Shown here: positions 1-64,000 of the stretch, piece by piece
How the letters are laid out: each line of letters begins with the position of its first letter
Numbering within the stretch: the first letter of the stretch is position 1
NCBI RefSeq assembly: GCF_900105125.1
Contig: NZ_LT629750.1
Location: 1,798,001-1,862,000, forward strand
Direction: 5' to 3'
DNA: 64,000 nucleotides
Origin: Bradyrhizobium canariense
GTDB lineage: Bacteria; Pseudomonadota; Alphaproteobacteria; Rhizobiales; Xanthobacteraceae
Notes under the pieces: model-generated
What the model saw: the letters and a program-made list of their open reading frames with translations, nothing else
Databases searched by the model: none
What the model was told of the DNA's origin: nothing
Position numbers and translations under genes: made by a program

Positions 1-22
1 CAATGCAAAATCCCGGTTTTTC

Positions 23-69
23 TTGATCACTAAATCTATCCGGGATATACATTTTTGTTTCTGTATATC
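23..69 (+). promoter_or_regulatory. vapBC promoter with overlapping inverted-repeat operator
   Basis: A -35-like TTGATC (23-28) and a -10-like TATACA (46-51) are 17 bp apart. A perfect 8-bp inverted repeat, GATATACA (44-51) and TGTATATC (62-69), covers the -10 and lies 22 bp before the antitoxin start. Type II antitoxins usually repress their own operon through such palindromes, so this is a likely VapB/VapBC binding site. The elements are seen directly; their use is inferred. Confidence 0.6.
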
Positions 70-91
70 TATCGTTTTCTTGGAGAGCAAC

Positions 92-322
92 ATGCAGGTC
101 GCCAAATGGGGCAATAGTCTCGCCATCCGCCTTCCCGCCGCTGTGGTCGCCGCGCTGGGCCTCAAGGAGGGCGATGAGATCGAAATCCATGTCGCCGACG
201 AACGGGAACTCGCTGTCGCGCGAAAACCTGGCCGTTCGGAATTACTGAATCGGCTTCGTGCCTTCCGGGGACGTCTTCCTTCCGATTTCAAGTTCGACCG
301 GGACGATGCGAATGCCCGGTAG
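92..322 (+). CDS. vapB: VapB/MazE-type antitoxin (AbrB-fold)
   Basis: Predicted 76-residue antitoxin with a SpoVT/AbrB DNA-binding domain. The N-terminal stretch MQVAKWGNSLAIRLP followed by a GLKEGDEIEI segment is typical of the swapped-hairpin fold. The C-terminal half (about residues 45-76) is charged and would be the toxin-binding tail. The ATG at 92 is chosen over an upstream in-frame ATG at 23 because the AbrB domain begins there and GGAG sits 6-10 bases before it; the longer version would run through the promoter. The end overlaps the toxin start, so the two genes are translationally coupled. The complex probably represses the operon through the palindrome at 44-69. Confidence 0.85.
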   Translation: MQVAKWGNSLAIRLPAAVVAALGLKEGDEIEIHVADERELAVARKPGRSELLNRLRAFRGRLPSDFKFDRDDANAR

Positions 323-719
323 TTTCTTCGATACCAATATTCTCATCTACATCGCATCCAGCGACCCGATAAAGGCCGACCACGCGGAGGCGATTATTGG
401 TAACGGCGGTGCGATCAGCGTGCAGGTTCTCAACGAGTTGGCCAATGTCGCTCGCCGAAAAATGCGGATGTCGTGGCAGGACACTCATGCTTTTCTGTCG
501 CTGTTACGTGGCCTGTTAGTTGTCCATCCCGTCGCCGTCGAAACACACGACACGGGATTGGCGCTGGCCGAGCGCTACAATCTCTCGATCTACGATGCGA
601 TGATCGCCGCCTCGGCGCTTCATGCCGACTGCGACACGCTCTGGTCGGAGGATATGCAGCACGGGATGGTACTCGACGGCCGCCTACGCATCGTCAGTCC
701 GTTTAGCACGACGCGTTGA
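312..719 (+). CDS. vapC: PIN-domain toxin, VapC-type ribonuclease
   Basis: Predicted 135-residue PIN-domain endoribonuclease, the toxin half of the pair. Acidic metal-binding residues are visible: Asp in FFDTNILIY near the N-terminus, Glu in LNELANV, Asp in SIYDAMIAASAL and Asp in the C-terminal WSEDMQHG. These match the PIN active-site quartet, so the enzyme looks intact. The start at 312 (MPGSFFDTN) overlaps the antitoxin stop by 11 bases; an ATG at 306 is the alternative. Families of this type cut RNA, often tRNA or rRNA, and are neutralised by the cognate antitoxin. The RNA target cannot be read from sequence. Confidence 0.85.
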   Translation: MPGSFFDTNILIYIASSDPIKADHAEAIIGNGGAISVQVLNELANVARRKMRMSWQDTHAFLSLLRGLLVVHPVAVETHDTGLALAERYNLSIYDAMIAASALHADCDTLWSEDMQHGMVLDGRLRIVSPFSTTR

Positions 720-776
720 TGCCATCGGTCGGTGTCACCGCACGCGATCGAATGCGGAACAGGCAGCAACGGCCGC

Positions 777-1493
777 TCACGGTCGCTTCGGAATCTCCAA
801 CCCGCGCTGTACCGCAGGCCGTGCAAGTCCGCGCTCCAGCCAGGCCGGGACGTGCTTCAAACTGTCGAACGCGACAAGTTCACGTGCGCCGTAGAAGCCA
901 ATGAGGTTGCGCACCCAGCCGAGCAGAGAGATATCGGCAATCGTGTATTCGTCATCCATCATCCAGTGCCGTCCATCAAGATGACCTTCAAGCACGCCGA
1001 GCAGGCGCTTCGATTCCGCGACATAGCGCTCGAGCGGACGTTTGTCCGCAATCTCCCGGCCGGCAAATTTGTGGAAGTAACCGACCTGGCCGAACATCGG
1101 CCCGACCCCGCCCATCTGAAAATGCACCCACTGAATGGTCTGGTATCGGCGCGCAGCGTCGGTCGGTAGAAGGTTTCCGGTTTTCTCGGCGAGATATTGC
1201 AGGATCGCACCGGACTCGAACAGGCCGAGCGGTGCGCCGCTTGGTCCGTTCGGATCGATGATGGCCGGGATCTTGCCGTTCGGATTGAGTGACAAAAATT
1301 CCGGCGTCTTCTGATCATCCTTGTTGAAGTCGACGAGATGCACCTCATACGACAGCCCGATCTCTTCCAGCATGATCGAAACCTTGACGCCGTTCGGCGT
1401 CGGCAACGAATACAATTGCAGCCGATCAGGATGTTTTGCCGGCCAACGCCCGGTGATCGGAAAACTGGACAGATCTGACGGAACAGGTGTCAT
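777..1493 (-). CDS. yfcG: Glutathione S-transferase, YfcG-like (Nu class)
   Basis: Protein of 238 residues with an N-terminal thioredoxin-like glutathione-binding domain (about 25-105) and a helical C-terminal domain. The motif TPNGVKVSIMLEE, then NPNGKIPAI and LFESGAILQYLAEKTG, match the Nu-class group of E. coli YfcG/YghU, which reduces disulfides with two bound glutathiones. The C-terminal YTIADISLLGW is the usual GST N-capping region. It is divergent from a LysR regulator starting at 1759, with a 265-bp shared intergenic region, so control by that regulator is likely but not shown. Confidence 0.88.
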   Translation of the reverse strand: MTPVPSDLSSFPITGRWPAKHPDRLQLYSLPTPNGVKVSIMLEEIGLSYEVHLVDFNKDDQKTPEFLSLNPNGKIPAIIDPNGPSGAPLGLFESGAILQYLAEKTGNLLPTDAARRYQTIQWVHFQMGGVGPMFGQVGYFHKFAGREIADKRPLERYVAESKRLLGVLEGHLDGRHWMMDDEYTIADISLLGWVRNLIGFYGARELVAFDSLKHVPAWLERGLARPAVQRGLEIPKRP

Positions 1494-1758
1494 TATCGGT
1501 TCACCTCGATAGCAACTTTACATGGGCTTTGAGCGGAAGATGGCACGATTTGATTTCAAAGGAAGTTTGTCAATCCAATGATCTGTCACCTTTAGCTATT
1601 GTCGAGCTCAATCGGTCGACTTGGGTGATCTGTCAATGCTGCGTCTGGCGGTGATGGTGTAATGACGGGAAGACCAACAGAAGCTGGCGCTCACCATGCT
1701 GTGCACCTACATTCAGCCAATATATGGTCTTCGGATAGCGAACCGGTTGGAGGTTGCT

Positions 1759-2694
1759 GTGAACGACAAAGACCTGAAGATATTCGAGGCCGTCGCCCGC
1801 GCTGGCGCCATTGGACGCGCGGCAACTGAACTGAATACCGTCCAGTCGAATGTGACGGCGCATTTGCGCGAACTTGAGCAGGAACTGGGGTTTCCTCTCT
1901 TTGAGCGTCATAGCCGGGGCGTGACCTTGACCGCGGCTGGCCACCGCCTGCGCCCTTTTGCGATCAAGATCGTCGATCTTCTGCGCCAGGCGAAGCAGGC
2001 CGTCCAGGATAACGGGACGCCAAGAGGTCCGCTGGCGATCGGCAGCATGGAGACGACGGCCGGACTTCGGCTGCCGGCTGTCCTGGCGGCCTATACCAGC
2101 GCTTTTCCAGATGTTGACCTCTCGCTTGTCACCGGAACAACCCCGTCGCTTACGCAGGCCGTCCTGAACAGGGAACTCGACGGCGCTCTGGTCGCGGGTC
2201 CGGTAGACCATCCCGAGTTGCTGGCGGAGACGATTTTCCGCGAGCAGATGGTGATCATCGCCTCCCCAAGAACTCGCAGTTTTGCTGAGCTGACGGAAAA
2301 GACCGATTTGAGGATCGTCGTCTTGCGCTCTGACTGCGCCTATCGCCGCCAGTTGGAGAGCATCCTGACGGAAGCCGGCGTCGTCCAGTTCAGGGTGATG
2401 GAGATGGGCACCATTGAAGGCATCATCGGCTGCGTAGCGGCCGGTATGGGCATCTCGCTGCTGCCCAAAGGCGTCGTGATGCGTGCGGTGCGTGACTGTG
2501 AGGTCACGACGTTCAGCCCGCCGCAGCGCGCCGAGATGGTCGACACGGTCTTCATTCGACGCGCAGATGCTTATTTCTCCGCCGCGATGTCGGCCTTTTT
2601 GCAGACGGCACGGCCATCACCTGCAGCGACCGCGGAAGCATCGAGATCGCGGCTGCGCAATACGTCATCGCTGCCGGAGATGACTCCCATCTGA
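1759..2694 (+). CDS. LysR-family transcriptional regulator
   Basis: LysR-type regulator of 311 residues: winged-helix DNA-binding domain at about residues 5-64 (FEAVARAGAIGRAATELNTV, then TAHLRELEQELG), followed by a periplasmic-binding-protein-like effector domain. I chose the GTG at 1759 because a TTGGAGG ribosome-binding site lies just before it and the HTH begins at once; an ATG at 1696 would add 21 unconserved residues. It is divergent from the GST gene and upstream of the SDR-MFS-flavoprotein group, so it may control either. The effector is unknown. Confidence 0.85.
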   Translation: MNDKDLKIFEAVARAGAIGRAATELNTVQSNVTAHLRELEQELGFPLFERHSRGVTLTAAGHRLRPFAIKIVDLLRQAKQAVQDNGTPRGPLAIGSMETTAGLRLPAVLAAYTSAFPDVDLSLVTGTTPSLTQAVLNRELDGALVAGPVDHPELLAETIFREQMVIIASPRTRSFAELTEKTDLRIVVLRSDCAYRRQLESILTEAGVVQFRVMEMGTIEGIIGCVAAGMGISLLPKGVVMRAVRDCEVTTFSPPQRAEMVDTVFIRRADAYFSAAMSAFLQTARPSPAATAEASRSRLRNTSSLPEMTPI

Positions 2695-2739
2695 ACTACT
2701 TGCTACCGCTGACGATGCAGGGGCCATACCTACGGCCTC

Positions 2740-2880
2740 ATGGACACGAACATCGGCAGCGATCGGTTCAAACCATTTTCCCTGACGGCGCAGGCCACAT
2801 GGCGGCCCGCAACTGGAACGCTGTGCGCTGCGCTGGTCGGGTTAGGATCGGCGTGGGGGATTTTGCGTGCTCGTTTCCGA
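2740..2880 (+). pseudogene. Remnant of the 5' end of a YbfB/YjiJ-type MFS gene
   Basis: This stretch encodes MDTNIGSDR, then ATWRPATGTLCAALVGLGSA, which lines up with the start of the intact MFS transporter about 1.07 kb downstream (NIGRDR, then [20 protein letters not shown]). After about 45 codons the similarity ends and the frame is lost. It reads as a decayed partial duplicate lying on the other side of the SDR gene at 3021. The rest of the 326-bp gap between the LysR gene and the SDR shows nothing recognisable. The alignment was made by eye. Confidence 0.6.
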
Positions 2881-3020
2881 ACGAGCAGTGAGCGACATAT
2901 CCCGAGAAGGCCCGGCGCCGGCAAGTACCCTCACCGTTCGCCCCCCGCGAACTGCAGACCGATAGCAGGAGATGCCGCGAGTCGTTTCGCCAGAAATCGT
3001 CATCTAACAGGAGGCGTATC

Positions 3021-3731
3021 ATGAGCACAGAGCGGAAAGTCGCTGTTATCACAGGTGCATCGCAGGGCATTGGCGCGGGACTCGTGAAGGGGTTCCATGA
3101 TCGGAATTATCGCGTTGTTGCAAACTCGCGATCGATCAAGCCGTCGGACGATCCCGACGTCCTGACTATCGCCGGGGACATTTCGAAGCCGGATACCGCA
3201 AAACAGATCATCGATGAAGGGATGCGCCAGTTTGGCCGCATCGATACGTTGATCAACAACGCCGGAATATTCATCGGCAAGCGATTCTCCGATTACACGG
3301 AGACTGACTTCATCAACATGCTCTCGACCAATCTGGCCGGCTTTTTCCATATTACGCAGGGCGTGATTGCGGAAATGGCGCGGCGGGGCTCCGGACACAT
3401 CGTCAATATTACGACAAGCCTCGTTGATCAGGCGAATTCGAAGAGCCCATCCGCTCTCGCCTCGCTGACAAAGGGTGGCCTGAACTCGGTCACGAAATCT
3501 CTGGCGATAGAATATGCCGGACGAGGCGTTCGCGTGAACGCCGTTGCCCCCGGCATCATCCAGACGCCAATGCATCCGCCGAAGACGTATGAGGCGCTCG
3601 CCAAGTTTCATCCGCTTGGCCGCATGGGCGAGATCGGCGACATCGTCGATGCCGTGCTGTTTCTCGAATCCGCGGGCTTCGTGACAGGCGAAATCCTGCA
3701 TGTCGACGGCGGACAGAACGCCGGCCATTGA
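3021..3731 (+). CDS. SDR-family protein lacking the catalytic tyrosine
   Basis: Rossmann-fold short-chain dehydrogenase/reductase, 236 residues, with cofactor motif TGASQGIG (11-18), NNAG (79-82) and the C-terminal PGIIQTPM segment. The usual Ser-Tyr-Lys triad is incomplete: Ser133 and Lys151 are present but the position of the catalytic Tyr (147) is Ala, in ALASLTKGGL. A divergent SDR subgroup with this substitution exists as far as I recall. AGGAGG precedes the ATG. It lies 70 bp upstream of the MFS gene and probably shares its transcript. Reductase activity should not be assumed. Confidence 0.82.
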   Translation: MSTERKVAVITGASQGIGAGLVKGFHDRNYRVVANSRSIKPSDDPDVLTIAGDISKPDTAKQIIDEGMRQFGRIDTLINNAGIFIGKRFSDYTETDFINMLSTNLAGFFHITQGVIAEMARRGSGHIVNITTSLVDQANSKSPSALASLTKGGLNSVTKSLAIEYAGRGVRVNAVAPGIIQTPMHPPKTYEALAKFHPLGRMGEIGDIVDAVLFLESAGFVTGEILHVDGGQNAGH

Positions 3732-3801
3732 ATCAAGCCGCGTTTCAACTCACCGACGCGTGTCTTGTGCGCGAGGCGGACCACAGAACGGCCTCACAGT
3801 A

Positions 3802-5064
3802 ATGAATATGAACATCGGCCGCGATCGGCGCCTCGCTCACCCCCACGGTCACAAGCAGGCAGGATCGACGTGGCGGTTTGCAATTGCGGGGCTATGCTCA
3901 TCGCTCGTCGGGCTCGGATTGGCGCGGTTCGCTTATACTCCGCTCATTCCCGCGCTGATCGCGGCCAAGTGGTTCAGCCCATCCGATGTCGTCTATCTCG
4001 GCGCAGCGAACCTCGCCGGCTATCTCGCCGGCGCGCTACTGGCCCGGCCGATCGCGGCGCGTATCAATGCGGCCTGGGCGCTGCGTGCGATGATGGTGCT
4101 CGCCACGCTCTCGTGCTTTGCGTGTTCCACCCCGGTGTCGTTCCTCTGGTTCTTCGCCTGGCGTTTCCTGGCCGGTCTCTCCGGCGGCGTGATCATGGTG
4201 CTCGCCGCTTCGACGGTGCTGCCGCACACCTCGCCGGCAAAGCGTGGCATCGTCGGCGGCGTGATCTTCGCTGGGGTCGGCCTCGGCATCGCGGCGTCAG
4301 GGACACTGGTGCCGCTGCTTCTGCGACAGGGGTTGCAGGAGAGCTGGTATGGCTTGGGTGTGTTGTCCGGCCTGCTGACGCTGATTAGCTGGACAAGCTG
4401 GCCGAAGGAAACTGGAGCGGCCGCTTCCGCTTACGCTCCGCATCACCCGCATCACCATCGACAATCCTATGCCGTCCGGGCGTTGCTGCTCGAATACGGC
4501 CTGAATGCCTGCGCACTCGTGCCGCATATGGTCTTCATTGTCGATTTCGTCGCGCGCGGTCTTGGCCAGGGCATATCAGCAGGATCGCAATATTGGGTCT
4601 TCTACGGCCTCGGCGCGATCGTCGGACCGCTGATGACAGGCCATCTCGCCGACAGGGCCGGCTTCGGGCCAGCCTTGCGCGTCTCCTTTCTGGTTCAGGC
4701 GATAGCCGTCTTCCTTCCCGCGATCAGCACGACGCCGGTTTTCCTGATCGTGTCGAGCTTGATCATCGGTGGTTTCACGCCCGGCATTGTGCCGCTTGTC
4801 CTCGGACGCATCCATGAGCTGCTTCCGCATAGCGTCGAGCAGCAGCGCGCCGCCTGGGGACACGCCACGACCAGCTTTGCCCTGTTCCAGGCCGCGGCGG
4901 CCTATGGCTTTTCCTGGCTCTTTGAGCGTAGCGGCGGCCATGACTATCTGCTCTTATTTCGTCTGGGCGGTGCCGCCGTGACTCTGGGGCTCGCCATCGA
5001 TCTCGTCATGGCTCTGACAGTTAATCGGAAACATCGCGATGACACAGGCTTACGAAATCATTGA
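3802..5064 (+). CDS. MFS transporter, YbfB/YjiJ family
   Basis: Integral membrane protein of about 420 residues with the twelve hydrophobic segments of a major facilitator. The N-terminal [20 protein letters not shown] is characteristic of the YbfB/YjiJ group, whose substrates are mostly unknown. A histidine-rich loop ([10 protein letters not shown]) joins the two six-helix halves. ATG 3802 is preferred to the in-frame ATG at 3700, which lies inside the SDR gene; an ATG two codons later (3808) is also possible. The 3' end overlaps the next gene by 26 bases, implying translational coupling to the flavoprotein. Confidence 0.82.
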
Positions 5065-6835
5065 GCACCGCCATGACGTGGTGATCGTCGGTGCCGGCGG
5101 CGCCGGGCTGCGTGCGGCCTTGGGAATGGCGTCGTCGGGATTGAGCACAGCGTGCATCACGAAGGTGTTCCCGACGCGCAGTCATACTGTGGCAGCGCAA
5201 GGCGGCATGGCGGCTTCGCTCGGCAACATGGGCGACGGCGACGATTGGCGTTTCCATATGTACGATACGGTCAAGGGTTCTGACTGGCTCGGTGACCAGG
5301 ACGCCATCGAGTACATGTGCCGCGAGGCGGTGCCGGCGGTGCTGGAGCTGGAACATTACGGCGTTCCGTTCTCGCGCACCGACGACGGCCGGATCTATCA
5401 GCGTCCCTTTGGCGGTCAGACCATCGCGTACGGAAAGACGATGGCGCAACGCACTTGCGCAGCGGCCGACCGAACCGGCCACGCCATCCTGCATACGCTC
5501 TACCAGCAGTGCCTGAAGCACAACACCGAGTTCTTTGTCGAATACATCGCGCTCGACCTGCTGATGGACGATGACGGCACCTGCCGCGGCCTGCTTGCCT
5601 GGAACATGGAGGACGGGACGCTGCACTGCTTCCGTGCCCATCGCACGGTCCTGGCCACCGGCGGTTACGGGCGCGTCTACTTCTCCTGCACCGCCGCCCA
5701 CACCTGCACCGGCGATGGCAACGCCATGGCGCTGCGCGCCGGGCTGCCGCTCGAGGACATGGAGTTCACCCAGTTTCATCCCACCGGGATCTACGGCTCC
5801 GGCTGCCTGATCACCGAAGGCGCGCGCGGCGAAGGCGGCTATCTCACCAACTCCACGGGCGAGCGGTTCATGGAACGCTATGCTCCGAGCGCCAAAGACC
5901 TGGCTGGGCGGGACGTCGTCTGCCGTTCGATGACGATCGAAATCAACGAGGGCCGCGGCTGCGGCCCGCTGAAGGATCACATCCTGCTTCACCTCGAGCA
6001 CCTCGGCGCGGAGCTACTGCATGAACGCCTGCCCGGGATCAGCGAGACGGCGAGGATTTTCGCAGGCGTCGACGTGACGCGCGAGCCGATCCCGGTATTG
6101 CCGACTGTCCATTACAACATGGGCGGCGTGCCGACCAATCTGCATGGCGAGGTCGTGACAAAACGCGACGGCGATCCCGAAACCGCTGTTCCCGGACTGA
6201 TCGCGATCGGCGAAGCCGCTTGCGTCTCGGTTCATGGGGCCAACCGGCTCGGGTCCAACTCGCTGCTCGATATCATCGTGTTTGGCCGCGCAGCCGCGCG
6301 CCGGGTAACAGAGACGGTTCGGCCGGGCGAGGGACACTCATCGATTGCAAAAGACGCAACCGACCGCGCCATCGCCCGGCTCGATCGCATTAGATGGTCC
6401 AAGGGCGGCACCGGCGCCGGCACTATCCGGCTGGCGATGCAGCGGACCATGCAGCGTCACTGCGCCGTGTTCCGTGACGGACCGCTGCTCGCGGAAGGTT
6501 CGAAGAAGCTCAGTGAAGTCATTGCAATGATGCGCACCGACCTTGCCGTCACCGACCATTCCATGATCTTCAACTCCGATCTCGCCGAAACGCTCGAACT
6601 CGACAACATGCTCACTCAGGCGAGCGTGAGCCTTTATTCAGCGATCGGGCGGACGGAAAGCCGCGGTGCGCATGCGCGGGAAGACTTTCCGAAGCGAGAC
6701 GATGAAAACTGGCTCAAGCACACCCTCGCCTGGCTCGCCGATGACGATCGTGTTCGGCTCGACTACCGGCCGGTCCATTTGCAGCCGTTCTCGAACGAAG
6801 TGGCCTCGATACCGCCGAAAGAGCGCGTGTACTAA
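5039..6835 (+). CDS. sdhA: SdhA/FrdA-type flavoprotein, orphan paralogue
   Basis: Full-length 598-residue homologue of the succinate dehydrogenase/fumarate reductase flavoprotein. Visible features: FAD dinucleotide motif GAGGAG (18-23); [10 protein letters not shown] with His49 in the place of the covalent-FAD histidine; HPTG (247-250); the substrate Arg region RGEGG (263-267); [13 protein letters not shown]; and the C-terminal [13 protein letters not shown] ending of SdhA. No iron-sulfur (sdhB) or membrane (sdhCD) genes are adjacent; the partner is an MFS transporter overlapping by 26 bases. It could replace SdhA in complex II or act as a separate fumarate/succinate-type oxidoreductase linked to the transported compound. 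Catalytic residues look intact. Confidence 0.85.
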
Positions 6836-6857
6836 GTTGCGCAATCGACAAGCGGCG

Positions 6858-6873
6858 GCGCCGAATTCGGCGC
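6858..6873 (+). terminator. Possible terminator after the SdhA-like gene
   Basis: A perfect 16-base palindrome (6-bp GC stem, AATT loop) begins 22 bases after the stop codon. A run of five T occurs 14 bases further on, which is too far for a textbook intrinsic terminator, so the call is tentative. Confidence 0.3.
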
Positions 6874-6929
6874 AATCCCTGATTCAATTTTTAAGGGGCA
6901 GAGGATATACGTCCGCGTTCCCGCGGCGC

Positions 6930-7500
6930 GATGCGCCCGAGGCCTGCATGAACATCGTCCTCCTGATGACAGAGGGCGCAGGGAAAGCCGGGTGTCCGAT
7001 GCACCCGCAGCCTCGTGCGCAAAACAAAAAGCACACGAGTTAGTCACCACAGGCTCACCGGATCAATCCGGCTTTCCCTGCACAATGGTTTTAACGGCTT
7101 CCTTCGTGCTCTCCCCGGCGACCGGGCTCTTTTGCCGCCGTCGCTTGCGGATGAGTGGCGCATCTCAAACCCGGTTGGGCGAATGCGCCTTCCGCAAAAC
7201 TTGACGCCAGCGTCGGGGCGTCAGGACCACACGACTTCGCCGTCCGCAACAAGCGCCGTTCGTCCTGCGCGCGCAGATCGCTCACGAACCATGAGTCCGC
7301 CCTGCGATCACCTCTCACGCGCCGACACTGTCGCGGCCACCGCATCCCGCCCCGCGTCCGTGACGATCGCGATACGCCCCTCTGAGGGGTGGGACGGCGG
7401 GCTTGTAGAGATGTTTTTATCCGATACGAAAGCGAAATATTTTGCGAGGCTGGGCTGGACAGCCGACTCACCCGACGGGCAGTTTTCGGGCATCGGTAAA
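6930..7500. repeat. Long dispersed repeat of the Bradyrhizobium group
   Basis: This fills the 690-bp gap between the SdhA-like gene and the Lin0512 gene and has no convincing gene. In several frames it encodes phrases such as EGAGKAGCPMHPQP, PCTMVLTASFVLSPATGLF and ASVGASGPHDFAVR, which I recall from many spurious ORFs in Bradyrhizobium, Afipia and Rhodopseudomonas annotations. That recurrence indicates a high-copy interspersed repeat rather than coding DNA. The ends are approximate. No terminal inverted repeats or transposase are visible here. Confidence 0.55.
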
Positions 7501-7528
7501 ATCGATAGAAACGAAGGGACCGGGATGT

Positions 7529-7879
7529 CTAGCCGGACGCGCCGTCGTCGAGGCTTACAATCACGGCGGCGTTGGCGATGATGATGGCGTCGCCGCCACT
7601 CTCGGCAGGAATCTCCAGCCCGCCTTTGACCGCGGTGACCGTCACCGTTCCGTAAGGCAGTTCCGTCGCGACCGCAGCGGTGTCAACCGAGCTCGGGTCC
7701 GGCACGCCAATGGTGACATCGACGAACATGTCTTTTGCCGTCTTGCCCACCATCCGGAAGAAACCGACGCTGGAGTGCCGAATCGCATCCGAGACCGCGC
7801 GCCTGGCAGCCTTGGTGGCATCTTTCCCATGAACATCGACGCCCATGCCCATTTCGGTGAGACAGCGCACACGTGCCAT
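7529..7879 (-). CDS. Lin0512-family protein
   Basis: Small protein of 116 residues matching the Lin0512 family (TIGR02058-like) of unknown function. Typical segments are MARVRCLTEMGMGVDVHGKD at the start, the central FVDVTIGVPDP, and GDAIIIANAAVIVSLDDG at the end. The start at 7879 is chosen because the family begins with this Met and an AGGAA ribosome-binding site lies six bases upstream; a longer frame opens at 7915. It stands alone between a long repeat and the first guaA remnant and may belong to the original chromosome next to the accretion region. Confidence 0.8.
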   Translation of the reverse strand: MARVRCLTEMGMGVDVHGKDATKAARRAVSDAIRHSSVGFFRMVGKTAKDMFVDVTIGVPDPSSVDTAAVATELPYGTVTVTAVKGGLEIPAESGGDAIIIANAAVIVSLDDGASG

Positions 7880-7956
7880 GAGAGTTCCTGTTGTCGTTTG
7901 AAAGAGAGATATCAATCCCTGAAAGCCATTGTGATGCGATCAAGATCGAACCACCC

Positions 7957-7997
7957 TCATTCAATCGTCCCCGGCGCTTTCGACGTCAAGTCATTGA
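7957..7997 (-). repeat. guaA 3'-end remnant E
   Basis: Read on the minus strand in the guaA frame it gives NDLTSKAPGTIE followed by a stop, against [14 protein letters not shown] in the intact protein; the Trp codon TGG has become TGA. About 40 bp are recognisable. It is the copy furthest from guaA and would be the oldest junction if the segments stacked from guaA outwards. Confidence 0.7.
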
Positions 7998-8306
7998 AGC
8001 GCTTTCCGGCGCCGTTTTTCTCCTCCTTCGTCTCGAAGCCCTGCCGGAGATCAGTGTCAGCCAGGGCGCCAAATGGAAGGCGCTCATCAGCAGGTACATC
8101 GGGACCATCCCGCTCAGCGGTGACGCATCATCCACCGCCACGCAGAGCATGTCGCGCGACCCGTCACCAAAAACACCCGTCAGCAGCGCCATGATGGCGA
8201 AGCTTGGTGCCGCCGCAAGACCTAACCATTTAGCTATGCCGAGCGCGGCCGCCTCTTCATTACGGCTCGCACCGCCGGGCGAGTTGGCGTGACAGGCGTC
8301 GGTCAT
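7986..8306 (-). CDS. Small membrane protein downstream of DUF899
   Basis: Protein of 106 residues with two hydrophobic stretches, WLGLAAAPSFAIMALLTGVFG (about 28-48) and PLSGMVPMYLLMSAFHLAPW (about 64-83), then a very basic tail (SRRRRRK). The start at 8306 overlaps the stop of the DUF899 gene as ATGA, so the two are translationally coupled and probably work together. The last codons lie inside guaA remnant E, so the natural C-terminus may have been cut off and replaced when the segment joined. No family recognised. Confidence 0.65.
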   Translation of the reverse strand: MTDACHANSPGGASRNEEAAALGIAKWLGLAAAPSFAIMALLTGVFGDGSRDMLCVAVDDASPLSGMVPMYLLMSAFHLAPWLTLISGRASRRRRRKTAPESASMT

Positions 8307-9097
8307 GCCTTCGCGCCGGCGTCGCGATTCCGGAAGGCGGCCTCTCCGGCGTCCGACACCTCGACCCACTTCTGGTCGGGCGAGGCCTCGGCGGCATAAT
8401 TGTTGTGCCAGTTCCACCACTTGTAGGGCGGACTCTGGGGGTAGCCCTCCGGCGAGTCTTCCCACGTCTCCTGGCGGCCGAGCGGCGTCGCATCGAGGTA
8501 GCTCCAGATGGTCCCCATCGCCTCGTCGCCGCGGCTATTGATGAAGTAGGTGCGAAATATGCGATCGCCGTCGTGGATGAACACGTTGTGGCCGTGCCAT
8601 TCAGCCACGCCGAAGTCGGCATCGAAGCTGTCGATGATGGTGTACCATGGCATCTTCCAGCCCATCCGCGCCTTCAGGCGCGCGATGTCCGCCTGTGGTG
8701 CACGCGAGGCGTACGCGAGTGTCGTGTCGCGGGCATTAAGATGGGCGAGGTGGGCGACCTGATCGGCCCCAAGGGAGCAGCCGCGGCAGGCATGTTCGGG
8801 CCAACCGAACACCCCGGGCTCAAAGAAGGCGCGGTAGATAATCAGTTGACGCCGGCCTTCGAACAGGTCGAGCAGGCTCACCATGCCCGTCGGCCCCGCG
8901 AACGCATACGCCTGCTCCACGGCCATCCACGGCATCCGCCGGCGTTCGGCGGCCAGCGCGTCATGGGCCCGCATCTGGGCCTTCTCCTTCACGAGCAGCT
9001 GCTGGCGCGCAGCCTCCCACGCTTGCGGTGAAACGATCGGTGGCCTGTGCATGGCGGGCTGTCCGTCTTTGCGGTCGTTCTCAGGTGATTTAGTCAT
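8303..9097 (-). CDS. DUF899 family thioredoxin-like protein
   Basis: Protein of 264 residues of the DUF899 family, which has a predicted thioredoxin-like fold. Conserved parts include PPIVSPQAWEAARQQLLVKEKA near the start, LLDLFEGRRQLIIYRAFFEP, a CRGCS cysteine pair and GWKMPWYTIIDSFDADFGV. The C-terminus ends in the Trp-rich PYKWWNWHNNY. The start at 9097 has GGAGG upstream and fits the family length; the open frame continues to 9571 but overlaps the divergent regulator. It may be a redox or oxidative-stress protein; function is unproven. It is coupled to the membrane protein downstream. Confidence 0.85.
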   Translation of the reverse strand: MTKSPENDRKDGQPAMHRPPIVSPQAWEAARQQLLVKEKAQMRAHDALAAERRRMPWMAVEQAYAFAGPTGMVSLLDLFEGRRQLIIYRAFFEPGVFGWPEHACRGCSLGADQVAHLAHLNARDTTLAYASRAPQADIARLKARMGWKMPWYTIIDSFDADFGVAEWHGHNVFIHDGDRIFRTYFINSRGDEAMGTIWSYLDATPLGRQETWEDSPEGYPQSPPYKWWNWHNNYAAEASPDQKWVEVSDAGEAAFRNRDAGAKA

Positions 9098-9241
9098 GGT
9101 CGTTGCAACCTCCGAATTGGGCGAGCTGCTCGGCTTTCGGGCTGAAGCACGACTCCGTCGCCGCCGATCGCTCATGTTGTGATGAGCTAGCTTGACACCG
9201 GGACTTGGGATGGTGGGAGTTACAAGTATGACGGGATTTCG

Positions 9242-10462
9242 ATGGACTCTCTGATCACGGCCGCGGCACGCGCACTCGCGGCAGGTGATCCCCTCGGTGC
9301 CCTGAACCGGGTCGCCTTGCGCGATGACGCGCCTGCGCTCGCGCTTCGAGGCCTCGCGATGGCGCAACTCGGCGATCTCGTTCGAGCGAAGGCGCTCGTG
9401 CGACGTGCGGCGCGCGCCTTCGGTGCAAAAGAGGCTGTAGCCCGCGCGCGGTGCGTCGTCGCCGAAGCCGAGATCGCGCTGGTCTCGCGCGACCTGGGCT
9501 GGCCCGCGAAGGCGCTCGACGCGGCGCGGGCCACGCTTGAAGCGGATGGCGACCGGGTCAACGCCGCGCATGCGCGGTATCTCGAAGTCCGCCGCCTGCT
9601 CCTGATCGGGCGCCTTGACGAGGCCGAACGCAAGCTCGCCGAACTCGACCCCTCGCCCTTCCCCCCCGCGTCAAGAGCCGCCCACGAATTGGTGGTTGCG
9701 GGGATCGCGATGCGACGCCTCCGGGCAAAGGCAGCGCACGCGGCACTCGCCCGGGCCGGGCGCGCCGCGCGTCTGGCTGGTATCTCCGCGCTGACGGCAG
9801 AGGTCGAAACCGCGTCTCTCGCGCTCAACGCGCCGGCGGCGCGCCTGATTACGAGCGGCAAGGAGCGCCTCCTCCTGCTGAAGGAGGTCGAGGCGCTGCA
9901 AGCGTCGAAAGCGCTCGTCGTTGACGCCTGCCGTCATGTCGTGCGGGACCCGCGCATGGCGATCTCGCTCGCAAGGCGTCCGGTGCTGTTCGCACTCGCA
10001 CGCACGCTGGGCGAGGCGTGGCCCAAAGACGTGTCGAGGGACGCGCTCGTTGCGCGGGCCTTCAGAGCCAAGCGCGCCGATGAATCGCATCGCGCCCGGT
10101 TGCGGGTGGAGGTTGGGCGGCTTCGCACCATGCTGAGGGGCATTGCTCGGGTGAGCGCAACAAAGCAAGGTTTTGCGCTGACGCCGCGCCGCGCCCGCGA
10201 GGTCGTCGTGCTGGCGCGGCCGACCGACGAGCCGCATGCGGCGGTGCTCGCCTTCCTGGCTGACGGAGAGTCATGGTCGAGCTCGGCCCTGGCGCTGGCG
10301 CTCGGCGCCAGCCAGCGCACCGTGCAGAGGGCACTCGACCAGCTTGCGGCGGCAGCTAAGGTGCAGTCGTTTGGTCGCGGGCGCGCGCGTCGCTGGATGA
10401 CCCCGCCCGTGCCGGGATTCACGACGACCTTGTTACTCCCCGATCCCGTGCCGGGGGATTAG
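9242..10462 (+). CDS. Helical-repeat winged-helix transcriptional regulator
   Basis: Protein of 406 residues, Ala/Arg rich. Residues 1 to about 220 are amphipathic helices in TPR-like pairs. A middle segment (RARLRVEVGRLRTMLRG, then TKQGFALTP) resembles the winged helix of SARP/OmpR-type regulators. The C-terminus (SSSALALALGASQRTVQRALDQL, then a basic RGRARRW) looks like a second helix-turn-helix. It is divergent from the DUF899 gene, with 144 bp between starts, and followed by a beta-propeller gene, so it probably regulates one or both. The family name is uncertain. Confidence 0.7.
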   Translation: MDSLITAAARALAAGDPLGALNRVALRDDAPALALRGLAMAQLGDLVRAKALVRRAARAFGAKEAVARARCVVAEAEIALVSRDLGWPAKALDAARATLEADGDRVNAAHARYLEVRRLLLIGRLDEAERKLAELDPSPFPPASRAAHELVVAGIAMRRLRAKAAHAALARAGRAARLAGISALTAEVETASLALNAPAARLITSGKERLLLLKEVEALQASKALVVDACRHVVRDPRMAISLARRPVLFALARTLGEAWPKDVSRDALVARAFRAKRADESHRARLRVEVGRLRTMLRGIARVSATKQGFALTPRRAREVVVLARPTDEPHAAVLAFLADGESWSSSALALALGASQRTVQRALDQLAAAAKVQSFGRGRARRWMTPPVPGFTTTLLLPDPVPGD

Positions 10463-10553
10463 AGTCATATCGGTTCCGATTGAATCAAAACCGGGCTCTG
10501 GTTTTTCGATGCGCTTTTCTTCACGCGGACCGGAATCCATCTCATTCGAAAAC
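10461..10553 (-). repeat. Dispersed hairpin repeat, copy 1
   Basis: This sequence is the reverse complement of the repeat at 50905-51014, with about 90 bases recognisable: a hairpin AGAGTC...GGCTCT enclosing a GGTT...AACC stem, then GCGCTTTTCTTCACGCG and a TTCGAAAAC end. It begins at the regulator stop codon and may act as its terminator. I recall similar elements throughout Rhizobiales genomes. Confidence 0.6.
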
Positions 10554-10569
10554 ACACCAGGATGGAATC

Positions 10570-11244
10570 ATGAATCGATCAGCGGCCGAAATTCTCCGTG
10601 AATATGGACCTTTTCCCGGCGTCGACGGCGTGCATGGGGTCTCGTATGACGGTCAGCACGTCTGGTTTGCGTCCGGAGACAAACTGAACGCCTTGGATCC
10701 GGTGAGCGGCAAGACGGTCCGCTCGATCGATGTCGCCGCGCATGCGGGGACAGCGTACGACGGGCGGCACCTGTTTCAGCTCGCCGAGGACCGCATCCAG
10801 AAGATCGATCCGAAGACCGGCCGCGTGCTCGCCACGATCCCGGCGCCCGGCGGCGGCTCGGGGCTCGCATGGGCCGAAGGAACGCTCTGGCTGGGGCAAT
10901 ATCGGGACCGGAAGATCCTTCAAATCGATCCCCAGACAGGAACGACGCTTCGCACTATCGAGTCTAACCGCTTCGTCACCGGAGTAACCTGGGTCGACGG
11001 CGAGCTTTGGCACGGCACCTGGGAAGCTGACGAGAGCGACGTGAGGCGAATAGACCCCCAAACAGGAGAGGTCCTGGAAAGGCTCGACATGCCGCCCGGA
11101 ACGGGTGTGTCGGGGCTCGAGTCCGATGGCGCCGATCAGTTGTTCTGCGGGGGCGGAAAGACCGGAAAGCTGCGAGCCGTCCGCCGGCCCCAGCGGTCTC
11201 CGAAGCCGGCGGCGACCCACCCGATCGCCCCCGCGCGTAAGTAG
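10570..11244 (+). CDS. Beta-propeller protein, glutamine-cyclotransferase-like
   Basis: Protein of 224 residues built of repeats of the type IDPKTGRVLATI, LAWAEGTLWLGQYRDRKILQIDP and VTWVDGELWHGTW. The pattern of W/F-x-G-D followed by a D-P-x-T-G turn is that of NHL/YncE-like and glutaminyl cyclotransferase 2-type propellers. No signal peptide is seen, so it is probably cytoplasmic. ATG 10570 is chosen because AGGA lies 7 bases upstream and the upstream in-frame sequence belongs to the dispersed repeat. It may form one unit with the regulator upstream and the divergent DUF899 gene. Enzyme activity is not supported by recognisable catalytic residues. Confidence 0.7.
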   Translation: MNRSAAEILREYGPFPGVDGVHGVSYDGQHVWFASGDKLNALDPVSGKTVRSIDVAAHAGTAYDGRHLFQLAEDRIQKIDPKTGRVLATIPAPGGGSGLAWAEGTLWLGQYRDRKILQIDPQTGTTLRTIESNRFVTGVTWVDGELWHGTWEADESDVRRIDPQTGEVLERLDMPPGTGVSGLESDGADQLFCGGGKTGKLRAVRRPQRSPKPAATHPIAPARK

Positions 11245-11278
11245 CCGAAGCGACCTGCGCGGCTGTCGACATTCAGCG

Positions 11279-12499
11279 TCACGCCGGCACCGGCTCGGGC
11301 TGGGCTTCACCCTTGGGAAACGGCCTGAACGTCATTGCCATCAGGAACGCGCCAAGCCCGACCGCCCAGGAGCCGATATAAAGCCACGCGTAGCTGGCGA
11401 AGGCGTCGTAGATCAAACCGCCGGCGATCGGCCCTGTGGCCATGCCGAGGCTGCCGGCCATAGCCGTTCCGCCGATCACGGTGCCCATCATCCGCAGTGG
11501 AAAATTCTCGCGCGCCAGCACCGAATAGAGCGGCATGGTGCCGGCGTAGATGAAGCCGAACAGCGCCGCCACGGCGTAGAACGCGGCCAACTCGCGCACG
11601 AAGACGTAAGCAAGCGCACCGAACGCCTGAGCGAGCAACCCCGAGACCAGCACGCGCTTGGCGCCAAAACGGTCGCCGAGCAGGCCGAACGCGATACGCC
11701 CGCCCATCCCCGCCAGTCCCTCGACGCTGTAGATCGTGACGGCTGCGATCATCGGGATCCCGCAGGTGACCGCATAGCTCACGGTGTGGATGATCGGACC
11801 CGAATGCGTGGCGCAACAAAAGAAATTGGTCGCGAGCAGGATGATGAATTGCGGCGAGCGCAGCGCTTGCGCCAGCGACATCGCCGATTGCGGCTGTCCG
11901 TCGCCGGATGCAACGGCATGTTCGCTTTCAAGCGCCGGCGCGCGGCGCACCAGTAGCGAGACCGGGATCATGACGGCTGCGACCACGACAGCCACGATTT
12001 GCATCGAGGTCCGCCAGTCATGGTTTGAGATGAGCCATGCGGCCAGCGGCGACATAGTCATCGGCGCCATCCCCATGCCTGCCGAAACCAGCGAGACCGC
12101 CAGGCTGCGATGCGTATCGAACCAGCCGGTGACGCAAGCCATCATCGGCGCAAAGATCGCAGCGATCGAGCCGCCGACCATCAGTCCGAACATGATCTGA
12201 AACGAGAGCAGCGACGACGCCTGGCTGGCCAGCGCGAGGCTCGCCGGCAGCACGATCGACCCGGTCAGCACCACCGGCAGCGGCCCGAACCGATCGGACA
12301 AGGTGCCCCACATCATGCTGGTGAACGCCATGGCGAGAAAGCCAATCGTCATGGCACTGGACACGCCGGTCACCGACCATCCGGTAGCCCGCGCGATCGG
12401 TTGCAGAAACACCGGCAGCGAGAACATGCCGCCAATGGCGACACAGCCCAACAGGCCGCCGGCCGCGACGATCACCCAGCGATAGCGAGAATTGGTCAT
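11279..12499 (-). CDS. MFS transporter
   Basis: Major facilitator of 406 residues with about twelve membrane segments. The loop between segments 2 and 3 carries GTLSDRFGPLPVVLTG, and its repeat in the second half is IAFGLLGDRFGAKRVLV, the MFS signature. The overall pattern (SVTGVSSAMTIGFL, MACVTGWFDTHRSLAVSL) resembles the oxalate/formate-antiporter and monocarboxylate-type group, suggesting an organic anion. Start 12499 has GGGAGACCAGGA before it; the frame opens earlier at 12562. The gene upstream (12624) is on the same strand but 124 bp away. Confidence 0.82.
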   Translation of the reverse strand: MTNSRYRWVIVAAGGLLGCVAIGGMFSLPVFLQPIARATGWSVTGVSSAMTIGFLAMAFTSMMWGTLSDRFGPLPVVLTGSIVLPASLALASQASSLLSFQIMFGLMVGGSIAAIFAPMMACVTGWFDTHRSLAVSLVSAGMGMAPMTMSPLAAWLISNHDWRTSMQIVAVVVAAVMIPVSLLVRRAPALESEHAVASGDGQPQSAMSLAQALRSPQFIILLATNFFCCATHSGPIIHTVSYAVTCGIPMIAAVTIYSVEGLAGMGGRIAFGLLGDRFGAKRVLVSGLLAQAFGALAYVFVRELAAFYAVAALFGFIYAGTMPLYSVLARENFPLRMMGTVIGGTAMAGSLGMATGPIAGGLIYDAFASYAWLYIGSWAVGLGAFLMAMTFRPFPKGEAQPEPVPA

Positions 12500-12623
12500 T
12501 CCTGGTCTCCCATGCAGCTTGTCTCTGGGTGGAAGACGAATGGGAGGAGCTGAACCCGACATAAATATAGACGGGCGGGCAAATTTTTTCGACCTCTGCC
12601 GACCGTCTCAAGCCCAAGCCGGG

Positions 12624-13148
12624 CTAAGACACCGCCGCGTTGGCGGTGAAAGCCGGAGCCGCGTTTGAGTGAGAACGCAGCAGCAAATAAAATGCGGCCG
12701 CGTGCGTGATCATCAGCAGCGGCACATAGATGATCGGGATCGCGTAGGCGGCACCGAACTCGCCGGCCTGCGCCGGAAGATCAAGCCGGACGGCGTGGTA
12801 GTAGTCGACGATGATGTCGACCGCGCCGACGAGATTGAAGGCCAGAACGAACAGCCAAAACAACGGACGCATCCTGACGGTGAGCAGCGCCAGCATGGCC
12901 AGTATTCCGGTGGCGAAGTCGGTGTAAGCCGAAAAGGTGGCAAAACCCGCCGGCAGATTGGCGCCGACCACGCCGGGAAGGATGAAGACAAGCCCGAAGA
13001 AGCGGAAGCTGTGCAAGGTGGCAATGGCGCGCTGCGCTTCGACCCGGTCCATCAACTTGAGCCTGGGCCAGACGTACACGCCGAAGCACAGCAGCCAGGC
13101 GACATAGCCGAAAACGAGATGGATTTGGAACAGGGTTTCCGGCGACAT
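12624..13148 (-). CDS. Predicted multi-pass membrane protein
   Basis: Protein of 174 residues with about five hydrophobic helices: IHLVFGYVAWLLCFGVYVW, FFGLVFILPGVVGANLPAGF, TGILAMLALLTV, LFWLFVLAFNLVGAVDIIVDY and PIIYVPLLMITHAAAFYLLL. It ends in a polar Ala-rich tail. I recognise no named family. It is divergent from a LysR regulator starting at 13276, with a 127-bp gap, and is a likely target of it. Confidence 0.7.
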   Translation of the reverse strand: MSPETLFQIHLVFGYVAWLLCFGVYVWPRLKLMDRVEAQRAIATLHSFRFFGLVFILPGVVGANLPAGFATFSAYTDFATGILAMLALLTVRMRPLFWLFVLAFNLVGAVDIIVDYYHAVRLDLPAQAGEFGAAYAIPIIYVPLLMITHAAAFYLLLRSHSNAAPAFTANAAVS

Positions 13149-13275
13149 GTGATCTCCTGTCAGGCCTTGGTCGACGCGGCCTCGAACACCGTGGCCAAAC
13201 GCGACCCTTCTGATGTGCAGGCCAGACGTAGGGCCGCTTCCGGCTGGAGACTAGTTGCGATAATGTCGATGGGTC

Positions 13276-14229
13276 ATGAAGCAGAACTTCACAGTCAGGC
13301 AAGGCGCGCTCGACGGCGTGGAGGCGTTCCTGAGTGTTGCCGAGCACCGCAGTTTTCGCAAAGCGGCGGCCCAACTCGGGGTGACGCCCTCGGCCATGAG
13401 CCAGGCGATACGCACGCTCGAGGCGCGCGTCGGCGCGGCGCTGTTCATCCGCACTACGCGCAGTGTCGGCCTGACCGAAGCCGGTGACCGCTTTCTGTCG
13501 CGCGCCAAGCCCGCCTTCGAGGAGCTCGTCGCCGCAAGCGAGGTCGCGCGTGACCTCGGACAGCGGCCGGCCGGGCTGTTGCGCCTCGCGGTGCCGCGCG
13601 CGGTGGTGCCGATCGTGCTGGAGCCGCTGATCGCATCGTTCTGCGCTGATTATCCCGAGGTCGAGGTGGAGATCGCCGCAAGCGAAGAGATGGTCGACCT
13701 CGCGACCGCAGGGTTTGACGCCGGCGTCCGGATGGGCCAGTTCATCGCCGCCGACATGGTCGCGGTGCGGCTGACGCCGCCGTTTCGCTTCATCATCGTC
13801 GGTAGCCCCGCCTACCTCGCCCGCTGCGGCCGGCCCGAACGCCCGGACGATTTGCGCCACCATGCATGCTTGCGATTGCGACGATCCAACGGCGCGATTG
13901 CGCTATGGTCGCTCAACGACAGCAACCGCGCCATCGAGATTGCGGTATCAGGCCCGCTCATCGCCAACGACTTTCCCACCATGCTCGGCGCAGCAGTCGA
14001 AGGCGTCGGCCTTGCGCAAGTGCCTGCGCCGATCGCCACCGGCCTGGTGAAGGCTGGAAAACTCGTGCAGGTACTGGAGCCGTTCGCCCCGATGGGGCCG
14101 GGTGTTTTTCTCTATTATCCCGGCCACCGGCAACTGATGCCGAAGCTGCGCGCCTTCATCGATCACGTGAAGGCGCGCTCAAACGCCGGCAACAAAGCCC
14201 GGACGCGACGATCACCCATCGTTAGCTAG
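13276..14229 (+). CDS. LysR-family transcriptional regulator
   Basis: Regulator of 317 residues: HTH domain at about 12-70 (VEAFLSVAEHRSFRKAAAQLGV, TPSAMSQAIRTLEARVG, FIRTTRSVGLTEAG) and an effector domain ending in PLIANDFPTMLGAAVEGVG. It belongs to the CrgA/PecT-like subgroup, whose members often regulate a divergent neighbour. Here that is the small membrane protein gene at 12624 and perhaps the MFS after it. Confidence 0.85.
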   Translation: MKQNFTVRQGALDGVEAFLSVAEHRSFRKAAAQLGVTPSAMSQAIRTLEARVGAALFIRTTRSVGLTEAGDRFLSRAKPAFEELVAASEVARDLGQRPAGLLRLAVPRAVVPIVLEPLIASFCADYPEVEVEIAASEEMVDLATAGFDAGVRMGQFIAADMVAVRLTPPFRFIIVGSPAYLARCGRPERPDDLRHHACLRLRRSNGAIALWSLNDSNRAIEIAVSGPLIANDFPTMLGAAVEGVGLAQVPAPIATGLVKAGKLVQVLEPFAPMGPGVFLYYPGHRQLMPKLRAFIDHVKARSNAGNKARTRRSPIVS

Positions 14230-14264
14230 AATGGGTCATTTCAGTCTCCAATACGACAGAGATC

Positions 14265-14762
14265 ATGCCCAGCCGCACCATTATCCGTTACCCCGACCCT
14301 CGGCTTGCACTCCCGGCGCAGCCCGTGACCGTGTTTGACGCTGCGCTGCGCGACCTGGCGAGCGACCTGCTGGAGACCATGCACGCCGCGCCGGGGATCG
14401 GGATCACCGCGCCGCATATCGGCATCTTCTTGCGGGTCGTGGTGCTCGACCTCGACCCGATCGATGGTGCGCGGACCTACGTCAATCCGGAGATCATCTG
14501 GGCATCGCCCGAGACCATCCTGCATCTGGAAGGCAGCGTTTCGATGCCCGGTGTCAACGACGAGATAGAGCGTCATGCCCGCGTCCGGATCAGCTACCAC
14601 GACGTCGACGGCAACCGGCAGACCGAGGAATCGGCGGGTCTGCGCGCCGTCTGCCACCAGCATGAGATCGATCAACTCAACGGCCTGTTCTGGATTCAAA
14701 GGCTATCGCGTCTCAAGCGCGAGCGGCTGATCAAGCGATTTGAGAAGGTGTCGCGGAGGTGA
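14265..14762 (+). CDS. Peptide deformylase-like protein without metal ligands
   Basis: Protein of 165 residues aligned over its whole length with peptide deformylase, the Fe/Zn enzyme that removes N-formyl groups from new proteins. The three signature motifs are all changed. The first reads GIGITAPH (44-51), with His for the conserved Gln. The second is EGSVS (89-93), with Ser91 in place of the metal-ligand Cys. The third is HEIDQ (133-137), with Gln137 replacing the second metal-binding His. Glu134 is kept. Two of three metal ligands are therefore missing and deformylase activity is unlikely. The fold looks intact and not decayed. It starts 35 bases after the LysR gene. Confidence 0.8.
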   Translation: MPSRTIIRYPDPRLALPAQPVTVFDAALRDLASDLLETMHAAPGIGITAPHIGIFLRVVVLDLDPIDGARTYVNPEIIWASPETILHLEGSVSMPGVNDEIERHARVRISYHDVDGNRQTEESAGLRAVCHQHEIDQLNGLFWIQRLSRLKRERLIKRFEKVSRR

Positions 14763-15176
14763 GATAGATTTGGCGAAACACGCTCCGCTATTCCGCCCTA
14801 CGGCCTGCATGCTGGCTTGGAAGCCGGTGGCACGAGACAGAGCACTCCATTCAGGGGCTCTTGTAACAAGAAGCTATGGCAGCACAGCCGCGCAGAACGC
14901 CTGACCAAATTCGGTCAACACCACAGCGCTTAAATCCCCTGGTAGACTCAAGGTTTCCCTTGAAGGTCCATAGTCACCCCATCGAGCGTGGCCACCTGGC
15001 TCGTATGTCTCGAACCCCACTAGACTCGGAAATACGAGGCCCAAGCTAAATAATATGCTCATCGATACGTCTGCATTTCTCGGCGCGTCAACACTAGGCC
15101 CGTAAGAAACGCTTCCACCGCCTTGATACCATTTATCCTTATCCAACTTTTGCCACTCGCGAAAAATGGCCTCTAG

Positions 15177-16022
15177 GTGGTGTGGACTCTAAGGATTCCC
15201 TTTTAGGAGCAAATCAGATTCAAGGCTTCTTTTTGGGAGGCGGCCTTGGGTGTGATGGATCGGTTGGTTTTGAGCGATGCGGCTTGGGAGCGGATGGCGC
15301 CTCTGATTATAGGTCGGCCTGACCAGAAAGGCTCCACCGGGCGCGACAACCGGATGTTCGTGGAAGGTGTGCTGTGGATCGTGCGGACGGGCTCTCCCTG
15401 GCGTGATCTTCCGGAAGCGTTCGGGGATTGGAACAGCGTGTTCCGGCGCTTCAGTCGATGGAGCATCAAGGGTGTTTGGTGGCGGATCTTCGAGGCGATG
15501 TCCGACGACCCGGATTTCGAATATCTGATCGTCGATTCCACCGTCGTCCGGGCGCATCAGCACGCTGCCGGGGCGAAAAAAGGGGGTCTGAAGATCAGGC
15601 GCTTGGCCGCTCGCGCGGCGGCCTGAGCACCAAGATACATCTGGCCGTTCGCGGCCTGGGATGTCCGGTGCGCTTCACGCTTACCGCAGGTCAGAAGGGC
15701 GATGCACCGCAAGCCGCCGCATTGATCGAGGGATTGCCCGCCGAGATCGTTATGGCCGATACAGCCTATGACGCCGATCATTTGCGCGAAGCCATCGCCG
15801 CCAAGGGAGCGCTCGCCGTCATCCCCAACAACCCGTCACGCGCGCTCAAATATCCGCTCGACAAACATCTCTATGCCCAGCGCCATCTTGTCGAATGCTG
15901 CTTCTCCAAGCTCAAGCAATTCCGCCGCGTCGCCACCCGCTTCGAAAAGACCGCTCGAAATTACCTTGCCGTCATCACTCTCGCAGCCATCATCTTATGG
16001 ATGCGATAAGTGTCCACACCAC
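15177..16022 (+). mobile_element. IS5-family insertion sequence, 846 bp
   Basis: The ends form an 11-bp perfect inverted repeat, GTGGTGTGGAC at 15177-15187 and its complement ending at 16022. Both sides carry the direct repeat CTAG (15173-15176 and 16023-16026), a 4-bp target duplication. It encodes a two-frame DDE transposase and sits inside the Abi-alpha-like gene. The intact ends and target duplication suggest a fairly recent insertion. Confidence 0.9.
15255..16009 (+). CDS. IS5-family transposase, two frames joined by frameshift
   Basis: The first frame (15255-15626) carries the N-terminal domain (LSDAAWERMAPLI, DNRMFVEGVLWIVRTG) and the first catalytic Asp in LIVDSTVVRAHQHAAG. The second frame, ending at 16009, holds the other catalytic residues: Asp in MADTAYDADHLRE and Glu in HLVECCFSKLKQFRR. 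The frames meet at an A6G5 run (15576-15586), a slippery site of the kind IS5-group elements use for programmed frameshifting. It is probably functional as a fusion protein. Confidence 0.85.
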
Positions 16023-16660
16023 CTAGCGCTCGCGCATCGTCCGCGCTCAATTCCGCAAGTGTCGAGACATATTTCCGATGCACCTGATCGCCATCAGTAT
16101 CAAGAGCCGTACCAAGCAAATTGGCCCAAAGCGTATGCAGATCGTCTTCGTATTCCATTGTTGCATGCTCGATCAACGGAAGCATGATCTTGGGTGGCGG
16201 TAATCGGGTTTGTGTAATTCCCTTGTCCCTAAGTCGCTTTTCCACTTTTTGCACAAGCAATTCGAGACGTTCCCAATCCAAAATCGCGGCTTCAATTCGC
16301 TTCGTCATCTCCTTATCTGACCAACGACGCGCTACCGCATGCTCAATGCCATTCCCGAAAATACGATCTAGCCAACCGCCGGCACCGCGGCCCACATCGA
16401 CGACTTTCCCTGTCGCCTTGGCTACCTCTTGAACCGCTTTCGCGCCTTCTTTAAACGCGTCGGTTTCGTCGCCCATTGCTTACTCCCTGCCATTACTGAG
16501 CCTACCTCTGAATAGTGGGTAGAACCAATGGTTTGGTAGCTGCTGCGCTGCACCTTGTGATAGGCAGATGGCTTAAACAGAGGTCGGAGGGCAACACCTA
16601 AACGTCGCAGCTAACAACAAGCCGCGCGTTCGGGGCCGGTAATGATGACGGGGGGCAGCT

Positions 16661-17458
16661 ATGGCCATGTTTTCACAGGATGAACTTGAGGCTATTGCTG
16701 GCGCGCTCGGCGATACGTCCCTGGGCCTCACCGGACCCGAGATCGAGTTCTTGATCACCTCAAGCCGGATGGTCGACCCAGGCCCGATGACCAAGCGGGT
16801 TCGAATATATAATGCTTTCGTGGAAAGCCAGAATACCAAACAGAATAGAACGCACGTCCTTGAGTTCATCCGCCTTTCGATGAAGCCTGCGCGGTATAGT
16901 CGGGATCCTACTCGTTTCGAGCCAATGCGCGCTCTTCTGAACCAAGCCCTCGCATTCGCGGGGCTCGTTGTTGACGAGGCGGGTACGGTCTCTTCTGCGG
17001 ATCGCGCAACCACTTTACCGGAGGCCCAACGCAGGGCGAGAGACCTTCGTGCCGACCTTGAAGGCCGAGGCGTTCATCCCGACGTGCTGATTTTCTGTCG
17101 CGCCGAATTGCTGGTCGACAACTACTTTCACGCCGTTCAGGAGGCGGTGAAGAGCGTCGCCGAAAAGATGCGATTGAAAACAGGTCTTTCGGACGACGGC
17201 AGCACACTCGTCGATCGGGTTTTGAGCGGCGAGCCGCCCTTGCTCGCGATTAATCCGCGATCAACCATTAGCGAGCGCAGTGAGCAAAGCGGATTTGCCA
17301 ATCTGGTGCGCGGCACGTTTGGGATGTTCCGAAATCCGACAGCGCATGAAGCTCGGATTCGCTGGACTATGACGAAGGAGGATGCGGAAGATTTGCTTAC
17401 GATAGTCTCGTTAATCCATCGGCGGCTCGACAATGCTCACATGCCACCTCGAAGTTGA
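16661..17458 (+). CDS. TIGR02391 (Ymh-like) family protein
   Basis: Protein of 265 residues. The C-terminal half matches the TIGR02391/Ymh family: HAVQEAVKSVAEKMR, then FANLVRGTFGMFRNPTAHE and DAEDLLTIVSLIHRRLD. The FRNPTAHE motif recalls the R-x4-6-H signature of HEPN-like RNases, although family membership there is my inference. The N-terminal half is unassigned. It is divergent from the Abi-alpha-like gene (184-bp gap), both beside guaA remnant D. Genes of this family often sit in mobile or defence regions, so a role against phage is possible. Confidence 0.72.
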   Translation: MAMFSQDELEAIAGALGDTSLGLTGPEIEFLITSSRMVDPGPMTKRVRIYNAFVESQNTKQNRTHVLEFIRLSMKPARYSRDPTRFEPMRALLNQALAFAGLVVDEAGTVSSADRATTLPEAQRRARDLRADLEGRGVHPDVLIFCRAELLVDNYFHAVQEAVKSVAEKMRLKTGLSDDGSTLVDRVLSGEPPLLAINPRSTISERSEQSGFANLVRGTFGMFRNPTAHEARIRWTMTKEDAEDLLTIVSLIHRRLDNAHMPPRS

Positions 17459-17573
17459 AAAAGCATTTTCTTTCGACGGTCAGAGCCGGCGTCTACTTGT
17501 GATACCGCTTGAAATTGGCTCAGCCGGTCGAATGATAGAATATCGTAGCTCTGGATACGCGGACGAGTAGACG

Positions 17574-17738
17574 TCACTGCCACTCAATCGTCCCCGGCGA
17601 CTTCGACATCACGTCATAGACCATGCGGTTGACGCCCTTGACCTCGTTGATGATGCGGGTCGCGGTCTCGCCCAAAAATTTCATGTCGAAAGAACGTAAA
17701 TCAGCGGCTATGCTGTCGGTCGAGATCACTGCGCGCCG
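17574..17738 (-). pseudogene. guaA 3'-end remnant D (53 codons)
   Basis: Read on the minus strand it encodes the last 53 residues of a GMP synthase in one open frame (ending [11 protein letters not shown], then TGA), about 87% identical at DNA level to the intact guaA 3' end by hand count. Differences include Trp-Glu to Trp-Gln at the end and several silent changes, so it comes from another allele rather than a fresh copy. Similarity ends at about 17738. The remaining gap between the neighbouring genes (17459-17805) holds nothing else recognisable. Confidence 0.88.
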
Positions 17739-17805
17739 GCCGTAACGTGTATCGTATCACAGATCGCCGAACAACACAGCGTTGATACCAGGCATCGCCC
17801 CGCGG

Positions 17806-18975
17806 TCAGCGGTCGGCCAATTTGCATCCCGGCTGCGGCGTAATCTCTCCCAGCGCGCGGACGGTGACGAGGTCGCTCCCCCGCGTCTTGGCGATAAACA
17901 TGTTCATCGTCGCATAGTGGTCACGGCCGATGGTCACAGGCCCTGTCGGCGATGGAATGACCAGCCCCGCCATGGCGTCGATGATGGCCTCCTTGTCGAC
18001 TTTGCCGGCTTTCTCGATCGCCGCCTTGAGCGCGACTAGCGTGTTGTAGTGTGTCATGACATAGTTCGACACCACGACGTCGGCTCCGGCGTCGGCGCGG
18101 ACCTTGGCGACGAAGGCCTTGACGGAGGGCTCGTCGCTCGTCGCGACCGAAGGCACCACCGTGAACATGTCCTGGCCTTTGCCACGGAAAATGCCGAGAT
18201 CGACCTCCGACAATCCCAGGAACGCGACCGTCGTATCCTTCAGCAATCCGTGATCGTCGGCCTGCCGGATGAAATCCATGCCGTCGCCTTTCAGCGCGAA
18301 CAGCAGCACCTTTGCCTTGGCCGCCGCGACCTGCGCGATCAGCGGGGTGAAATCCGTCTCGGTCCCCAGCGTGAATTGCGTGCCGACGACCTTGCCGCCG
18401 AGCTTTTCAATCAGAGGCCGCGCAATATCGAACATCTGGTGCGGCCAGACCCGGTCGGCTCCCAGCAGGAAATAACTCTTGCCGAAGGTTTGATTCATGT
18501 AGGGCAGCAACTGACCCAGTTCCTGGTTGGGGACCGTGCCGAACGAGAAAAGGTATCGGCTGCATTTGCCGCCTTCGAAGTTGGTGGCGTAGAGCAACGG
18601 CGTTTTCAGGCTCTCGGCGACCGGCGCGACGGCATTGAGGTTTCGCGAGGTGATCGGGCCGACCACCGCCACAACGCCATCGTTTTCGATCAATGCGTGC
18701 ATGGCGGCCGCAGCGGATTCCGGCCTCGTCTTGTCGTCTGCATAGATGACCTCGACAGGCCTGCCGAGAATCCCGCCCGCCGCGTTGATGTCCTTGACGG
18801 CGAGATCAAGCCCGAGTTTTGCCTGCTGGCCGTACAACTCGACGCCACCGGAAAACGGCAGCACGGCACCGATGCGGATCGGCTCGGCGCCCACGCCGGC
18901 GCCGGTTGTCGCACCGAGCCCTGCGCAGCATACCAGCAGCGCGAACGTCATGCGTTTTATTGACCGCAACTCCAT
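17806..18975 (-). CDS. Branched-chain amino acid/amide-type ABC substrate-binding protein
   Basis: Periplasmic binding protein of 389 residues, LivK/FmdD-like type I fold. A signal peptide is visible (MTFALLVCCAGLGATTGAG, cleavage probably after GVGA). The mature part starts EPIRIGAVLPFSGGVELYGQ, with INAAGGILGRPVEVIYADD and VVAVVGPITSRNLNAVAPVAE typical of the family. Late GPVTIGRDHYATMNMFIAKT resembles amide/urea-type receptors. No permease or ATPase genes are adjacent, so it either serves a transporter elsewhere or is an orphan left on a short accretion segment between remnants D and C. Confidence 0.85.
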   Translation of the reverse strand: MELRSIKRMTFALLVCCAGLGATTGAGVGAEPIRIGAVLPFSGGVELYGQQAKLGLDLAVKDINAAGGILGRPVEVIYADDKTRPESAAAAMHALIENDGVVAVVGPITSRNLNAVAPVAESLKTPLLYATNFEGGKCSRYLFSFGTVPNQELGQLLPYMNQTFGKSYFLLGADRVWPHQMFDIARPLIEKLGGKVVGTQFTLGTETDFTPLIAQVAAAKAKVLLFALKGDGMDFIRQADDHGLLKDTTVAFLGLSEVDLGIFRGKGQDMFTVVPSVATSDEPSVKAFVAKVRADAGADVVVSNYVMTHYNTLVALKAAIEKAGKVDKEAIIDAMAGLVIPSPTGPVTIGRDHYATMNMFIAKTRGSDLVTVRALGEITPQPGCKLADR

Positions 18976-19163
18976 GCGCGCTTCCCCCGCGACTCAAGAC
19001 CGGCCGTGGGTGAGCCGGACCCAGCGTCATCAACATGATCGGGAACGGCGCGCAAGGAATTCGTCAAGTACCCCGCCGCGCCAGGTGTGATGCTGGAGCC
19101 GTCAAAATTCCTGATGGAGGCGTCTTCTTGCGCGAGCCGGTATTTACCTCGCTTGAAAACGCT

Positions 19164-20132
19164 CTAATCGCAGCCGCTCACGCAGGCACCGCTGGCGTCG
19201 AATGCCAGGGTTTTTCCACTCAGGGGAACATGCACGGGCGCTTTGGTGGCCTTCACGAACATTTCCGTCTTGGTGCCGGGAATGATCTTGCCATCCTTGG
19301 TCGCGGCCTCGTTGGCATGGGAGGCGATGACTTCCCGTGGTTCGATCAGGCTATCGATCGCAAAGGCCGCCTCCTTCGGGCCAGCCGTATACACATCGCC
19401 AATATTCATGACGGCCAGCTTTGGCTTGTAATAATCGTGAATGATGGTCTTTTGATCGGCGATGAGGCCAGTGTCTCCCGACAGGTACGCGACCAGGCCG
19501 TTCGAGAAGGTCAGGACATAGCCGTTGGGCGGACCAAGATACGCCGTCAAACCGTTTTCCTTCAACGCCTGCGCATACGGCCCCTCGAGGAATTCCGGAT
19601 CAAGTCCGTTGGTGTGCGCCGCCGGTACGGTTGCGAAGGTCACCCCGCCCACCTTGCGCGATGCGCCGAAGCGCAGCAGGAGAACCTGTGAGGCCTCGCC
19701 GCCCGCGGCAGCGACCTTCTTCGAGAAAAAAGAGCCCATTTCGCCACCGACCAGAAACTTGGCCTTTTTCGCGACCACGATGTTCACGGTGTTTGATCTC
19801 GGCGAAACATTCACGGAGATGTCGGGAGCGGCGCAGGTGCCGGCATTGGCGGCAGGCTGGATGGCTTCGCCGAGATGATCGGCATGGGCGTGGCTGAGCA
19901 GCACGACATCGATCTTGCCCAGCCGCGGGTCGTCCGGCCCGCGCACCGTGCGCCCGGCATCATAGAGAATGCGCGTTCCATCGGGATCTTCGAAGACCAT
20001 GGCGCGATCGAACGCGCAAAATTCACCGTCATGACTGCCAAGCGGGGTGATGCGGACGACATCGGCCGCCTGGGCCGTCGCGGCCAGAATATTTGCGGTC
20101 AGAAGGCCGATAGCCAGCGATACGAGTTTCAT
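19164..20132 (-). CDS. Secreted metallo-beta-lactamase-fold hydrolase
   Basis: Protein of 322 residues with an N-terminal signal peptide (LAIGLLTANILAATAQA, cleavage before ADV). The zinc-binding motif SHAHADHLG and the later YLSGDTGLIAD and SHANEAA segments fit the MBL superfamily. The GSHDGEFCAFDRAMVFEDPDGTRILYDAGRT opening resembles UlaG/YcbL-type MBL proteins. Substrate unknown; periplasmic. It is the only gene besides the binding protein between remnants D and C. Confidence 0.82.
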   Translation of the reverse strand: MKLVSLAIGLLTANILAATAQAADVVRITPLGSHDGEFCAFDRAMVFEDPDGTRILYDAGRTVRGPDDPRLGKIDVVLLSHAHADHLGEAIQPAANAGTCAAPDISVNVSPRSNTVNIVVAKKAKFLVGGEMGSFFSKKVAAAGGEASQVLLLRFGASRKVGGVTFATVPAAHTNGLDPEFLEGPYAQALKENGLTAYLGPPNGYVLTFSNGLVAYLSGDTGLIADQKTIIHDYYKPKLAVMNIGDVYTAGPKEAAFAIDSLIEPREVIASHANEAATKDGKIIPGTKTEMFVKATKAPVHVPLSGKTLAFDASGACVSGCD

Positions 20133-20184
20133 GAGCCCTGCCTGGAAAATTGGACGACGATCGAGTCGAAGCGGAATCTAGACT

Positions 20185-20244
20185 CTACTCCCACTCGATG
20201 GTCCCCGACGACTTTGACGTCAAGTGAAAGACCACGCCGAAGAC
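20185..20244 (-). repeat. guaA 3'-end remnant C
   Basis: On the minus strand, in the guaA frame, it reads LTSKSSGTIEWE and ends in TAG, against [12 protein letters not shown] and TGA in the intact gene. About 55-60 bp align at roughly 80% by eye. The different stop codon shows that it derives from a distinct guaA allele. Confidence 0.78.
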
Positions 20245-20327
20245 ACAAATGGCAGGCACTGACGACTTCGAGATGCTATCCATGTTTGAGCATCACCTGC
20301 ACGGTCCACAATTCACGCGGCGTATCC

Positions 20328-21350
20328 ATGAAGAAGATCGGCTTTCTATCGTTCGGGCACTGGACGCCTTCGTCCCAATCGCAGGCGCGGTCCGCGTCCG
20401 ACGCGCTGTTGCAGTCCATCGAGCTGGCTGTCGCCGCCGAACAGCTAGGCGCGGACGGGGCGTATTTCCGCGTGCATCACTTTGCCCGCCAGCTCGGCGC
20501 GCCGTTCCCCCTGCTGGCGGCGGTCGGCGCGAAGACCAGTCGCATCGAGATCGGCACGGCTGTCATCGATATGCGGTACGAGAACCCGCTGTACATGGCG
20601 GAGGATGCCGGCGCGGCCGACCTCATCGCCGGCGGGCGTCTGCAGCTCGGTATCAGCCGCGGATCACCCGAGCAGGTGATCGACGGCTGGCGCTATTTCG
20701 GCTACGCGCCGCCGGAGGGCGGGACCGGCTCCGACATGGCGAGACGCCACGCCGAAGTGTTTCTGGATGTGCTGCGCGGGCAAGGTTTTGCGCAGCCCAA
20801 CCCGCGGCCGATGTTCCCGAACCCGCCCGGCCTGCTGCGCATCGAGCCGCACTCGGAAGGTCTGCGTGACCGCATTTGGTGGGGCGCCGCCTCGAACGCC
20901 ACCGCGGTCTGGGCCGCCAAACTGGGGATGAACCTGCAGAGCTCCACGCTGAAGGATGACGAGAACGGAGAGCCGTTCCACGTCCAGCAAGCGAGCCAGA
21001 TCCGGGCGTTCCGTGAGGCGTGGAAGGAAGCCGGTCACGCGCGGGAGCCGCGGACATCGGTCAGTCGCAGCATGTTCGCGCTGGTCGACGACCGCGACCG
21101 CGCCTATTTCGGCCACAGCGGCCAGGATGAGGATCAGGTCGGCTTCATCGACGAAAAAACTCGGGCGATCTTCGGCCGCAGCTATGCCGCCGAGCCGGAT
21201 GTCCTCATCGAGCAACTGAGGAAGGACGAAGCAATCGCGGAGGCTGACACGCTGCTGCTGACCGTCCCCAACCAGCTTGGCGTTGACTATAACGCCCACG
21301 TCATCGAGGCGATCCTGACGCATGTCGCCCCCGCGCTTGGTTGGCGCTGA
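20328..21350 (+). CDS. LLM-class flavin-dependent oxidoreductase
   Basis: Bacterial luciferase-like monooxygenase of 340 residues. It begins MKKIGFLSFGHW and has AVAAEQLGADGAYFRVHHF, IEIGTAVIDMRYENPLYMAEDAGAADLI and LQLGISRGSPEQV, which line the flavin pocket of this TIM-barrel family. It probably uses FMNH2 from a partner reductase. Substrate unknown. ATG 20328 is chosen because the family starts here, although the ribosome-binding site is weak. The frame extends upstream to 19875 through guaA remnant C and the MBL gene, which is not credible coding. Confidence 0.85.
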   Translation: MKKIGFLSFGHWTPSSQSQARSASDALLQSIELAVAAEQLGADGAYFRVHHFARQLGAPFPLLAAVGAKTSRIEIGTAVIDMRYENPLYMAEDAGAADLIAGGRLQLGISRGSPEQVIDGWRYFGYAPPEGGTGSDMARRHAEVFLDVLRGQGFAQPNPRPMFPNPPGLLRIEPHSEGLRDRIWWGAASNATAVWAAKLGMNLQSSTLKDDENGEPFHVQQASQIRAFREAWKEAGHAREPRTSVSRSMFALVDDRDRAYFGHSGQDEDQVGFIDEKTRAIFGRSYAAEPDVLIEQLRKDEAIAEADTLLLTVPNQLGVDYNAHVIEAILTHVAPALGWR

Positions 21351-21491
21351 CGCTCGTCACCGCGCAGATGCGGATTGCGGAATCTCGCAATCCTCCGCGT
21401 CCTGAAGCGAAAGACCGCGCGAGGGAGTGAAGGCGGCTGGCAACTCGGCGCGCACTCGGCCTCCCCTTGCATGCCGCCAATCCGTGCGCTA

Positions 21492-21517
21492 TATACTGAA
21501 CTACATGGTTCAGTATA
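21492..21517 (+). promoter_or_regulatory. ArsR-type operator overlapping the start codon
   Basis: A perfect 10-bp inverted repeat, TATACTGAAC (21492-21501) and GTTCAGTATA (21508-21517), is separated by TACATG and contains the ATG of the regulator gene. The left arm supplies a -10-like TATACT ending 7 bases before the ATG, so the mRNA is probably leaderless or nearly so. A weak TTGCAT (21467-21472) could be the -35. Binding of the dimeric regulator here would block its own transcription. Confidence 0.7.
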
Positions 21518-21870
21518 CGACAGCCCGCCTCGATGCCTCGTTCGCCGCGCTCTCGGACGCTACCCGACGCGGCGTTCTGGAGCTGCTCGGACGCGCAGAC
21601 TCTTCGATCACGGACCTTGCCGAGAAGTTCCACATGACCCTCACGGGCATGAAGAAGCACGTCGGCGTCTTAGAGCAGGCCGGGCTCGTGACCACGGAGA
21701 AGGTCGGGCGCGTGAGGACCTGCAAGCTCGGCCCGCGCCGACTGGCGGAAGAGACGGCATGGATCGAGGAGTACCGCCAGCTCTGGGCCTCACGCTTCGA
21801 CGAGTTGGACAAGGTTGTCGAGGAACTGAAGCGGAAGGAAAAAGTCGATGGACGCAAAAGGAGAGAGTGA
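21505..21870 (+). CDS. ArsR/SmtB-type transcriptional regulator
   Basis: Winged-helix regulator of 121 residues: DASFAALSDATRRGVLELLGR, ITDLAEKFHMTLTGMKKHVGVLEQAGLVTTEKVGRVRTCKL. No metal-binding cysteine cluster is present, so it belongs to the SdpR-like group that pairs with SRPBCC proteins. The ATG at 21505 lies within the palindromic operator; the upstream extension to 21427 would pass through the promoter. It overlaps the SRPBCC gene by 23 bases, so the two are co-translated. Confidence 0.88.
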   Translation: MVQYTTARLDASFAALSDATRRGVLELLGRADSSITDLAEKFHMTLTGMKKHVGVLEQAGLVTTEKVGRVRTCKLGPRRLAEETAWIEEYRQLWASRFDELDKVVEELKRKEKVDGRKRRE

Positions 21871-22375
21871 TCCCACCTCCGGGAAGAACCGCACGACGGT
21901 GGAACGGAAGTCCGAGCGTGAGCTAGTCGTCACGCGGACCTTCAACGCCCCGGCGCGCATCGTATTCGAGGCCTGGACCAAGCCCGAGCTGCTCAAGCGG
22001 TGGTGGGCACCGAAGTCATTTGGAGTGTCCTTCCTTTCCTGCGAGGCGGATGTTCGTGCAGGGGGCACGTACCGTTTCGTGTTCAGCCACGCTGCCTCAG
22101 AGCAGCCTATGGAGTTTCTCGGTAGGTACATCGAAGTGACGCCGCACTCCCGCCTCGTCTGGACGAATGACGAAGGCGGTGAAGGTGGGGCCGTTACCAC
22201 GGTGACCTTCGAAGAAAGAGGTGGCGAGACACTGGTCGTCATGCACGATCTCTATCCCTCGAGGGAAGCTCTCGACGGTGCTATCGCCTCCGGGAGTACG
22301 GGTGGGTTTAGCGAGACGTTCGAGCAATTGGACGAGCTTCTCGTCACCACGAGCACGAGCGTGGGACGGTCATGA
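21848..22375 (+). CDS. SRPBCC (AHSA1-type) domain protein
   Basis: Protein of 175 residues with an AHSA1/START-like lipid- or ligand-binding fold: ELVVTRTFNAPARIVFEAWTKPELLKRWWAPKSFG, then GGTYRFVF and TVTFEERGGETLVVMHD. These small proteins are very often encoded with an ArsR regulator, as here; ligand and reaction are usually unknown. The first 25 residues are polar and probably disordered. Its stop overlaps the next short open frame as ATGA, but that frame is likely a transposase remnant. Confidence 0.85.
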   Translation: MDAKGESDPTSGKNRTTVERKSERELVVTRTFNAPARIVFEAWTKPELLKRWWAPKSFGVSFLSCEADVRAGGTYRFVFSHAASEQPMEFLGRYIEVTPHSRLVWTNDEGGEGGAVTTVTFEERGGETLVVMHDLYPSREALDGAIASGSTGGFSETFEQLDELLVTTSTSVGRS

Positions 22376-22560
22376 AGTCGTCGATCTCGCGGCCGGCCGC
22401 CTGGCTCTTCACTACGCGAAAGAGAACCCCGACGAGGTCGTCGCCGCCCGAGACCATCATCAACCTCATTGGCAACACGGCCAACCGAGGTGGACTCGCC
22501 GTGCGCGTCCGACTCGACCCACCTTTTTGCGCGCTATTCTACTCTGGAGCACGACCGCCT
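22372..22560 (+). pseudogene. Possible ISAzo13-type transposase fragment
   Basis: A short frame encodes ETIINLIGNTANRGGLAVRVRLD, resembling the C-terminal part of ISAzo13/Rhodopirellula-type transposases (a V-x-L-I-x-x-T-x-x-x-x-G-L-x-V pattern). Upstream and downstream parts are missing or frameshifted. The similarity is from memory and short. Confidence 0.4.
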
Positions 22561-22715
22561 TCGGAACCGACTTTACATCGTCCTGAAAGTGGGCGCAGAT
22601 CGGCTTGCGACGCAGAGATAGAGAACGCCAGCTAAGCGCGAGTGAGATGCGAACTAGAACGACAATTGCGGCATGGCGAAAATTGCGACCGAACCTACGC
22701 TATTGCCGCCGTTTG

Positions 22716-22734
22716 CCCCTCACTCCCACTCGAT
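22716..22734 (-). repeat. guaA 3'-end remnant B (19 bp)
   Basis: CCCCTCACTCCCACTCGAT is identical to 26742-26760 at the end of the intact guaA, covering the stop codon, the codons for IEWE and 4 bases beyond. Similarity falls off sharply on both sides. As the shortest and only exact copy it may mark the recombination core. Confidence 0.65.
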
Positions 22735-23107
22735 TGTTCTGAAGCATCATAACGCATTGATCCATCGAGGAAGATCTTTCCGCTGATGACCAAGAACCGT
22801 ATCCCGGATCCGTCAAAAATTCTCGCTCTTGAATTCAAAGGAGAATTTCGACGATCCGCGATTTGCTCGGTTTCAAAGACTATCGATATCGGTTGGTCTA
22901 TTTTCCTCGGAGTTCTCCGCAAAAGCGGCGTCTCCAGCCTGCCAAAAAGACCGTCAGCGATGGTGAAGTCCGTCGCCGTCAGTAGTGTGGCCCTCGCGCC
23001 GGTTGCGATACGGCGCAACATTCGCGGATTGAACGACGCCGCTTCAAGCGATCGCAGCTCGGCTTCCGACCGGATTACGGCAAGCGTTGCCGGCAACCTG
23101 CCGCGCG
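22735..23107. other. Region without a confident gene
   Basis: Between remnant B and the LysR stop there is an open frame on the minus strand (22695-23303), but it overlaps the LysR 3' end and shows no recognisable domain. A motif such as IRFLVISGKIFLDG hints at an amidohydrolase-like end; this is too weak to call. Probably decayed DNA. Confidence 0.4.
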
Positions 23108-24004
23108 TCAATCGCGCGGTATCGACAGCCCCGCGAGAAGCGGAGCGTACCCGGCGAGCCTGCGGGATACGAACTCCGTGAAGAGCCGCACGCGCTTGGT
23201 CTTGCGCGTCTCGCCCTGTGTGAGGAGCCAGAGCGTTCCGTACATGTGCAGGTCGGTACCCGGCACCCTCACCAGCAGGGGGTCGGCATCGCCGACGAAG
23301 CACGGCAGTGTCGTGATCCCGAGCCCTTGCCGTACAGCAACGATCTGCGCCTCGGCGTCCGTGGTCCTGAATGGAACCCCCGTGGGGCGAACCTCACCCT
23401 CGCTGGCCCAGTGCGGGATTCCATGAATGCTGATGACGATCCACCGGATGGGATCAGGCGCGCCCGCACGCCACGCGGCCAGTCGATCGCGGGACATGTA
23501 GACGCCTCCGAACAGCTCAGGTCCCTTCAGGCCGTGAAGATTGAGCGGCAGGGTTTTGCGGTCGTAGACGACGCGGATCGCGACGTCGGCCTCCCGGTTG
23601 GTCAGATTTGCCAGCTCGCCGGACGACAAGATTTCCATCTCGATGTCCGGATGCAGACCCGCGAAATCGGCGAAGTCCGGCATCAGCAGGTGTGTCGCGA
23701 GGGGCGGCGCCAGCGTCACCCGCAGAAGCCCGCGCACGCTCTGGTCGCGCCCGAAGACGCGCGTCTCCAGCAGGTGCGACGACGCTTCCATCTGGTCCGC
23801 GAACTCGAGGACCTCCTCGCCCGCAGCCGTCAGGCGGTAGCCCGAAGGCAGCTTTTCGAACATCTGGACCCCGAGGCGTTCCTCGAGCTGGGCGATGCGT
23901 CGCAGCACGGTCGCGTGGTTCACACCGAGGCGCTCGGCGGCAGTCCGCACCGAGCCTCCGCGCGCGACGGCAAGAAAGTAGCGAACGTCATCCCAGTCGA
24001 TCAT
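23108..24004 (-). CDS. LysR-family transcriptional regulator
   Basis: Regulator of 298 residues with HTH domain at the N-terminus (MIDWDDVRYFLAVARGGSVRTAAERLGVNHATVLRR, then LEERLGVQMFEKLPSGYRLTAAGE) and an effector domain. The start at 24004 fits the family; the frame is open to 24562 but that would overlap the divergent SDR gene. It faces the SDR at 24254 across 249 bp, the usual arrangement of a LysR regulator and its target. Confidence 0.87.
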   Translation of the reverse strand: MIDWDDVRYFLAVARGGSVRTAAERLGVNHATVLRRIAQLEERLGVQMFEKLPSGYRLTAAGEEVLEFADQMEASSHLLETRVFGRDQSVRGLLRVTLAPPLATHLLMPDFADFAGLHPDIEMEILSSGELANLTNREADVAIRVVYDRKTLPLNLHGLKGPELFGGVYMSRDRLAAWRAGAPDPIRWIVISIHGIPHWASEGEVRPTGVPFRTTDAEAQIVAVRQGLGITTLPCFVGDADPLLVRVPGTDLHMYGTLWLLTQGETRKTKRVRLFTEFVSRRLAGYAPLLAGLSIPRD

Positions 24005-24253
24005 GGTGCAATCCCGCACCGCGCGGTGCGCCTTCCAAAGCCGGTATCTAACACATCGAACAGCCGTACGGGCGGTCAGCACGGCCCAATTCCGAACGGC
24101 GGACACCGATCGTCGCGGCTGACGCCAGTCGTCCAGCCGGATCGATTTCGCACCACCGATGTGCGCGCTTCCGCACTCAACGCCTGACACCGGCAGACCC
24201 ATCTCGAGGTTCTCGGGGACAGATGCTGTCCCGACACCACGATTGGAGAAGTT

Positions 24254-24988
24254 ATGGGAAAGCTTGAAAGTAAGGTTGCCGTCGTCACGGGTGGATCGAG
24301 CGGCATGGCGCTGGCGAGCGCCAAGCGGTTCGTTGAAGAAGGCGCCTATGTGTTCATCACGGGCCGGAGGCAGGCGGCGCTCGACGAGGCCGTCAAGCTG
24401 ATTGGCCGGAACGTGACCGGCGTGCGCGGCGACGCGGCCAATCTCGACGACCTCGACCGTCTGTTCGACACGGTCAAGCGGGAAAAGGGCAGGATCGACG
24501 TCCTGTACGCGAGCGCCGGCACGGGCGAAGCCGTACCCTTGGGCGAGATTACCGAGCAGCATTTCGATGCGACCTTCGGCCTGAATACGCGCGGCACGCT
24601 GTTTACGGTGCAGAAGGCGTTGCCGCTGTTCAACGATGGCGGATCGATCTTCATGACCGGGTCAGTTGCTTCGGTGAAAGGTTTTCCTGGTTACGGCGTG
24701 TATGCGGCGAGCAAGGCGGCGTTGCGCTCATTCGCACGCACCTGGCTCAACGAACTGAAGGGCAGGAATATCCGGGTGAACGTGCTGAGCCCGGGGCCGA
24801 TCGCCACACCGATGCAGGACCAGGTTCTCACCGAGGAGGCGAAGCGGATGTTCGAATCCCTGATCCCGCGGGGAACGATGGGTCGTCCTGAGGAAATTGC
24901 GGCGGTCGCGCTGTTTCTGGCTTCAGACGATTCGAGCTTCGTGAATGGCGTGGAGTTGTCTGTCGACGGCGGCTTCTCGGCCATCTGA
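24254..24988 (+). CDS. SDR-family oxidoreductase
   Basis: Classical short-chain dehydrogenase of 244 residues: cofactor loop VVTGGSSGMALASAKRF (Met-Ala in place of the more common Ile-Gly), ITGRRQ suggesting NADP(H), SAGTGEA in place of NNAG, catalytic Ser in FMTGSVAS and YAASK. The end DGGFSAI is typical. It is followed 41 bp later by an NADP-binding reductase gene and divergent from the LysR regulator; the pair probably forms a two-gene operon for an unknown reduction. Confidence 0.85.
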   Translation: MGKLESKVAVVTGGSSGMALASAKRFVEEGAYVFITGRRQAALDEAVKLIGRNVTGVRGDAANLDDLDRLFDTVKREKGRIDVLYASAGTGEAVPLGEITEQHFDATFGLNTRGTLFTVQKALPLFNDGGSIFMTGSVASVKGFPGYGVYAASKAALRSFARTWLNELKGRNIRVNVLSPGPIATPMQDQVLTEEAKRMFESLIPRGTMGRPEEIAAVALFLASDDSSFVNGVELSVDGGFSAI

Positions 24989-25029
24989 AGCGCCGGGGAA
25001 ACAATACCAACACGGATCGGAGAAGCATT

Positions 25030-25629
25030 ATGAGCTACGCGATTGTAGGATTCGGTAAGATAGGCCAGGCCCTCGCCCACGCCTTCGCCCGTAAAAACAT
25101 CGACGTGACCGTCGCGAGTCGCCGGCCGCCCGAGGCGTTGGCGCCGCAGGCTCGGGCGATTGGACCCACGGTCGTCGCCAGGTCGCTGCGGGATGCACTC
25201 GAGGCCGACACCATCATCCTGGCGGTCCCGTTCGGCGAGCATCGCGAGATTGCGAAGGCCCTGCCGAGCTGGAAAGGCAAGACGATCATCGACGCGATGA
25301 ACGCGTTTCCTGTCCCTGAAGAGCTGGACGGCCTCCCGTCCTCCGCCTTCGTTGCAAAGTCGTTCACCGGCGCCAGGCTCGTGAAAGGCTTCAATCACCT
25401 GGGTGCGGCCACCCTGGCTGCCGATCCGACCGTCGAGGGCGGTCACCGGGTCGTCTTTCTGTCTGGTGACGATGAGGACGCGATCGCTCCCGTGGCGGCC
25501 CTGGCCAAACAACTCGGGTTCGCACCCGTCAAGCTGGGAAAGCTCAACGAGGGTGGCGCGCTGGTGCACGCGCGCGGCCGCACTTGGGGCCAGCTCATCT
25601 TCCAGGATTTGTTCAAGAAGGAGCCGTAA
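25030..25629 (+). CDS. F420/NADP-reductase-like (NAD-binding) protein
   Basis: Protein of 199 residues with an N-terminal Rossmann fold: SYAIVGFGKIGQALAHAFARKNIDVTVASRRPPEAL, then ILAVPFGEHREIAKALPSWKGKTIIDAMN. It matches the F420-dependent NADP oxidoreductase / Fno-like family (PF03807 type), often annotated as NADPH-dependent reductase; F420 use is not implied in this organism. GGAG lies 8 bases upstream of the ATG. Co-oriented with the SDR. Confidence 0.82.
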   Translation: MSYAIVGFGKIGQALAHAFARKNIDVTVASRRPPEALAPQARAIGPTVVARSLRDALEADTIILAVPFGEHREIAKALPSWKGKTIIDAMNAFPVPEELDGLPSSAFVAKSFTGARLVKGFNHLGAATLAADPTVEGGHRVVFLSGDDEDAIAPVAALAKQLGFAPVKLGKLNEGGALVHARGRTWGQLIFQDLFKKEP

Positions 25630-25841
25630 TCGATTTACCACCGTGTGATCGACGCCGAGAACCGGTCGCGCGCGCTAACTTCTTTAAGCCGCGCGCGACC
25701 GAATATTTGAAGGCCACAAAGTCGCGAAGGTTGGGGTGGGCCTGACGGCGTATGGGCGCCGTTCGAAGAGCGGGGAAACGCCCGACAGAGCGGCAGATCT
25801 GCGGGTCGCTTAGAATCTATCGACTGCTATCGATGGCCTAG

Positions 25842-26689
25842 GACCGATCGACATTCATTGCATCCAGATCATGGCGGCTGCGAGATGGATGAAGCCGGTA
25901 AAGTTGGCGGTTCGTCTGTCATAACGGGTAGCGAAGCGGCGGAAGTGTTTGAGGCGGTAGAAGCAGCGCTCGATGCGGTTGCGCTGTTTGTAGGCGTCGG
26001 CGTCGTGCGGAATGACGATCCTACGGGTGCGGTTTGACGGGATCACCGCCGTTGCGCCGATCCCGGCGATGATCGCGCGCAGGGCGTTGCTGTCATAGGC
26101 TTTGTCGGCGAGCACCGCATCGCCGCTTTGGCCGTCGAGCAGCGCCGGCGCCTGGGTGATGTCGCCAACCTGTCCGGCCGTGACGATGAAGCGGAGCGGA
26201 CGGCCGAGCGCATCAGCCAGCATATGGATCTTGGTGGTCAGTCCGCCTCGGGAGCGCCCCAGCGCCTGATCTTTGGCCCCCCTTTTCCGCTTGCGGCCTG
26301 CTGGTGGGCGCGAACAATGGTGCTATCGATCATCAAATACTGGTTGTCGCGATCGGCGCTCAGCGCGGCGAACACCCGCTCCCAGACGCCGGCATGGCAC
26401 CAGCGGCTGAAGCGCCGGTGCACGGTCTTCCACTTGCCGTACCGCTCCGGCAGGTCGCACCAGTGCGCGCCCGACCGTAACACCCACAAACATCCGTTCA
26501 CGAACAGGCGGTTATCCGCAGCTGACCGTCCCGGGTCGCCAGCCTTGCCCGGCAGTAATGGTGAAATCTTCGCCCATTGCGTCTCATTCAACTCGTATCG
26601 CTTCGCCGCCATCATCCGCTCCGTGTCGAATCACGGAGCTCTATGAATCAGCGATCAAACCGCTTGGGAATCCTCAATGTCGATCGGCC
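25842..26689 (-). mobile_element. IS5-family insertion sequence, 848 bp
   Basis: Terminal inverted repeats G(A/G)CCGATCGACATT at 25842-25855 and 26676-26689, flanked by CTAG direct repeats (25838-25841 and 26690-26693). It is the same size class and has the same target duplication as the IS at 15177 but different ends and transposase. It lies 56 bp from the guaA stop codon, at the place where an island integrase gene would be expected. Confidence 0.88.
25855..26615 (-). CDS. IS5-family transposase, two frames joined by frameshift
   Basis: Frame A (26615 to 26238) begins MMAAKRYELNETQWAKISPLL and contains the first catalytic Asp in LMIDSTIVRAHQQAASGK. Frame B, ending at 25855, has Asp in LADKAYDSNALR and Glu in RNRIERCFYRLKHFRR. 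On the coding strand the frames join at an A4G6 run (26277-26286 on the plus strand), consistent with programmed frameshifting. The elements of an active transposase are all present. Confidence 0.85.
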
Positions 26690-26745
26690 CTAGGATTCGC
26701 TCGAGTGTCCTCTGCTATCCGATACTACTCCACGGTACTCCCCCC

Positions 26746-28341
26746 TCACTCCCACTCGATCGTGCCCGGCGGCTTTGACGTCACGTCATAGACCACGCGG
26801 TTGACGCCCTTGACCTCGTTGATGATGCGGGTCGCGGTCTCGCCCAGAAATTTCATGTCAAAGGAATAGAAGTCGGCGGTCATGCCGTCGGTCGAGGTCA
26901 CCGCGCGCAGGCCCACGACGTATTCGTAAGTCCGGCCGTCGCCCATCACGCCGACGGTCTTGACTGGCAGCAGCACCGCAAACGCCTGCCAGATCTGATC
27001 GTAGAGGCCGGCCTTGCGGATCTGGTCGATATAAACCGCGTCGGCGTTGCGCAGGATGTCGAGCTTCTCTTTTGTGATCTCGCCGGGGCAGCGGATCGCG
27101 AGGCCCGGTCCGGGGAAAGGATGGCGGCCGACGAAGATTTCGGGCAGGCCAAGTTCGCGCCCCAGCACGCGTACTTCATCCTTGAACAATTCGCGCAAGG
27201 GCTCGACCAGCTTCATGTTCATGCGCGCGGGCAAACCGCCGACATTGTGGTGCGACTTGATCGTCACCGATGGGCCGCCAGTGAACGACACGCTCTCGAT
27301 CACGTCAGGATAGAGCGTGCCCTGCGCCAGAAAATCAGCCCCGCCGATTTTCTTGGCCTCGGCATCGAACACGTCGATGAACAGGCGCCCGATGGTCTTG
27401 CGCTTCACTTCGGGATCGGTGACCCCTTCGAGTTCGCCCAAAAACACTTTCGAGGCATCCACATGCACCAGCGGGATATTGTAGTGATGCCGGAACAGGT
27501 CGACCACGGTCTTGGCCTCGTCGAGCCGCAGCATGCCGTGGTCGACGAACACGCACGTCAACTGGTCGCCGATCGCCTCATGGATCAGCACCGCAGCGAC
27601 GGCAGAATCGACGCCGCCGGACAATCCGCAGATCACCTTGCCCGCGCCTACCTGAGCGCGGATCTTCTCGATCGCTTCCTCGCGGAACGCGCGCATGGTC
27701 CAGTCGCCGGTCAGGCCTGCGACCTTGCGAACGAAATTGCGGATCAGCTTTGCCCCGTCGGGCGTGTGCACCACTTCGGGGTGGAACATCAGCCCGTAAT
27801 ATTTTCGCTTCTCGTCCTGGATGACCGCGAACGGCGCGTTCGGCGACACGCCGGCCACGACAAAGCCCGGCGGCATTTTTGTAATTCGGTCGCCATGGCT
27901 CATCCAGACCGGATGGCGCTCGCCCATGCTCCAGGTGGAATCGAACAATAGGCTCGCGGATTTGACCTCGACATCGGCGCGGCCGAACTCACGGTGATGG
28001 CCGCCTTCGACGCTGCCGCCGAGCTGGGCCGCCATGGTCATCTGACCGTAGCAGATGCCGAGCACCGGTACGCCGGAATCGAAAATCGCCTGCGGCGCGC
28101 GCGGCGAGCCTTCCTCATGGACCGATTCCGGACCGCCGGAGAGGATCACCGCCTTCGGCTTCATCTCGTTGAAGGCTGCTTCCGCCTTCTGGAACGGCAC
28201 GATCTCGGAATAGACGCCCTCCTCGCGCACCCGTCGTGCGATCAGTTGCGTCACCTGACTGCCGAAATCGACAATCAGAATCTTGTCATGCGCCGAGGCC
28301 ACCGGGGGCGTCGACTGCTGGGCTTGCTGTGGGGCTGTCAT
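26746..28341 (-). CDS. guaA: GMP synthase (glutamine-hydrolysing)
   Basis: Converts XMP to GMP with glutamine and ATP, the last step of de novo GMP synthesis. 531 residues. The class I glutamine amidotransferase domain has Cys97 in GICYGQ and the His187/Glu189 pair in FHPEV. The ATP-pyrophosphatase domain has the P-loop SGGVDS (241-246). The C-terminal dimerisation domain ends [10 protein letters not shown]. The start at 28341 is chosen because the upstream in-frame extension (to 28434) is encoded by a dispersed repeat. Its 3' end is the target of the accretion region to the left, so the last codons may have been supplied by incoming elements. guaB lies 19 kb away. Confidence 0.97.
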
Positions 28342-28385
28342 GTCAAGCAGATACGCGACAGGGGGCGGGCTCGCAACCCTCCTGG

Positions 28386-28521
28386 AGGCGTCATGGCCGG
28401 GCTTGTCCCGGCCATCCACGTCTTTTGAGGCCAACGTCAGACGTCATTCCGGGGCGCCCGTAGGGCGAACCCGGAATCTCGAGATTCCGGGTTCGAGGCT
28501 TCGCCTCGCCCCGGAATGACG
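28386..28521. repeat. Palindromic dispersed repeats upstream of guaA
   Basis: Two hairpins. The first pairs ATGGCCGGG (28393-28401) with CCCGGCCAT (28407-28415). The second has outer arms CGTCATTCCGGGGCG (28442-28456) and CGCCCCGGAATGACG (28507-28521) around a perfect 14-bp inner stem at 28467-28494. These are REP-like elements common in Bradyrhizobium intergenic DNA and may end transcription before guaA. Confidence 0.75.
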
Positions 28522-28533
28522 GCGTTGGCGGGA

Positions 28534-28620
28534 TTACGTCTTCTTCAAGACGGAGACGAAAAAGCTCGCCGCTCCCGGTCGGCGCGGCTCATCCGCCAGC
28601 CCCCGGGCAAATCGTCCGCG
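28534..28620 (-). pseudogene. Remnant of an rsmB 3' end
   Basis: The minus strand encodes RGLADEPRRPGAASFFVSVL and a KKT end before a stop, matching the end of the intact RsmB 0.9 kb away (EGLLMTPRRTGTDGFFVSIL). The DNA also aligns, with GAGACGAAAAA identical. About 28 codons remain. It lies on the far side of the hydrolase gene, so that gene is bracketed by rsmB 3' ends. Confidence 0.68.
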
Positions 28621-28633
28621 GGAGCGGCAGAGG

Positions 28634-29332
28634 TCAGTGAAAGCCCGCCGCAAGCCCGACAACCTGACCATCGAGGCCGTTGAACCCGTGATGGGCCCCT
28701 GCCTCACATGGGTCGCCCTGGTCGATGCCGCCACTGACCCAGGTCGCCCGGGCGCGGCCACCAGACCATTTGATGAAGGGGTCCACACCGGCCGGCAATG
28801 TGTGTCTGCAGCCATCCTGGCGGTGATGGATGACGAGCGTGCGCGGCAATGAGGCCGGCGATCCCAGGATCGACATTACGTTTGGACCGCCGCCTGACTC
28901 GGGGCTGAGAAATCCTGACGTCAGCACCAGCGCGTCCGGCCGGGCGCCCCGCGCAATTCCCTCTGCCGCGCGCAGCGTGCCGCGGCTGGTGCCGATCACC
29001 GTGACCGGCCGCTTGATCGCGGCCATGTATTGGACCGCGCCGTCGAGGGACGTGCCGGCGTCGAGGACAAGCACCGCCAGCCCTCGCGCCGCATAGGCGT
29101 GCCGGGTACGGACCAGCTGGTTGAAGGCGAGCCCGTGGATATCGCCGTGGTCGCCCGCATCGATCCGGCCATCGCCACCCGGCAGCAGGATTACGCTGGC
29201 GCGTGGCGCGTTGGGTTTGATCAGCACCGCGCGTGAACCGCCGATGCTGACGGTCTCATCGGCAAAAGCCGAACTGACAAAGCCGACCACTATGGCCGCG
29301 GCGCCTAAAAGGCCAATCCACCGTCGCTTCAT
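28634..29332 (-). CDS. Secreted alpha/beta-hydrolase-like protein
   Basis: Protein of 232 residues with a signal peptide (WIGLLGAAAIVVGFVSSAFA, cleavage before DET). The core has VILLPGGDGRIDAGDHGDI, LAVLVLDAGTSLDG and the nucleophile elbow VIGTSRGTL, followed by a late His in EAGAHHGFNG, giving a plausible Ser/Asp/His triad. Substrate unknown; periplasmic. It is flanked by rsmB 3'-end sequences, suggesting insertion between rsmB and guaA. Confidence 0.75.
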   Translation of the reverse strand: MKRRWIGLLGAAAIVVGFVSSAFADETVSIGGSRAVLIKPNAPRASVILLPGGDGRIDAGDHGDIHGLAFNQLVRTRHAYAARGLAVLVLDAGTSLDGAVQYMAAIKRPVTVIGTSRGTLRAAEGIARGARPDALVLTSGFLSPESGGGPNVMSILGSPASLPRTLVIHHRQDGCRHTLPAGVDPFIKWSGGRARATWVSGGIDQGDPCEAGAHHGFNGLDGQVVGLAAGFH

Positions 29333-29453
29333 TACTTCCCCCGTTTTATTTTGAAGTCGATCAAACCTCGTTTTTACCGGTGAGACGGTTACCTTTCCAC
29401 CGCTTCCACCTAAACCTCGCGCATGTCGTGACAGGTGGCTCGGACCCGTACGG

Positions 29454-30770
29454 TTACGCCTGCGACGACAACGGCTTCCTTTTCAGGATCGAGACGAAAA
29501 AACCATCCGTGCCGGTGCGGCGCGGCGTCATCAGCAAGCCCTCCGGGGATTGCAGCGTCGCCGCAGCAAAATCCTCCGCTTTGTCCCACAGGACAGTCAC
29601 GGTCTGCGACGGCGGGACTACGGTGAAATCCGAATTCCTCGCGGTAAAGGCACGGATTTGCTCGCCGTTTTCCGGCGGCAGCACCGAGCAGGTGCTATAG
29701 GCGATCCGCCCTCCCGGTTTGACCAGCGCGGCGGCGCGATCCAGCACCTCCACCTGATCCTTCAGCCGCACCTCCAGCGCACCGGGGCGCATCCGCCATT
29801 TGGCATCGGGATTACGCCGCCAGGTCCCGGTGCCCGTGCACGGCGCGTCGATCAGCACCAGATCAGCGGACGCCCTGATATCGCCGAGCGTGTCGCCCTC
29901 GCCCTTCGGCGCGCGCACATCGGCGTTGTGGACCCCGGCGCGCGACAGCCGTTCAAAGATCGGCGCGAGCTGGCGCTTGTCGGAGTCGGTCGCGATCAGG
30001 CGGCCCTTGCCCTGCATCATCGCAGCCAGTGCCAACGTCTTGCCACCGGCACCGGCACAGAGATCGATCACCTGCTCGCCGGGTTTGGCGGCCGACAACA
30101 GCGTCGCGAGCTGCGAACCCTCGTCCTGCACTTCGATCGCGCCCTTGATGAAATCTTCTTCCGAGTGGATGCCCGGATTGCGCGCGTCGGCGCCAAGCTC
30201 GATGCGCAAACCGATCGGCGACCACCGCGTCGGCTGCGCGCCGAGATGGGCGATCGATCCCTGCACCTTCTCGCGCTTGGCTTTCAGCGTATTGACGCGC
30301 AGATCGAGCGGGGCGCGGCTGGCCATCGCGGTTGCTTCGGCCACGCGGTCATCGCCAAATACCTGCGCCAGATATCCGTCGAGCCATTCCGGATAGTCGC
30401 CGGCGATATGCGCCGGCGCTTCCGCCAGCGTTCGTGACGTCAGCGCCGCGCGTTCGCCTGATGTCAGCGGCTCCGGCGCGAAACGGCCGCCGTCGCAGAG
30501 AGCGGCGATGGCGTCCGTGCTCATCCCGCGCTCAAGGCGCAGCATGCCCAGCACGCGCGCGCGCGACGTATCCTCGTCCATGATCCATGCACTCGATGCG
30601 CGCCGTCGCAGCACGTCCCAAAGCAGTCCGGAGATCGCCGCGCGATCCCCCGAACCGGCATAGCGATGCGCGGTGCCCCACTCCTTCAGCGCCTTCGCCG
30701 CGGGGACGCGTTGCGCGTCGATGGTATCGATCAGTTCAATGGCCGCGGAGAGCCGCGCAGCGGGCGTCAT
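29454..30770 (-). CDS. rsmB: RsmB-type rRNA cytosine-C5 methyltransferase
   Basis: Methyltransferase of 438 residues of the RsmB/NOP2 family, which methylates C967 of 16S rRNA in E. coli. SAM-binding VIDLCAGAGGKTLALAAMM, motif IV DAPCTGTGTWRRNPD and motif VI YSTCSVLPPENGEQI with the catalytic Cys are present. An N-terminal helical (NusB-like) domain is shorter than in E. coli, and the exact rRNA target in this group is not certain. The next gene downstream is the hydrolase, then guaA. The neighbour upstream (MAPEG) is on the same strand, 25 bp away. Confidence 0.88.
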   Translation of the reverse strand: MTPAARLSAAIELIDTIDAQRVPAAKALKEWGTAHRYAGSGDRAAISGLLWDVLRRRASSAWIMDEDTSRARVLGMLRLERGMSTDAIAALCDGGRFAPEPLTSGERAALTSRTLAEAPAHIAGDYPEWLDGYLAQVFGDDRVAEATAMASRAPLDLRVNTLKAKREKVQGSIAHLGAQPTRWSPIGLRIELGADARNPGIHSEEDFIKGAIEVQDEGSQLATLLSAAKPGEQVIDLCAGAGGKTLALAAMMQGKGRLIATDSDKRQLAPIFERLSRAGVHNADVRAPKGEGDTLGDIRASADLVLIDAPCTGTGTWRRNPDAKWRMRPGALEVRLKDQVEVLDRAAALVKPGGRIAYSTCSVLPPENGEQIRAFTARNSDFTVVPPSQTVTVLWDKAEDFAAATLQSPEGLLMTPRRTGTDGFFVSILKRKPLSSQA

Positions 30771-30795
30771 TTCATTCTTTCAATTTTGAGGGGCT

Positions 30796-31218
30796 TCAGA
30801 TCAACAGCAGGATCTTCAGCGCAAAGTACAGCCACATCACGAACAAGACCAGCACCCCGGCAAACCATGCCATCGAGCGCCGTCCCAGATCGTTGGAGGT
30901 CACGAAAATACCGGCGTGGACGAAGCGCGTCACCACGAACACCCATGACATCAGCACGATGAAGAGATCGGCGTGGCGTAACGGGAGCGCCAGCGCGATC
31001 AGGATATAGAACAACAGCGGCAGCTCGAACTGGTTGCTGTAGCAATTGGCAATCTGGGTAGCGCGGAGCGGCCAGTTCGGCTGCCGCAAGGCGATATCCT
31101 TGATCTTGGTTTCTCCGCTGACCAACGCGCCCCGGCGGGCACCTGCCATCCACAACAGCAGGAAAAAGGCGAGCCCGACCAAAACGAAGACCGGCAGCAA
31201 AACCATCTGAACCGACAT
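30796..31218 (-). CDS. MAPEG-family membrane protein
   Basis: Protein of 140 residues with four hydrophobic helices: VLLPVFVLVGLAFFLLLWMAG, QFELPLLFYILIALALPL, LFIVLMSWVFVVTRFVHAGI and AWFAGVLVLFVMWLYFALKI. The pattern NWPLRATQIANCYSNQFELP and RFVHAG fits the MAPEG (eicosanoid/glutathione) superfamily; bacterial members are mostly uncharacterised. The start at 31218 (MSVQMV) has GGGAGGA upstream; an upstream in-frame ATG at 31239 has none. It probably shares a transcript with rsmB. Confidence 0.8.
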   Translation of the reverse strand: MSVQMVLLPVFVLVGLAFFLLLWMAGARRGALVSGETKIKDIALRQPNWPLRATQIANCYSNQFELPLLFYILIALALPLRHADLFIVLMSWVFVVTRFVHAGIFVTSNDLGRRSMAWFAGVLVLFVMWLYFALKILLLI

Positions 31219-31384
31219 CGGAATCCTCCCCCAGATCAAGCGTTAGACCCGCTATAGCGGCACGACCTCCCCGTGACAATAAAACCCGGCCGGCCGCGTT
31301 GAACCACAGCCGTCGCGGCGTGACCAACTCATAGTGGTTCCGTGATTTAAGTCTCGAATCGGCCCCAACGCAGGGTGATGTCCG

Positions 31385-31786
31385 ATGAACCTCGCAGCTA
31401 GCTCCGTGACTTCGTTGTTCACAGCGATCGCCGATCGCATCGGGCTTTTGACCAATGACAGCCCGGATGGCTGGTCCAGCCTGCTGATGCCGGCCTTGGC
31501 CGGCGCCGCAGCCGCGCTCGCTGCCGCCTTTGTGCTAAGGGTCTATTTCCGAAGCGGATATCGGACCGCGCGCGATATCGTCAGGCACGGCATTGCAGCC
31601 ACAACGGTGCTCGGGCTTCTTGCTTTCGTGGCCTATGACATCCGGCACGCCGGCTTCGCCTCTCGCGGCATCAACCCGCCCAAACCCGAGGTCGAGTTTG
31701 AGGTCCGCAAGCCAAAGACGACCGGGACCGCTCTGGTTGACGCGCGGATCGAACTGCAGGCGAACAGAAATACGACGTTGGCATAG
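31385..31786 (+). CDS. Hypothetical protein with two membrane segments
   Basis: Protein of 133 residues. Two hydrophobic stretches are seen, LLMPALAGAAAALAAAFVL (about 33-51) and GIAATTVLGLLAFVAYDI (about 69-86), followed by a soluble tail with NPPKPEVEFEVRKPK that could lie in the periplasm. No family recognised. It is divergent from the MAPEG gene and 165 bp before the SNase-like gene. Confidence 0.55.
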   Translation: MNLAASSVTSLFTAIADRIGLLTNDSPDGWSSLLMPALAGAAAALAAAFVLRVYFRSGYRTARDIVRHGIAATTVLGLLAFVAYDIRHAGFASRGINPPKPEVEFEVRKPKTTGTALVDARIELQANRNTTLA

Positions 31787-31951
31787 GCTGCAAGGCGTCC
31801 CCTTCTCCGGCGACCTGCCCGGATTGCCAGCCTCTCGCACGCCGCGACACGGCCGCTCGCGCTCGCCCTGAGCGCAAGACGTTAGGGCTGTGACATCTGG
31901 ATATGCTAGGGAGTTCCAGATATCGCCAACTTCCACCGGCTGCGAGACCGC

Positions 31952-32755
31952 ATGCGATTCCAAAATTCGCCTCTCCCGATCAGGTCGTCCTCCTTGCGTG
32001 CTCTCATCCTGGTCCTCGGCTTCCTCGGAATTGCCTTCTCGGCGAATTCAGCCCGGGCCGCGAACCCCGTCGTCAAGGATGGCAACACCATCCAGCTTGG
32101 CGAGCTCACCTACCGGCTTGATGGCATCGATGCACCGGAGCTTGATCAGATGTGCATCGACGACCACGCCGATCCCTGGACGTGTGGCGTCGATGCGCGC
32201 GATCAATTGACAAAACTGATCGGCGGACATCCGGTCCACTGCGACGACCAAGGTCCGGCGAAGGGCTTCAGGAAGAGGCATATCGGCGTCTGCACCGTCA
32301 CGGGTGAAACCGCAAGCCTGAACCAGTTGCTTGTCCGTCAAGGCTTTGCCTTGAACCTCGAGCCGTCAGCCAAGGGCCGGTTTGTGAAAGACCAGGCCGA
32401 CGCCAAGGACGGCCGCCGGGGAATGTGGAAAGGATGTTTTGTCAGTCCGCAGGAATTCCGCCACGGTAAAAAGGATGGCGCGCTGCTCGGCGGATCGTGC
32501 CGGGCCGACAAGGATCGCGAAATACGCGCGGCATTATTTCCCGAGGATCTCGCCATGCCGTCCGGCTGCGCCATCAAGGCCAAGTTCGCCGTGCGCGCGC
32601 GCGTCACCGGTAACGTCGGCATCTATCATCTGCAGGGCTGCCGCAGTTACCCGGCGCTGACAAAACCGGATCGCTGGTTCTGCTCGGAAGATGACGCCCA
32701 GGCCGCCGGATTCCGCCGGGCCTATAATTGCCGGGCCAGTGCTGTGAAAAAATAA
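31952..32755 (+). CDS. Secreted thermonuclease (SNase)-like protein
   Basis: Protein of 267 residues with a signal peptide (LILVLGFLGIAFSANSARA) and an SNase/TNase OB-fold domain: VVKDGNTIQLGELTYRLDGIDAPELDQMC, then ASLNQLLVRQGFALNL and DAKDGRRGMWKGCF. Arg and Asp/Glu residues expected for Ca-dependent phosphodiesterase activity are partly kept (RLDGIDAPE). A Cys-rich C-terminal extension follows (CAIKAKFAVRARVTGNVGIYHLQGCRSYP), as in many alphaproteobacterial SNase-like proteins; this part may bind ligands. Probably periplasmic; nuclease activity untested. Confidence 0.8.
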   Translation: MRFQNSPLPIRSSSLRALILVLGFLGIAFSANSARAANPVVKDGNTIQLGELTYRLDGIDAPELDQMCIDDHADPWTCGVDARDQLTKLIGGHPVHCDDQGPAKGFRKRHIGVCTVTGETASLNQLLVRQGFALNLEPSAKGRFVKDQADAKDGRRGMWKGCFVSPQEFRHGKKDGALLGGSCRADKDREIRAALFPEDLAMPSGCAIKAKFAVRARVTGNVGIYHLQGCRSYPALTKPDRWFCSEDDAQAAGFRRAYNCRASAVKK

Positions 32756-32824
32756 CAACGCGAAACCAGATTTCATCATTCTGATGTCCGGCGGCTCTAT
32801 GATTTGGGCCGGAAGGATCATCAA

Positions 32825-33664
32825 ATGTCCGAATTTCGCCTGACCCAGATTTCCGACACGCATCTGGCCCACCGCCTGTCGAAGCTGACCGACAACTTTC
32901 ACCGGGTGAGCGAATATATCGACGCGACGCGCCCCGATCTCGTCGTCAACAGCGGCGATCTTGCATTCGACGGCCCGACCCAGCGGGACGATCTTGAATT
33001 TGCCAAAACACTACATAGCGCGCTTCCCGCACCCTGCCGTTACCTTCCCGGCAATCATGACATTGGCGACAATCCCACCCAGGTCGGGCCGCCGCCGTCA
33101 CAACCGGTCACCGAACAAAACCTGCAGGCTTATCGCTCGATCTTCGGCGAAGACCGCTGGCGTTTTGATGCCGCCGGCTGGTGTTTCATCGGCCTCAACT
33201 CGCTTATTATGAACACCGGGCTTGCGAGTGAGGCCGAGCAGACCGACTGGCTTGCATCGCAGCTTGCCAGCACGGCCGGCAAACCGGTGGCCCTGTTCCT
33301 GCACAAGCCACTTTATCTGAATTCACCTGACAACCCGGAACTCGCGGCAACATCGATACGCTACGTCCCGATGCCGGCGCGGAGCCACTTGGTGGAGATG
33401 TTCCGTGCCGTCGATCTGCGGCTGGTCGCCAGCGGCCACGTTCACCAGCGCCGGGATTTCACCTTTGCCCACATCCGTCACATCTGGGCGCCTTCCGCCG
33501 CCTTCATCATTTCATCAGATGCAAGACAGGAAGTGATCGGCATCAAGGAGGCCGGACTGGTCGAGTATCGCTTCCAGCCCGACGGTTTTGAAGTCCGTCA
33601 TATCAAGGCACCAGGCCAGATCGATGTCGATCTGGACTCCCTATTGGGCACGACGAAAAACTAG
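32825..33664 (+). CDS. Metallophosphoesterase, CpdA-like
   Basis: Calcineurin-like phosphoesterase of 279 residues. The dimetal motifs are complete: ISDTHL near the start, NSGDLAFDG, PGNHDIGD, HKPLYL and ASGHVHQRR. Proteins of this type hydrolyse cyclic nucleotides or other phosphodiesters. The start at 32825 fits the domain; the frame opens 21 bases earlier. Single gene, with the cyo operon converging on it from the other side. Confidence 0.85.
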   Translation: MSEFRLTQISDTHLAHRLSKLTDNFHRVSEYIDATRPDLVVNSGDLAFDGPTQRDDLEFAKTLHSALPAPCRYLPGNHDIGDNPTQVGPPPSQPVTEQNLQAYRSIFGEDRWRFDAAGWCFIGLNSLIMNTGLASEAEQTDWLASQLASTAGKPVALFLHKPLYLNSPDNPELAATSIRYVPMPARSHLVEMFRAVDLRLVASGHVHQRRDFTFAHIRHIWAPSAAFIISSDARQEVIGIKEAGLVEYRFQPDGFEVRHIKAPGQIDVDLDSLLGTTKN

Positions 33665-33719
33665 ATTCCGCAGGATAGAACAGGCTGGCGATACGGGCGC
33701 TCGCTTTCGCTCGAAAACG

Positions 33720-34109
33720 CTAACGCTGCATCTGCATGATCTGGTCCATCGGCATCATGTTGTGGTTGAGGTTCGACATGATCCACAACGATCCGCCGAT
33801 CACCAGAACCACGATCAGGATGCCGAAGGCGAGCGCCATGACGTTGTTGGTATTGTCCGGACCGGTCGTGATGTGAAGGAAGAACACCACATGCACGCCC
33901 ATCTGCGCGATCGCGAGCACGATGATGGCGACGGGAATGCTCGGCTGCCAGACCAGATCGGTCCCGGCGATGAAGAATGAGGTCGCGGTCAGGAGCAGCG
34001 CCAATCCCAGGCCAATAAGATAACCCAGTATCCGAGGGCCGATGCCGCCTTCGCTTTCTTCACCCGGCGCGAGGTCGGTTTGATGCAGTTCGTGAGCCTG
34101 GTCACTCAT
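33720..34109 (-). CDS. cyoD: Cytochrome o ubiquinol oxidase subunit IV
   Basis: Small membrane subunit of 129 residues with three helices (ILGYLIGLGLALLLTATSFF, IPVAIIVLAIAQMGVHVVFFL, ALAFGILIVVLVIGGSLWIM). The HVVFFLHI and MSNLNHNMM patterns match CyoD. It assists assembly of the bo3-type proton-pumping quinol oxidase. The start (34109) overlaps the cyoC stop as ATGA, so translation is coupled. Last gene of the operon; no cyoE follows. Confidence 0.92.
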   Translation of the reverse strand: MSDQAHELHQTDLAPGEESEGGIGPRILGYLIGLGLALLLTATSFFIAGTDLVWQPSIPVAIIVLAIAQMGVHVVFFLHITTGPDNTNNVMALAFGILIVVLVIGGSLWIMSNLNHNMMPMDQIMQMQR

Positions 34110-34741
34110 GCCGCGCTCCCGAGGAGATAGACCACCGAAAACACCGCGACCCAGATGATGTCGAGCGCGTGCCAGAACAGCGCAAAGCACACGATGCGGC
34201 GCTGGATATCGGCGCGAAAGCCCTTGGCGAACACCTGCGCCATCATGGTGAGAAGCCAGAGGATGCCGGCCGAAACGTGCAGGCCGTGGCATCCGACCAG
34301 CGTGAAGAAAGCCGAGAGAAAGGCGCTTCGCGTCGGTCCGGCGCCGCGTGCAACGAGGCCGGCGAATTCCCTTATCTCGATAAAAAGAAACGCCAGGCCA
34401 AGCAGGCAAGTAATCGCCATCGCGACCTGGAACCAGAACCGGTTGCGCACATCGGCCGCGATGCTTGCCATTCCGCAGGCGAAGCTCGACAGCAACAGGC
34501 AGAGAGTTTCGATGGCGACATTCCTCAGGTCAAACAACTCGGCGCCGCTCGGTCCACCTGCAGTCTGCCCCGACAGCACCGCAAAGGCGGCGAAGAAGCA
34601 GGAGAACATCACCATGTCGCTGAGCAGGAATATCCAGAAGCCGTAAGCGGTCACGGTCCGCTTCGGCGCCGGTCCCTCATACTCCCCAACCAGAACGTGG
34701 TGTGGATCGCGCTCTCCTTGCGTCATGGTCGCAACGCTCAT
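34106..34741 (-). CDS. cyoC: Cytochrome o ubiquinol oxidase subunit III
   Basis: Haem-copper oxidase subunit III of 211 residues with five membrane segments. TVTAYGFWIFLLSDMVMFSCFFAAFAVL and GCHGLHVSAGILWLLTMM are diagnostic. It stabilises the catalytic subunit. The start overlaps the cyoB stop by one base (TGATG) and the stop overlaps cyoD, a tightly coupled operon. Confidence 0.94.
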   Translation of the reverse strand: MSVATMTQGERDPHHVLVGEYEGPAPKRTVTAYGFWIFLLSDMVMFSCFFAAFAVLSGQTAGGPSGAELFDLRNVAIETLCLLLSSFACGMASIAADVRNRFWFQVAMAITCLLGLAFLFIEIREFAGLVARGAGPTRSAFLSAFFTLVGCHGLHVSAGILWLLTMMAQVFAKGFRADIQRRIVCFALFWHALDIIWVAVFSVVYLLGSAA

Positions 34742-36735
34742 CAGACGCTCCCCGCGGCGGTGACGAGGTCGCGGCGTTCGGCGATGTTGGCTCGATCGAC
34801 CCGCGCCACCTCGTCCGCCGGAATTTCATACTCGTCATGGTCCCGCCATGCGAACACGACGAAGGTGGCGAAGGCGCCGATGAAGCCCGCGATCACCATC
34901 CACCAGATGTGCCAGATCATGGCAAATCCCATCACGGCGGCGAAGAAGGCGCAGACGAATCCGGTCGGCGAATTACGCGGCATCTCGATCGCTTCGTAAT
35001 GCGGCTCTTCGAACCCTTCCTGTTTGGCTTTCACCTTCATCTCCCAATAGGGATCCGGCCCGTTCACATAGGGCAGCACCGCGAAATTGAACACCGGCGG
35101 CGGCGAAGCGGTCGCCCACTCCAGCGACCGGCCGTCCCAGGGATCGCCGGTGTGGTCGCGCAATTGCTCGCGGTCGCGGATGCTGACGACGAGCTGCGCG
35201 ATCTGAAAGATGATTCCGATCAAAATCAAAATAGCCCCGAAGCCAGCCACTATCAGCCATGGCCGCCATTCCGGCACATCGTAATGCTGCATCCGCCGCG
35301 TCATGCCGAGGAAGCCAACCGCGTAAAGCGGCATGAAGGCGACGTAGAAGCCGACCAGCCAGAACCAGAACGCCGCCTTGCCAAGTCCCTCGTGAAGACG
35401 GAAGCCGAATGCCTTCGGAAACCAGTAGGTGTAGCCGGCAAAGGCGCCGAACAGCACACCACCGATGATCACATTGTGAAAGTGAGCGACCAGGAAAAGG
35501 CTGTTGTGCAGGAGGAAGTCCGCCGGCGGCACCGCGACCAGAACGCCCGTCAGCCCGCCAAGAATGAACGTCACCATGAATCCGATCGACCACATCATCG
35601 GCGTGGTGAAGCGAATGCGTCCGCCATACATCGTGAACAGCCAGTTGTAGATCTTCACACCGGTCGGCACCGCGATGATCATGCTGGCGATGCCGAATAT
35701 GGCGTTGACGTCGGGTCCGGCGCCCATGGTGAAGAAATGATGCAGCCACACCATGAAGGAGATGATGCAAATCGCCATCGTGGCCAGCACCATCGAACGG
35801 TAGCCGAATAGCGGCTTGCCGGAGAAGGTCGAGACGACTTCCGAAAAAATCCCGAACGCCGGCAGAACGAGGATGTAAACCTCCGGGTGTCCCCAGGCCC
35901 AGATCAGGTTCATGAACATCATCATGTTGCCGCCGGCTTCATTGGTGAAGAAATGGAAGCCGAGATAGCGATCGAGGATCAGCATCGCCAGTGTCGCGGT
36001 CAGGATCGGGAACGCCGCCACGATCAGCAGATTCGACGCAAGCGTGGTCCAGCAGAACATCGGCATGCGGAGATAATTCATGCCTCTGGTGCGGATCTTC
36101 AGCACGGTGGTGACCAGATTGATGCCGGCGACCAGCGTGCCCACGCCAGAAATTTGGAGCGACCACAGATAGTAATCGACGCCGACCCCCGGCGAATAGG
36201 TCAGCTCCGACAAAGGCGGATAAGGCAGCCAGCCGGTTCGCGCGAACTCGCCGACCACCAGCGACACATTGACCAGTAGCGCGCCGGTTGCCGTGAGCCA
36301 GAACCCGACCGAGTTCAGCGTCGGAAACGCGACGTCGCGGACGCCGAGCTGCAGCGGGACCACCAGATTCATCAATCCGATCACGAACGGCATCGCGACA
36401 AAAAAGATCATGATGGTGCCGTGCGCGGAGAAGATCTGGTTGTAGTGGTCCGGCGGCAGATAGCCTTGCGAATGAAAGGCCACCGCCTGCTGCGCCCGCA
36501 TCATGATGGCGTCGCTGAACCCGCGCAGCAGCATCACCATCGCGAGCAAGGTGTACATGACGCCGATCCGCTTGTGATCGACGCTGGTGATCCATTCGTG
36601 CCAGAGATAGGGCAGATGGCCCTTGACGACGACCCAGACCAGAACCGCCAGGATCGCAACCAGCACCACCGCCCCCGCGATGAGCGGGATTGGCTGATCG
36701 ATCGGAACTGCCGCCCAGCTCAGCTTACCGAACAT
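34741..36735 (-). CDS. cyoB: Cytochrome o ubiquinol oxidase subunit I
   Basis: Catalytic subunit of 664 residues carrying haem b, haem o and Cu[23 protein letters not shown] begins the core. [16 protein letters not shown] holds the His-Tyr crosslink residues, LHHFFTMG the CuB histidines and [10 protein letters not shown] the haem ligands. [17 protein letters not shown] is the usual CyoB opening, so 36735 is chosen over 36747. It reduces O2 with electrons from ubiquinol and pumps protons in the inner membrane. The gene overlaps cyoA by 11 bases. Confidence 0.96.
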
Positions 36736-37564
36736 TGGCAGCCCCATTCGCCGGCTTCGCCAGATTGTCCGTCAGCTGCGGTCCCGGACCCGGCGGGATC
36801 TTCTGGGTCGCGATAGCATCGAACAACCGGGGATCATCAAGCCGGTAGGTCGGCTTGTCCTTCGGGACCGACTGCTGCGCTAGAGCCGTGTAGCTGTCGG
36901 TATTCAAGACCTGATTGCTGCGGGCGGTGCTCGCGACCCAATCGGGAAATGCAAGCTGCGATATCACGTGCACGTCGAACAGCATGTCGGGAAAGCCGTC
37001 GCCGCTGAAATGTGCCGACAAGCCCTGATAGGTGCCCTCATTGTCGGCGCGGAGCTCCAGCCGCGTCACCATGCCGTTCATGGTGTAGATGATGCTTCCG
37101 AGTTGCGGGATGAAGAACGCGTTCATGACACTGCCGGAGGTCAGCTCGAAGTGAAGCGGCGCGCCGGCAGGCACGGTCAGGGTATTGACGGTCGCAATCC
37201 CCAGATCCGGATAGATGAAGAGCCATTTCCAGTCGAGCGAGACGGCCTGGATCCTGATTGGGCTTCCTGTCCCCTCCACCGGCTTGGCCGGATCCAGTTG
37301 GTGCGCGCCGATCCATGCGACACCGCCAAGCAGGATGATGGTCAGCGTCGGGATCGACCAGACCACGAGTTCGATGCGTCCCGAGTATTCCCAGTCCGGC
37401 TGATAGCGTGCGCGGGGATTGGATTGCCGAAACCAGTAAGCGAAGGCGAAAATGGCGATGATCGTCGGAATGACAATCGCGAGCATGATCGCGACGGAGT
37501 CGATCAGGATGGTTTTCTCGGCGGCAGCGATCGGGCCTTGCGGATCGAGGATATTCATCGGCAC
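36725..37564 (-). CDS. cyoA: Cytochrome o ubiquinol oxidase subunit II
   Basis: Protein of 279 residues: two membrane helices ([42 protein letters not shown]) and a periplasmic cupredoxin domain ([50 protein letters not shown]). The CuA-binding cysteines of cytochrome c oxidases are absent, confirming a quinol oxidase. No lipoprotein signal with an N-terminal Cys is seen. The first gene of cyoABCD starts 36 bp after an amidohydrolase gene on the same strand. Confidence 0.94.
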
Positions 37565-37600
37565 GCCAATCCCGATTTCCTGCTACCCAACCGTATCACG

Positions 37601-38425
37601 TCAGAACTTGTAATTCCATCCGATCCATTCGCAGAGACCGCGGCCCATCACGTCTTCGAGATCATTGCCCTTCAACCATGGCAATTCTTCGGTGAAGAAG
37701 GTCACGCATTGACGATAGCTGCAGGGCATCCGGGTGATGTCGGTGCCCCAGAACATCCGCCTCGGTCCGAACGCATCGAAAATGCGATGCAGCCCATCCT
37801 GGATGTTGCGGAATGGATAGGCTTGCGTCGAATAGTGCGGCGCGCCCGTCGCCTTGACGGCCACGTTGGGAAATTTCGCAAGCGTAACAAGCTCATCGAG
37901 ATGGATGAAAGCCGCGGCGTCCTGGCCATGCCGGTTGAGGCCGCAATGATCGATGAGCATCCTGAGATCGGGATGGCGTTCGGCGATCTCGCGGAACTTG
38001 TGCAGAAACAGACCGCCCATCATGGCGATCGGCAAGCCCTCCTTCTCCGCGGCCGGCCACAGCCAATCAAGCGAGCCGTCATAAAGCCGCTTCTGCTGCG
38101 CCTCCAGCAGAAACGGCCAACGCAGGCCCATCATGCCCGGCTGGTTGCGCCAGCCATAAACCAGCTTGCGGTTCTCGGGCACGTCGAGCGAAAACTGGCC
38201 CATGATGGCGAAGCGGTCCGGATATTTCTGCGCCGCTGCAATGGCGAGCGCATTGGAATCGGGATCCCAGCCGCCGGGCGGATGGATCAGCGCGGCATCG
38301 ACGCCGGCTTCATCCATTTCCTTCAACAGCTCCTCGGCGGTGAATTTCTCGACCTTGCGGTGCAGGCCGGAGGTCGGCACCACCGTCTTCGACCAGATGT
38401 GCACCTGCGCGTCGATAATCTTCAT
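37601..38425 (-). CDS. Amidohydrolase family protein (PF04909-type)
   Basis: TIM-barrel amidohydrolase of 274 residues in the ACMSD/2-pyrone-4,6-dicarboxylate hydrolase-like group. MKIIDAQVHIW gives the first metal-site His; then come ALIHPPGG, LRMLIDHCGLNRHG and MFWGTDITRMP with the late Asp. Such enzymes act on aromatic ring-cleavage products or lactones; the substrate here is unknown. GGGGGG precedes the start at 38425. It is divergent from the SDR cluster and 36 bp upstream of cyoA, so it may be read through into the oxidase operon. Confidence 0.82.
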   Translation of the reverse strand: MKIIDAQVHIWSKTVVPTSGLHRKVEKFTAEELLKEMDEAGVDAALIHPPGGWDPDSNALAIAAAQKYPDRFAIMGQFSLDVPENRKLVYGWRNQPGMMGLRWPFLLEAQQKRLYDGSLDWLWPAAEKEGLPIAMMGGLFLHKFREIAERHPDLRMLIDHCGLNRHGQDAAAFIHLDELVTLAKFPNVAVKATGAPHYSTQAYPFRNIQDGLHRIFDAFGPRRMFWGTDITRMPCSYRQCVTFFTEELPWLKGNDLEDVMGRGLCEWIGWNYKF

Positions 38426-38620
38426 GGCGCCCCCCCACACGGCTCTTTTGAAGACGATCATGCACAAGCCGCGGCCGGACCACAACTCGGCTGCCAGCCA
38501 TGCGTGGCGCGAGCGGCAACATGCAATTTCGCCAGAGGTTGCAGCGACCGCCCGGCGTCAGCGGCCTTCTCACCCCATGACGGCGTTGCTATCGTGAGCA
38601 AATAAAAAAGGAAAAAAGCG

Positions 38621-39433
38621 ATGAAGGGATCCGAGGAGGATGCCGGCCTGGCCGGCAAGGTCGCGCTCGTGAGCGGCGGAGGCGCTGCGGGCGATGGCAT
38701 TGGCAACGGCCGCGCCGCGGCGATCCTGCTGGCGCGCGCGGGTGTGAAGGTGCTGGTGGCCGATCGCGATCTCGGCCTGGCCGAACGCACCGTCGCAATG
38801 ATCACCGCCGAGGGCGGCGTGGCAGCAGCCCATGCCGGCGACGTCACCAGCGAAGCCGATTGCGGGCGGTTGGTCGATGCTGCCGTGGACCGCTGGGGCC
38901 GGCTTGATTTCCTCGACAACAATGTCGGTATCGGTAGCCGCGGCAGCGTCGTCGATGAGAAGCCCGAGGAATATCGGCGGGTGATGCAGGTCAATGTCGA
39001 GAGCATGTTCCTGCTGTCGAAATACGCTATTCCCGCGATGATCAAGACCGCCAAGGGCGGCGCGATCGTCAACATCTCCTCGATCTCGGCGCTGCGGCCG
39101 CGCGGCCTCACCACCTATACGACCTCGAAGGCCGCGGTGATCGGCCTGACCCAGGCGATGGCGGTGGACCACGGCCGCGACAACATCCGCGTCAACTGCA
39201 TCTGTCCCGGTCCGATGTACACGCCGATGGTCTATGCGCGCGGCATGAGCGAGGCGGCACGCAGCCAGCGCGCCAACGCTTCGGTGCTGAAGACCGAGGG
39301 TACCGGCTGGGACGTCGGCCACGCCGTCAAATTCCTGCTCAGCAACCACGCCCGTTACATCACCGGTCAGGTGCTGGTCGTCGACGGCGGCGTCACGTTG
39401 CAGGGCCCGGAACGCGATTCACGGGATCACTGA
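38621..39433 (+). CDS. SDR-family oxidoreductase A
   Basis: Short-chain dehydrogenase of 270 residues with an extended glycine loop (LVSGGGAAGDGIGNGRAAAI), NNVGIGS in place of NNAG, and catalytic Ser/Tyr/Lys in NISSISALRPRGLTTYTTSKAA. Asp after the second strand (VLVADRDL) suggests NAD(H). It is similar to the SDR at 40015, so the pair are paralogues on either side of a carboxymuconolactone decarboxylase-family gene. First gene of a likely catabolic operon. Confidence 0.87.
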   Translation: MKGSEEDAGLAGKVALVSGGGAAGDGIGNGRAAAILLARAGVKVLVADRDLGLAERTVAMITAEGGVAAAHAGDVTSEADCGRLVDAAVDRWGRLDFLDNNVGIGSRGSVVDEKPEEYRRVMQVNVESMFLLSKYAIPAMIKTAKGGAIVNISSISALRPRGLTTYTTSKAAVIGLTQAMAVDHGRDNIRVNCICPGPMYTPMVYARGMSEAARSQRANASVLKTEGTGWDVGHAVKFLLSNHARYITGQVLVVDGGVTLQGPERDSRDH

Positions 39434-39458
39434 TCACGCACAAGGGAGAACAACCAAA

Positions 39459-40013
39459 ATGGCCCGCCTGCCCTATCTCGAGGCCGACCAGGTCGCGCCC
39501 GAATATCACGACATGCTCAAGCGCAACACCAATCTGCACAAGCTCCTGGTCAACTCGCCCGACATGGCGCGGGCGTTCAGCGGGATGGGCGGCTATATCC
39601 GTTTCAAGAGCAAGCTCGATCCGCGCTTGCGCGAACTTGCAATCCTCCAGGTCGGCTGGATGGAGAAGTCGGAATATGAATTCACCCATCATGTGAAGAT
39701 CGGCAAGGAGTTCGGCGTCACCGACGCTGACATCGAGGGCATGATGGCCGAGACCGCGGGAAAGCCCTCCGGGCTCGAGCCGCTGGCGAAAGCGATCCTG
39801 AAAGGCGCCCGCGAGATGGTGCGCGAACTCGCGATGTCGGATGCGACCTTTGCCGAGATCAAGAAGGAACTGAGCAACGAGCACATGACCGATCTCGTGC
39901 TCACCATCGCCTTCTATTGCGCTGTCGTCCGCGTACTCGCCACCATGAAGATGGACAACGAGCCCTATTACAAAGAGGTACTGCAGCAGTACCCGATCCC
40001 GGGAGTGAACTGA
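39459..40013 (+). CDS. Carboxymuconolactone decarboxylase-family protein
   Basis: Protein of 184 residues of the CMD/AhpD-like family. LRELAILQVGWMEKSEYEFTHHVKIGKEFGVTDADIEGMM is the conserved helix pair. The CxxC of AhpD peroxidases is absent, so it resembles the decarboxylase-like or unassigned members. GGGAGAAC lies before the start and 1 base separates its stop from the next SDR start, so it is part of one operon. Confidence 0.85.
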   Translation: MARLPYLEADQVAPEYHDMLKRNTNLHKLLVNSPDMARAFSGMGGYIRFKSKLDPRLRELAILQVGWMEKSEYEFTHHVKIGKEFGVTDADIEGMMAETAGKPSGLEPLAKAILKGAREMVRELAMSDATFAEIKKELSNEHMTDLVLTIAFYCAVVRVLATMKMDNEPYYKEVLQQYPIPGVN

Positions 40014-40014
40014 C

Positions 40015-40815
40015 ATGCGTTTGCAAGATCGCGTCGCCATCGTCGTCGGCGCCGGCCAGAGTCCGGGCGAAGGCATCGGCAACGGCCGCGCCACCGCACT
40101 CACTTTCGCGCGCGAAGGCGCCAAGGTGCTGTGCGTGGATCATAACCTCGCTTCCGCCCAGGAAACGGTCGACATGATCGCGGCCAAGGGAGGCACCGCG
40201 GTGGCCTTCAAGGCTGACGTCACCCGGGATGCCGAAATCAAGGCCATGGTCGCCGACGCGCATGGCCGCTGGGGCCGCATCGATATCCTACACAACAATG
40301 TGGGCGTCAGCCTCTCCGGCGGCGACGCCGAACTGCTCGATATCACCGAGGAAGCGCTCGACCGTTGCATCGCGATCAACCTCAAGAGCTGCATTCTCGC
40401 CGCCAAGCACGTGATCCCGATCATGCGCGAACAAAAGAGCGGCGCCATCATCAACATCTCATCGATGGCCGTCATCACCAGCTACCCTTACGTCGCCTAC
40501 AAGGCGACCAAGGCAGCCATGGTGTCGTTCACCGAGCAGCTCGCCTATCAGAACGCGCCATACGGCATTCGTGCCAACGTCATCCTGCCCGGCCTGATGA
40601 ACACGCCGATGGCGGTCGACACCCGCGCCCGCGAGTTCAAGAAAAGCCGCGCCGAAGTCGAGGCCGAGCGCGATGCCAAGGTGCCGCTGCGCAAGAAGCA
40701 AGGCACCGGCTGGGACGTCGCCAACGCCGCGCTGTTTCTGGCGTCCGACGAAGCAAGCTTCATCACCGGCGTGACCCTGCCGGTCGACGGCGGCGCCAGC
40801 GTGCGGCGGGGCTAA
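40015..40815 (+). CDS. SDR-family oxidoreductase B
   Basis: Short-chain dehydrogenase of 266 residues, paralogue of the SDR at 38621: IVVGAGQSPGEGIGNGRAT, LCVDHNL (NAD preference), NNVGVSLSGGD, catalytic INISSMAV and YKATKAA. The presence of two such SDRs with a CMD protein suggests successive oxidations of a cyclic or hydroxylated substrate. The start is one base after the CMD stop. Confidence 0.87.
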   Translation: MRLQDRVAIVVGAGQSPGEGIGNGRATALTFAREGAKVLCVDHNLASAQETVDMIAAKGGTAVAFKADVTRDAEIKAMVADAHGRWGRIDILHNNVGVSLSGGDAELLDITEEALDRCIAINLKSCILAAKHVIPIMREQKSGAIINISSMAVITSYPYVAYKATKAAMVSFTEQLAYQNAPYGIRANVILPGLMNTPMAVDTRAREFKKSRAEVEAERDAKVPLRKKQGTGWDVANAALFLASDEASFITGVTLPVDGGASVRRG

Positions 40816-40840
40816 GTTGCGAAGATAAGGACTCGACCAG

Positions 40841-41824
40841 GTGATGAAGCGGCGGAAATTTATCAAGATGGCCATCGGCTCGGCCTCGATGTGGCCGATG
40901 TTGTCCTATGCTGACACTTATCCTTCGCGACCCGTCACGCTCGTCGTGCCTTTTTCGGCCGGCGGCCCAACCGACGTGCTCGCTCGCCTGCTCTCGGAAC
41001 GCATGGGAGCCGTCCTCGGCCAGACAGTTCTGGTCGAGAACGTGACCGGCGCCTCCGGCACGATTGCGGGCATGCGCGTGGCCCGCGCGGCGCCCGACGG
41101 CTACACCATCGGCATCGGCCATTGGGGCACCCACGTTCTCAACGGCGCCATCTACCCGCTGCAGTATGATCTGCTGCGGGATTTTGAACCGGTGGCGATG
41201 ATCGCGAACGGCCCTCAACTCATCATCGCACGACCCACATTGCCGCCAACCGACCTGAAGCAACTGATCGCGTGGCTGAAGGACAATCCGAACAAGGCGA
41301 CGGCGGGAACCGCTGGTCCCGGTTCTGGTGCGCATGTCAGCGGCGTTTTCTTCCAGAATTTGACCGGCACAAGCTTTTCGTTCGTGCCGTACCGCGGCGC
41401 CGGTCCCGCGCTGAACGATCTGATGGCCGGACATATCGACCTGATGTTCGACCAGGCCTCGAATTCCTTGTCTCAGGTTCGAGGAGGCACGGTCAAAGCC
41501 TACGCGGTGACAGCACAGTCACGGTTGGCGGCGGCACCAGATATTCCGACCGTGGATGAAGCCGGATTACCCGGACTGTACATCGCCTATTGGCACGGCG
41601 TTTGGGCGCCGAAGAATACGCCGGCTGAAGTCATTACAAAGTTGAACGCGGCGGTTGTGACAGCCTTGGCCGATCCGGCCCTGCGACAGCGGTTTGTCGA
41701 ATTAGGCCAGGAGATTCCGCCGCTCGAAAAACAGAGTCCGGCCGCGCTCGGAAAACATCAGGAAGCAGAGATTGAGAAGTGGTGGCCGATCGTGAAGGCT
41801 GCAAACATCAGGGCCGATTTATAG
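40841..41824 (+). CDS. TctC/Bug-type tripartite tricarboxylate-family binding protein
   Basis: Periplasmic binding protein of 327 residues: signal peptide with RRKFIKMAIGSASMWPMLSYA, then YPSRPVTLVVPFSAGGPTDVLARLL, the Bug-family opening. VENVTGASGTIAGMRVARAAPDGYTI follows. It probably captures a carboxylate linked to the SDR/CMD pathway. No TctAB membrane genes are adjacent, which is usual for the large Bug family. The gene follows SDR B by 25 bp. Confidence 0.87.
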   Translation: MMKRRKFIKMAIGSASMWPMLSYADTYPSRPVTLVVPFSAGGPTDVLARLLSERMGAVLGQTVLVENVTGASGTIAGMRVARAAPDGYTIGIGHWGTHVLNGAIYPLQYDLLRDFEPVAMIANGPQLIIARPTLPPTDLKQLIAWLKDNPNKATAGTAGPGSGAHVSGVFFQNLTGTSFSFVPYRGAGPALNDLMAGHIDLMFDQASNSLSQVRGGTVKAYAVTAQSRLAAAPDIPTVDEAGLPGLYIAYWHGVWAPKNTPAEVITKLNAAVVTALADPALRQRFVELGQEIPPLEKQSPAALGKHQEAEIEKWWPIVKAANIRADL

Positions 41825-41843
41825 CGCCATCGTGCGGCGCATC

Positions 41844-42293
41844 TCAGGTCGTCCGACGCCACATCGAGGGACGAGCCTTCACCGGATCCAGCAGCGACCA
41901 GTCGCCCTGCTCCAGCGCATACCCTTTCGGAAACGGTGGCCGCGGCTCCAGTCCGAGTGAACGGACCACGCGATCATCGCGATAGTAGCTTTGCAGTACC
42001 ACGCGCACGAGCGCCGCCGCAGGCGCTCCGCCCGATGCGCGAAATTCCTTGGCCACGGCTTCACGCTGTGCCGCGCCGAGATCCGCAAGCGGCATTCCCG
42101 CGAGGCGTGCGAGATGATCGAGCGCCGCGCGGACCATCGCGATATCGCGGCCGAGCGTTGCGATCATGTCGGCCTGGATCTTCGCGTCGTCGGCGCCGGG
42201 CACATTGTATTCGCTGCTGGCCGGAATGATCATCGCAGCGACTGTGCGCAGATTGTCACGTTGCAAGGGTGTGAGAGCGTTGTCCGCTGACAT
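41844..42293 (-). CDS. Gluconate 2-dehydrogenase subunit 3-like protein
   Basis: Protein of 149 residues. LTPLQRDNLRTVAAMIIPASSEYNVPGADD, then VRAALDHLARLAGMPLADLGAAQREAV resemble the small subunit 3 of membrane gluconate dehydrogenases. No Tat signal is seen. It starts 8 bp after the GMC oxidoreductase stop, so the two probably form an enzyme pair. Confidence 0.7.
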   Translation of the reverse strand: MSADNALTPLQRDNLRTVAAMIIPASSEYNVPGADDAKIQADMIATLGRDIAMVRAALDHLARLAGMPLADLGAAQREAVAKEFRASGGAPAAALVRVVLQSYYRDDRVVRSLGLEPRPPFPKGYALEQGDWSLLDPVKARPSMWRRTT

Positions 42294-42300
42294 GGCTATC

Positions 42301-43899
42301 TCAATCAAACAAATTGGCGAGGCGCGGCTTCATCTGGTCGGCGACGTAGAGCGCGATGGCCTGAATCGTGGACGTCGGATTCACGCCGCCTGAGGTGACG
42401 AACACGCTGCCATCGACGATGAACAGGTTTTTCACATCATGCGACCTGCCCCATTCATTGACCACGGAACGCGTGGGGTCGGTGCCCATCCGCGCCGTGC
42501 CGAGCAGATGCCAGCCGCCATACAGGATCGGACGGTTCACGCAGATATCGGTGGCGCCGGCGGCGGCGAGAATTTCCCTGCCGCGCGCAATGCCGTGTTC
42601 AAGCATTTTCGCACTGTTCTCGCCGATCGTGTAATCGACGCGTGGCGCCGGGATGCCGTGGCTGTCTTTCAACACGGGATCGAGCGTGACGCGGTTGTGC
42701 TCTTCCGGCAGATCCTCGCAGATCGCCGCGAGACCGAGCCGATGGCCGTTAAGCCGGCGGAATACCGCATGATGGTCCGCGCCCCAGGGCAACAGGCCCT
42801 TGGCCTCGCTGGTGACGGCCTCCATCACAGGTCCGATGCCGCGGCCGAACTGAAACGCATAGCCACGCACGAAGCCGCGCGCAGGATCGGTCTCGTAAAA
42901 TTCCTTGCTCCACAGGCAGGTCGGCGGCGCGCGATTGCTGTCGGTCGGCTCATCGACATAGCCATAGAGCTGGGCATAAGGATGAAACATCAGGTTCTTG
43001 CCGACCAGCCCGCTGGAATTGGCAAGCCCATCCGGAAAACGGCTGGAGGCTGAATTCAGCAGTAGCCGCGGCGTACCGACACCGTTGCAGGCGATCACAA
43101 CCACTTCGGCCGGCTGGAACTGCTCGATGCCATCCTTGTCGTAATACACCACGCCCGACGCCATGCCGTGCTCATTGGTCGTGATCTCGCGGACCCGGCA
43201 ATGCGTGCGCAGCTCGACGCCGGCGCGCAACGCGGCCGGCCAGTAGGTGATATCCGTGCTCGCCTTGGCGCCTTGCGCGCAGGCCGGCGTGCAATGGCCG
43301 AGATTGATGCAGCGCGCGCGTCCCTCATAGTCGGTGGTTGCGACCGTCGTATCTGAAGGCCACCAGTGCCAGCCGAGCTTGTTCATGGCCTTCGCCAGAC
43401 GGGCGCCGGAACGGCCCAGCGGCTGCGGCGGCATCGGTGGCGCGGTCAGCGGCGAGGCCGGATCGCCGGCCAGACCGGAGACACCCATCATCCGGTCGTT
43501 CTCGGCAAAGAACGGTGCCAGCATGTCGTAATCGATCGGCCAGTCATCGGCTACGCCATCGAGCGTGCGGACGCGAAAGTCGGACGGATGCAGGCGCGGG
43601 AAATGCGCCGTGTACATGATGGTGCTGCCGCCGACGCCGTTGAAGTTCAACACCTTGATCGGCGAATTGTCGTCGTTGACGGGATAATCCTCGGCCCGCG
43701 CGCGGATGTTGGGGCTCGGCGAATAGTCGCCATAGAAGCGCGCTTCCCAGTCCCGACCCGCGCTGGGGTATTTGGCGGGGTTCATCCAGTCGCCCTGCTC
43801 GAGGCAGAGGATGTGCATCCTGGTGTCGGCGAGGCTCCACGCGACCGCAGCCCCCGATGCCCCGGCGCCAATGATCAGGACGTCGACGGGCTCGTTCAT
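42301..43899 (-). CDS. GMC-family FAD-dependent oxidoreductase
   Basis: Protein of 532 residues. FAD motif VLIIGAGASGAAVAWSLAD, then VGGSTIMYTAHF, C-terminal GGWHLLGTARMG and DGSVFVTSGGVNPTSTIQA with the conserved His/Asn of glucose-methanol-choline oxidoreductases. The start at 43899 has GGGGGATG upstream; the frame runs on to 44403 inside the neighbouring gene. Together with the subunit-3-like protein it may oxidise an alcohol or sugar acid. The electron acceptor is not evident; no cytochrome subunit follows. Confidence 0.87.
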   Translation of the reverse strand: MNEPVDVLIIGAGASGAAVAWSLADTRMHILCLEQGDWMNPAKYPSAGRDWEARFYGDYSPSPNIRARAEDYPVNDDNSPIKVLNFNGVGGSTIMYTAHFPRLHPSDFRVRTLDGVADDWPIDYDMLAPFFAENDRMMGVSGLAGDPASPLTAPPMPPQPLGRSGARLAKAMNKLGWHWWPSDTTVATTDYEGRARCINLGHCTPACAQGAKASTDITYWPAALRAGVELRTHCRVREITTNEHGMASGVVYYDKDGIEQFQPAEVVVIACNGVGTPRLLLNSASSRFPDGLANSSGLVGKNLMFHPYAQLYGYVDEPTDSNRAPPTCLWSKEFYETDPARGFVRGYAFQFGRGIGPVMEAVTSEAKGLLPWGADHHAVFRRLNGHRLGLAAICEDLPEEHNRVTLDPVLKDSHGIPAPRVDYTIGENSAKMLEHGIARGREILAAAGATDICVNRPILYGGWHLLGTARMGTDPTRSVVNEWGRSHDVKNLFIVDGSVFVTSGGVNPTSTIQAIALYVADQMKPRLANLFD

Positions 43900-43925
43900 T
43901 CCAGCATCCCCCGCTTTCGACCGGC

Positions 43926-44951
43926 TCAGGCTCGATCCGGCCCGATGCGCACCAATTGCTTGCCGAAATTGGCGCCCTTGAGAAGCCCCATGAACGCAGC
44001 GGGCGCATTCTCCAGGCCCTCGGTGACGAACTCGCGATGCCTGACCTTGCCTTCGCGCACCCATTGCGACATGTCGCGCAGGAAATCCGCGTGACGCGCG
44101 GCGAAATCGCTGACGATAAAGCCCCTGATCGTCAGGCGCTTGGTCAGCACGGCGCGCATCAGGGATGACGCCCATTTCGGCGCTTTGGCCTCGGTGTCGT
44201 TGTAATGCGCGATCAGGCCGCAGACGGGAACGCGCGCGAACGGATTGAGCAGCGGAAACACCGCCTCGAACACCGCGCCGCCGACATTCTCGAAATAGAC
44301 GTCGATGCCTTTCGGACAGGCATCTTTCAGTTTCGCCGCCAGATTGGGATCGCGGTGATCGAGGCAATCGTCGAAGCCAAGTTCTTTTTTGACGTAGTCG
44401 CACTTGTCCTTGCCGCCGGCGATGCCCACCGCCCGCGCGCCCTTGATCCTTGCGATCTGGCCCACGGCCGAGCCGACCGCGCCGGAGGCGGCCGCGACCA
44501 CGACGGTTTCGCCGGCTTGCGGCTTTCCGATATCGAGCAATCCCGTATAGGCGGTCATGCCGGGCATGCCGAGCACGCCGACCGCGGTCGAGACCGGTCC
44601 AAGTTTCGGATCGATCTTGGTCAGCGCCTTGCCATCCAAGAGTGCATGCGTCTGCCAGCCCGCGCGCGACAGCACGATATCGCCCTTGTCAAAGCCCGGA
44701 TTATTCGATGCGATCACCTCGGAGACCGTGCCGCCCTCCATCACGCCGCCGATCGGCACCGGCGTCGCATAGGACGGGCCGTCGCTCATGCGCCCGCGCA
44801 TATAGGGATCGAGCGACAACCAGATGGTGCGCAGCAGGACCTGGCCCTCGCCGGGTGTTGGCGGCGCGTATTCCTCGATACGGAAATCCGACGCCTTGGG
44901 CTCGCCCACGGGGCGAGAAACCAGAACCACGCGCTTTGCTGGTTGTGACAT
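43926..44951 (-). CDS. NADP-dependent MDR oxidoreductase (CurA/LTB4DH-like)
   Basis: Medium-chain reductase of 341 residues without zinc ligands. WLSLDPYMRGRM, GMPGMTAYTGLLDIGKPQAGETVVVAAASGAVGSAVGQIAR and VDVYFENVGG are typical of the leukotriene-B4 12-hydroxydehydrogenase/CurA enone reductase family. It reduces alpha,beta-unsaturated ketones with NADPH. It lies 26 bp upstream of the GMC gene, on the same strand. Confidence 0.88.
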   Translation of the reverse strand: MSQPAKRVVLVSRPVGEPKASDFRIEEYAPPTPGEGQVLLRTIWLSLDPYMRGRMSDGPSYATPVPIGGVMEGGTVSEVIASNNPGFDKGDIVLSRAGWQTHALLDGKALTKIDPKLGPVSTAVGVLGMPGMTAYTGLLDIGKPQAGETVVVAAASGAVGSAVGQIARIKGARAVGIAGGKDKCDYVKKELGFDDCLDHRDPNLAAKLKDACPKGIDVYFENVGGAVFEAVFPLLNPFARVPVCGLIAHYNDTEAKAPKWASSLMRAVLTKRLTIRGFIVSDFAARHADFLRDMSQWVREGKVRHREFVTEGLENAPAAFMGLLKGANFGKQLVRIGPDRA

Positions 44952-45010
44952 GATGGTCTCCTCCGATTTTTATTGGTTCGACGATAACACGGCGCGCGAG
45001 CGCGCCAATA

Positions 45011-45634
45011 CTAGGTCGTGATTTTTGCAAGCACGGCGTCGAACGCTGCCGACGCGCTCGGCAGATCCTTGAACGCGCGAACCAGCCGCGATCCGCCAAG
45101 ATCCTTTTCCGGAATACCCGGCCTGATCTCGGAAAACGGCTTGCCGCCCTCGATCATCGCGGCGGGCGCGCTGACCTGAAATTCATGGTCCTCGATCGGC
45201 GCATCCTTCAACAGCCAGACACCGAGCGTCACGACATCGTTGCCGCGCCGGTACGAAATATAGCGGTCGACCGCCACCGTGCCGTCTCTTTGATGTCCGC
45301 CGAGCTTGGCATATCCCTTGGCATCCAGCAGCTTGTGCGATCGAAAGCCCTTGATCCCGGTCGACTTTGCTTTGGCGGTTTCTTCGGACAAATCGTATTT
45401 CTCGGCCATCTGCTTGCCGACCGTGGCAAGCTGGCCGGACATCTCGTGCTCGAATTCCTTCAGTTCGGTGCGCGGTTTCGACGTCTTGCGGGGTTTGGCG
45501 GCGTCCCGCTTTTCCAGTTCAGTGGTGCATTTTGCGATCAGATCGGTCGCAGATTTGCGCTCCGCATTGACCAGCAGATTCTTCAGATCCTGATCTGAGA
45601 GCGCAGCAATCCTGTCGTCTGACCAATCGACCAT
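45011..45634 (-). CDS. Conserved hypothetical protein
   Basis: Protein of 207 residues with a lysine-rich first half (DDRIAALSDQDLKNLLVNAERK, then CTTELEKRDAAKPRKTSKPRTE) and a folded second half (GHQRDGTVAVDRYISYRRGNDVVTLGVWLLKD). No family recognised. The start at 45634 (MVDWSDD) is preferred to 45643. It lies alone between curA-like and guaB. Confidence 0.6.
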   Translation of the reverse strand: MVDWSDDRIAALSDQDLKNLLVNAERKSATDLIAKCTTELEKRDAAKPRKTSKPRTELKEFEHEMSGQLATVGKQMAEKYDLSEETAKAKSTGIKGFRSHKLLDAKGYAKLGGHQRDGTVAVDRYISYRRGNDVVTLGVWLLKDAPIEDHEFQVSAPAAMIEGGKPFSEIRPGIPEKDLGGSRLVRAFKDLPSASAAFDAVLAKITT

Positions 45635-45785
45635 GATGACCAACTTCTTTCGAATGATGTTGAGATAAATCGTTCTGACAACCGCGGCACGGAAACGACT
45701 TAAATCGCCGCATGAAGCGCCGTAACGCGGCTCAAACAGTACCGCGTTTCACCGGCCTTGTGGTGGGCAATTTAGGCCTGAGGCC

Positions 45786-47414
<1,629 letters not shown>

Positions 47415-47635
47415 CTAAATCAAAGCGTTTGCCAGCCATGCACAGGCTTTTCGTGTGCCCCGCACCGCATTCATCCGCCGCAGCGCTAACCATCCGGCGG
47501 TAGGCCGGGCCGACTTGTCGCTGACGGTGGTGTTACCGAGGATTTAGGTGATTTTCGGGCTTCTGCAATAGCTTGCGCGGCAATGGGGTGGTACAGCGCA
47601 TGCTCCCCCTCCTCTCCGGCTCCCCCGAAATCTCA

Positions 47636-49108
47636 ATGAACAAAGAACGTTTGATCCCGCTGATCGTGGCCACCGCCTTGTTCATGGAGAACATGGATTC
47701 GACCGTTATCGCGACCTCGCTTCCGGCAATCGCAGCAGACATCGGCAGCAGCCCGCTGACGCTGAAACTTGCCATCACCTCGTATCTGCTGGCGCTGGCG
47801 GTTTTCATTCCGGCGAGCGGCTGGACCGCCGATCGGTTCGGGCCGCGGACGGTCTTCAGTGTGGCTGTCGCCGTCTTCATCATGGGATCGATCGGCTGCG
47901 CGCTGTCCTCTTCCGTCACCGATTTCGTGATCGCGCGCATCGTGCAAGGTCTGGGCGGCGCGATGATGACGCCGGTCGGGCGGCTGGTGCTGCTGCGCTC
48001 GATCGACAAAAGCGCCTTGGTGAATGCGATGGCGTGGGTGACAGTGCCGGCGCTAATCGGCCCGGTGATCGGTCCGCCGCTTGGCGGTTTCATCACGACC
48101 TATCTGACCTGGCACTGGATCTTTCTGATCAACATTCCGATCGGCCTGCTCGGCATCTTCATGGCGCTGCGCTACATCGATCCGATCCGCGTCGAGAATC
48201 CCGAGCGTTTCGATCTTTACGGGCTGGTGCTGGCCGGGATCGGGCTTGGCGGAATAGCGTTCGGCCTTTCGGTCGCGGGCCTCAATCTGCTGCCCTGGCC
48301 CGTTGTGATTGCGCTGGTCGCGATCGGCTGTATCTCGATGACGCTCTACGTGATCCACGCGCGGCGAACCGCTTCGCCGGTACTGGACTTTGCGCTGCTG
48401 CGGCTGCCGACGATGCGCGCCAGCATCATCGGCGGCTTCATGTTCCGCCTCGGCATCGGCTCGCTGCCATTCCTGCTGCCGCTGTTGATGCAGGTCGGAT
48501 TCGGCCTGTCGCCGCTTCGCTCGGGGCTCGTCACGTTTGCCTCGGCGGTTGGAGCCATGGGCATGAAGACGCTGGCGGCGCGCATCATCCGCACCTTCGG
48601 CTTTCGCAACGTCATGACCATCAATGCGGTCGTGAGTTCGATCTTCCTTGCGGCCTGCGCGCTGTTCACGGTCGCGACGCCGCTGCTTCTGATCATGATC
48701 CTGCTGGTGGTTGGCGGCTTTTTCCGCTCGCTGCAATTCACCGCCATCAACACGCTGGCCTATGCGGAAGTCGAGCCGGACCTGATGAGCCGCGCCACCA
48801 CGCTGGTCAGCGTCAACCAGCAACTGGCCGTTTCCGCCGGCGTCGCCGTCGGCGCGGCCTCGGTGGAATTGACGATGTGGTTCCATCATGTGAGCGAGCT
48901 CAATGCGAGCTTGTTCGCGCCGGCCTTCATGGTGGTGGCTGTTATCTCGACGCTGTCGGCGTATTTCTTTTACGAAATGCCAGCCGATGCCGGTCATCAG
49001 GTGTCGGGGCGCGGCGTGGTCGTGGTGTCCCCGCCCGAGCGCGACGCCGAACCGGAGGAAACCGCCGCGACCGAAACCGCCAATGCCCGCGATCAGCGCC
49101 TGGGGTGA
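47636..49108 (+). CDS. MFS transporter, DHA2-like drug exporter
   Basis: Exporter of 490 residues with about fourteen membrane segments. The opening MENMDSTVIATSLPAIAADIG is the DHA2 family marker, and the SGWTADRFGPRTVFSVAV loop and IVQGLGGAMMTPVGRLVLLR (motif C-like) support this. The C-terminal tail is acidic and soluble. ATG 47636 is chosen from the alignment of the first helix; an ATG at 47600 in frame is possible and no clear ribosome-binding site decides. Substrates may include drugs or toxic metabolites. Confidence 0.85.
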   Translation: MNKERLIPLIVATALFMENMDSTVIATSLPAIAADIGSSPLTLKLAITSYLLALAVFIPASGWTADRFGPRTVFSVAVAVFIMGSIGCALSSSVTDFVIARIVQGLGGAMMTPVGRLVLLRSIDKSALVNAMAWVTVPALIGPVIGPPLGGFITTYLTWHWIFLINIPIGLLGIFMALRYIDPIRVENPERFDLYGLVLAGIGLGGIAFGLSVAGLNLLPWPVVIALVAIGCISMTLYVIHARRTASPVLDFALLRLPTMRASIIGGFMFRLGIGSLPFLLPLLMQVGFGLSPLRSGLVTFASAVGAMGMKTLAARIIRTFGFRNVMTINAVVSSIFLAACALFTVATPLLLIMILLVVGGFFRSLQFTAINTLAYAEVEPDLMSRATTLVSVNQQLAVSAGVAVGAASVELTMWFHHVSELNASLFAPAFMVVAVISTLSAYFFYEMPADAGHQVSGRGVVVVSPPERDAEPEETAATETANARDQRLG

Positions 49109-49179
49109 TGGCCCAGATCGTGATGGTACGCGGCGAGACCCGAACCGATCGGCGGCAAACCGTGCCCGTTTCGTCTCTG

Positions 49180-50061
49180 TCAGCGCGACGCCACTCGGCG
49201 CCATCTGGCTTCGAGCTGTGCGTTGATCGCTCGGACGCGGGCTTCGCGAGCGACCCAGAAAGCCCGGCTGGCCGCGGCCGTGCCTTGCTTGTATCGCGCG
49301 TAGACGTCCTTCGGTGAATTCAACGCCAGCTTCGGAGAATTGGGTGCAGGCGACGGTGTCGAAGCCGGCACAATGACAGGCTCGCTCGCTCCTGCCGTCG
49401 CGAAAGGTGAGCCCAGGGCAGCAAGATGGCTTCGCGCCCGACGGCAGTAATTCACAGAGAGCGGGGTCATGATTTCCTCGCCATGACCGGCGCGATACTT
49501 CATCAAGGCGCGACAAAGATCGCCGTTGGCAAGGCGCCAAGCCTTGCTCAGATAGATGACACCGTAGTGAATGTTGACTTCCGGTTTTGCGAGCTCGTCA
49601 AGACTGCCCTTGAACCCGAGCATCGCCGCCGTGCTTGGCCTGATCTGCATCAGGCCGATCTCGCCAACGCCACCGATCACGGAAGGATCGTAGTTGCTCT
49701 CCACGTGCACCACCGCATCGGCGATATCCGCCGGCAGGCCGGTTTTCCGGACTTCCTGCTCGACCATGGCACGAACGGCCGCCCTGAACGAAGGCGCTGG
49801 CTCAGGCTTGGGGGTCTGCGCGTTCGCGGGTTCCGACGGCTCCGGTTGTTCTGCGGGCTTGGCCTCGGAAGCTGCCGCCGCGGTGACGGACGGCTCCGGC
49901 TGCGGCGCGATTTGGTTCGCGGCGTAAACCGAAGCGGGAGCGATCGCGCCGGCCAGCGCACCAAGCAAAGTCCCAACCAAAACGCGGCGTGGCCGAGAGG
50001 CACGCCGTTTTGGCAACAAGTCGAATCCGAAATGGCGAAGACGTCGCTTCAAGCTATCCAT
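49180..50061 (-). CDS. Lytic transglycosylase (SLT domain)
   Basis: Protein of 293 residues. The N-terminal part has a hydrophobic segment (VLVGTLLGALAGAIAPASVYA) and a Pro/Glu-rich linker. The SLT domain contains VVHVESNYDPSVIGGVGEIGLMQIRPSTAAMLG with catalytic Glu in VESNYDP, and ALMKYRAGHG. The enzyme cleaves peptidoglycan between MurNAc and GlcNAc in the periplasm. The start at 50061 is uncertain; a GTG at 50085 with GGGAAA upstream is possible. It converges on the exporter gene. Confidence 0.83.
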   Translation of the reverse strand: MDSLKRRLRHFGFDLLPKRRASRPRRVLVGTLLGALAGAIAPASVYAANQIAPQPEPSVTAAAASEAKPAEQPEPSEPANAQTPKPEPAPSFRAAVRAMVEQEVRKTGLPADIADAVVHVESNYDPSVIGGVGEIGLMQIRPSTAAMLGFKGSLDELAKPEVNIHYGVIYLSKAWRLANGDLCRALMKYRAGHGEEIMTPLSVNYCRRARSHLAALGSPFATAGASEPVIVPASTPSPAPNSPKLALNSPKDVYARYKQGTAAASRAFWVAREARVRAINAQLEARWRRVASR

Positions 50062-50166
50062 TCCCCAACGCAAGCACGACCGCACTTTCCCAGCACAAGA
50101 ACATTAACAAGCCCTGATGTTTGGCGTCCGGGCGCCGACAAACATCCCAACAAGTCGCGGTTCTGC

Positions 50167-50859
50167 TTAACCAGACCCGGAGTTCTGACCACGAAACCCC
50201 ATCGCGAGCACGTAGCGCTCGGAGGAATCCTGCCGGCTCGATGCCGGTTTGACGTGTCGCACGCTGCTAAAATCGCGTTTCAGCTGCGCCAGCAACTCAG
50301 CCTCGGCGCCGCTCTGAAATACCTTGGCAACGAAGGTGCCGCCGGGGTTGAGCACATCAGCCGCAAACGCGGCTGCGGTTTCCACCAGACCGATGATACG
50401 GAGCTGATCGGTTTTGCGATGCCCCGTGGTGTTGGCGGCCATGTCGGATAGCACCACATCGGCGCGGCCGCCCATCAGTTCGAGGAGTTTAGCTGGAGCA
50501 TCGCCCGCCAGAAAATCGAGCTGCGCAAACGTGACACCCGCGATCTCCGGCATCTCCAGCAGATCGATCGCGACGACCTTGCCGTTGCCGTTGACCGCAT
50601 TGACCCGTTTGGCCGCGATCTGGCTCCAGCCTCCCGGCGCTGCGCCGAGATCGACCACGGTGATGCCGTGTTTCAGGAAGTGGTGCTTGTCGTCGATTTC
50701 GATCAGCTTGTAGGCCGCGCGCGAGCGATAGCCGTCCCGCTTGGCTTGCGCCACATAGGGATCGTTGAGCTGCCGCTCCAGCCAAAGCTTCGATGACAGC
50801 TTGCGCTTGCCACCGCTCTTGACCGTGACATGCAGCCGTCCGGTGGTATCTTTCGCCAT
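50167..50859 (-). CDS. rlmE: 23S rRNA (uridine-2'-O)-methyltransferase
   Basis: RrmJ/FtsJ-family enzyme of 230 residues that methylates U2552 of 23S r[16 protein letters not shown] holds the first catalytic Lys, [13 protein letters not shown] binds [20 protein letters not shown] has the catalytic Asp and FVAKVFQSG the second Lys. The active site is complete. It lies downstream of ppx on the same strand, separated by a dispersed repeat. Confidence 0.94.
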
Positions 50860-50904
50860 ATCGATGCTACTTATCCGATGCCGACCTTTTCGGGTCAGGC
50901 TCTA

Positions 50905-51014
50905 ACACACTATAGCGTTCTCGAGCGAAGCGGCTTCCGGTTCGCGCGAAGAAAACGCGTCAAAACAACAGAAATAGAGCCTCGGTTCTGATTCCATCAG
51001 AATCGAAAAGGCTC
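50905..51014 (+). repeat. Dispersed hairpin repeat, copy 2
   Basis: It fills the 170-bp gap between ppx and rlmE. It reads TATAGCGTTCTCGAGCGAAG, then GAAGAAAACGCGTCAAAAC, and ends in a hairpin whose stem pairs GAGCC (50977-50981) with GGCTC (51010-51014) around a second stem, GGTTCTGAT with ATCAGAATC. The reverse complement of this element is at 10461-10553. It may act as a terminator or mRNA stabiliser between the two genes. Confidence 0.65.
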
Positions 51015-51029
51015 CAAGGGCCGATGCGG

Positions 51030-52115
51030 CTATCGACAGCCGCTCAGCGCGCCGTCCTCACGCATCATCTCGACCAGCATTCCCTCGCGCAGGCCTCGAT
51101 CGGCGACGCGCAACCGTGGCAACGGGAACGCATTGCGGATCGCGTCGAGGATGGCGCAGCCCGCCAGCACCAGATCGGCGCGTTCGATGCTGATGCAATT
51201 ATTGTCGGCGCGCTCCTGATAGGTCATGCCGAGCAGGCGCGCGATGGTCGCCGATATATCGGCATTGTTCATCCAGACGCCGTCGATCCGGCGGCGGTCG
51301 TATCGCGCCAGGTTGAGATGCACGCCGGCGAGCGTCGTCACGGTACCGGAGGTGCCGAGCAAGTGCATGTCCCCGAGGTCGCCGCCGTGCTCGGCCGCAA
51401 AGGGAGCCACGTGTTTGGCAACCTCCTGCACCATCTGCGCATAGGATTGCGGGGTGACGTCCTTGCCGCCGAAATGCTCCGCCAGGGTGACAACGCCGAG
51501 CGGGATCGACATCCAGGCCTTGATCCGCGGCGCGGCGTCCTGCTCGTTCGGGTCACGCTCGATCCGAACCAGTTCGGTCGAGCCGCCGCCGATGTCGAAC
51601 AGGATCGCGCCGCGCCCGCTTTGGTCGATCAGCGGCGAGCAGCCGAGAACCGCGAGCGAAGCCTCGGTCTCGCGATCGATCACCTCGAGCCGGATGCCGG
51701 TCTCGGCCGTGACACGGTCCTGAAAGCCTTCGGCGTTCGAGGCCGCGCGGCAGGCTTCCGTTGCGATCAGCCGCAGGCGCTTGGCCTTCCTCGCCTGGAT
51801 CTTGTCGCGGCAAATGCTCAACGCCGCGATGGCCCGTTCGATCGCAGCTTCGCTGATGCTGCCGGTCGACGAGATTCCCTCCCCCAGCCGGATGATCCGG
51901 GAGAATGAATCGACCACGCGAAATCCGTCACCCACCGGACAGGCGATCAGCAGCCGGCAATTGTTGGTGCCGAGGTCCAGCGCGGCATAGACGCCAGCCC
52001 CCGCAGCCAGCGAATGACCCGCTCCCGGCAGGCCCAGGCCCGCCGCCGCGGCAGATTCTTGCGGGCTCTCGCGCGGCCCAAGGCCGTCGTGAAGCCGCGT
52101 GTCGTCGTTCATCAA
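51030..52115 (-). CDS. ppx: Ppx/GppA-family exopolyphosphatase
   Basis: Protein of 361 residues. AALDLGTNNCRLLIA is phosphate loop 1 of the actin-like fold; then come SRIIRLGEGI, LIATEACRAASNAEGFQ, ILFDIGGGSTELVRIERD and LLGTSGTVTTLAGV. Such enzymes degrade polyphosphate or pppGpp. It is shorter than E. coli Ppx, lacking the C-terminal HD domain, as is usual for the alphaproteobacterial form next to rlmE. A Gly/Ala-rich N-terminal extension of about 40 residues precedes the fold, so the true start may be internal. Confidence 0.9.
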   Translation of the reverse strand: MMNDDTRLHDGLGPRESPQESAAAAGLGLPGAGHSLAAGAGVYAALDLGTNNCRLLIACPVGDGFRVVDSFSRIIRLGEGISSTGSISEAAIERAIAALSICRDKIQARKAKRLRLIATEACRAASNAEGFQDRVTAETGIRLEVIDRETEASLAVLGCSPLIDQSGRGAILFDIGGGSTELVRIERDPNEQDAAPRIKAWMSIPLGVVTLAEHFGGKDVTPQSYAQMVQEVAKHVAPFAAEHGGDLGDMHLLGTSGTVTTLAGVHLNLARYDRRRIDGVWMNNADISATIARLLGMTYQERADNNCISIERADLVLAGCAILDAIRNAFPLPRLRVADRGLREGMLVEMMREDGALSGCR

Positions 52116-52304
52116 ATTGTCTTTCCGCGGCCAGTTGTGGCCGGCGAGGATTTCCGTTCACGGAAACTTTAGCAGCGCCCGCCGGGGGTGCAACAGTGAC
52201 CATAGGACCATGCCCAATCAGGCGTTGTCGTTCGGCTGTGGCTGGTTTATCTGGGGTGGAATCCCGCAAAAACTACGCAAAAGCCGGTCATTCAGGTCCT
52301 TTAC

Positions 52305-54680
52305 ATGCAAGATTACACGCCTCCAGCTTCGCTGGAAAACGCCATCGCACTGCAAAAATTCGGTGTCGGGCAACCGGTCCGCCGCAAGGAAGACGATACC
52401 CTGGTGCGGGGCAAGGGCAAATATACCGATGATTTCAGCCTGACGGGGCAGACCTACGCCTGGATCGTGCGCTCCAGCCACGCCCACGGGATCATTCGCG
52501 GCATCGATACGCAGGCGGCCAAAACCATGCCCGGCGTGCTCGGCGTCTGGACTGGCACGGACCTCGCGGCTGCGAATTACGGGCCATTCACCTGCGGCCT
52601 GCCGCTGAAGAACCGCGACGGCTCGCCGCTGCTGCAGACCAACCGCCCGGCGCTTGTGACCGACAAGGTGCGTTACGTCGGCGATCCCGTGGCTTTCGTC
52701 GTTGCCGAGACGCTTGCACAGGCGCGTGACGCCGCGGAAGCGGTCGAACTCGACATCGAACCGCTGCCCGCCGTGACCAATGCCGAGGAAGCTGCCAAGC
52801 CGGGCGCGCCGCAGCTCTACGATCACATCCCCAACAATGTGGCGCTGGACTATCACTATGGCGACGCCGCCAAGATCGATGCGGCCTTCGCCAGCGCCGC
52901 CCATGTGACCAAGCTCGACATCGTCAACACCCGCGTCGCCGTGGTGTCGATGGAACCGCGTGTGGCGATCGGCGCCTACGACAAGACCAGCGAGCGCTAC
53001 ACGATCCAGGTCCCGACCCAGGGCGTCTCGGGAAACCGGGCCACGCTCGCCAAGATTTTGAATGTCCCGGCCGAGAAGGTTCGCATCCTGACCGCCAATG
53101 TCGGCGGCTCGTTCGGCATGAAGAACATCAGCTATCCCGAATACACCTGCATCCTGCATGCGGCGAAGGCGTTGGGCCGCCCGGTGAAATGGACCGACGA
53201 ACGCTCGACCAGCTTTCTGTCGGACAGCCAGGGCCGCGCCCAGATCATCCATGCCGAGCTTGCGCTCGACAGCGAAGGCAAGTTCCTCGCCGTCCGCCTC
53301 AACGGCTACGGCAATCTCGGCGCCTATATCAGCGGCGTCTCACCGGGACCGCTGTCGCTCAACACCGGAAAGAATCTCGCCAGCGTCTATCGCACGCCGC
53401 TGCTCAGCGTCGACATCAAGACGGTGCTGACCAACACCACGCTGATGGGCGCCTATCGCGGCGCCGGTCGGCCCGAGGCCAATTATTTCATGGAGCGGCT
53501 GATCGATAGAGCCGCCGATGAGATGGGCATCAACCGGCTCACCTTGCGCAAGCGCAATTTCATCAAGCCGGCGCAGTTGCCGTTTGCGGCAGCGTCCGGC
53601 GTCACCTACGACAGCGGCGATTTCCAGGGCGTCTTCGACAAGGCGCTGGAGATTTCCGACCATGCCAACTTCGCCAAGCGCAAGAAGGAAAGCCGCAAGA
53701 ACGGCAAGCTCCGGGGCATCGCGGTCGGCTCCTATCTCGAAGTCACCGCGCCGCCGAGCGGCGAGCTCGGCAAGATCACCTTCGAACCGGATGGATCGGT
53801 CAAGCTCACGACGGGCACGCTCGATTACGGCCAGGGTCATGCCACGCCGTTCGCGCAGGTGCTTTCGGCGCAGCTCGGCGTGCCCTTTGACAAGATCACG
53901 CTGGAGCAGAACGACAGCGATCTCGTGCGTTTCGGCAACGGCACCGGCGGCTCCCGCTCGATCACGGCGACCGGCAAGGCGATCGTTGAATCGTCCGCGC
54001 TGGTCATCGCCAAGGGAAAACAGGCCGCCGCGCATATGATGGAAGCCGCCGAAGGCGACATCGAATTCGCCAACGGCCGTTTCACCATCGCCGGCACCGA
54101 CCGCAGCATCGACATCATGGAACTGTCGCGCCGAATGCGCGAAGACAAACTGCCCGAGGATGTGCCGTCCTCGCTCGACGTCGATCACAACACCACGGAC
54201 ACGCCTTCGACCTTTCCCAATGGCTGCCATGTCGCGGAAGTAGAAATCGATCCGGAGACCGGCGTGGTGCGCATCGTGCGCTACACCGGCGTCAATGACT
54301 TCGGCACCATCGTCAACCCGATGATCGTCGCGGGCCAGCTCCATGGCGGCGTGGCGCAGGGCATTGGTCAGGCGCTGATGGAAGAGGTCAGCTACGATTC
54401 AAGCGGCCAGCCGATTACGGGATCGTTCATGGACTACGCGATGCCGCGCGCGGAAGATGTTCCGGTCATGGCGGTCGGCGATCATCCCTCGCCGGCCAAG
54501 TCCAATCCGCTGGGCACTAAGGGGTGCGGCGAAGCCGGTTGCGCCGGCAGCCTGGTCTGCATCGTAAATGCAGTGGTCGATGCGCTGTCCGAATACGGCA
54601 TCACGCATCTCGACATGCCGCTGACGCCGGAGCGGGTCTGGCGCGCGATCCAGGATGCCAAGAAGGCGAAGGCGGCGTAA
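52305..54680 (+). CDS. Molybdenum hydroxylase large subunit (xanthine dehydrogenase family)
   Basis: Protein of 791 residues that binds molybdopterin cytosine dinucleotide. VRRKEDDTLVRGKGKYTDDF is the usual start. GGSFGMKNISYPEY and GAYRGAGRPEANYFMERLID are MoCo-binding, GNGTGGSRSITATGKA lines the cofactor, and KGCGEAGCAGS has the catalytic Glu. AYRGAGR corresponds to form II CoxL-like enzymes, not true CO dehydrogenase. No FAD (medium) or 2Fe-2S (small) subunit genes are adjacent, so partners must be encoded elsewhere. Substrate unknown. Confidence 0.88.
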   Translation: MQDYTPPASLENAIALQKFGVGQPVRRKEDDTLVRGKGKYTDDFSLTGQTYAWIVRSSHAHGIIRGIDTQAAKTMPGVLGVWTGTDLAAANYGPFTCGLPLKNRDGSPLLQTNRPALVTDKVRYVGDPVAFVVAETLAQARDAAEAVELDIEPLPAVTNAEEAAKPGAPQLYDHIPNNVALDYHYGDAAKIDAAFASAAHVTKLDIVNTRVAVVSMEPRVAIGAYDKTSERYTIQVPTQGVSGNRATLAKILNVPAEKVRILTANVGGSFGMKNISYPEYTCILHAAKALGRPVKWTDERSTSFLSDSQGRAQIIHAELALDSEGKFLAVRLNGYGNLGAYISGVSPGPLSLNTGKNLASVYRTPLLSVDIKTVLTNTTLMGAYRGAGRPEANYFMERLIDRAADEMGINRLTLRKRNFIKPAQLPFAAASGVTYDSGDFQGVFDKALEISDHANFAKRKKESRKNGKLRGIAVGSYLEVTAPPSGELGKITFEPDGSVKLTTGTLDYGQGHATPFAQVLSAQLGVPFDKITLEQNDSDLVRFGNGTGGSRSITATGKAIVESSALVIAKGKQAAAHMMEAAEGDIEFANGRFTIAGTDRSIDIMELSRRMREDKLPEDVPSSLDVDHNTTDTPSTFPNGCHVAEVEIDPETGVVRIVRYTGVNDFGTIVNPMIVAGQLHGGVAQGIGQALMEEVSYDSSGQPITGSFMDYAMPRAEDVPVMAVGDHPSPAKSNPLGTKGCGEAGCAGSLVCIVNAVVDALSEYGITHLDMPLTPERVWRAIQDAKKAKAA

Positions 54681-54701
54681 GGCGGGGCACGGGCCTCCAC
54701 T

Positions 54702-54788
54702 CGTCATACCCGGGCTTGACCCGCGTATCCATCGATCTTCGCAAGACTCTCAATGCGATGGATCGCCGGGTCAAGCCCGGCAATGACG
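54702..54788. repeat. Palindromic dispersed repeat between convergent genes
   Basis: Arms CGTCAT...GGGCTTGACCCG (54702-54723) and CGGGTCAAGCCC...ATGACG (54767-54788) form a long inverted repeat. It is a REP-like element of the same family as those at 60432 and 61558 and may serve as a two-way terminator for the converging genes. Confidence 0.75.
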
Positions 54789-54801
54789 ATGTAGGATTAA
54801 C

Positions 54802-55602
54802 CTACGCCGCGGCCTGCTCGCGCGGCTGATAGATCGCGATGTGCTGGCAATGTGCCAGCGGCGTCTTGCCGTTGGCGACGACGAGGGCGTCGAGCTCGAC
54901 GAAACGGTGGCCCTTTTTCTCGTAATTGCCGGTGACCTTGGCGCGAGCCGTCAGCTCATCGCCGCTGCGCGCGGCGGAAAGAAGCTGCATCCGGCTGCCG
55001 ACGTGAATCCACGGCCCCAGGATGGCGTTATCGACCAGCACCTTGTTCATCACCCGCTGCAGAAGGCCGGGATGTCCCAGGCCTTCCCGCGCATAGATCG
55101 CATCGGTCTCGCGAATATCGGCGAGATATTCCGTCGCCGCATCGCCAGCCCAGGCGCGCGGCAGGGTGCCAAGCCATTTGCTGATCTCATACGAGGCCGG
55201 ACTCACCGGCTCGCGTTCGGCCACCGCCGCGACCTCGGTGAAATCGGCCATCGAGAAAAACGGCGCGGAAGCAGGCAACGACGCGCTGCCGGTCGCGCAA
55301 AGCCCACCGCGGCTTGCCACCTCGATCGCGAGCACGCCATCGCTCTCCTCGCCGGTGACATCGGCGATCTCGCCGTCATAGACCGGCTTGATGAAGCGCG
55401 CCTCGATCAAGCCGCGCCCGAGGAAGGCGCGGCCCCATTTCCTGACCGGCAGGTGCATCATGTAGGCCATCACGTCGACGCCCGGCACCAGTCCGCCGCT
55501 AAATCCGAACCGCCGCGCCACGGCGTCGTCGTGGATCTTGTTTTCCGATTGTTTTGACGTGTTGTAGGCCGACACGCGGTACGCTTCGAGCTGACTTGTC
55601 AC
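54802..55602 (-). CDS. MaoC/hot-dog fold protein
   Basis: Protein of 266 residues. The first half has KIHDDAVARRFGFSGGLVPGVDVMAYMMH, typical of MaoC-like hydratases, and the second half (GSRMQLLSAARSGDELTARAKVTG, then GHRFVELDALVVANGKTPLAHC) looks like another hot-dog unit. The start is GTG at 55602, with GGGGAAT upstream; the longer frame to 55788 crosses the next gene's promoter. Role unknown, perhaps acyl-CoA hydration. Confidence 0.72.
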   Translation of the reverse strand: MTSQLEAYRVSAYNTSKQSENKIHDDAVARRFGFSGGLVPGVDVMAYMMHLPVRKWGRAFLGRGLIEARFIKPVYDGEIADVTGEESDGVLAIEVASRGGLCATGSASLPASAPFFSMADFTEVAAVAEREPVSPASYEISKWLGTLPRAWAGDAATEYLADIRETDAIYAREGLGHPGLLQRVMNKVLVDNAILGPWIHVGSRMQLLSAARSGDELTARAKVTGNYEKKGHRFVELDALVVANGKTPLAHCQHIAIYQPREQAAA

Positions 55603-55759
55603 GCCTGATTCCCCTGCATTTGACGGTCTTGTCCTGCGATGATCGTACGCAAAGCAGTCGTCATGGCAAGCGTGTTCCGGAAGCGTGTTTTCCTCGCATT
55701 TTTGCCGCCCATGGGGTACCACCCGCCGACACTCGCAGCCCCCCGGCCAGAACCAACCG

Positions 55760-56257
55760 ATGACGCCAAGCCCGAACCCGACCCGCATCTATGTCGATGC
55801 CGACGCCTGCCCGGTCAAAGACGAGATCTATCGCGTCGCCATCCGGCACGGCCTGCCGGTCAGCGTGGTTGCAGGCCAATTCATTCGGGTGCCGCAAGAT
55901 CCCCTGATCGAGCGCATCGCGGCGGGTTCCGGGATGGATGCCGCCGACGACTGGATTGCGGAACGCGCCGGAAAGGGCGATATCGTCATTACATCCGATA
56001 TCCCGCTAGCGAGCCGCTGCGTGAAAGCAGGCGCTGACGTGATCGCCCCAAACGGCAAGCCATTCACGGAACAATCGATCGGCATGACGTTAGCGGTCCG
56101 CAACCTGATGACCGATTTGCGGTCGTCGGGAGGGGTCACCGGCGGACCCCCGTCGTTCGCACCGCGTGACCGCTCGTCATTCTTGTCGGCGCTCGATCAG
56201 ACCATCCGCCGCATCCAGCGTCAGCGGGCAACCCAGCCCGCACAGAAACAAAGTTGA
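55760..56257 (+). CDS. YaiI/YqxD (DUF188) family protein
   Basis: Protein of 165 residues. [20 protein letters not shown] is the family signature, followed by [29 protein letters not shown] and [12 protein letters not shown]. The fold is related to PIN/NYN nucleases with several Asp residues; activity is unproven. The start at 55760 matches the family. It lies 9 bp before uup. Confidence 0.87.
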
Positions 56258-56266
56258 ATTGATAAT

Positions 56267-58078
56267 ATGGCGCCTCCTCTGATCCAGTTGAAAGACATCA
56301 AGCTGACCTTCGGCGGCACGCCGCTGCTGTCAGGCGTTGAACTGTCGGTGTCGTCGAGCGAGCGCGTGTGCCTGATCGGCCGCAACGGCTCCGGCAAATC
56401 GACACTGCTGAAGATCGCGGCCGGTCTGGTTGAACCCGACAGTGGCAGCCGCTTCGTGCAACCCGGTGCGACCGTCCGCTATCTGCCGCAGGAGCCGGAT
56501 TTTGCCGGCTTCGCAACCACGCTGGCCTATGTCGAAGCGGGCCTTGCGCCCGGCGACGACCATTACCAGGCCCGCTATGTCCTGGAGCAACTCGGCCTGC
56601 ACGGCGATGAAGATCCCGCGCAGGTATCCGGAGGCGAGGCCCGCCGCGCGGCGCTCGCGCGCGTGCTGGCGCCCTCGCCCGATATCCTGCTGCTGGACGA
56701 GCCCACCAACCATCTCGATCTCACCACCATCGAATGGCTGGAAGGCGAACTCGGCAGCCGCCGCAGCGCCCTTGTCATCATCAGCCACGACCGCCGGTTT
56801 CTGTCCAACCTGTCACGCTCTACCGCGTGGCTCGATCGCGGCCAGATCCGGCAGATCGACCGCGGCTTTAGTGCGTTCGAGGCCTGGCGCGACGAAGTGC
56901 TGGCGGAAGAAGAGCGTGACCAGCACAAGCTCGACCGCAAGATCGTCAACGAAGAACACTGGCTGCGCTACGGCGTTTCCGGACGCCGCAAGCGCAACGT
57001 CAAGCGACTCGGAAATCTGTACGCGCTGCGCGAGCAGCGCCGCGATTATCGCGGCGCTGCCGGGAATGCCAACCTTGCCGCGGCCGAAGCCGACAAATCC
57101 GGCAAGCTGATCATCGAAGCCAAGAACATCAGCCGGTCCTATGGCGATCGCAAGATCGTCGACGATTTCTCGATCCGCGTGCAGCGCGGTGACCGCATCG
57201 GTATCGTCGGACCGAACGGCGTCGGCAAGACAACACTGATCGAGATGCTGACTGGCGCGAATCCGCCGGATAGCGGAACCATCCGGTTCGGCGCCAATAT
57301 CGAAATGGCAACGCTCGATCAGCACCGCGAAAGCCTCGATCCAAAATCGACGCTGGCCGAAGCCTTGACCGGCGGGCGCAGCGACCACGTGATGGTCGGC
57401 GGCAAGCCAAAGCACGTCGTCAGCTATATGAAGGACTTCCTGTTCGGACAGGAGCAGATGCGCACGCCGCTCGAAGTACTCTCGGGCGGCGAACGCGGAC
57501 GCCTGATGCTTGCCCGCGCGCTGGCAAAGCCGTCCAACCTGCTGGTGCTGGACGAGCCGACCAACGATCTCGATCTTGAAACCCTCGATGTGCTGGAGGA
57601 AATGCTCGGCGACTACGAAGGTACTGTCATCCTGATCAGCCATGATCGCGACTTCCTCGATCGCGTCGTAACCTCTGTCATCGCGCCTGAGGGCGACGGC
57701 CGCTGGATCGAATATGCCGGCGGCTATACCGACATGCTGGCGCAGCGCGGCGCCGATTTGAAACGCGAGGCGGCGAAAGCTTCCACCGCCGAAGGTAACA
57801 AGGCAACGAAGGGCACCCCGCTCCAAGGCACAGCCAGGCGCCGGCTGAACTTCAACGAGAAGCACGCGCTCGAAACGCTACCGAAGACCATCGCGAAACT
57901 TCAGGCCGAGATCGCCAAACAGCAGCGGCACCTTGACGATCCCAATCTCTACAAGAAGGATCGCAAGAAATTCGATCAAGCCTCTGACGCGCTGACAAAA
58001 GCCCAAAAAGAGCTGCAGGAGGCGGAAGACAAATGGCTGGAACTTGAAGTGCTGCGCGAAGAAATCGAACAGGCCTGA
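56267..58078 (+). CDS. uup: ABC-F family ATPase, Uup-like
   Basis: Soluble protein of 603 residues with two ATP-binding cassettes and no membrane part. Walker A motifs are GRNGSGKST and GPNGVGKTT, signatures VSGGEARRAALAR and LSGGERGRLMLAR, and Walker B LLLDEPTNHLD and LVLDEPTNDLD. The C-terminus (about 530-603) is a charged coiled coil, typical of Uup rather than EttA. ABC-F proteins act on ribosomes; Uup also affects transposon excision. Cotranscribed with the YaiI gene and probably the aldolase-like gene 12 bp downstream. Confidence 0.92.
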   Translation: MAPPLIQLKDIKLTFGGTPLLSGVELSVSSSERVCLIGRNGSGKSTLLKIAAGLVEPDSGSRFVQPGATVRYLPQEPDFAGFATTLAYVEAGLAPGDDHYQARYVLEQLGLHGDEDPAQVSGGEARRAALARVLAPSPDILLLDEPTNHLDLTTIEWLEGELGSRRSALVIISHDRRFLSNLSRSTAWLDRGQIRQIDRGFSAFEAWRDEVLAEEERDQHKLDRKIVNEEHWLRYGVSGRRKRNVKRLGNLYALREQRRDYRGAAGNANLAAAEADKSGKLIIEAKNISRSYGDRKIVDDFSIRVQRGDRIGIVGPNGVGKTTLIEMLTGANPPDSGTIRFGANIEMATLDQHRESLDPKSTLAEALTGGRSDHVMVGGKPKHVVSYMKDFLFGQEQMRTPLEVLSGGERGRLMLARALAKPSNLLVLDEPTNDLDLETLDVLEEMLGDYEGTVILISHDRDFLDRVVTSVIAPEGDGRWIEYAGGYTDMLAQRGADLKREAAKASTAEGNKATKGTPLQGTARRRLNFNEKHALETLPKTIAKLQAEIAKQQRHLDDPNLYKKDRKKFDQASDALTKAQKELQEAEDKWLELEVLREEIEQA

Positions 58079-58090
58079 TCCGGAGTTACG

Positions 58091-59173
58091 ATGACCACGT
58101 CCCTCGCCGCCAAAATCGCCCGCGACTACGGCACACCCGCCGCTGTCATCGACATGGATCGCGTCGAACGAAACATCGCGCGCATCCAGGCCGCCTGCGA
58201 CGCCGCCGGGGTCGCCAACCGGCCGCACATCAAGACCCACAAGAGCCCGATGCTGGCCAAGATGCAGATCGCGGCCGGCGCGAAGGGCATCACCTGCCAG
58301 AAACTCGGCGAAGCCGAAGTGATGGCGGACGCCGGGATCGACGACATCCTGATCAGCTACAATCTGATCGGCGAAGAGAAAATGACACGGCTTGGCGCAT
58401 TGCAGGCCAAGGCCCATATGACAGTCGCGGTCGACAATTCGGTTGTCATTGCGGGCCTGCCGCAGGCGGCTGCGATTTCCGGCCGCCCGTTGTCGGTTGT
58501 GGTCGAATGCGACACCGGCCGCAAGCGTGCCGGGGTCGAGACGCCTGCGGAAGCGATCGCGCTCGCACGCGAGATCGCGGCGTCAAAGGGACTGCAATTC
58601 ACAGGCTTCATGCTGTATCCGACCGAAACCGGCTGGGCGGAAGCGCAGAAATTCTACGATGAAGCGTTGGCCGGCGTGCGCGCCCATGGGCTCGGCCCGA
58701 CGATGGTCTCGACCGGCGGGACACCGAACCTGAAGAATGTCGGCAAGCTCAAGGGCGCGACCGAGCATCGGCCCGGCACCTACATCTACAACGATCGCAT
58801 GCAGGTCGCGGCTGGCGTCGCCGGCTGGGATGATTGCGCGCTGAATATCTATTCGACGGTCGTGAGCCGCGCCGGACCGGATCGCGGCATTCTCGACGCC
58901 GGCTCCAAGACGCTCACGTCAGATACCGGCGGCGGTCTCGACGGCCACGGGCTGATCCTCGAACATCCCGAGGCGAAAATCGCGCGCTTCGCCGAGGAAC
59001 ACGGTTTTCTTGATCTGACGCGCAGCAATACCCGTCCCAATGTCGGCGACGTCGTGCGTATCGTGCCCAATCACGTTTGTGTCGTCGTCAACATGATGGA
59101 CGAAGTGGTGATGGTGCGCGGCGACGAGATCATCGGCACGCTGCCGGTCGCCGCGCGCGGCAAGCTGCGCTAG
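58091..59173 (+). CDS. D-threonine aldolase-like PLP enzyme
   Basis: Protein of 360 residues of the DSD1/alanine racemase N-terminal-fold family. TPAAVIDMDRVERNIARIQ starts the barrel and RPHIKTHKSPMLAKMQI has the PLP-binding Lys. GDVVRIVPNHVCVVVNMMDEV has the His and Cys metal ligands of D-threonine aldolase/D-serine dehydratase-type enzymes. It probably cleaves or dehydrates a D-hydroxy amino acid. Its stop overlaps the convergent flavoprotein stop by 4 bases. Confidence 0.88.
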   Translation: MTTSLAAKIARDYGTPAAVIDMDRVERNIARIQAACDAAGVANRPHIKTHKSPMLAKMQIAAGAKGITCQKLGEAEVMADAGIDDILISYNLIGEEKMTRLGALQAKAHMTVAVDNSVVIAGLPQAAAISGRPLSVVVECDTGRKRAGVETPAEAIALAREIAASKGLQFTGFMLYPTETGWAEAQKFYDEALAGVRAHGLGPTMVSTGGTPNLKNVGKLKGATEHRPGTYIYNDRMQVAAGVAGWDDCALNIYSTVVSRAGPDRGILDAGSKTLTSDTGGGLDGHGLILEHPEAKIARFAEEHGFLDLTRSNTRPNVGDVVRIVPNHVCVVVNMMDEVVMVRGDEIIGTLPVAARGKLR

Positions 59174-60402
59174 CGAGATAACCACTTCAGCGCGCCGCGT
59201 CCCGCCGCGGCTCCCGTGGCAAACGACGCCTGCAGCAGATAGCCGCCGGTCGGCGCTTCCCAGTCGAGCATCTCGCCGGCGGCGAACATTCCGGGCAAGC
59301 GGCGGATCATGAAGCCGGTATCGAGCTCATCGAACGATATTCCCCCGGCGGTCGAGATCGCGCGCGCGATCGGCGCTGTGCCATTGAGCCGGACCGGAAC
59401 CGCATTGATCAATTGGGCCAGAGCCGGCGCCGATAACGACGCCAGCGACACCCCGGATGCTTTCGCCGCCTCCTGCAACAGACCGATGGCGGCTGGCGGC
59501 AGATGCGCCGCCTTGCGCAGGAAATTGGCCAGGGATTGTTTGCCCCTGGGCGCGGATAACCGCGCGATCAGGTCATGTGACTCCATATCCGGGCGCAACG
59601 CGATATGCAGGGTTGCCTCCCCGGCGCGGCCAATCGCCTCGCGCAAATCGGATGATAACGCGTAGATCGCGCCGCCTTCGATGCCGGCACGGGTAATAAT
59701 GGCCTCGCCGCGCACCCTGCGCCCGCCAAACGTCAGCTCCACGCCCTTCAAGGGCTGGCCTTCAAAGCGGTCGCGAAAGATGCCGGACCAGGCGACGGTA
59801 AATCCGCAATTGGCTGGCTGCAGCGGCGAGATGATCACACCCTTTGCGGCAAGTATTCCTGCCCACGATCCGTCCGATCCGAGCCGTGGCCAGCTTGCTC
59901 CGCCCAGCGCAAGCACTGTTGCACCTGCATCGACGGTCTGTTTTCCGGCGGAGGTTTCGAACGAAAGACGTCCCTCATCGTCCCAGCCGGCCCAGCGGTG
60001 GCGCAACGCGAAGGCTGCACCGATCGAGTTCAATCGCCGCAACCATGCCCGCAGCAAGGGCGAAGCCTTGAATGCTTCCGGAAAAACCCGGCCGCTGGAG
60101 CCGACGAAGGTCGGCTGCCCCAACGCCGCGCTCCATTCGCGTAAAGAGCTCGGCGGGAAAGTCTCTATTGCGGCCTTGAGGTGTGGCATCGCGTTGCCGT
60201 AACGCGCAAGGAATTGCGGAAGCGGTTCGCTGTGCGTCAAATTGAGCCCACCGCGCCCGGCCATCAAAAACTTGCGGCCTGCGGACGGCATCACATCATA
60301 GACCGTGACGATGGCGCCGCCGTTGGCCAGCACTTCGGCCGCCATCAGCCCCGCAGGTCCGGCACCGATGACAGCGACTTTTTTTGTGGGAGGTAGAGCC
60401 AT
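59170..60402 (-). CDS. HI0933-family flavoprotein (TIGR03862 type)
   Basis: Flavoprotein of 410 residues. KKVAVIGAGPAGLMAAEVLANGGAIVTVYD is the FAD motif; then GRKFLMAGRGGLNLTHSEP, LALGGASWPRLGSDGSW, TAGGISFDELDTGFMIR and FAAGEMLDWEAPTGGYLLQASFATG. HI0933/BaiN-type proteins are NAD(P)-dependent reductases or of unknown function. The start at 60402 fits the family; the frame to 60459 enters a dispersed repeat. Confidence 0.88.
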   Translation of the reverse strand: MALPPTKKVAVIGAGPAGLMAAEVLANGGAIVTVYDVMPSAGRKFLMAGRGGLNLTHSEPLPQFLARYGNAMPHLKAAIETFPPSSLREWSAALGQPTFVGSSGRVFPEAFKASPLLRAWLRRLNSIGAAFALRHRWAGWDDEGRLSFETSAGKQTVDAGATVLALGGASWPRLGSDGSWAGILAAKGVIISPLQPANCGFTVAWSGIFRDRFEGQPLKGVELTFGGRRVRGEAIITRAGIEGGAIYALSSDLREAIGRAGEATLHIALRPDMESHDLIARLSAPRGKQSLANFLRKAAHLPPAAIGLLQEAAKASGVSLASLSAPALAQLINAVPVRLNGTAPIARAISTAGGISFDELDTGFMIRRLPGMFAAGEMLDWEAPTGGYLLQASFATGAAAGRGALKWLSR

Positions 60403-60431
60403 GCCGAGAGTGTAGGCCGAATTAAAAGAAA

Positions 60432-60600
60432 TCGTCATGCCCGGGCTTGTCCCGGGCATCCACGTCTAACTTTTGTGAGGCATCAAAGACGTGGATGGCC
60501 GGGTCAAGCCCGGCCATGACGTGGCATGTTTCGTCATCCCGGGACACGTGTCTCGGAGAGAATCCCAAATGTGCAATTGCACATCGGGGAATCTCGGTAC
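60432..60600. repeat. Palindromic dispersed repeats
   Basis: Three blocks: ATGCCCGGG (60437-60445) with CCCGGGCAT (60451-60459); ATGGCCGGG (60495-60503) with CCCGGCCAT (60509-60517); then a mixed block up to about 60600. REP-like elements of the family also seen at 28386, 54702 and 61558. Confidence 0.75.
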
Positions 60601-60614
60601 TCGGAATAACGCGA

Positions 60615-61532
60615 TTAGAGCTTGATCCCCGCCCTCGCCGCGGCCTGCTCGACATATTTCTGGGTCTGCTGGAACGCGCCTTCCAGCGCCTTCGCTTTCG
60701 ACATGTCGCTGATCTCGGCAAAATGCGCCGCAATCGCGTCGGGGGTCCAGTCGGATTGGGCTAAGTTGATGCCTTCACTTTCCAGGATCTTGATCACGGC
60801 AAACGAGCCTGCACCCGCACCCATGATGGTGCGGGTCGGCGCGTCCTCGCTGAGCAGAAATTCGACTGCCGGCGTGATGGCTTCCGGCTTCATCAGCGCC
60901 AGCGCCTGCGGCGGCAGCAATTCTTCCGTCATCCGCGTCGCAGCCGTCGGCGAGATCGTGTTGACGCGAATGTTGTTCTTGCGGCCTTCCTCGGCCAGCA
61001 CGTTCATCAGGCCGACCATGCCGGTTTTCGCCGCGCCATAATTGGCCTGGCCGAAATTGCCGTAAAGACCCGACGATGACGTGGTGACGACGATGCGGCC
61101 ATAATTGCGCTCGCGCATGCCGTCCCACACCGCCTTGCAGCAGTAGAACGTTCCGACCAGATGCACGTCCAGCACCTTGGCGAAATCTGCGACCTCCATT
61201 TTGCCGAACGATTTATCGCGCAGGATTCCGGCATTGGCGCAAAGCAGATCGACGCTGCCCCACTCCCTGGTCACGCGGTCCACCATCGCCGTGACCTGCG
61301 CGAAGTTCGAGACATCGGCGCCGTCGGCCATGGCGACGCCACCGGCTTTGCGGATTTCCTCGACCACGGCCTCTGCCGGTGTCAGCGATCCGCCGGTGCC
61401 GTCGCGAGCACCGCCAAAATCGTTGACCACGACTTTCGCGCCCCGGCTCGCCAGTCCCAATGCATGTGCGCGTCCAAGGCCATTGCCCGCGCCGGTGACG
61501 ATGGCCACGCGTCCGTCAAACCTGATTGTCAT
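60615..61532 (-). CDS. SDR-family dehydrogenase, MFE-2 type
   Basis: Protein of 305 residues. IVTGAGNGLGRAHALGLASRGAKVVVNDFGGARDGTGGS, CANAGILRDKSF and YGAAKTGMVGLMNVLAEEG match the (3R)-hydroxyacyl-CoA dehydrogenase domain of peroxisomal-type multifunctional enzyme 2. A C-terminal extension of about 50 residues follows. It probably oxidises 3-hydroxyacyl-CoA made by the MaoC hydratase of the same operon. Separated from it by a dispersed repeat. Confidence 0.88.
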   Translation of the reverse strand: MTIRFDGRVAIVTGAGNGLGRAHALGLASRGAKVVVNDFGGARDGTGGSLTPAEAVVEEIRKAGGVAMADGADVSNFAQVTAMVDRVTREWGSVDLLCANAGILRDKSFGKMEVADFAKVLDVHLVGTFYCCKAVWDGMRERNYGRIVVTTSSSGLYGNFGQANYGAAKTGMVGLMNVLAEEGRKNNIRVNTISPTAATRMTEELLPPQALALMKPEAITPAVEFLLSEDAPTRTIMGAGAGSFAVIKILESEGINLAQSDWTPDAIAAHFAEISDMSKAKALEGAFQQTQKYVEQAAARAGIKL

Positions 61533-61557
61533 GATTGCAATTCCAAGGGTTCTGTTT

Positions 61558-61677
61558 TGTCATGCCCGGGCAAAAGCGCGAAGCGCGTCTTCGCGCAGAT
61601 GATCCGGGCCTCCATCAAAAAATCGACTGGTTTTTGATCAGTGATGGATTGCCGGGTCAAGCCCGGCAATGACGGGG
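61558..61677. repeat. Palindromic dispersed repeat between operon genes
   Basis: Starts with TCATGCCCGGGC and ends with ATTGCCGGG (61648-61656) pairing with CCCGGCAAT (61662-61670). Same REP-like family. It lies between the MaoC and SDR genes and may modulate mRNA ends. Confidence 0.7.
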
Positions 61678-61685
61678 TTGGGACA

Positions 61686-62165
61686 TTAAGCGAAGTAAAT
61701 GAGACCGATCCAGTCGGCGACCAGAGCGGGCTTTTCCTCGCCCTCGATCTCGACGGTGACATTGGTGCGCGATTGCAATTCCTTGGGCTTGCGCAGCTTG
61801 GCTTCCGCGAGCGTAAAGCGGCCGCGCACCCGCGAGCCCGAGCGAACCGGCGAGATGAAGCGCAATTTGTCGAAGCCGTAGTTCACGCCCATGGTGGTGC
61901 CCTCGATCACGGGCATCACTTCATAGGACATGATGCTCATCAGCGACATCGTCAGAAAGCCATGCGCGATCGTCGTGCCGAATGACGTTTCCTTTTTGGC
62001 CCGCTCGGGATCGACGTGGATGAACTGATGATCCTCGATCACATCGGCGTAGACGTCGATCCGATTCTGATCGACGAGATGCCACGCCGACACGCCAACT
62101 TCATGGCCGACCATCTTCTGATAGGCATCCAGCGAAATCGGTGGCTTCTTCCAGACTTCATTCAT
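61686..62165 (-). CDS. MaoC-family dehydratase
   Basis: Hot-dog hydratase of 159 residues. EDHQFIHVDPERAKKETSFGTTIAHGFLTMSLMS is the hydratase-2 motif with the catalytic Asp and His. It hydrates enoyl-CoA to (R)-3-hydroxyacyl-CoA, the substrate expected for the MFE-2-type SDR. Its start abuts the stop of the upstream synthetase (no bases between), so it is translationally coupled. Confidence 0.88.
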   Translation of the reverse strand: MNEVWKKPPISLDAYQKMVGHEVGVSAWHLVDQNRIDVYADVIEDHQFIHVDPERAKKETSFGTTIAHGFLTMSLMSIMSYEVMPVIEGTTMGVNYGFDKLRFISPVRSGSRVRGRFTLAEAKLRKPKELQSRTNVTVEIEGEEKPALVADWIGLIYFA

Positions 62166-63905
62166 TCAGCTATTCTCCGCCGATCCGGCTGTTCGTACTT
62201 TCTGCAGCTCCGGAAAATCCTCTTCGCGAAATTCCTGGCCTCGTAGCGCGTCGTCGCGATTATTATCATGCTCCAGACGTCGCAACTGTACACGCCTGAT
62301 TTTTCCGGAGATCGTCTTCGGCAATTCCGTCACGAGTTCGATCTTGCGGATGCGCTTGAACGGCGCCAGCCGCGCATGCAGGTGGCGGAACACCGACAAC
62401 GCGGTTTCCGGCGAACGCTCCACGCCCGCCACCAGCAGCACATAGGCCTTGGGGATCGCAAGACGGATCGGATCGGGGCTGGGCACGACGGCAGCCTCCG
62501 CCACCGATTCATGCTCCAGCAGCACGCTTTCGAGTTCGAACGGACTGATCCGGTAGTCCGATGATTTGAAGACGTCGTCGGACCGGCCGACAAAGGTCAG
62601 ATAGCCCTCGTCGTCGACGAAGACGACATCGCCGCTGCGATAGAGATCGCCGTCCGCGCCGCTCAGCTTGCCATCGTCGCCCTGATAGCCCTGCATCAGG
62701 CCCGCAGGCCTGTCAGGGCCGAGCACCAGCGTCACCTCGCCCTCCTTGGTCAGATGTCCGTCGCTACCGGTGATCTGCACGCGATAACCGGGCAGCGGAC
62801 GGCCCATCGATCCGACCTTCACCTTCTGGCCCGGTGAATTGCCCGCCAACGCCGTGGTCTCGGTCTGGCCGTAGCCATCGCGGATCGTCAAACCCCAGGC
62901 GGTGCGAACCTGATCGATCACTTCGGGATTGAGCGGTTCGCCGGCGCCGCAGACCTCGCGCAGCGATACCTTGAAGGTTGCGAGCTTCTCCTGAATGAAC
63001 AGGCGCCATACCGTCGGCGGCGCGCACAGCGTGGTGACGCCGCATCGGCCGATGGTCGCGAGCAAACCCTTAGCGTCAAAGCGCGGCTGATTGACCACGA
63101 ATACCGTGGCGCCCGCGTTCCAGGGCGCAAAGAGGCAGCTCCAGGCGTGCTTGGCCCATCCGGGCGAAGAAATGTTCAGATGGACGTCGCCGGGCTGCAA
63201 GCCCAGCCAATACATCGTCGACAGCCCGCCTACGGGATAGCTGCGCTGGCTGTGCCGCACCAGTTTTGGTTTTGCCGTGGTGCCTGACGTGAAATACAGC
63301 AGCATGGGATCTTCAGCGTTGGTCGGCCCATCCGGTTTGAAGGCTTCCGGAAAAGTCGCGGCCTGCTCGAACGGCAGCCAGCCCTGATGGCTTGACGACG
63401 CGCCGACGACGATCCGAACCAGATGGTTGCTGCCGAGGCCCGCGAATTTCGCGACCTGATCCTGCGAGGCCACCACGATCTTGGCGCGGCCGCGATCGAG
63501 CCGGTCGCGTAGTTCGTCCGGCGTCAACAGCGTCGTCGCGGGGATCACCACCACGCCGAGCTTCATCGCCGCCAGCATGGTTTCCCACAACGGAACGACG
63601 TTGCCGAGCAACAGCAGCAGATGGTCGCCGCGCTGCAGCCCCTGCGCGCGCAGGAAGTTCGCGACCTGATTGGAGCGGCGCGACAATGCCTCGAACGAGA
63701 GTTTGGTCTCACGATTGCCGCCGGCATCGACGATCCATAGCGCTACGCGATCCTTGCTGTCGGCGTTGCGCGCCAGCTCGGCATCGAACCAGTCCAGCGC
63801 CCAGTTGAACGGCACCGGATCGGGCCAGCGAAATCCCTTCACCGCCGCATCATAGTCGGTGCGATGCTTGAGCAGGAAAGAGCGCGCGTCCTGGAACGTG
63901 GTCAT
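62166..63905 (-). CDS. Acyl-CoA synthetase (AMP-binding)
   Basis: ANL-superfamily ligase of 579 residues. LYFTSGTTAKPKLVRHSQ is the P-loop, DGYGQTETT the adenylate motif, YRSGDVVFVDDEGYLTFVGRSDDVFKSSDYRISPFELE spans the hinge, and LPKTISGKIRRVQLR has the acyl-transfer Lys. It is related to medium-chain/acetyl-CoA synthetase-like enzymes. It probably activates a carboxylic acid for the MaoC and SDR enzymes that follow. Confidence 0.88.
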   Translation of the reverse strand: MTTFQDARSFLLKHRTDYDAAVKGFRWPDPVPFNWALDWFDAELARNADSKDRVALWIVDAGGNRETKLSFEALSRRSNQVANFLRAQGLQRGDHLLLLLGNVVPLWETMLAAMKLGVVVIPATTLLTPDELRDRLDRGRAKIVVASQDQVAKFAGLGSNHLVRIVVGASSSHQGWLPFEQAATFPEAFKPDGPTNAEDPMLLYFTSGTTAKPKLVRHSQRSYPVGGLSTMYWLGLQPGDVHLNISSPGWAKHAWSCLFAPWNAGATVFVVNQPRFDAKGLLATIGRCGVTTLCAPPTVWRLFIQEKLATFKVSLREVCGAGEPLNPEVIDQVRTAWGLTIRDGYGQTETTALAGNSPGQKVKVGSMGRPLPGYRVQITGSDGHLTKEGEVTLVLGPDRPAGLMQGYQGDDGKLSGADGDLYRSGDVVFVDDEGYLTFVGRSDDVFKSSDYRISPFELESVLLEHESVAEAAVVPSPDPIRLAIPKAYVLLVAGVERSPETALSVFRHLHARLAPFKRIRKIELVTELPKTISGKIRRVQLRRLEHDNNRDDALRGQEFREEDFPELQKVRTAGSAENS

Positions 63906-63915
63906 GGGCTGCCTG

Positions 63916-64000
63916 CTATCTTAGACCGCGAACGTGCCGAATGATCCCGGAGAAATCGACCCCGCCATTTCCTTCGGCATCGAATGCCTTGTAGATCTCC
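63916..64000 (-). CDS. 3-hydroxyisobutyrate dehydrogenase-type protein, C-terminal end
   Basis: Only the last 27 codons are in the window (EIYKAFDAEGNGGVDFSGI, then IRHVRGLR and TAG). The G-x-x-D-F-S-x-I-I-R ending is that of 3-hydroxyisobutyrate dehydrogenase-like NAD(P)-binding proteins. It is on the same strand as the acyl-CoA synthetase, 10 bp upstream of it, so it probably heads the operon. Valine-type catabolism is possible but not shown. Confidence 0.65.
   Translation of the reverse strand, partial: EIYKAFDAEGNGGVDFSGIIRHVRGLR

Follow-up and report, generated by a model that had tools for sequence, protein, structure and literature searches.

The 3' end of guaA in Bradyrhizobium canariense is followed by an 18.8-kb stack of genes that is punctuated by four displaced copies of that end (fragments B, C, D and E). 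The stack lies in a window of 64,000 nucleotides, which is the whole stretch of DNA that was analysed. It most likely arose by repeated additive insertion at the guaA 3' end, the youngest insert probably by way of a P4-type tyrosine integrase. Each insertion would bring a new guaA tail, or just its last codons, together with cargo, and the previous tail with everything behind it would be pushed further from guaA. Related bacteria show the same pattern; therefore, the guaA tail can be regarded as a place where new genes dock repeatedly. The stack thus shows guaA to be a recurrent entry point across Bradyrhizobium.

Copies of the guaA 3' end in the window

The window was searched by blastn with the intact gene (26746-28434, minus strand) as query. 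The gene and its displaced 3' ends are as follows.

26746-28341, minus strand: intact guaA, which ends in the 15-bp integration core (26746-26760)
22716-22737, minus strand: fragment B, the 15-bp core ATCGAGTGGGAGTGA (22720-22734) with flanking bases; putative attR of the youngest unit
20185-20237, minus strand: fragment C, a 53-bp guaA tail with the exact core at 20185-20199
17574-17741, minus strand: fragment D, the last 168 bp of a guaA, with 87.5% identity to the intact gene
7952-7997, minus strand: fragment E, about 45 bp with 78% identity, the most diverged; a counterpart stands at the same place in another genome (G052)

Fragment D was matched over all 168 bp (E 2e-55), fragment C over 51 bp (20187-20237, 86%, E 5e-11) and fragment E over 46 bp (E 2e-4). 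Fragment B gave a weak match when the query was the gene only (18 bp, E 0.31) and a match of 21/22 bp when the query extended past the guaA stop. The first-pass annotation had described the four fragments as oriented like guaA and as including the codons of the gene end, and had proposed aligning the guaA tail to the window. Both points held: the alignment recovered B, C, D and E, all on the guaA strand and all extending to the guaA stop or to within 2 bp of it. A degenerate 15-mer for the guaA tail (IEWE-stop) has three sites in the entire 7.84-Mb genome, all on the minus strand, at guaA (26746-26760), B (22720-22734) and C (20185-20199); D and E contain decayed forms of it. The reversed pattern, used as a control, occurs once in the genome. 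The four copies are confirmed as real and not chance matches. A further match, to the part of guaA 162-129 bp from its end, lies 26.0 kb behind the guaA of its own genome; it was obtained with a single query only and was rejected as chance.

Displaced tails and guaA-linked integrases in the genus

An extra guaA tail was found in at least 38 of 247 Bradyrhizobium genomes. In 31 of these the tail and guaA share a contig, and in 30 of those it lies downstream of guaA in the same orientation. Both figures are hand counts that leave out two genomes with partial matches only and no intact guaA (G034 and G074). The tail of a genome's own guaA recurs as an end-reaching match in 16/75 loci, compared with 1/336 control genes. 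When a 27-bp tail profile was scanned over 1.54 Mb downstream of guaA (75 genomes and 5 extra contigs), 32 matches with at most five mismatches were found on the guaA strand and none on the other; at six mismatches the numbers were 6 and 2 respectively. As a point against insertion at this site, fragments of the guaA 3' end were also found 0.94 Mb from guaA in one genome (G248).

For 16 of the 62 distinct displaced ends, the sequence behind them is found immediately after intact guaA in another genome. For example, the post-guaA sequence of G039 follows displaced ends of five genomes (G079, G014, G088, G186 and G010) at 91-95%, and G039 can therefore be taken as an empty site. The same unit start was found adjoining guaA or adjoining a displaced end, depending on the genome. 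A search of relatives for empty or partly filled sites had been suggested earlier, and it succeeded for those 16 ends but not for C, D or E, whose following sequence never directly follows guaA among the 98 post-guaA sequences compared. The copies, their orientation, their genus-wide recurrence, the unit that B closes with its arm, the integrase family linked to guaA and the empty/occupied pairs in relatives are direct observations.

The genus also has a family of integrases that is linked to guaA. Among the integrase relatives detected in the genus, 16 of 17 matches start 218-318 bp after guaA, and in named genomes 39 of 45 start 229-265 bp after it (the query's own locus included). Three of the 42 relatives with enough upstream sequence have no guaA upstream (L233, L262 and L265). 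The detached ends of integrase islands consist of the core only in all four examined (G079, G119, G128 and G137), and in the last three the stop codon differs, being TAA in the present guaA and TAG in the detached end. This family, together with the known guaA islands, bears out the initial statement that the guaA 3' end is an integrase target. The further claim of repeated events at one site is well supported by the pairing of displaced ends with empty sites, by the shared unit starts and by the site-linked integrase.

The youngest unit and the deeper segments

The youngest insert, between guaA and B, would have been a site-specific element of about 3 kb to which an insertion sequence was added later. 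Its features are listed below.

26695-26745, minus strand: left end of the unit, directly past the guaA stop
25837-26694, no strand assigned: insertion sequence with 19-bp inverted repeats, DDE_Tnp_1
25030-25629, plus strand: F420-dependent NADP oxidoreductase-like gene
24254-24988, plus strand: short-chain dehydrogenase gene
23108-24562, minus strand: open frame with a LysR-type regulator domain from about residue 190
22735-22894, minus strand: arm beside B, related to arms beside detached cores in other genomes

The unit is bounded by direct repeats of an identical 15 bp (26746-26760 and 22720-22734). Bases like those of its left end come after guaA in four genomes (G024, G030, G052 and G090) and after a displaced end in three (G026, G072 and G090). 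The copies in G024 and G052 align without the insertion sequence, and in G030 the unit is present at 93% as far as the core, where a different flank begins. The arm beside B has short matches, with E-values that refer to a set of 12 arms, to those of the integrase-bearing G119 (22 bp, E 6e-5) and G137 (41 bp, E 2e-4) and to those of G036 (E 1e-7) and G013 (E 2e-6); a match to G128 is weak (8e-4) and off register. The sequence past B directly follows guaA in G047, a weak match of 69% over 202 bp.

With its bare core and related arm, B fits an attachment site as used by the guaA integrases of the P4 type, and among the four ends it is the only one with this anatomy. A search for PF00589 (tyrosine integrase) across the window found none, and hence none in the youngest unit; a close relative of the guaA integrase was also sought in the genome itself and was not found, the best match having 34% identity. 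A CIME has attL and attR but neither an integrase nor transfer genes; the unit has att sites on both sides and no tyrosine integrase, with transfer genes sought by Pfam on the main ORFs only. It may be an integrase-less remnant of that kind, integrated by a P4-type tyrosine integrase that recombined in the last 15-16 bp of guaA.

The segments behind B contain the following features.

From about 20349 (domain), plus strand: luciferase-like monooxygenase, segment B-C
21848-22375, plus strand: AHSA1 gene, segment B-C (the genes of this segment span 20349-22375)
19164-20132, minus strand: metallo-beta-lactamase-fold gene, segment C-D
17806-18975, minus strand: periplasmic binding protein gene, segment C-D
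16661-17458, plus strand: candidate defence gene (Hypoth_ymh / PADLOC PD-Lambda-3_B), right after D
15173-16026, no strand assigned: second insertion sequence, with 18-bp inverted repeats, DDE_Tnp_1
14265-14762, plus strand: peptide deformylase-like gene, often present behind guaA across the genus
13276-14229, plus strand: LysR-type regulator
11279-12562, minus strand: MFS transporter, likewise often present behind guaA across the genus
8303-9571, minus strand: DUF899 gene, adjoining E

These genes had been called unrelated accessory genes, which is only partly right. The peptide deformylase-like and MFS genes in segment D-E belong to the common guaA neighbourhood: of 80 maps, 35 show a relative of the former and 33 a relative of the latter no more than 26 kb behind guaA. 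The periplasmic binding protein and MFS genes are close neighbours in 8 of the 12 genome contexts compared and are separated here by D. Since D sits between genes that are neighbours in eight other genomes, a position that plain stacking does not predict, the deeper part of the stack was probably rearranged besides. Fragments C, D and E would mark further, probably older insertions with longer displaced tails. Fragment E is shared with another species (G052) and is therefore old, although the order of the insertion events as a whole is conjectural. The best relatives of the gene to the left of E do not lie near guaA (in G024, for example, 2.4 Mb away), so that the stack has no defined outer edge.

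Origin of the long tails and comparison with known systems

Fragments C, D and E comprise 53, 168 and about 45 bp of guaA, longer than the core-only ends of the integrase islands examined. The rule that one integration leaves one displaced 3' end was part of the initial reading; B fits it, but it is not established for C, D and E, because they are longer than what the integrase leaves. The ends are therefore of two kinds, the integrase type (B) and the longer tails (C, D and E). End-reaching tails in the genus measure 29-553 bp; their starts share no one fixed point but crowd into the last third of guaA. Some tails in relatives, of 68 and 102 bp, have stayed 98% intact; thus, these are not merely eroded or extended old cores, and the long ends elsewhere in the genus are genuine displaced tails. 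The tails of C, D and E may likewise have been supplied by donors, either through a different integrase with a crossover point deeper inside guaA or through homologous recombination with an illegitimate second junction.

Several tail starts were considered as crossover points. Five fragments start at -324, but they have one upstream arm in common and most probably go back to a single inherited event. The starts at -420 (twice), -247 and -139 border on an IS-like end that they share and seem to be truncations. Clusters of starts near -88 and -65 might point to preferred positions but could be alignment effects.

One alternative, to which we give somewhat less than an even chance, ascribes the long tails to homologous recombination: donor chromosomal DNA, a guaA tail with its flank, would recombine within guaA at one end and join illegitimately in the guaA of the recipient at the other, so that any tail length may result. 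The spread of tail lengths agrees with this, as do 15 short inserts (1.0-3.5 kb, with one to a few main frames each), among whose scanned frames no integrase was recognised. Some of these inserts carry genes that other species have elsewhere behind guaA. However, free illegitimate joining does not predict starts crowded in the last third of guaA, and the tail-swap tests, which asked whether the fragment is the native tail and the present one an import, were inconsistent. Of 31 fragments, only 5 had their best match in the guaA tail of their own genome, and only 5 stood nearer to that genome's kin than its present tail does; hence, there is no consistent tail-swap signal. The correlation between the identity of the tail and that of the rest of guaA, taken over the last 59 bp, was 0.425 and not unusual (other such windows, 0.22-0.66). 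It is improbable that the same guaA-specific integrase made all four ends, as plain islands whose integrases were later lost. The guaA integrases and their core are present in the genus, B fits and C keeps the exact core, but the four core-only island ends contrast with the lengths of C, D and E, and the nearly intact 68- and 102-bp tails of relatives also speak against it. Local duplication and decay of guaA, with cargo brought by transposons and no island integration, is very unlikely, since the insertion sequences of the region and the fragments in relatives that end at a shared IS-like end are outweighed by the empty-site matches, the shared units beginning at guaA or a core end, the site-linked integrase family and fragments that are nearer to the guaA of other species than to their own (in G012 the genome's own tail comes last of 91).

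Under repeated additive insertion, each displaced tail is a scar, and insertions at one site can therefore be counted, roughly ordered and traced between species. We suggest, tentatively and with considerable doubt, that the guaA 3' end also receives a second, undescribed traffic of 1-4 kb integrase-less units, each with its own guaA tail and leaving a displaced tail of 30-550 bp. If true, a countable and shuffled array would stand behind one gene with a coding-gene tail as its joint, comparable in effect to an integron cassette array. Several of these small units would be defence-like. The long-tail class poses a concrete puzzle, namely by what route genes that carry no integrase arrive at one fixed place. 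The first-pass annotation knew of no description of such a stack, and none was found for guaA stacks or the long-end class in Bradyrhizobium among the literature matches listed, subscription papers being mostly outside that search; islands at guaA and tandem accretion are both already known separately.

In Escherichia coli, e14 and phage 21 insert within the coding gene icd and supply a replacement 3' end, and the displaced gene tail is of the order of 165 bp. For the long guaA tails, in contrast, a recombinase is not known. Genomic islands at the guaA 3' end have been described (Song et al., 2012, as quoted in an excerpt of PMC7775301), and GIsul2, ATE-1 and the Brucella suis IncP island are among those tabulated in part of PMC5704250. 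Such islands, including ICERspD18B, have in common with the present system the same target, the same 8-bp core GAGTGGGA within the direct repeat, and a P4-type tyrosine integrase adjoining guaA. Here, however, the youngest unit is without an integrase and has three longer guaA tails behind it. In the tripartite ICEs of Mesorhizobium, according to excerpts of the reports, one integrase (presumably IntG) uses guaA (PMC8627217; IntG system, PMC5882170), and guaA is thus a tyrosine-integrase site in a rhizobial genus there too, whereas the window contains no integrase.

Tandem accretion of ICEs, IMEs and CIMEs is treated in the same part of PMC5704250, which cites work on ICESt1. A decayed element keeps attL and attR, and a new element enters the same att site; similarly, several displaced ends (B, C, D and E) stand here in one orientation at one target gene. 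The present case differs in its longer coding-gene tails, in short integrase-less units besides islands and in its genus-wide occurrence at guaA. The core defence hotspots of Pseudomonas aeruginosa, as described in an excerpt of PMC10250203, resemble the guaA site in their fixed place, their turnover of small defence-like genes and the lack of an obvious single mobiliser. That excerpt discusses recombination through conserved flanks, which would leave no mobile-element scars; in contrast, insertions behind guaA leave gene-tail scars, by which the events can be counted.

Displaced guaA ends in the window and across the genus

Behind the intact guaA gene lie four displaced copies of its 3' end, designated B, C, D and E, and the segments between them are named by the bounding fragments.

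26746-28341, minus strand: guaA (longest frame 26746-28434)
guaA to B: the youngest unit, with genes for an F420 oxidoreductase, an SDR protein and a LysR regulator
20187-20237, guaA strand: fragment C, 51 bp, 86% identity
17574-17741, guaA strand: fragment D, 168 bp, 87.5% identity
7952-7997, guaA strand: fragment E, 46 bp, 78% identity

Fragments C, D and E were recovered by blastn of guaA against the window, and each extends to the guaA end or stops at most 2 bp short of it. B copies 22 bp comprising the gene end and the post-stop bases, with 21 of 22 identical. The 15-bp degenerate guaA tail ATYGARTGGGARTRR occurs in the 7.84-Mb genome at guaA, B and C only; the reversed pattern gave one match. 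Since the blastn matches lie on the guaA strand and reach the gene end, and the core is confined to these three places, the fragment coordinates and orientation proposed in the first-pass annotation are borne out. A dispersed palindromic repeat, TGGATGGCCGGGACAAGCCCGGCCATGACG, is found just upstream of guaA (28389-28425) and at 54702-54788, 60433-60521 and 61645-61674.

The recurrence of such tails was examined in the guaA-downstream regions of 75 Bradyrhizobium genomes and five other fragment-bearing contigs (1.54 Mb). With up to five mismatches, the 27-bp guaA tail had 32 matches on the guaA strand versus none on the opposite strand; at six mismatches the numbers were 6 versus 2. The last 400 bp of each genome's own guaA gave 24 matches overall, in 19 of the 75 genomes; end-reaching copies numbered 20, in 16 genomes, all on the guaA strand. 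Among 336 genes taken as controls from these regions, six had any match and one had an end-reaching match. That gene is the window's LysR-type gene at 13276-14229 (segment D-E), whose end is copied near the start of the MFS gene as a 42-bp direct repeat (88%; 12459-12500 and 14199-14240).

In whole-genome guaA searches counted manually, an extra match to query position 1546 or beyond was present in at least 38 of 247 genomes (sets of 98, 69 and 80), a lower bound because few candidates were scored per genome. Genomes G034 and G074, with partial guaA matches and no intact gene, were excluded. The extra tail lay on the guaA contig in 31 of the 38, and downstream on the guaA strand in 30 of these; the sole exception (G248) has it 0.94 Mb away on the other strand. 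In G093, four exact cores (C1 4949100, 5017955, 5056330 and 5072093) are clustered within 123 kb, some 0.7 Mb from guaA and on the opposite strand; they perhaps represent a multi-part or relocated guaA-type element.

Integrase islands and the youngest unit

For the integrase islands, comparison among genomes shows that integration is site-specific and falls within the final 15-16 bp of guaA. The integrase behind guaA in G079 has PF00589, Arm-DNA-bind_3 and Phage_int_M domains, and its position matches that in Bradyrhizobium glycinis CNPSo 4016. Relatives (E up to 1e-60) occur in 17 of 265 genus genomes; by manual comparison of coordinates, the match begins 218-318 bp past guaA on the same strand in 16, and the remaining one lies at a contig edge. 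In named genomes, 39 of 45 integrase loci (the query's own included) lie behind a guaA C-terminus, at 229-235 bp and once at 265 bp; of the remainder, three have less than 260 bp of upstream sequence and three have 3 kb of it without guaA. Outside the B. glycinis locus, the post-stop bases are closely similar in hosts as distant from one another as Methylosinus, Erythrobacter and a Verrucomicrobia genome. The last of these, Verrucomicrobia bacterium LP2A (locus L260; guaA C-terminus 62% identical), belongs to another phylum and suggests a very wide host range for the guaA-linked integrase.

Of 16 genomes with the integrase, five have a second exact core on the guaA contig. In G079, G119, G128 and G259 it lies on the same strand, 9.9 to 137.5 kb downstream; in G246 it is 350 kb away on the other side of guaA. 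Four detached ends were examined (G079, G119, G128 and G137), and each consists of the bare core only. In G119, G128 and G137, the last with its detached core on another contig, guaA now ends in TAA versus TAG in the detached core, which suggests that the integrase element brought in the guaA stop codon. Stops vary through the genus (TGA, TAG and TAA); as integrase islands seem to supply the stop, it may record the last-arrived element.

The youngest unit very probably entered in the same site-specific way, within those 15-16 bp. The arm of B (its adjoining bases) is 94% identical to that of G030 over 160 bp and strongly related to that of G090. Within the set of 12 arms, shorter in-register matches (E 1e-7 to 2e-4) link it to arms beside the detached cores of G036, G013, G119 and G137; the match to G128, whose arm does match other island arms, is weak and off register. 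In G030 a unit 93% identical to the youngest one likewise ends at the core, with a different flank beyond it. Counting the window's genome, a similar unit start comes after guaA in five genomes, and in three it comes after a displaced end. Given these arm relations, the G030 counterpart and the shared start, the best interpretation of B is that it is the attR of a discrete unit whose integrase is now gone. A search of its own genome with the guaA-linked integrase gave a best relative of 34% identity, far away. An insertion sequence lies about 51 bp inside the unit.

Origin of the longer tails

Fragments C, D and E are longer than the ends left by the integrase islands examined. For long tails in relatives, displacement can be demonstrated: what follows them directly follows intact guaA in other genomes. 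Examples are G186 (102-bp tail, 98% intact; continuation in G039, 95%), G216 (324 bp; G024, 94%) and G086 (139 bp; G209, 93%). Counting long and short ones together, 16 of the 62 distinct displaced ends had an empty-site match of this kind among 98 post-guaA sequences, some of the matches being weak (67-77%). In the window one was found for B alone (G047, a weak 69% over 202 bp); C, D and E had no match in that set.

By analogy with these empty and occupied pairs, C, D and E are best interpreted as products of additive insertion at guaA. As to the step itself, we lean tentatively, at somewhat below even odds, towards homologous recombination in which the second end joined illegitimately for most of them; the alternative is another recombinase with its crossover further upstream in guaA. 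End-reaching tails begin between 29 and 553 bp ahead of the stop, and 50 of 71 fragments extend to within 7 bp of it. Five fragments beginning at -324 have one common arm and look like a single inherited event, and others terminate at a common IS-like sequence. A CTTTGAAAAGTAGATCA-like sequence adjoins differently cut guaA fragments in G226, G110, G248 and G086, and looks like the end of one insertion sequence that truncated displaced tails. Erosion by itself does not account for the tail lengths, since some short tails are young (G162, 68 bp at 98.5%).

Cargo, rearrangement and known guaA islands

Fifteen short inserts (1.0-3.5 kb) with long tails were selected from relatives, not as a census; other inserts are much longer, such as those of G014 (30.8 kb) and G101 (about 16 kb). 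Each of the 15 has one to a few main frames. In G108, a lone HNH gene separates guaA from a 140-bp tail, and its relatives lie directly behind guaA in other genomes. For ten inserts, one main gene each was compared with Pfam; five had a family and none was an integrase. PADLOC matched three of eight insert genes (an HNH nuclease, a KAP NTPase (PDC-S49) and a DUF6602/PD-DExK nuclease) and the window gene after D (PD-Lambda-3_B, 270 bits); it gave no match for the PIN-domain gene at 258-719.

The segments had been described as unrelated accessory genes, which does not hold for all of them: the deformylase and MFS genes of segment D-E have relatives behind guaA in 35 and 33, respectively, of the 80 maps (up to 26 kb), and DNA matches were also found for this cargo. 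The binding-protein gene of segment C-D lies at most 110 bp from the MFS gene in five genomes (G069, G068, G004, G043 and G010) and 0.8-1.05 kb from it in G120, G245 and G076; the other four of the 12 contexts compared (G084, G012, G195 and G196) had no MFS match. As these near neighbours are 5.2 kb apart in the window, with D in between, the deeper stack is both rearranged and stacked. E has a counterpart in G052, in the corresponding position upstream of the same gene; no fragment was seen at that gene in eight other genomes aligned. E is probably old, being common to G052, and its lower identity agrees. The best relatives of the gene left of E are far from guaA (2.4 Mb away in G024, for example), leaving the outer edge of the stack undefined.

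The literature searches turned up no account of a guaA stack in Bradyrhizobium. The guaA 3' end as an island site, with P4-type integrases and the GAGTGGGA core, is already published (Song 2012, as quoted in PMC7775301; a table in PMC5704250), and PMC8627217 describes the use of guaA by a tripartite-ICE integrase in Mesorhizobium. Tandem accretion with CIMEs, elements that have attL and attR without integrase or transfer genes, is likewise described in PMC5704250.
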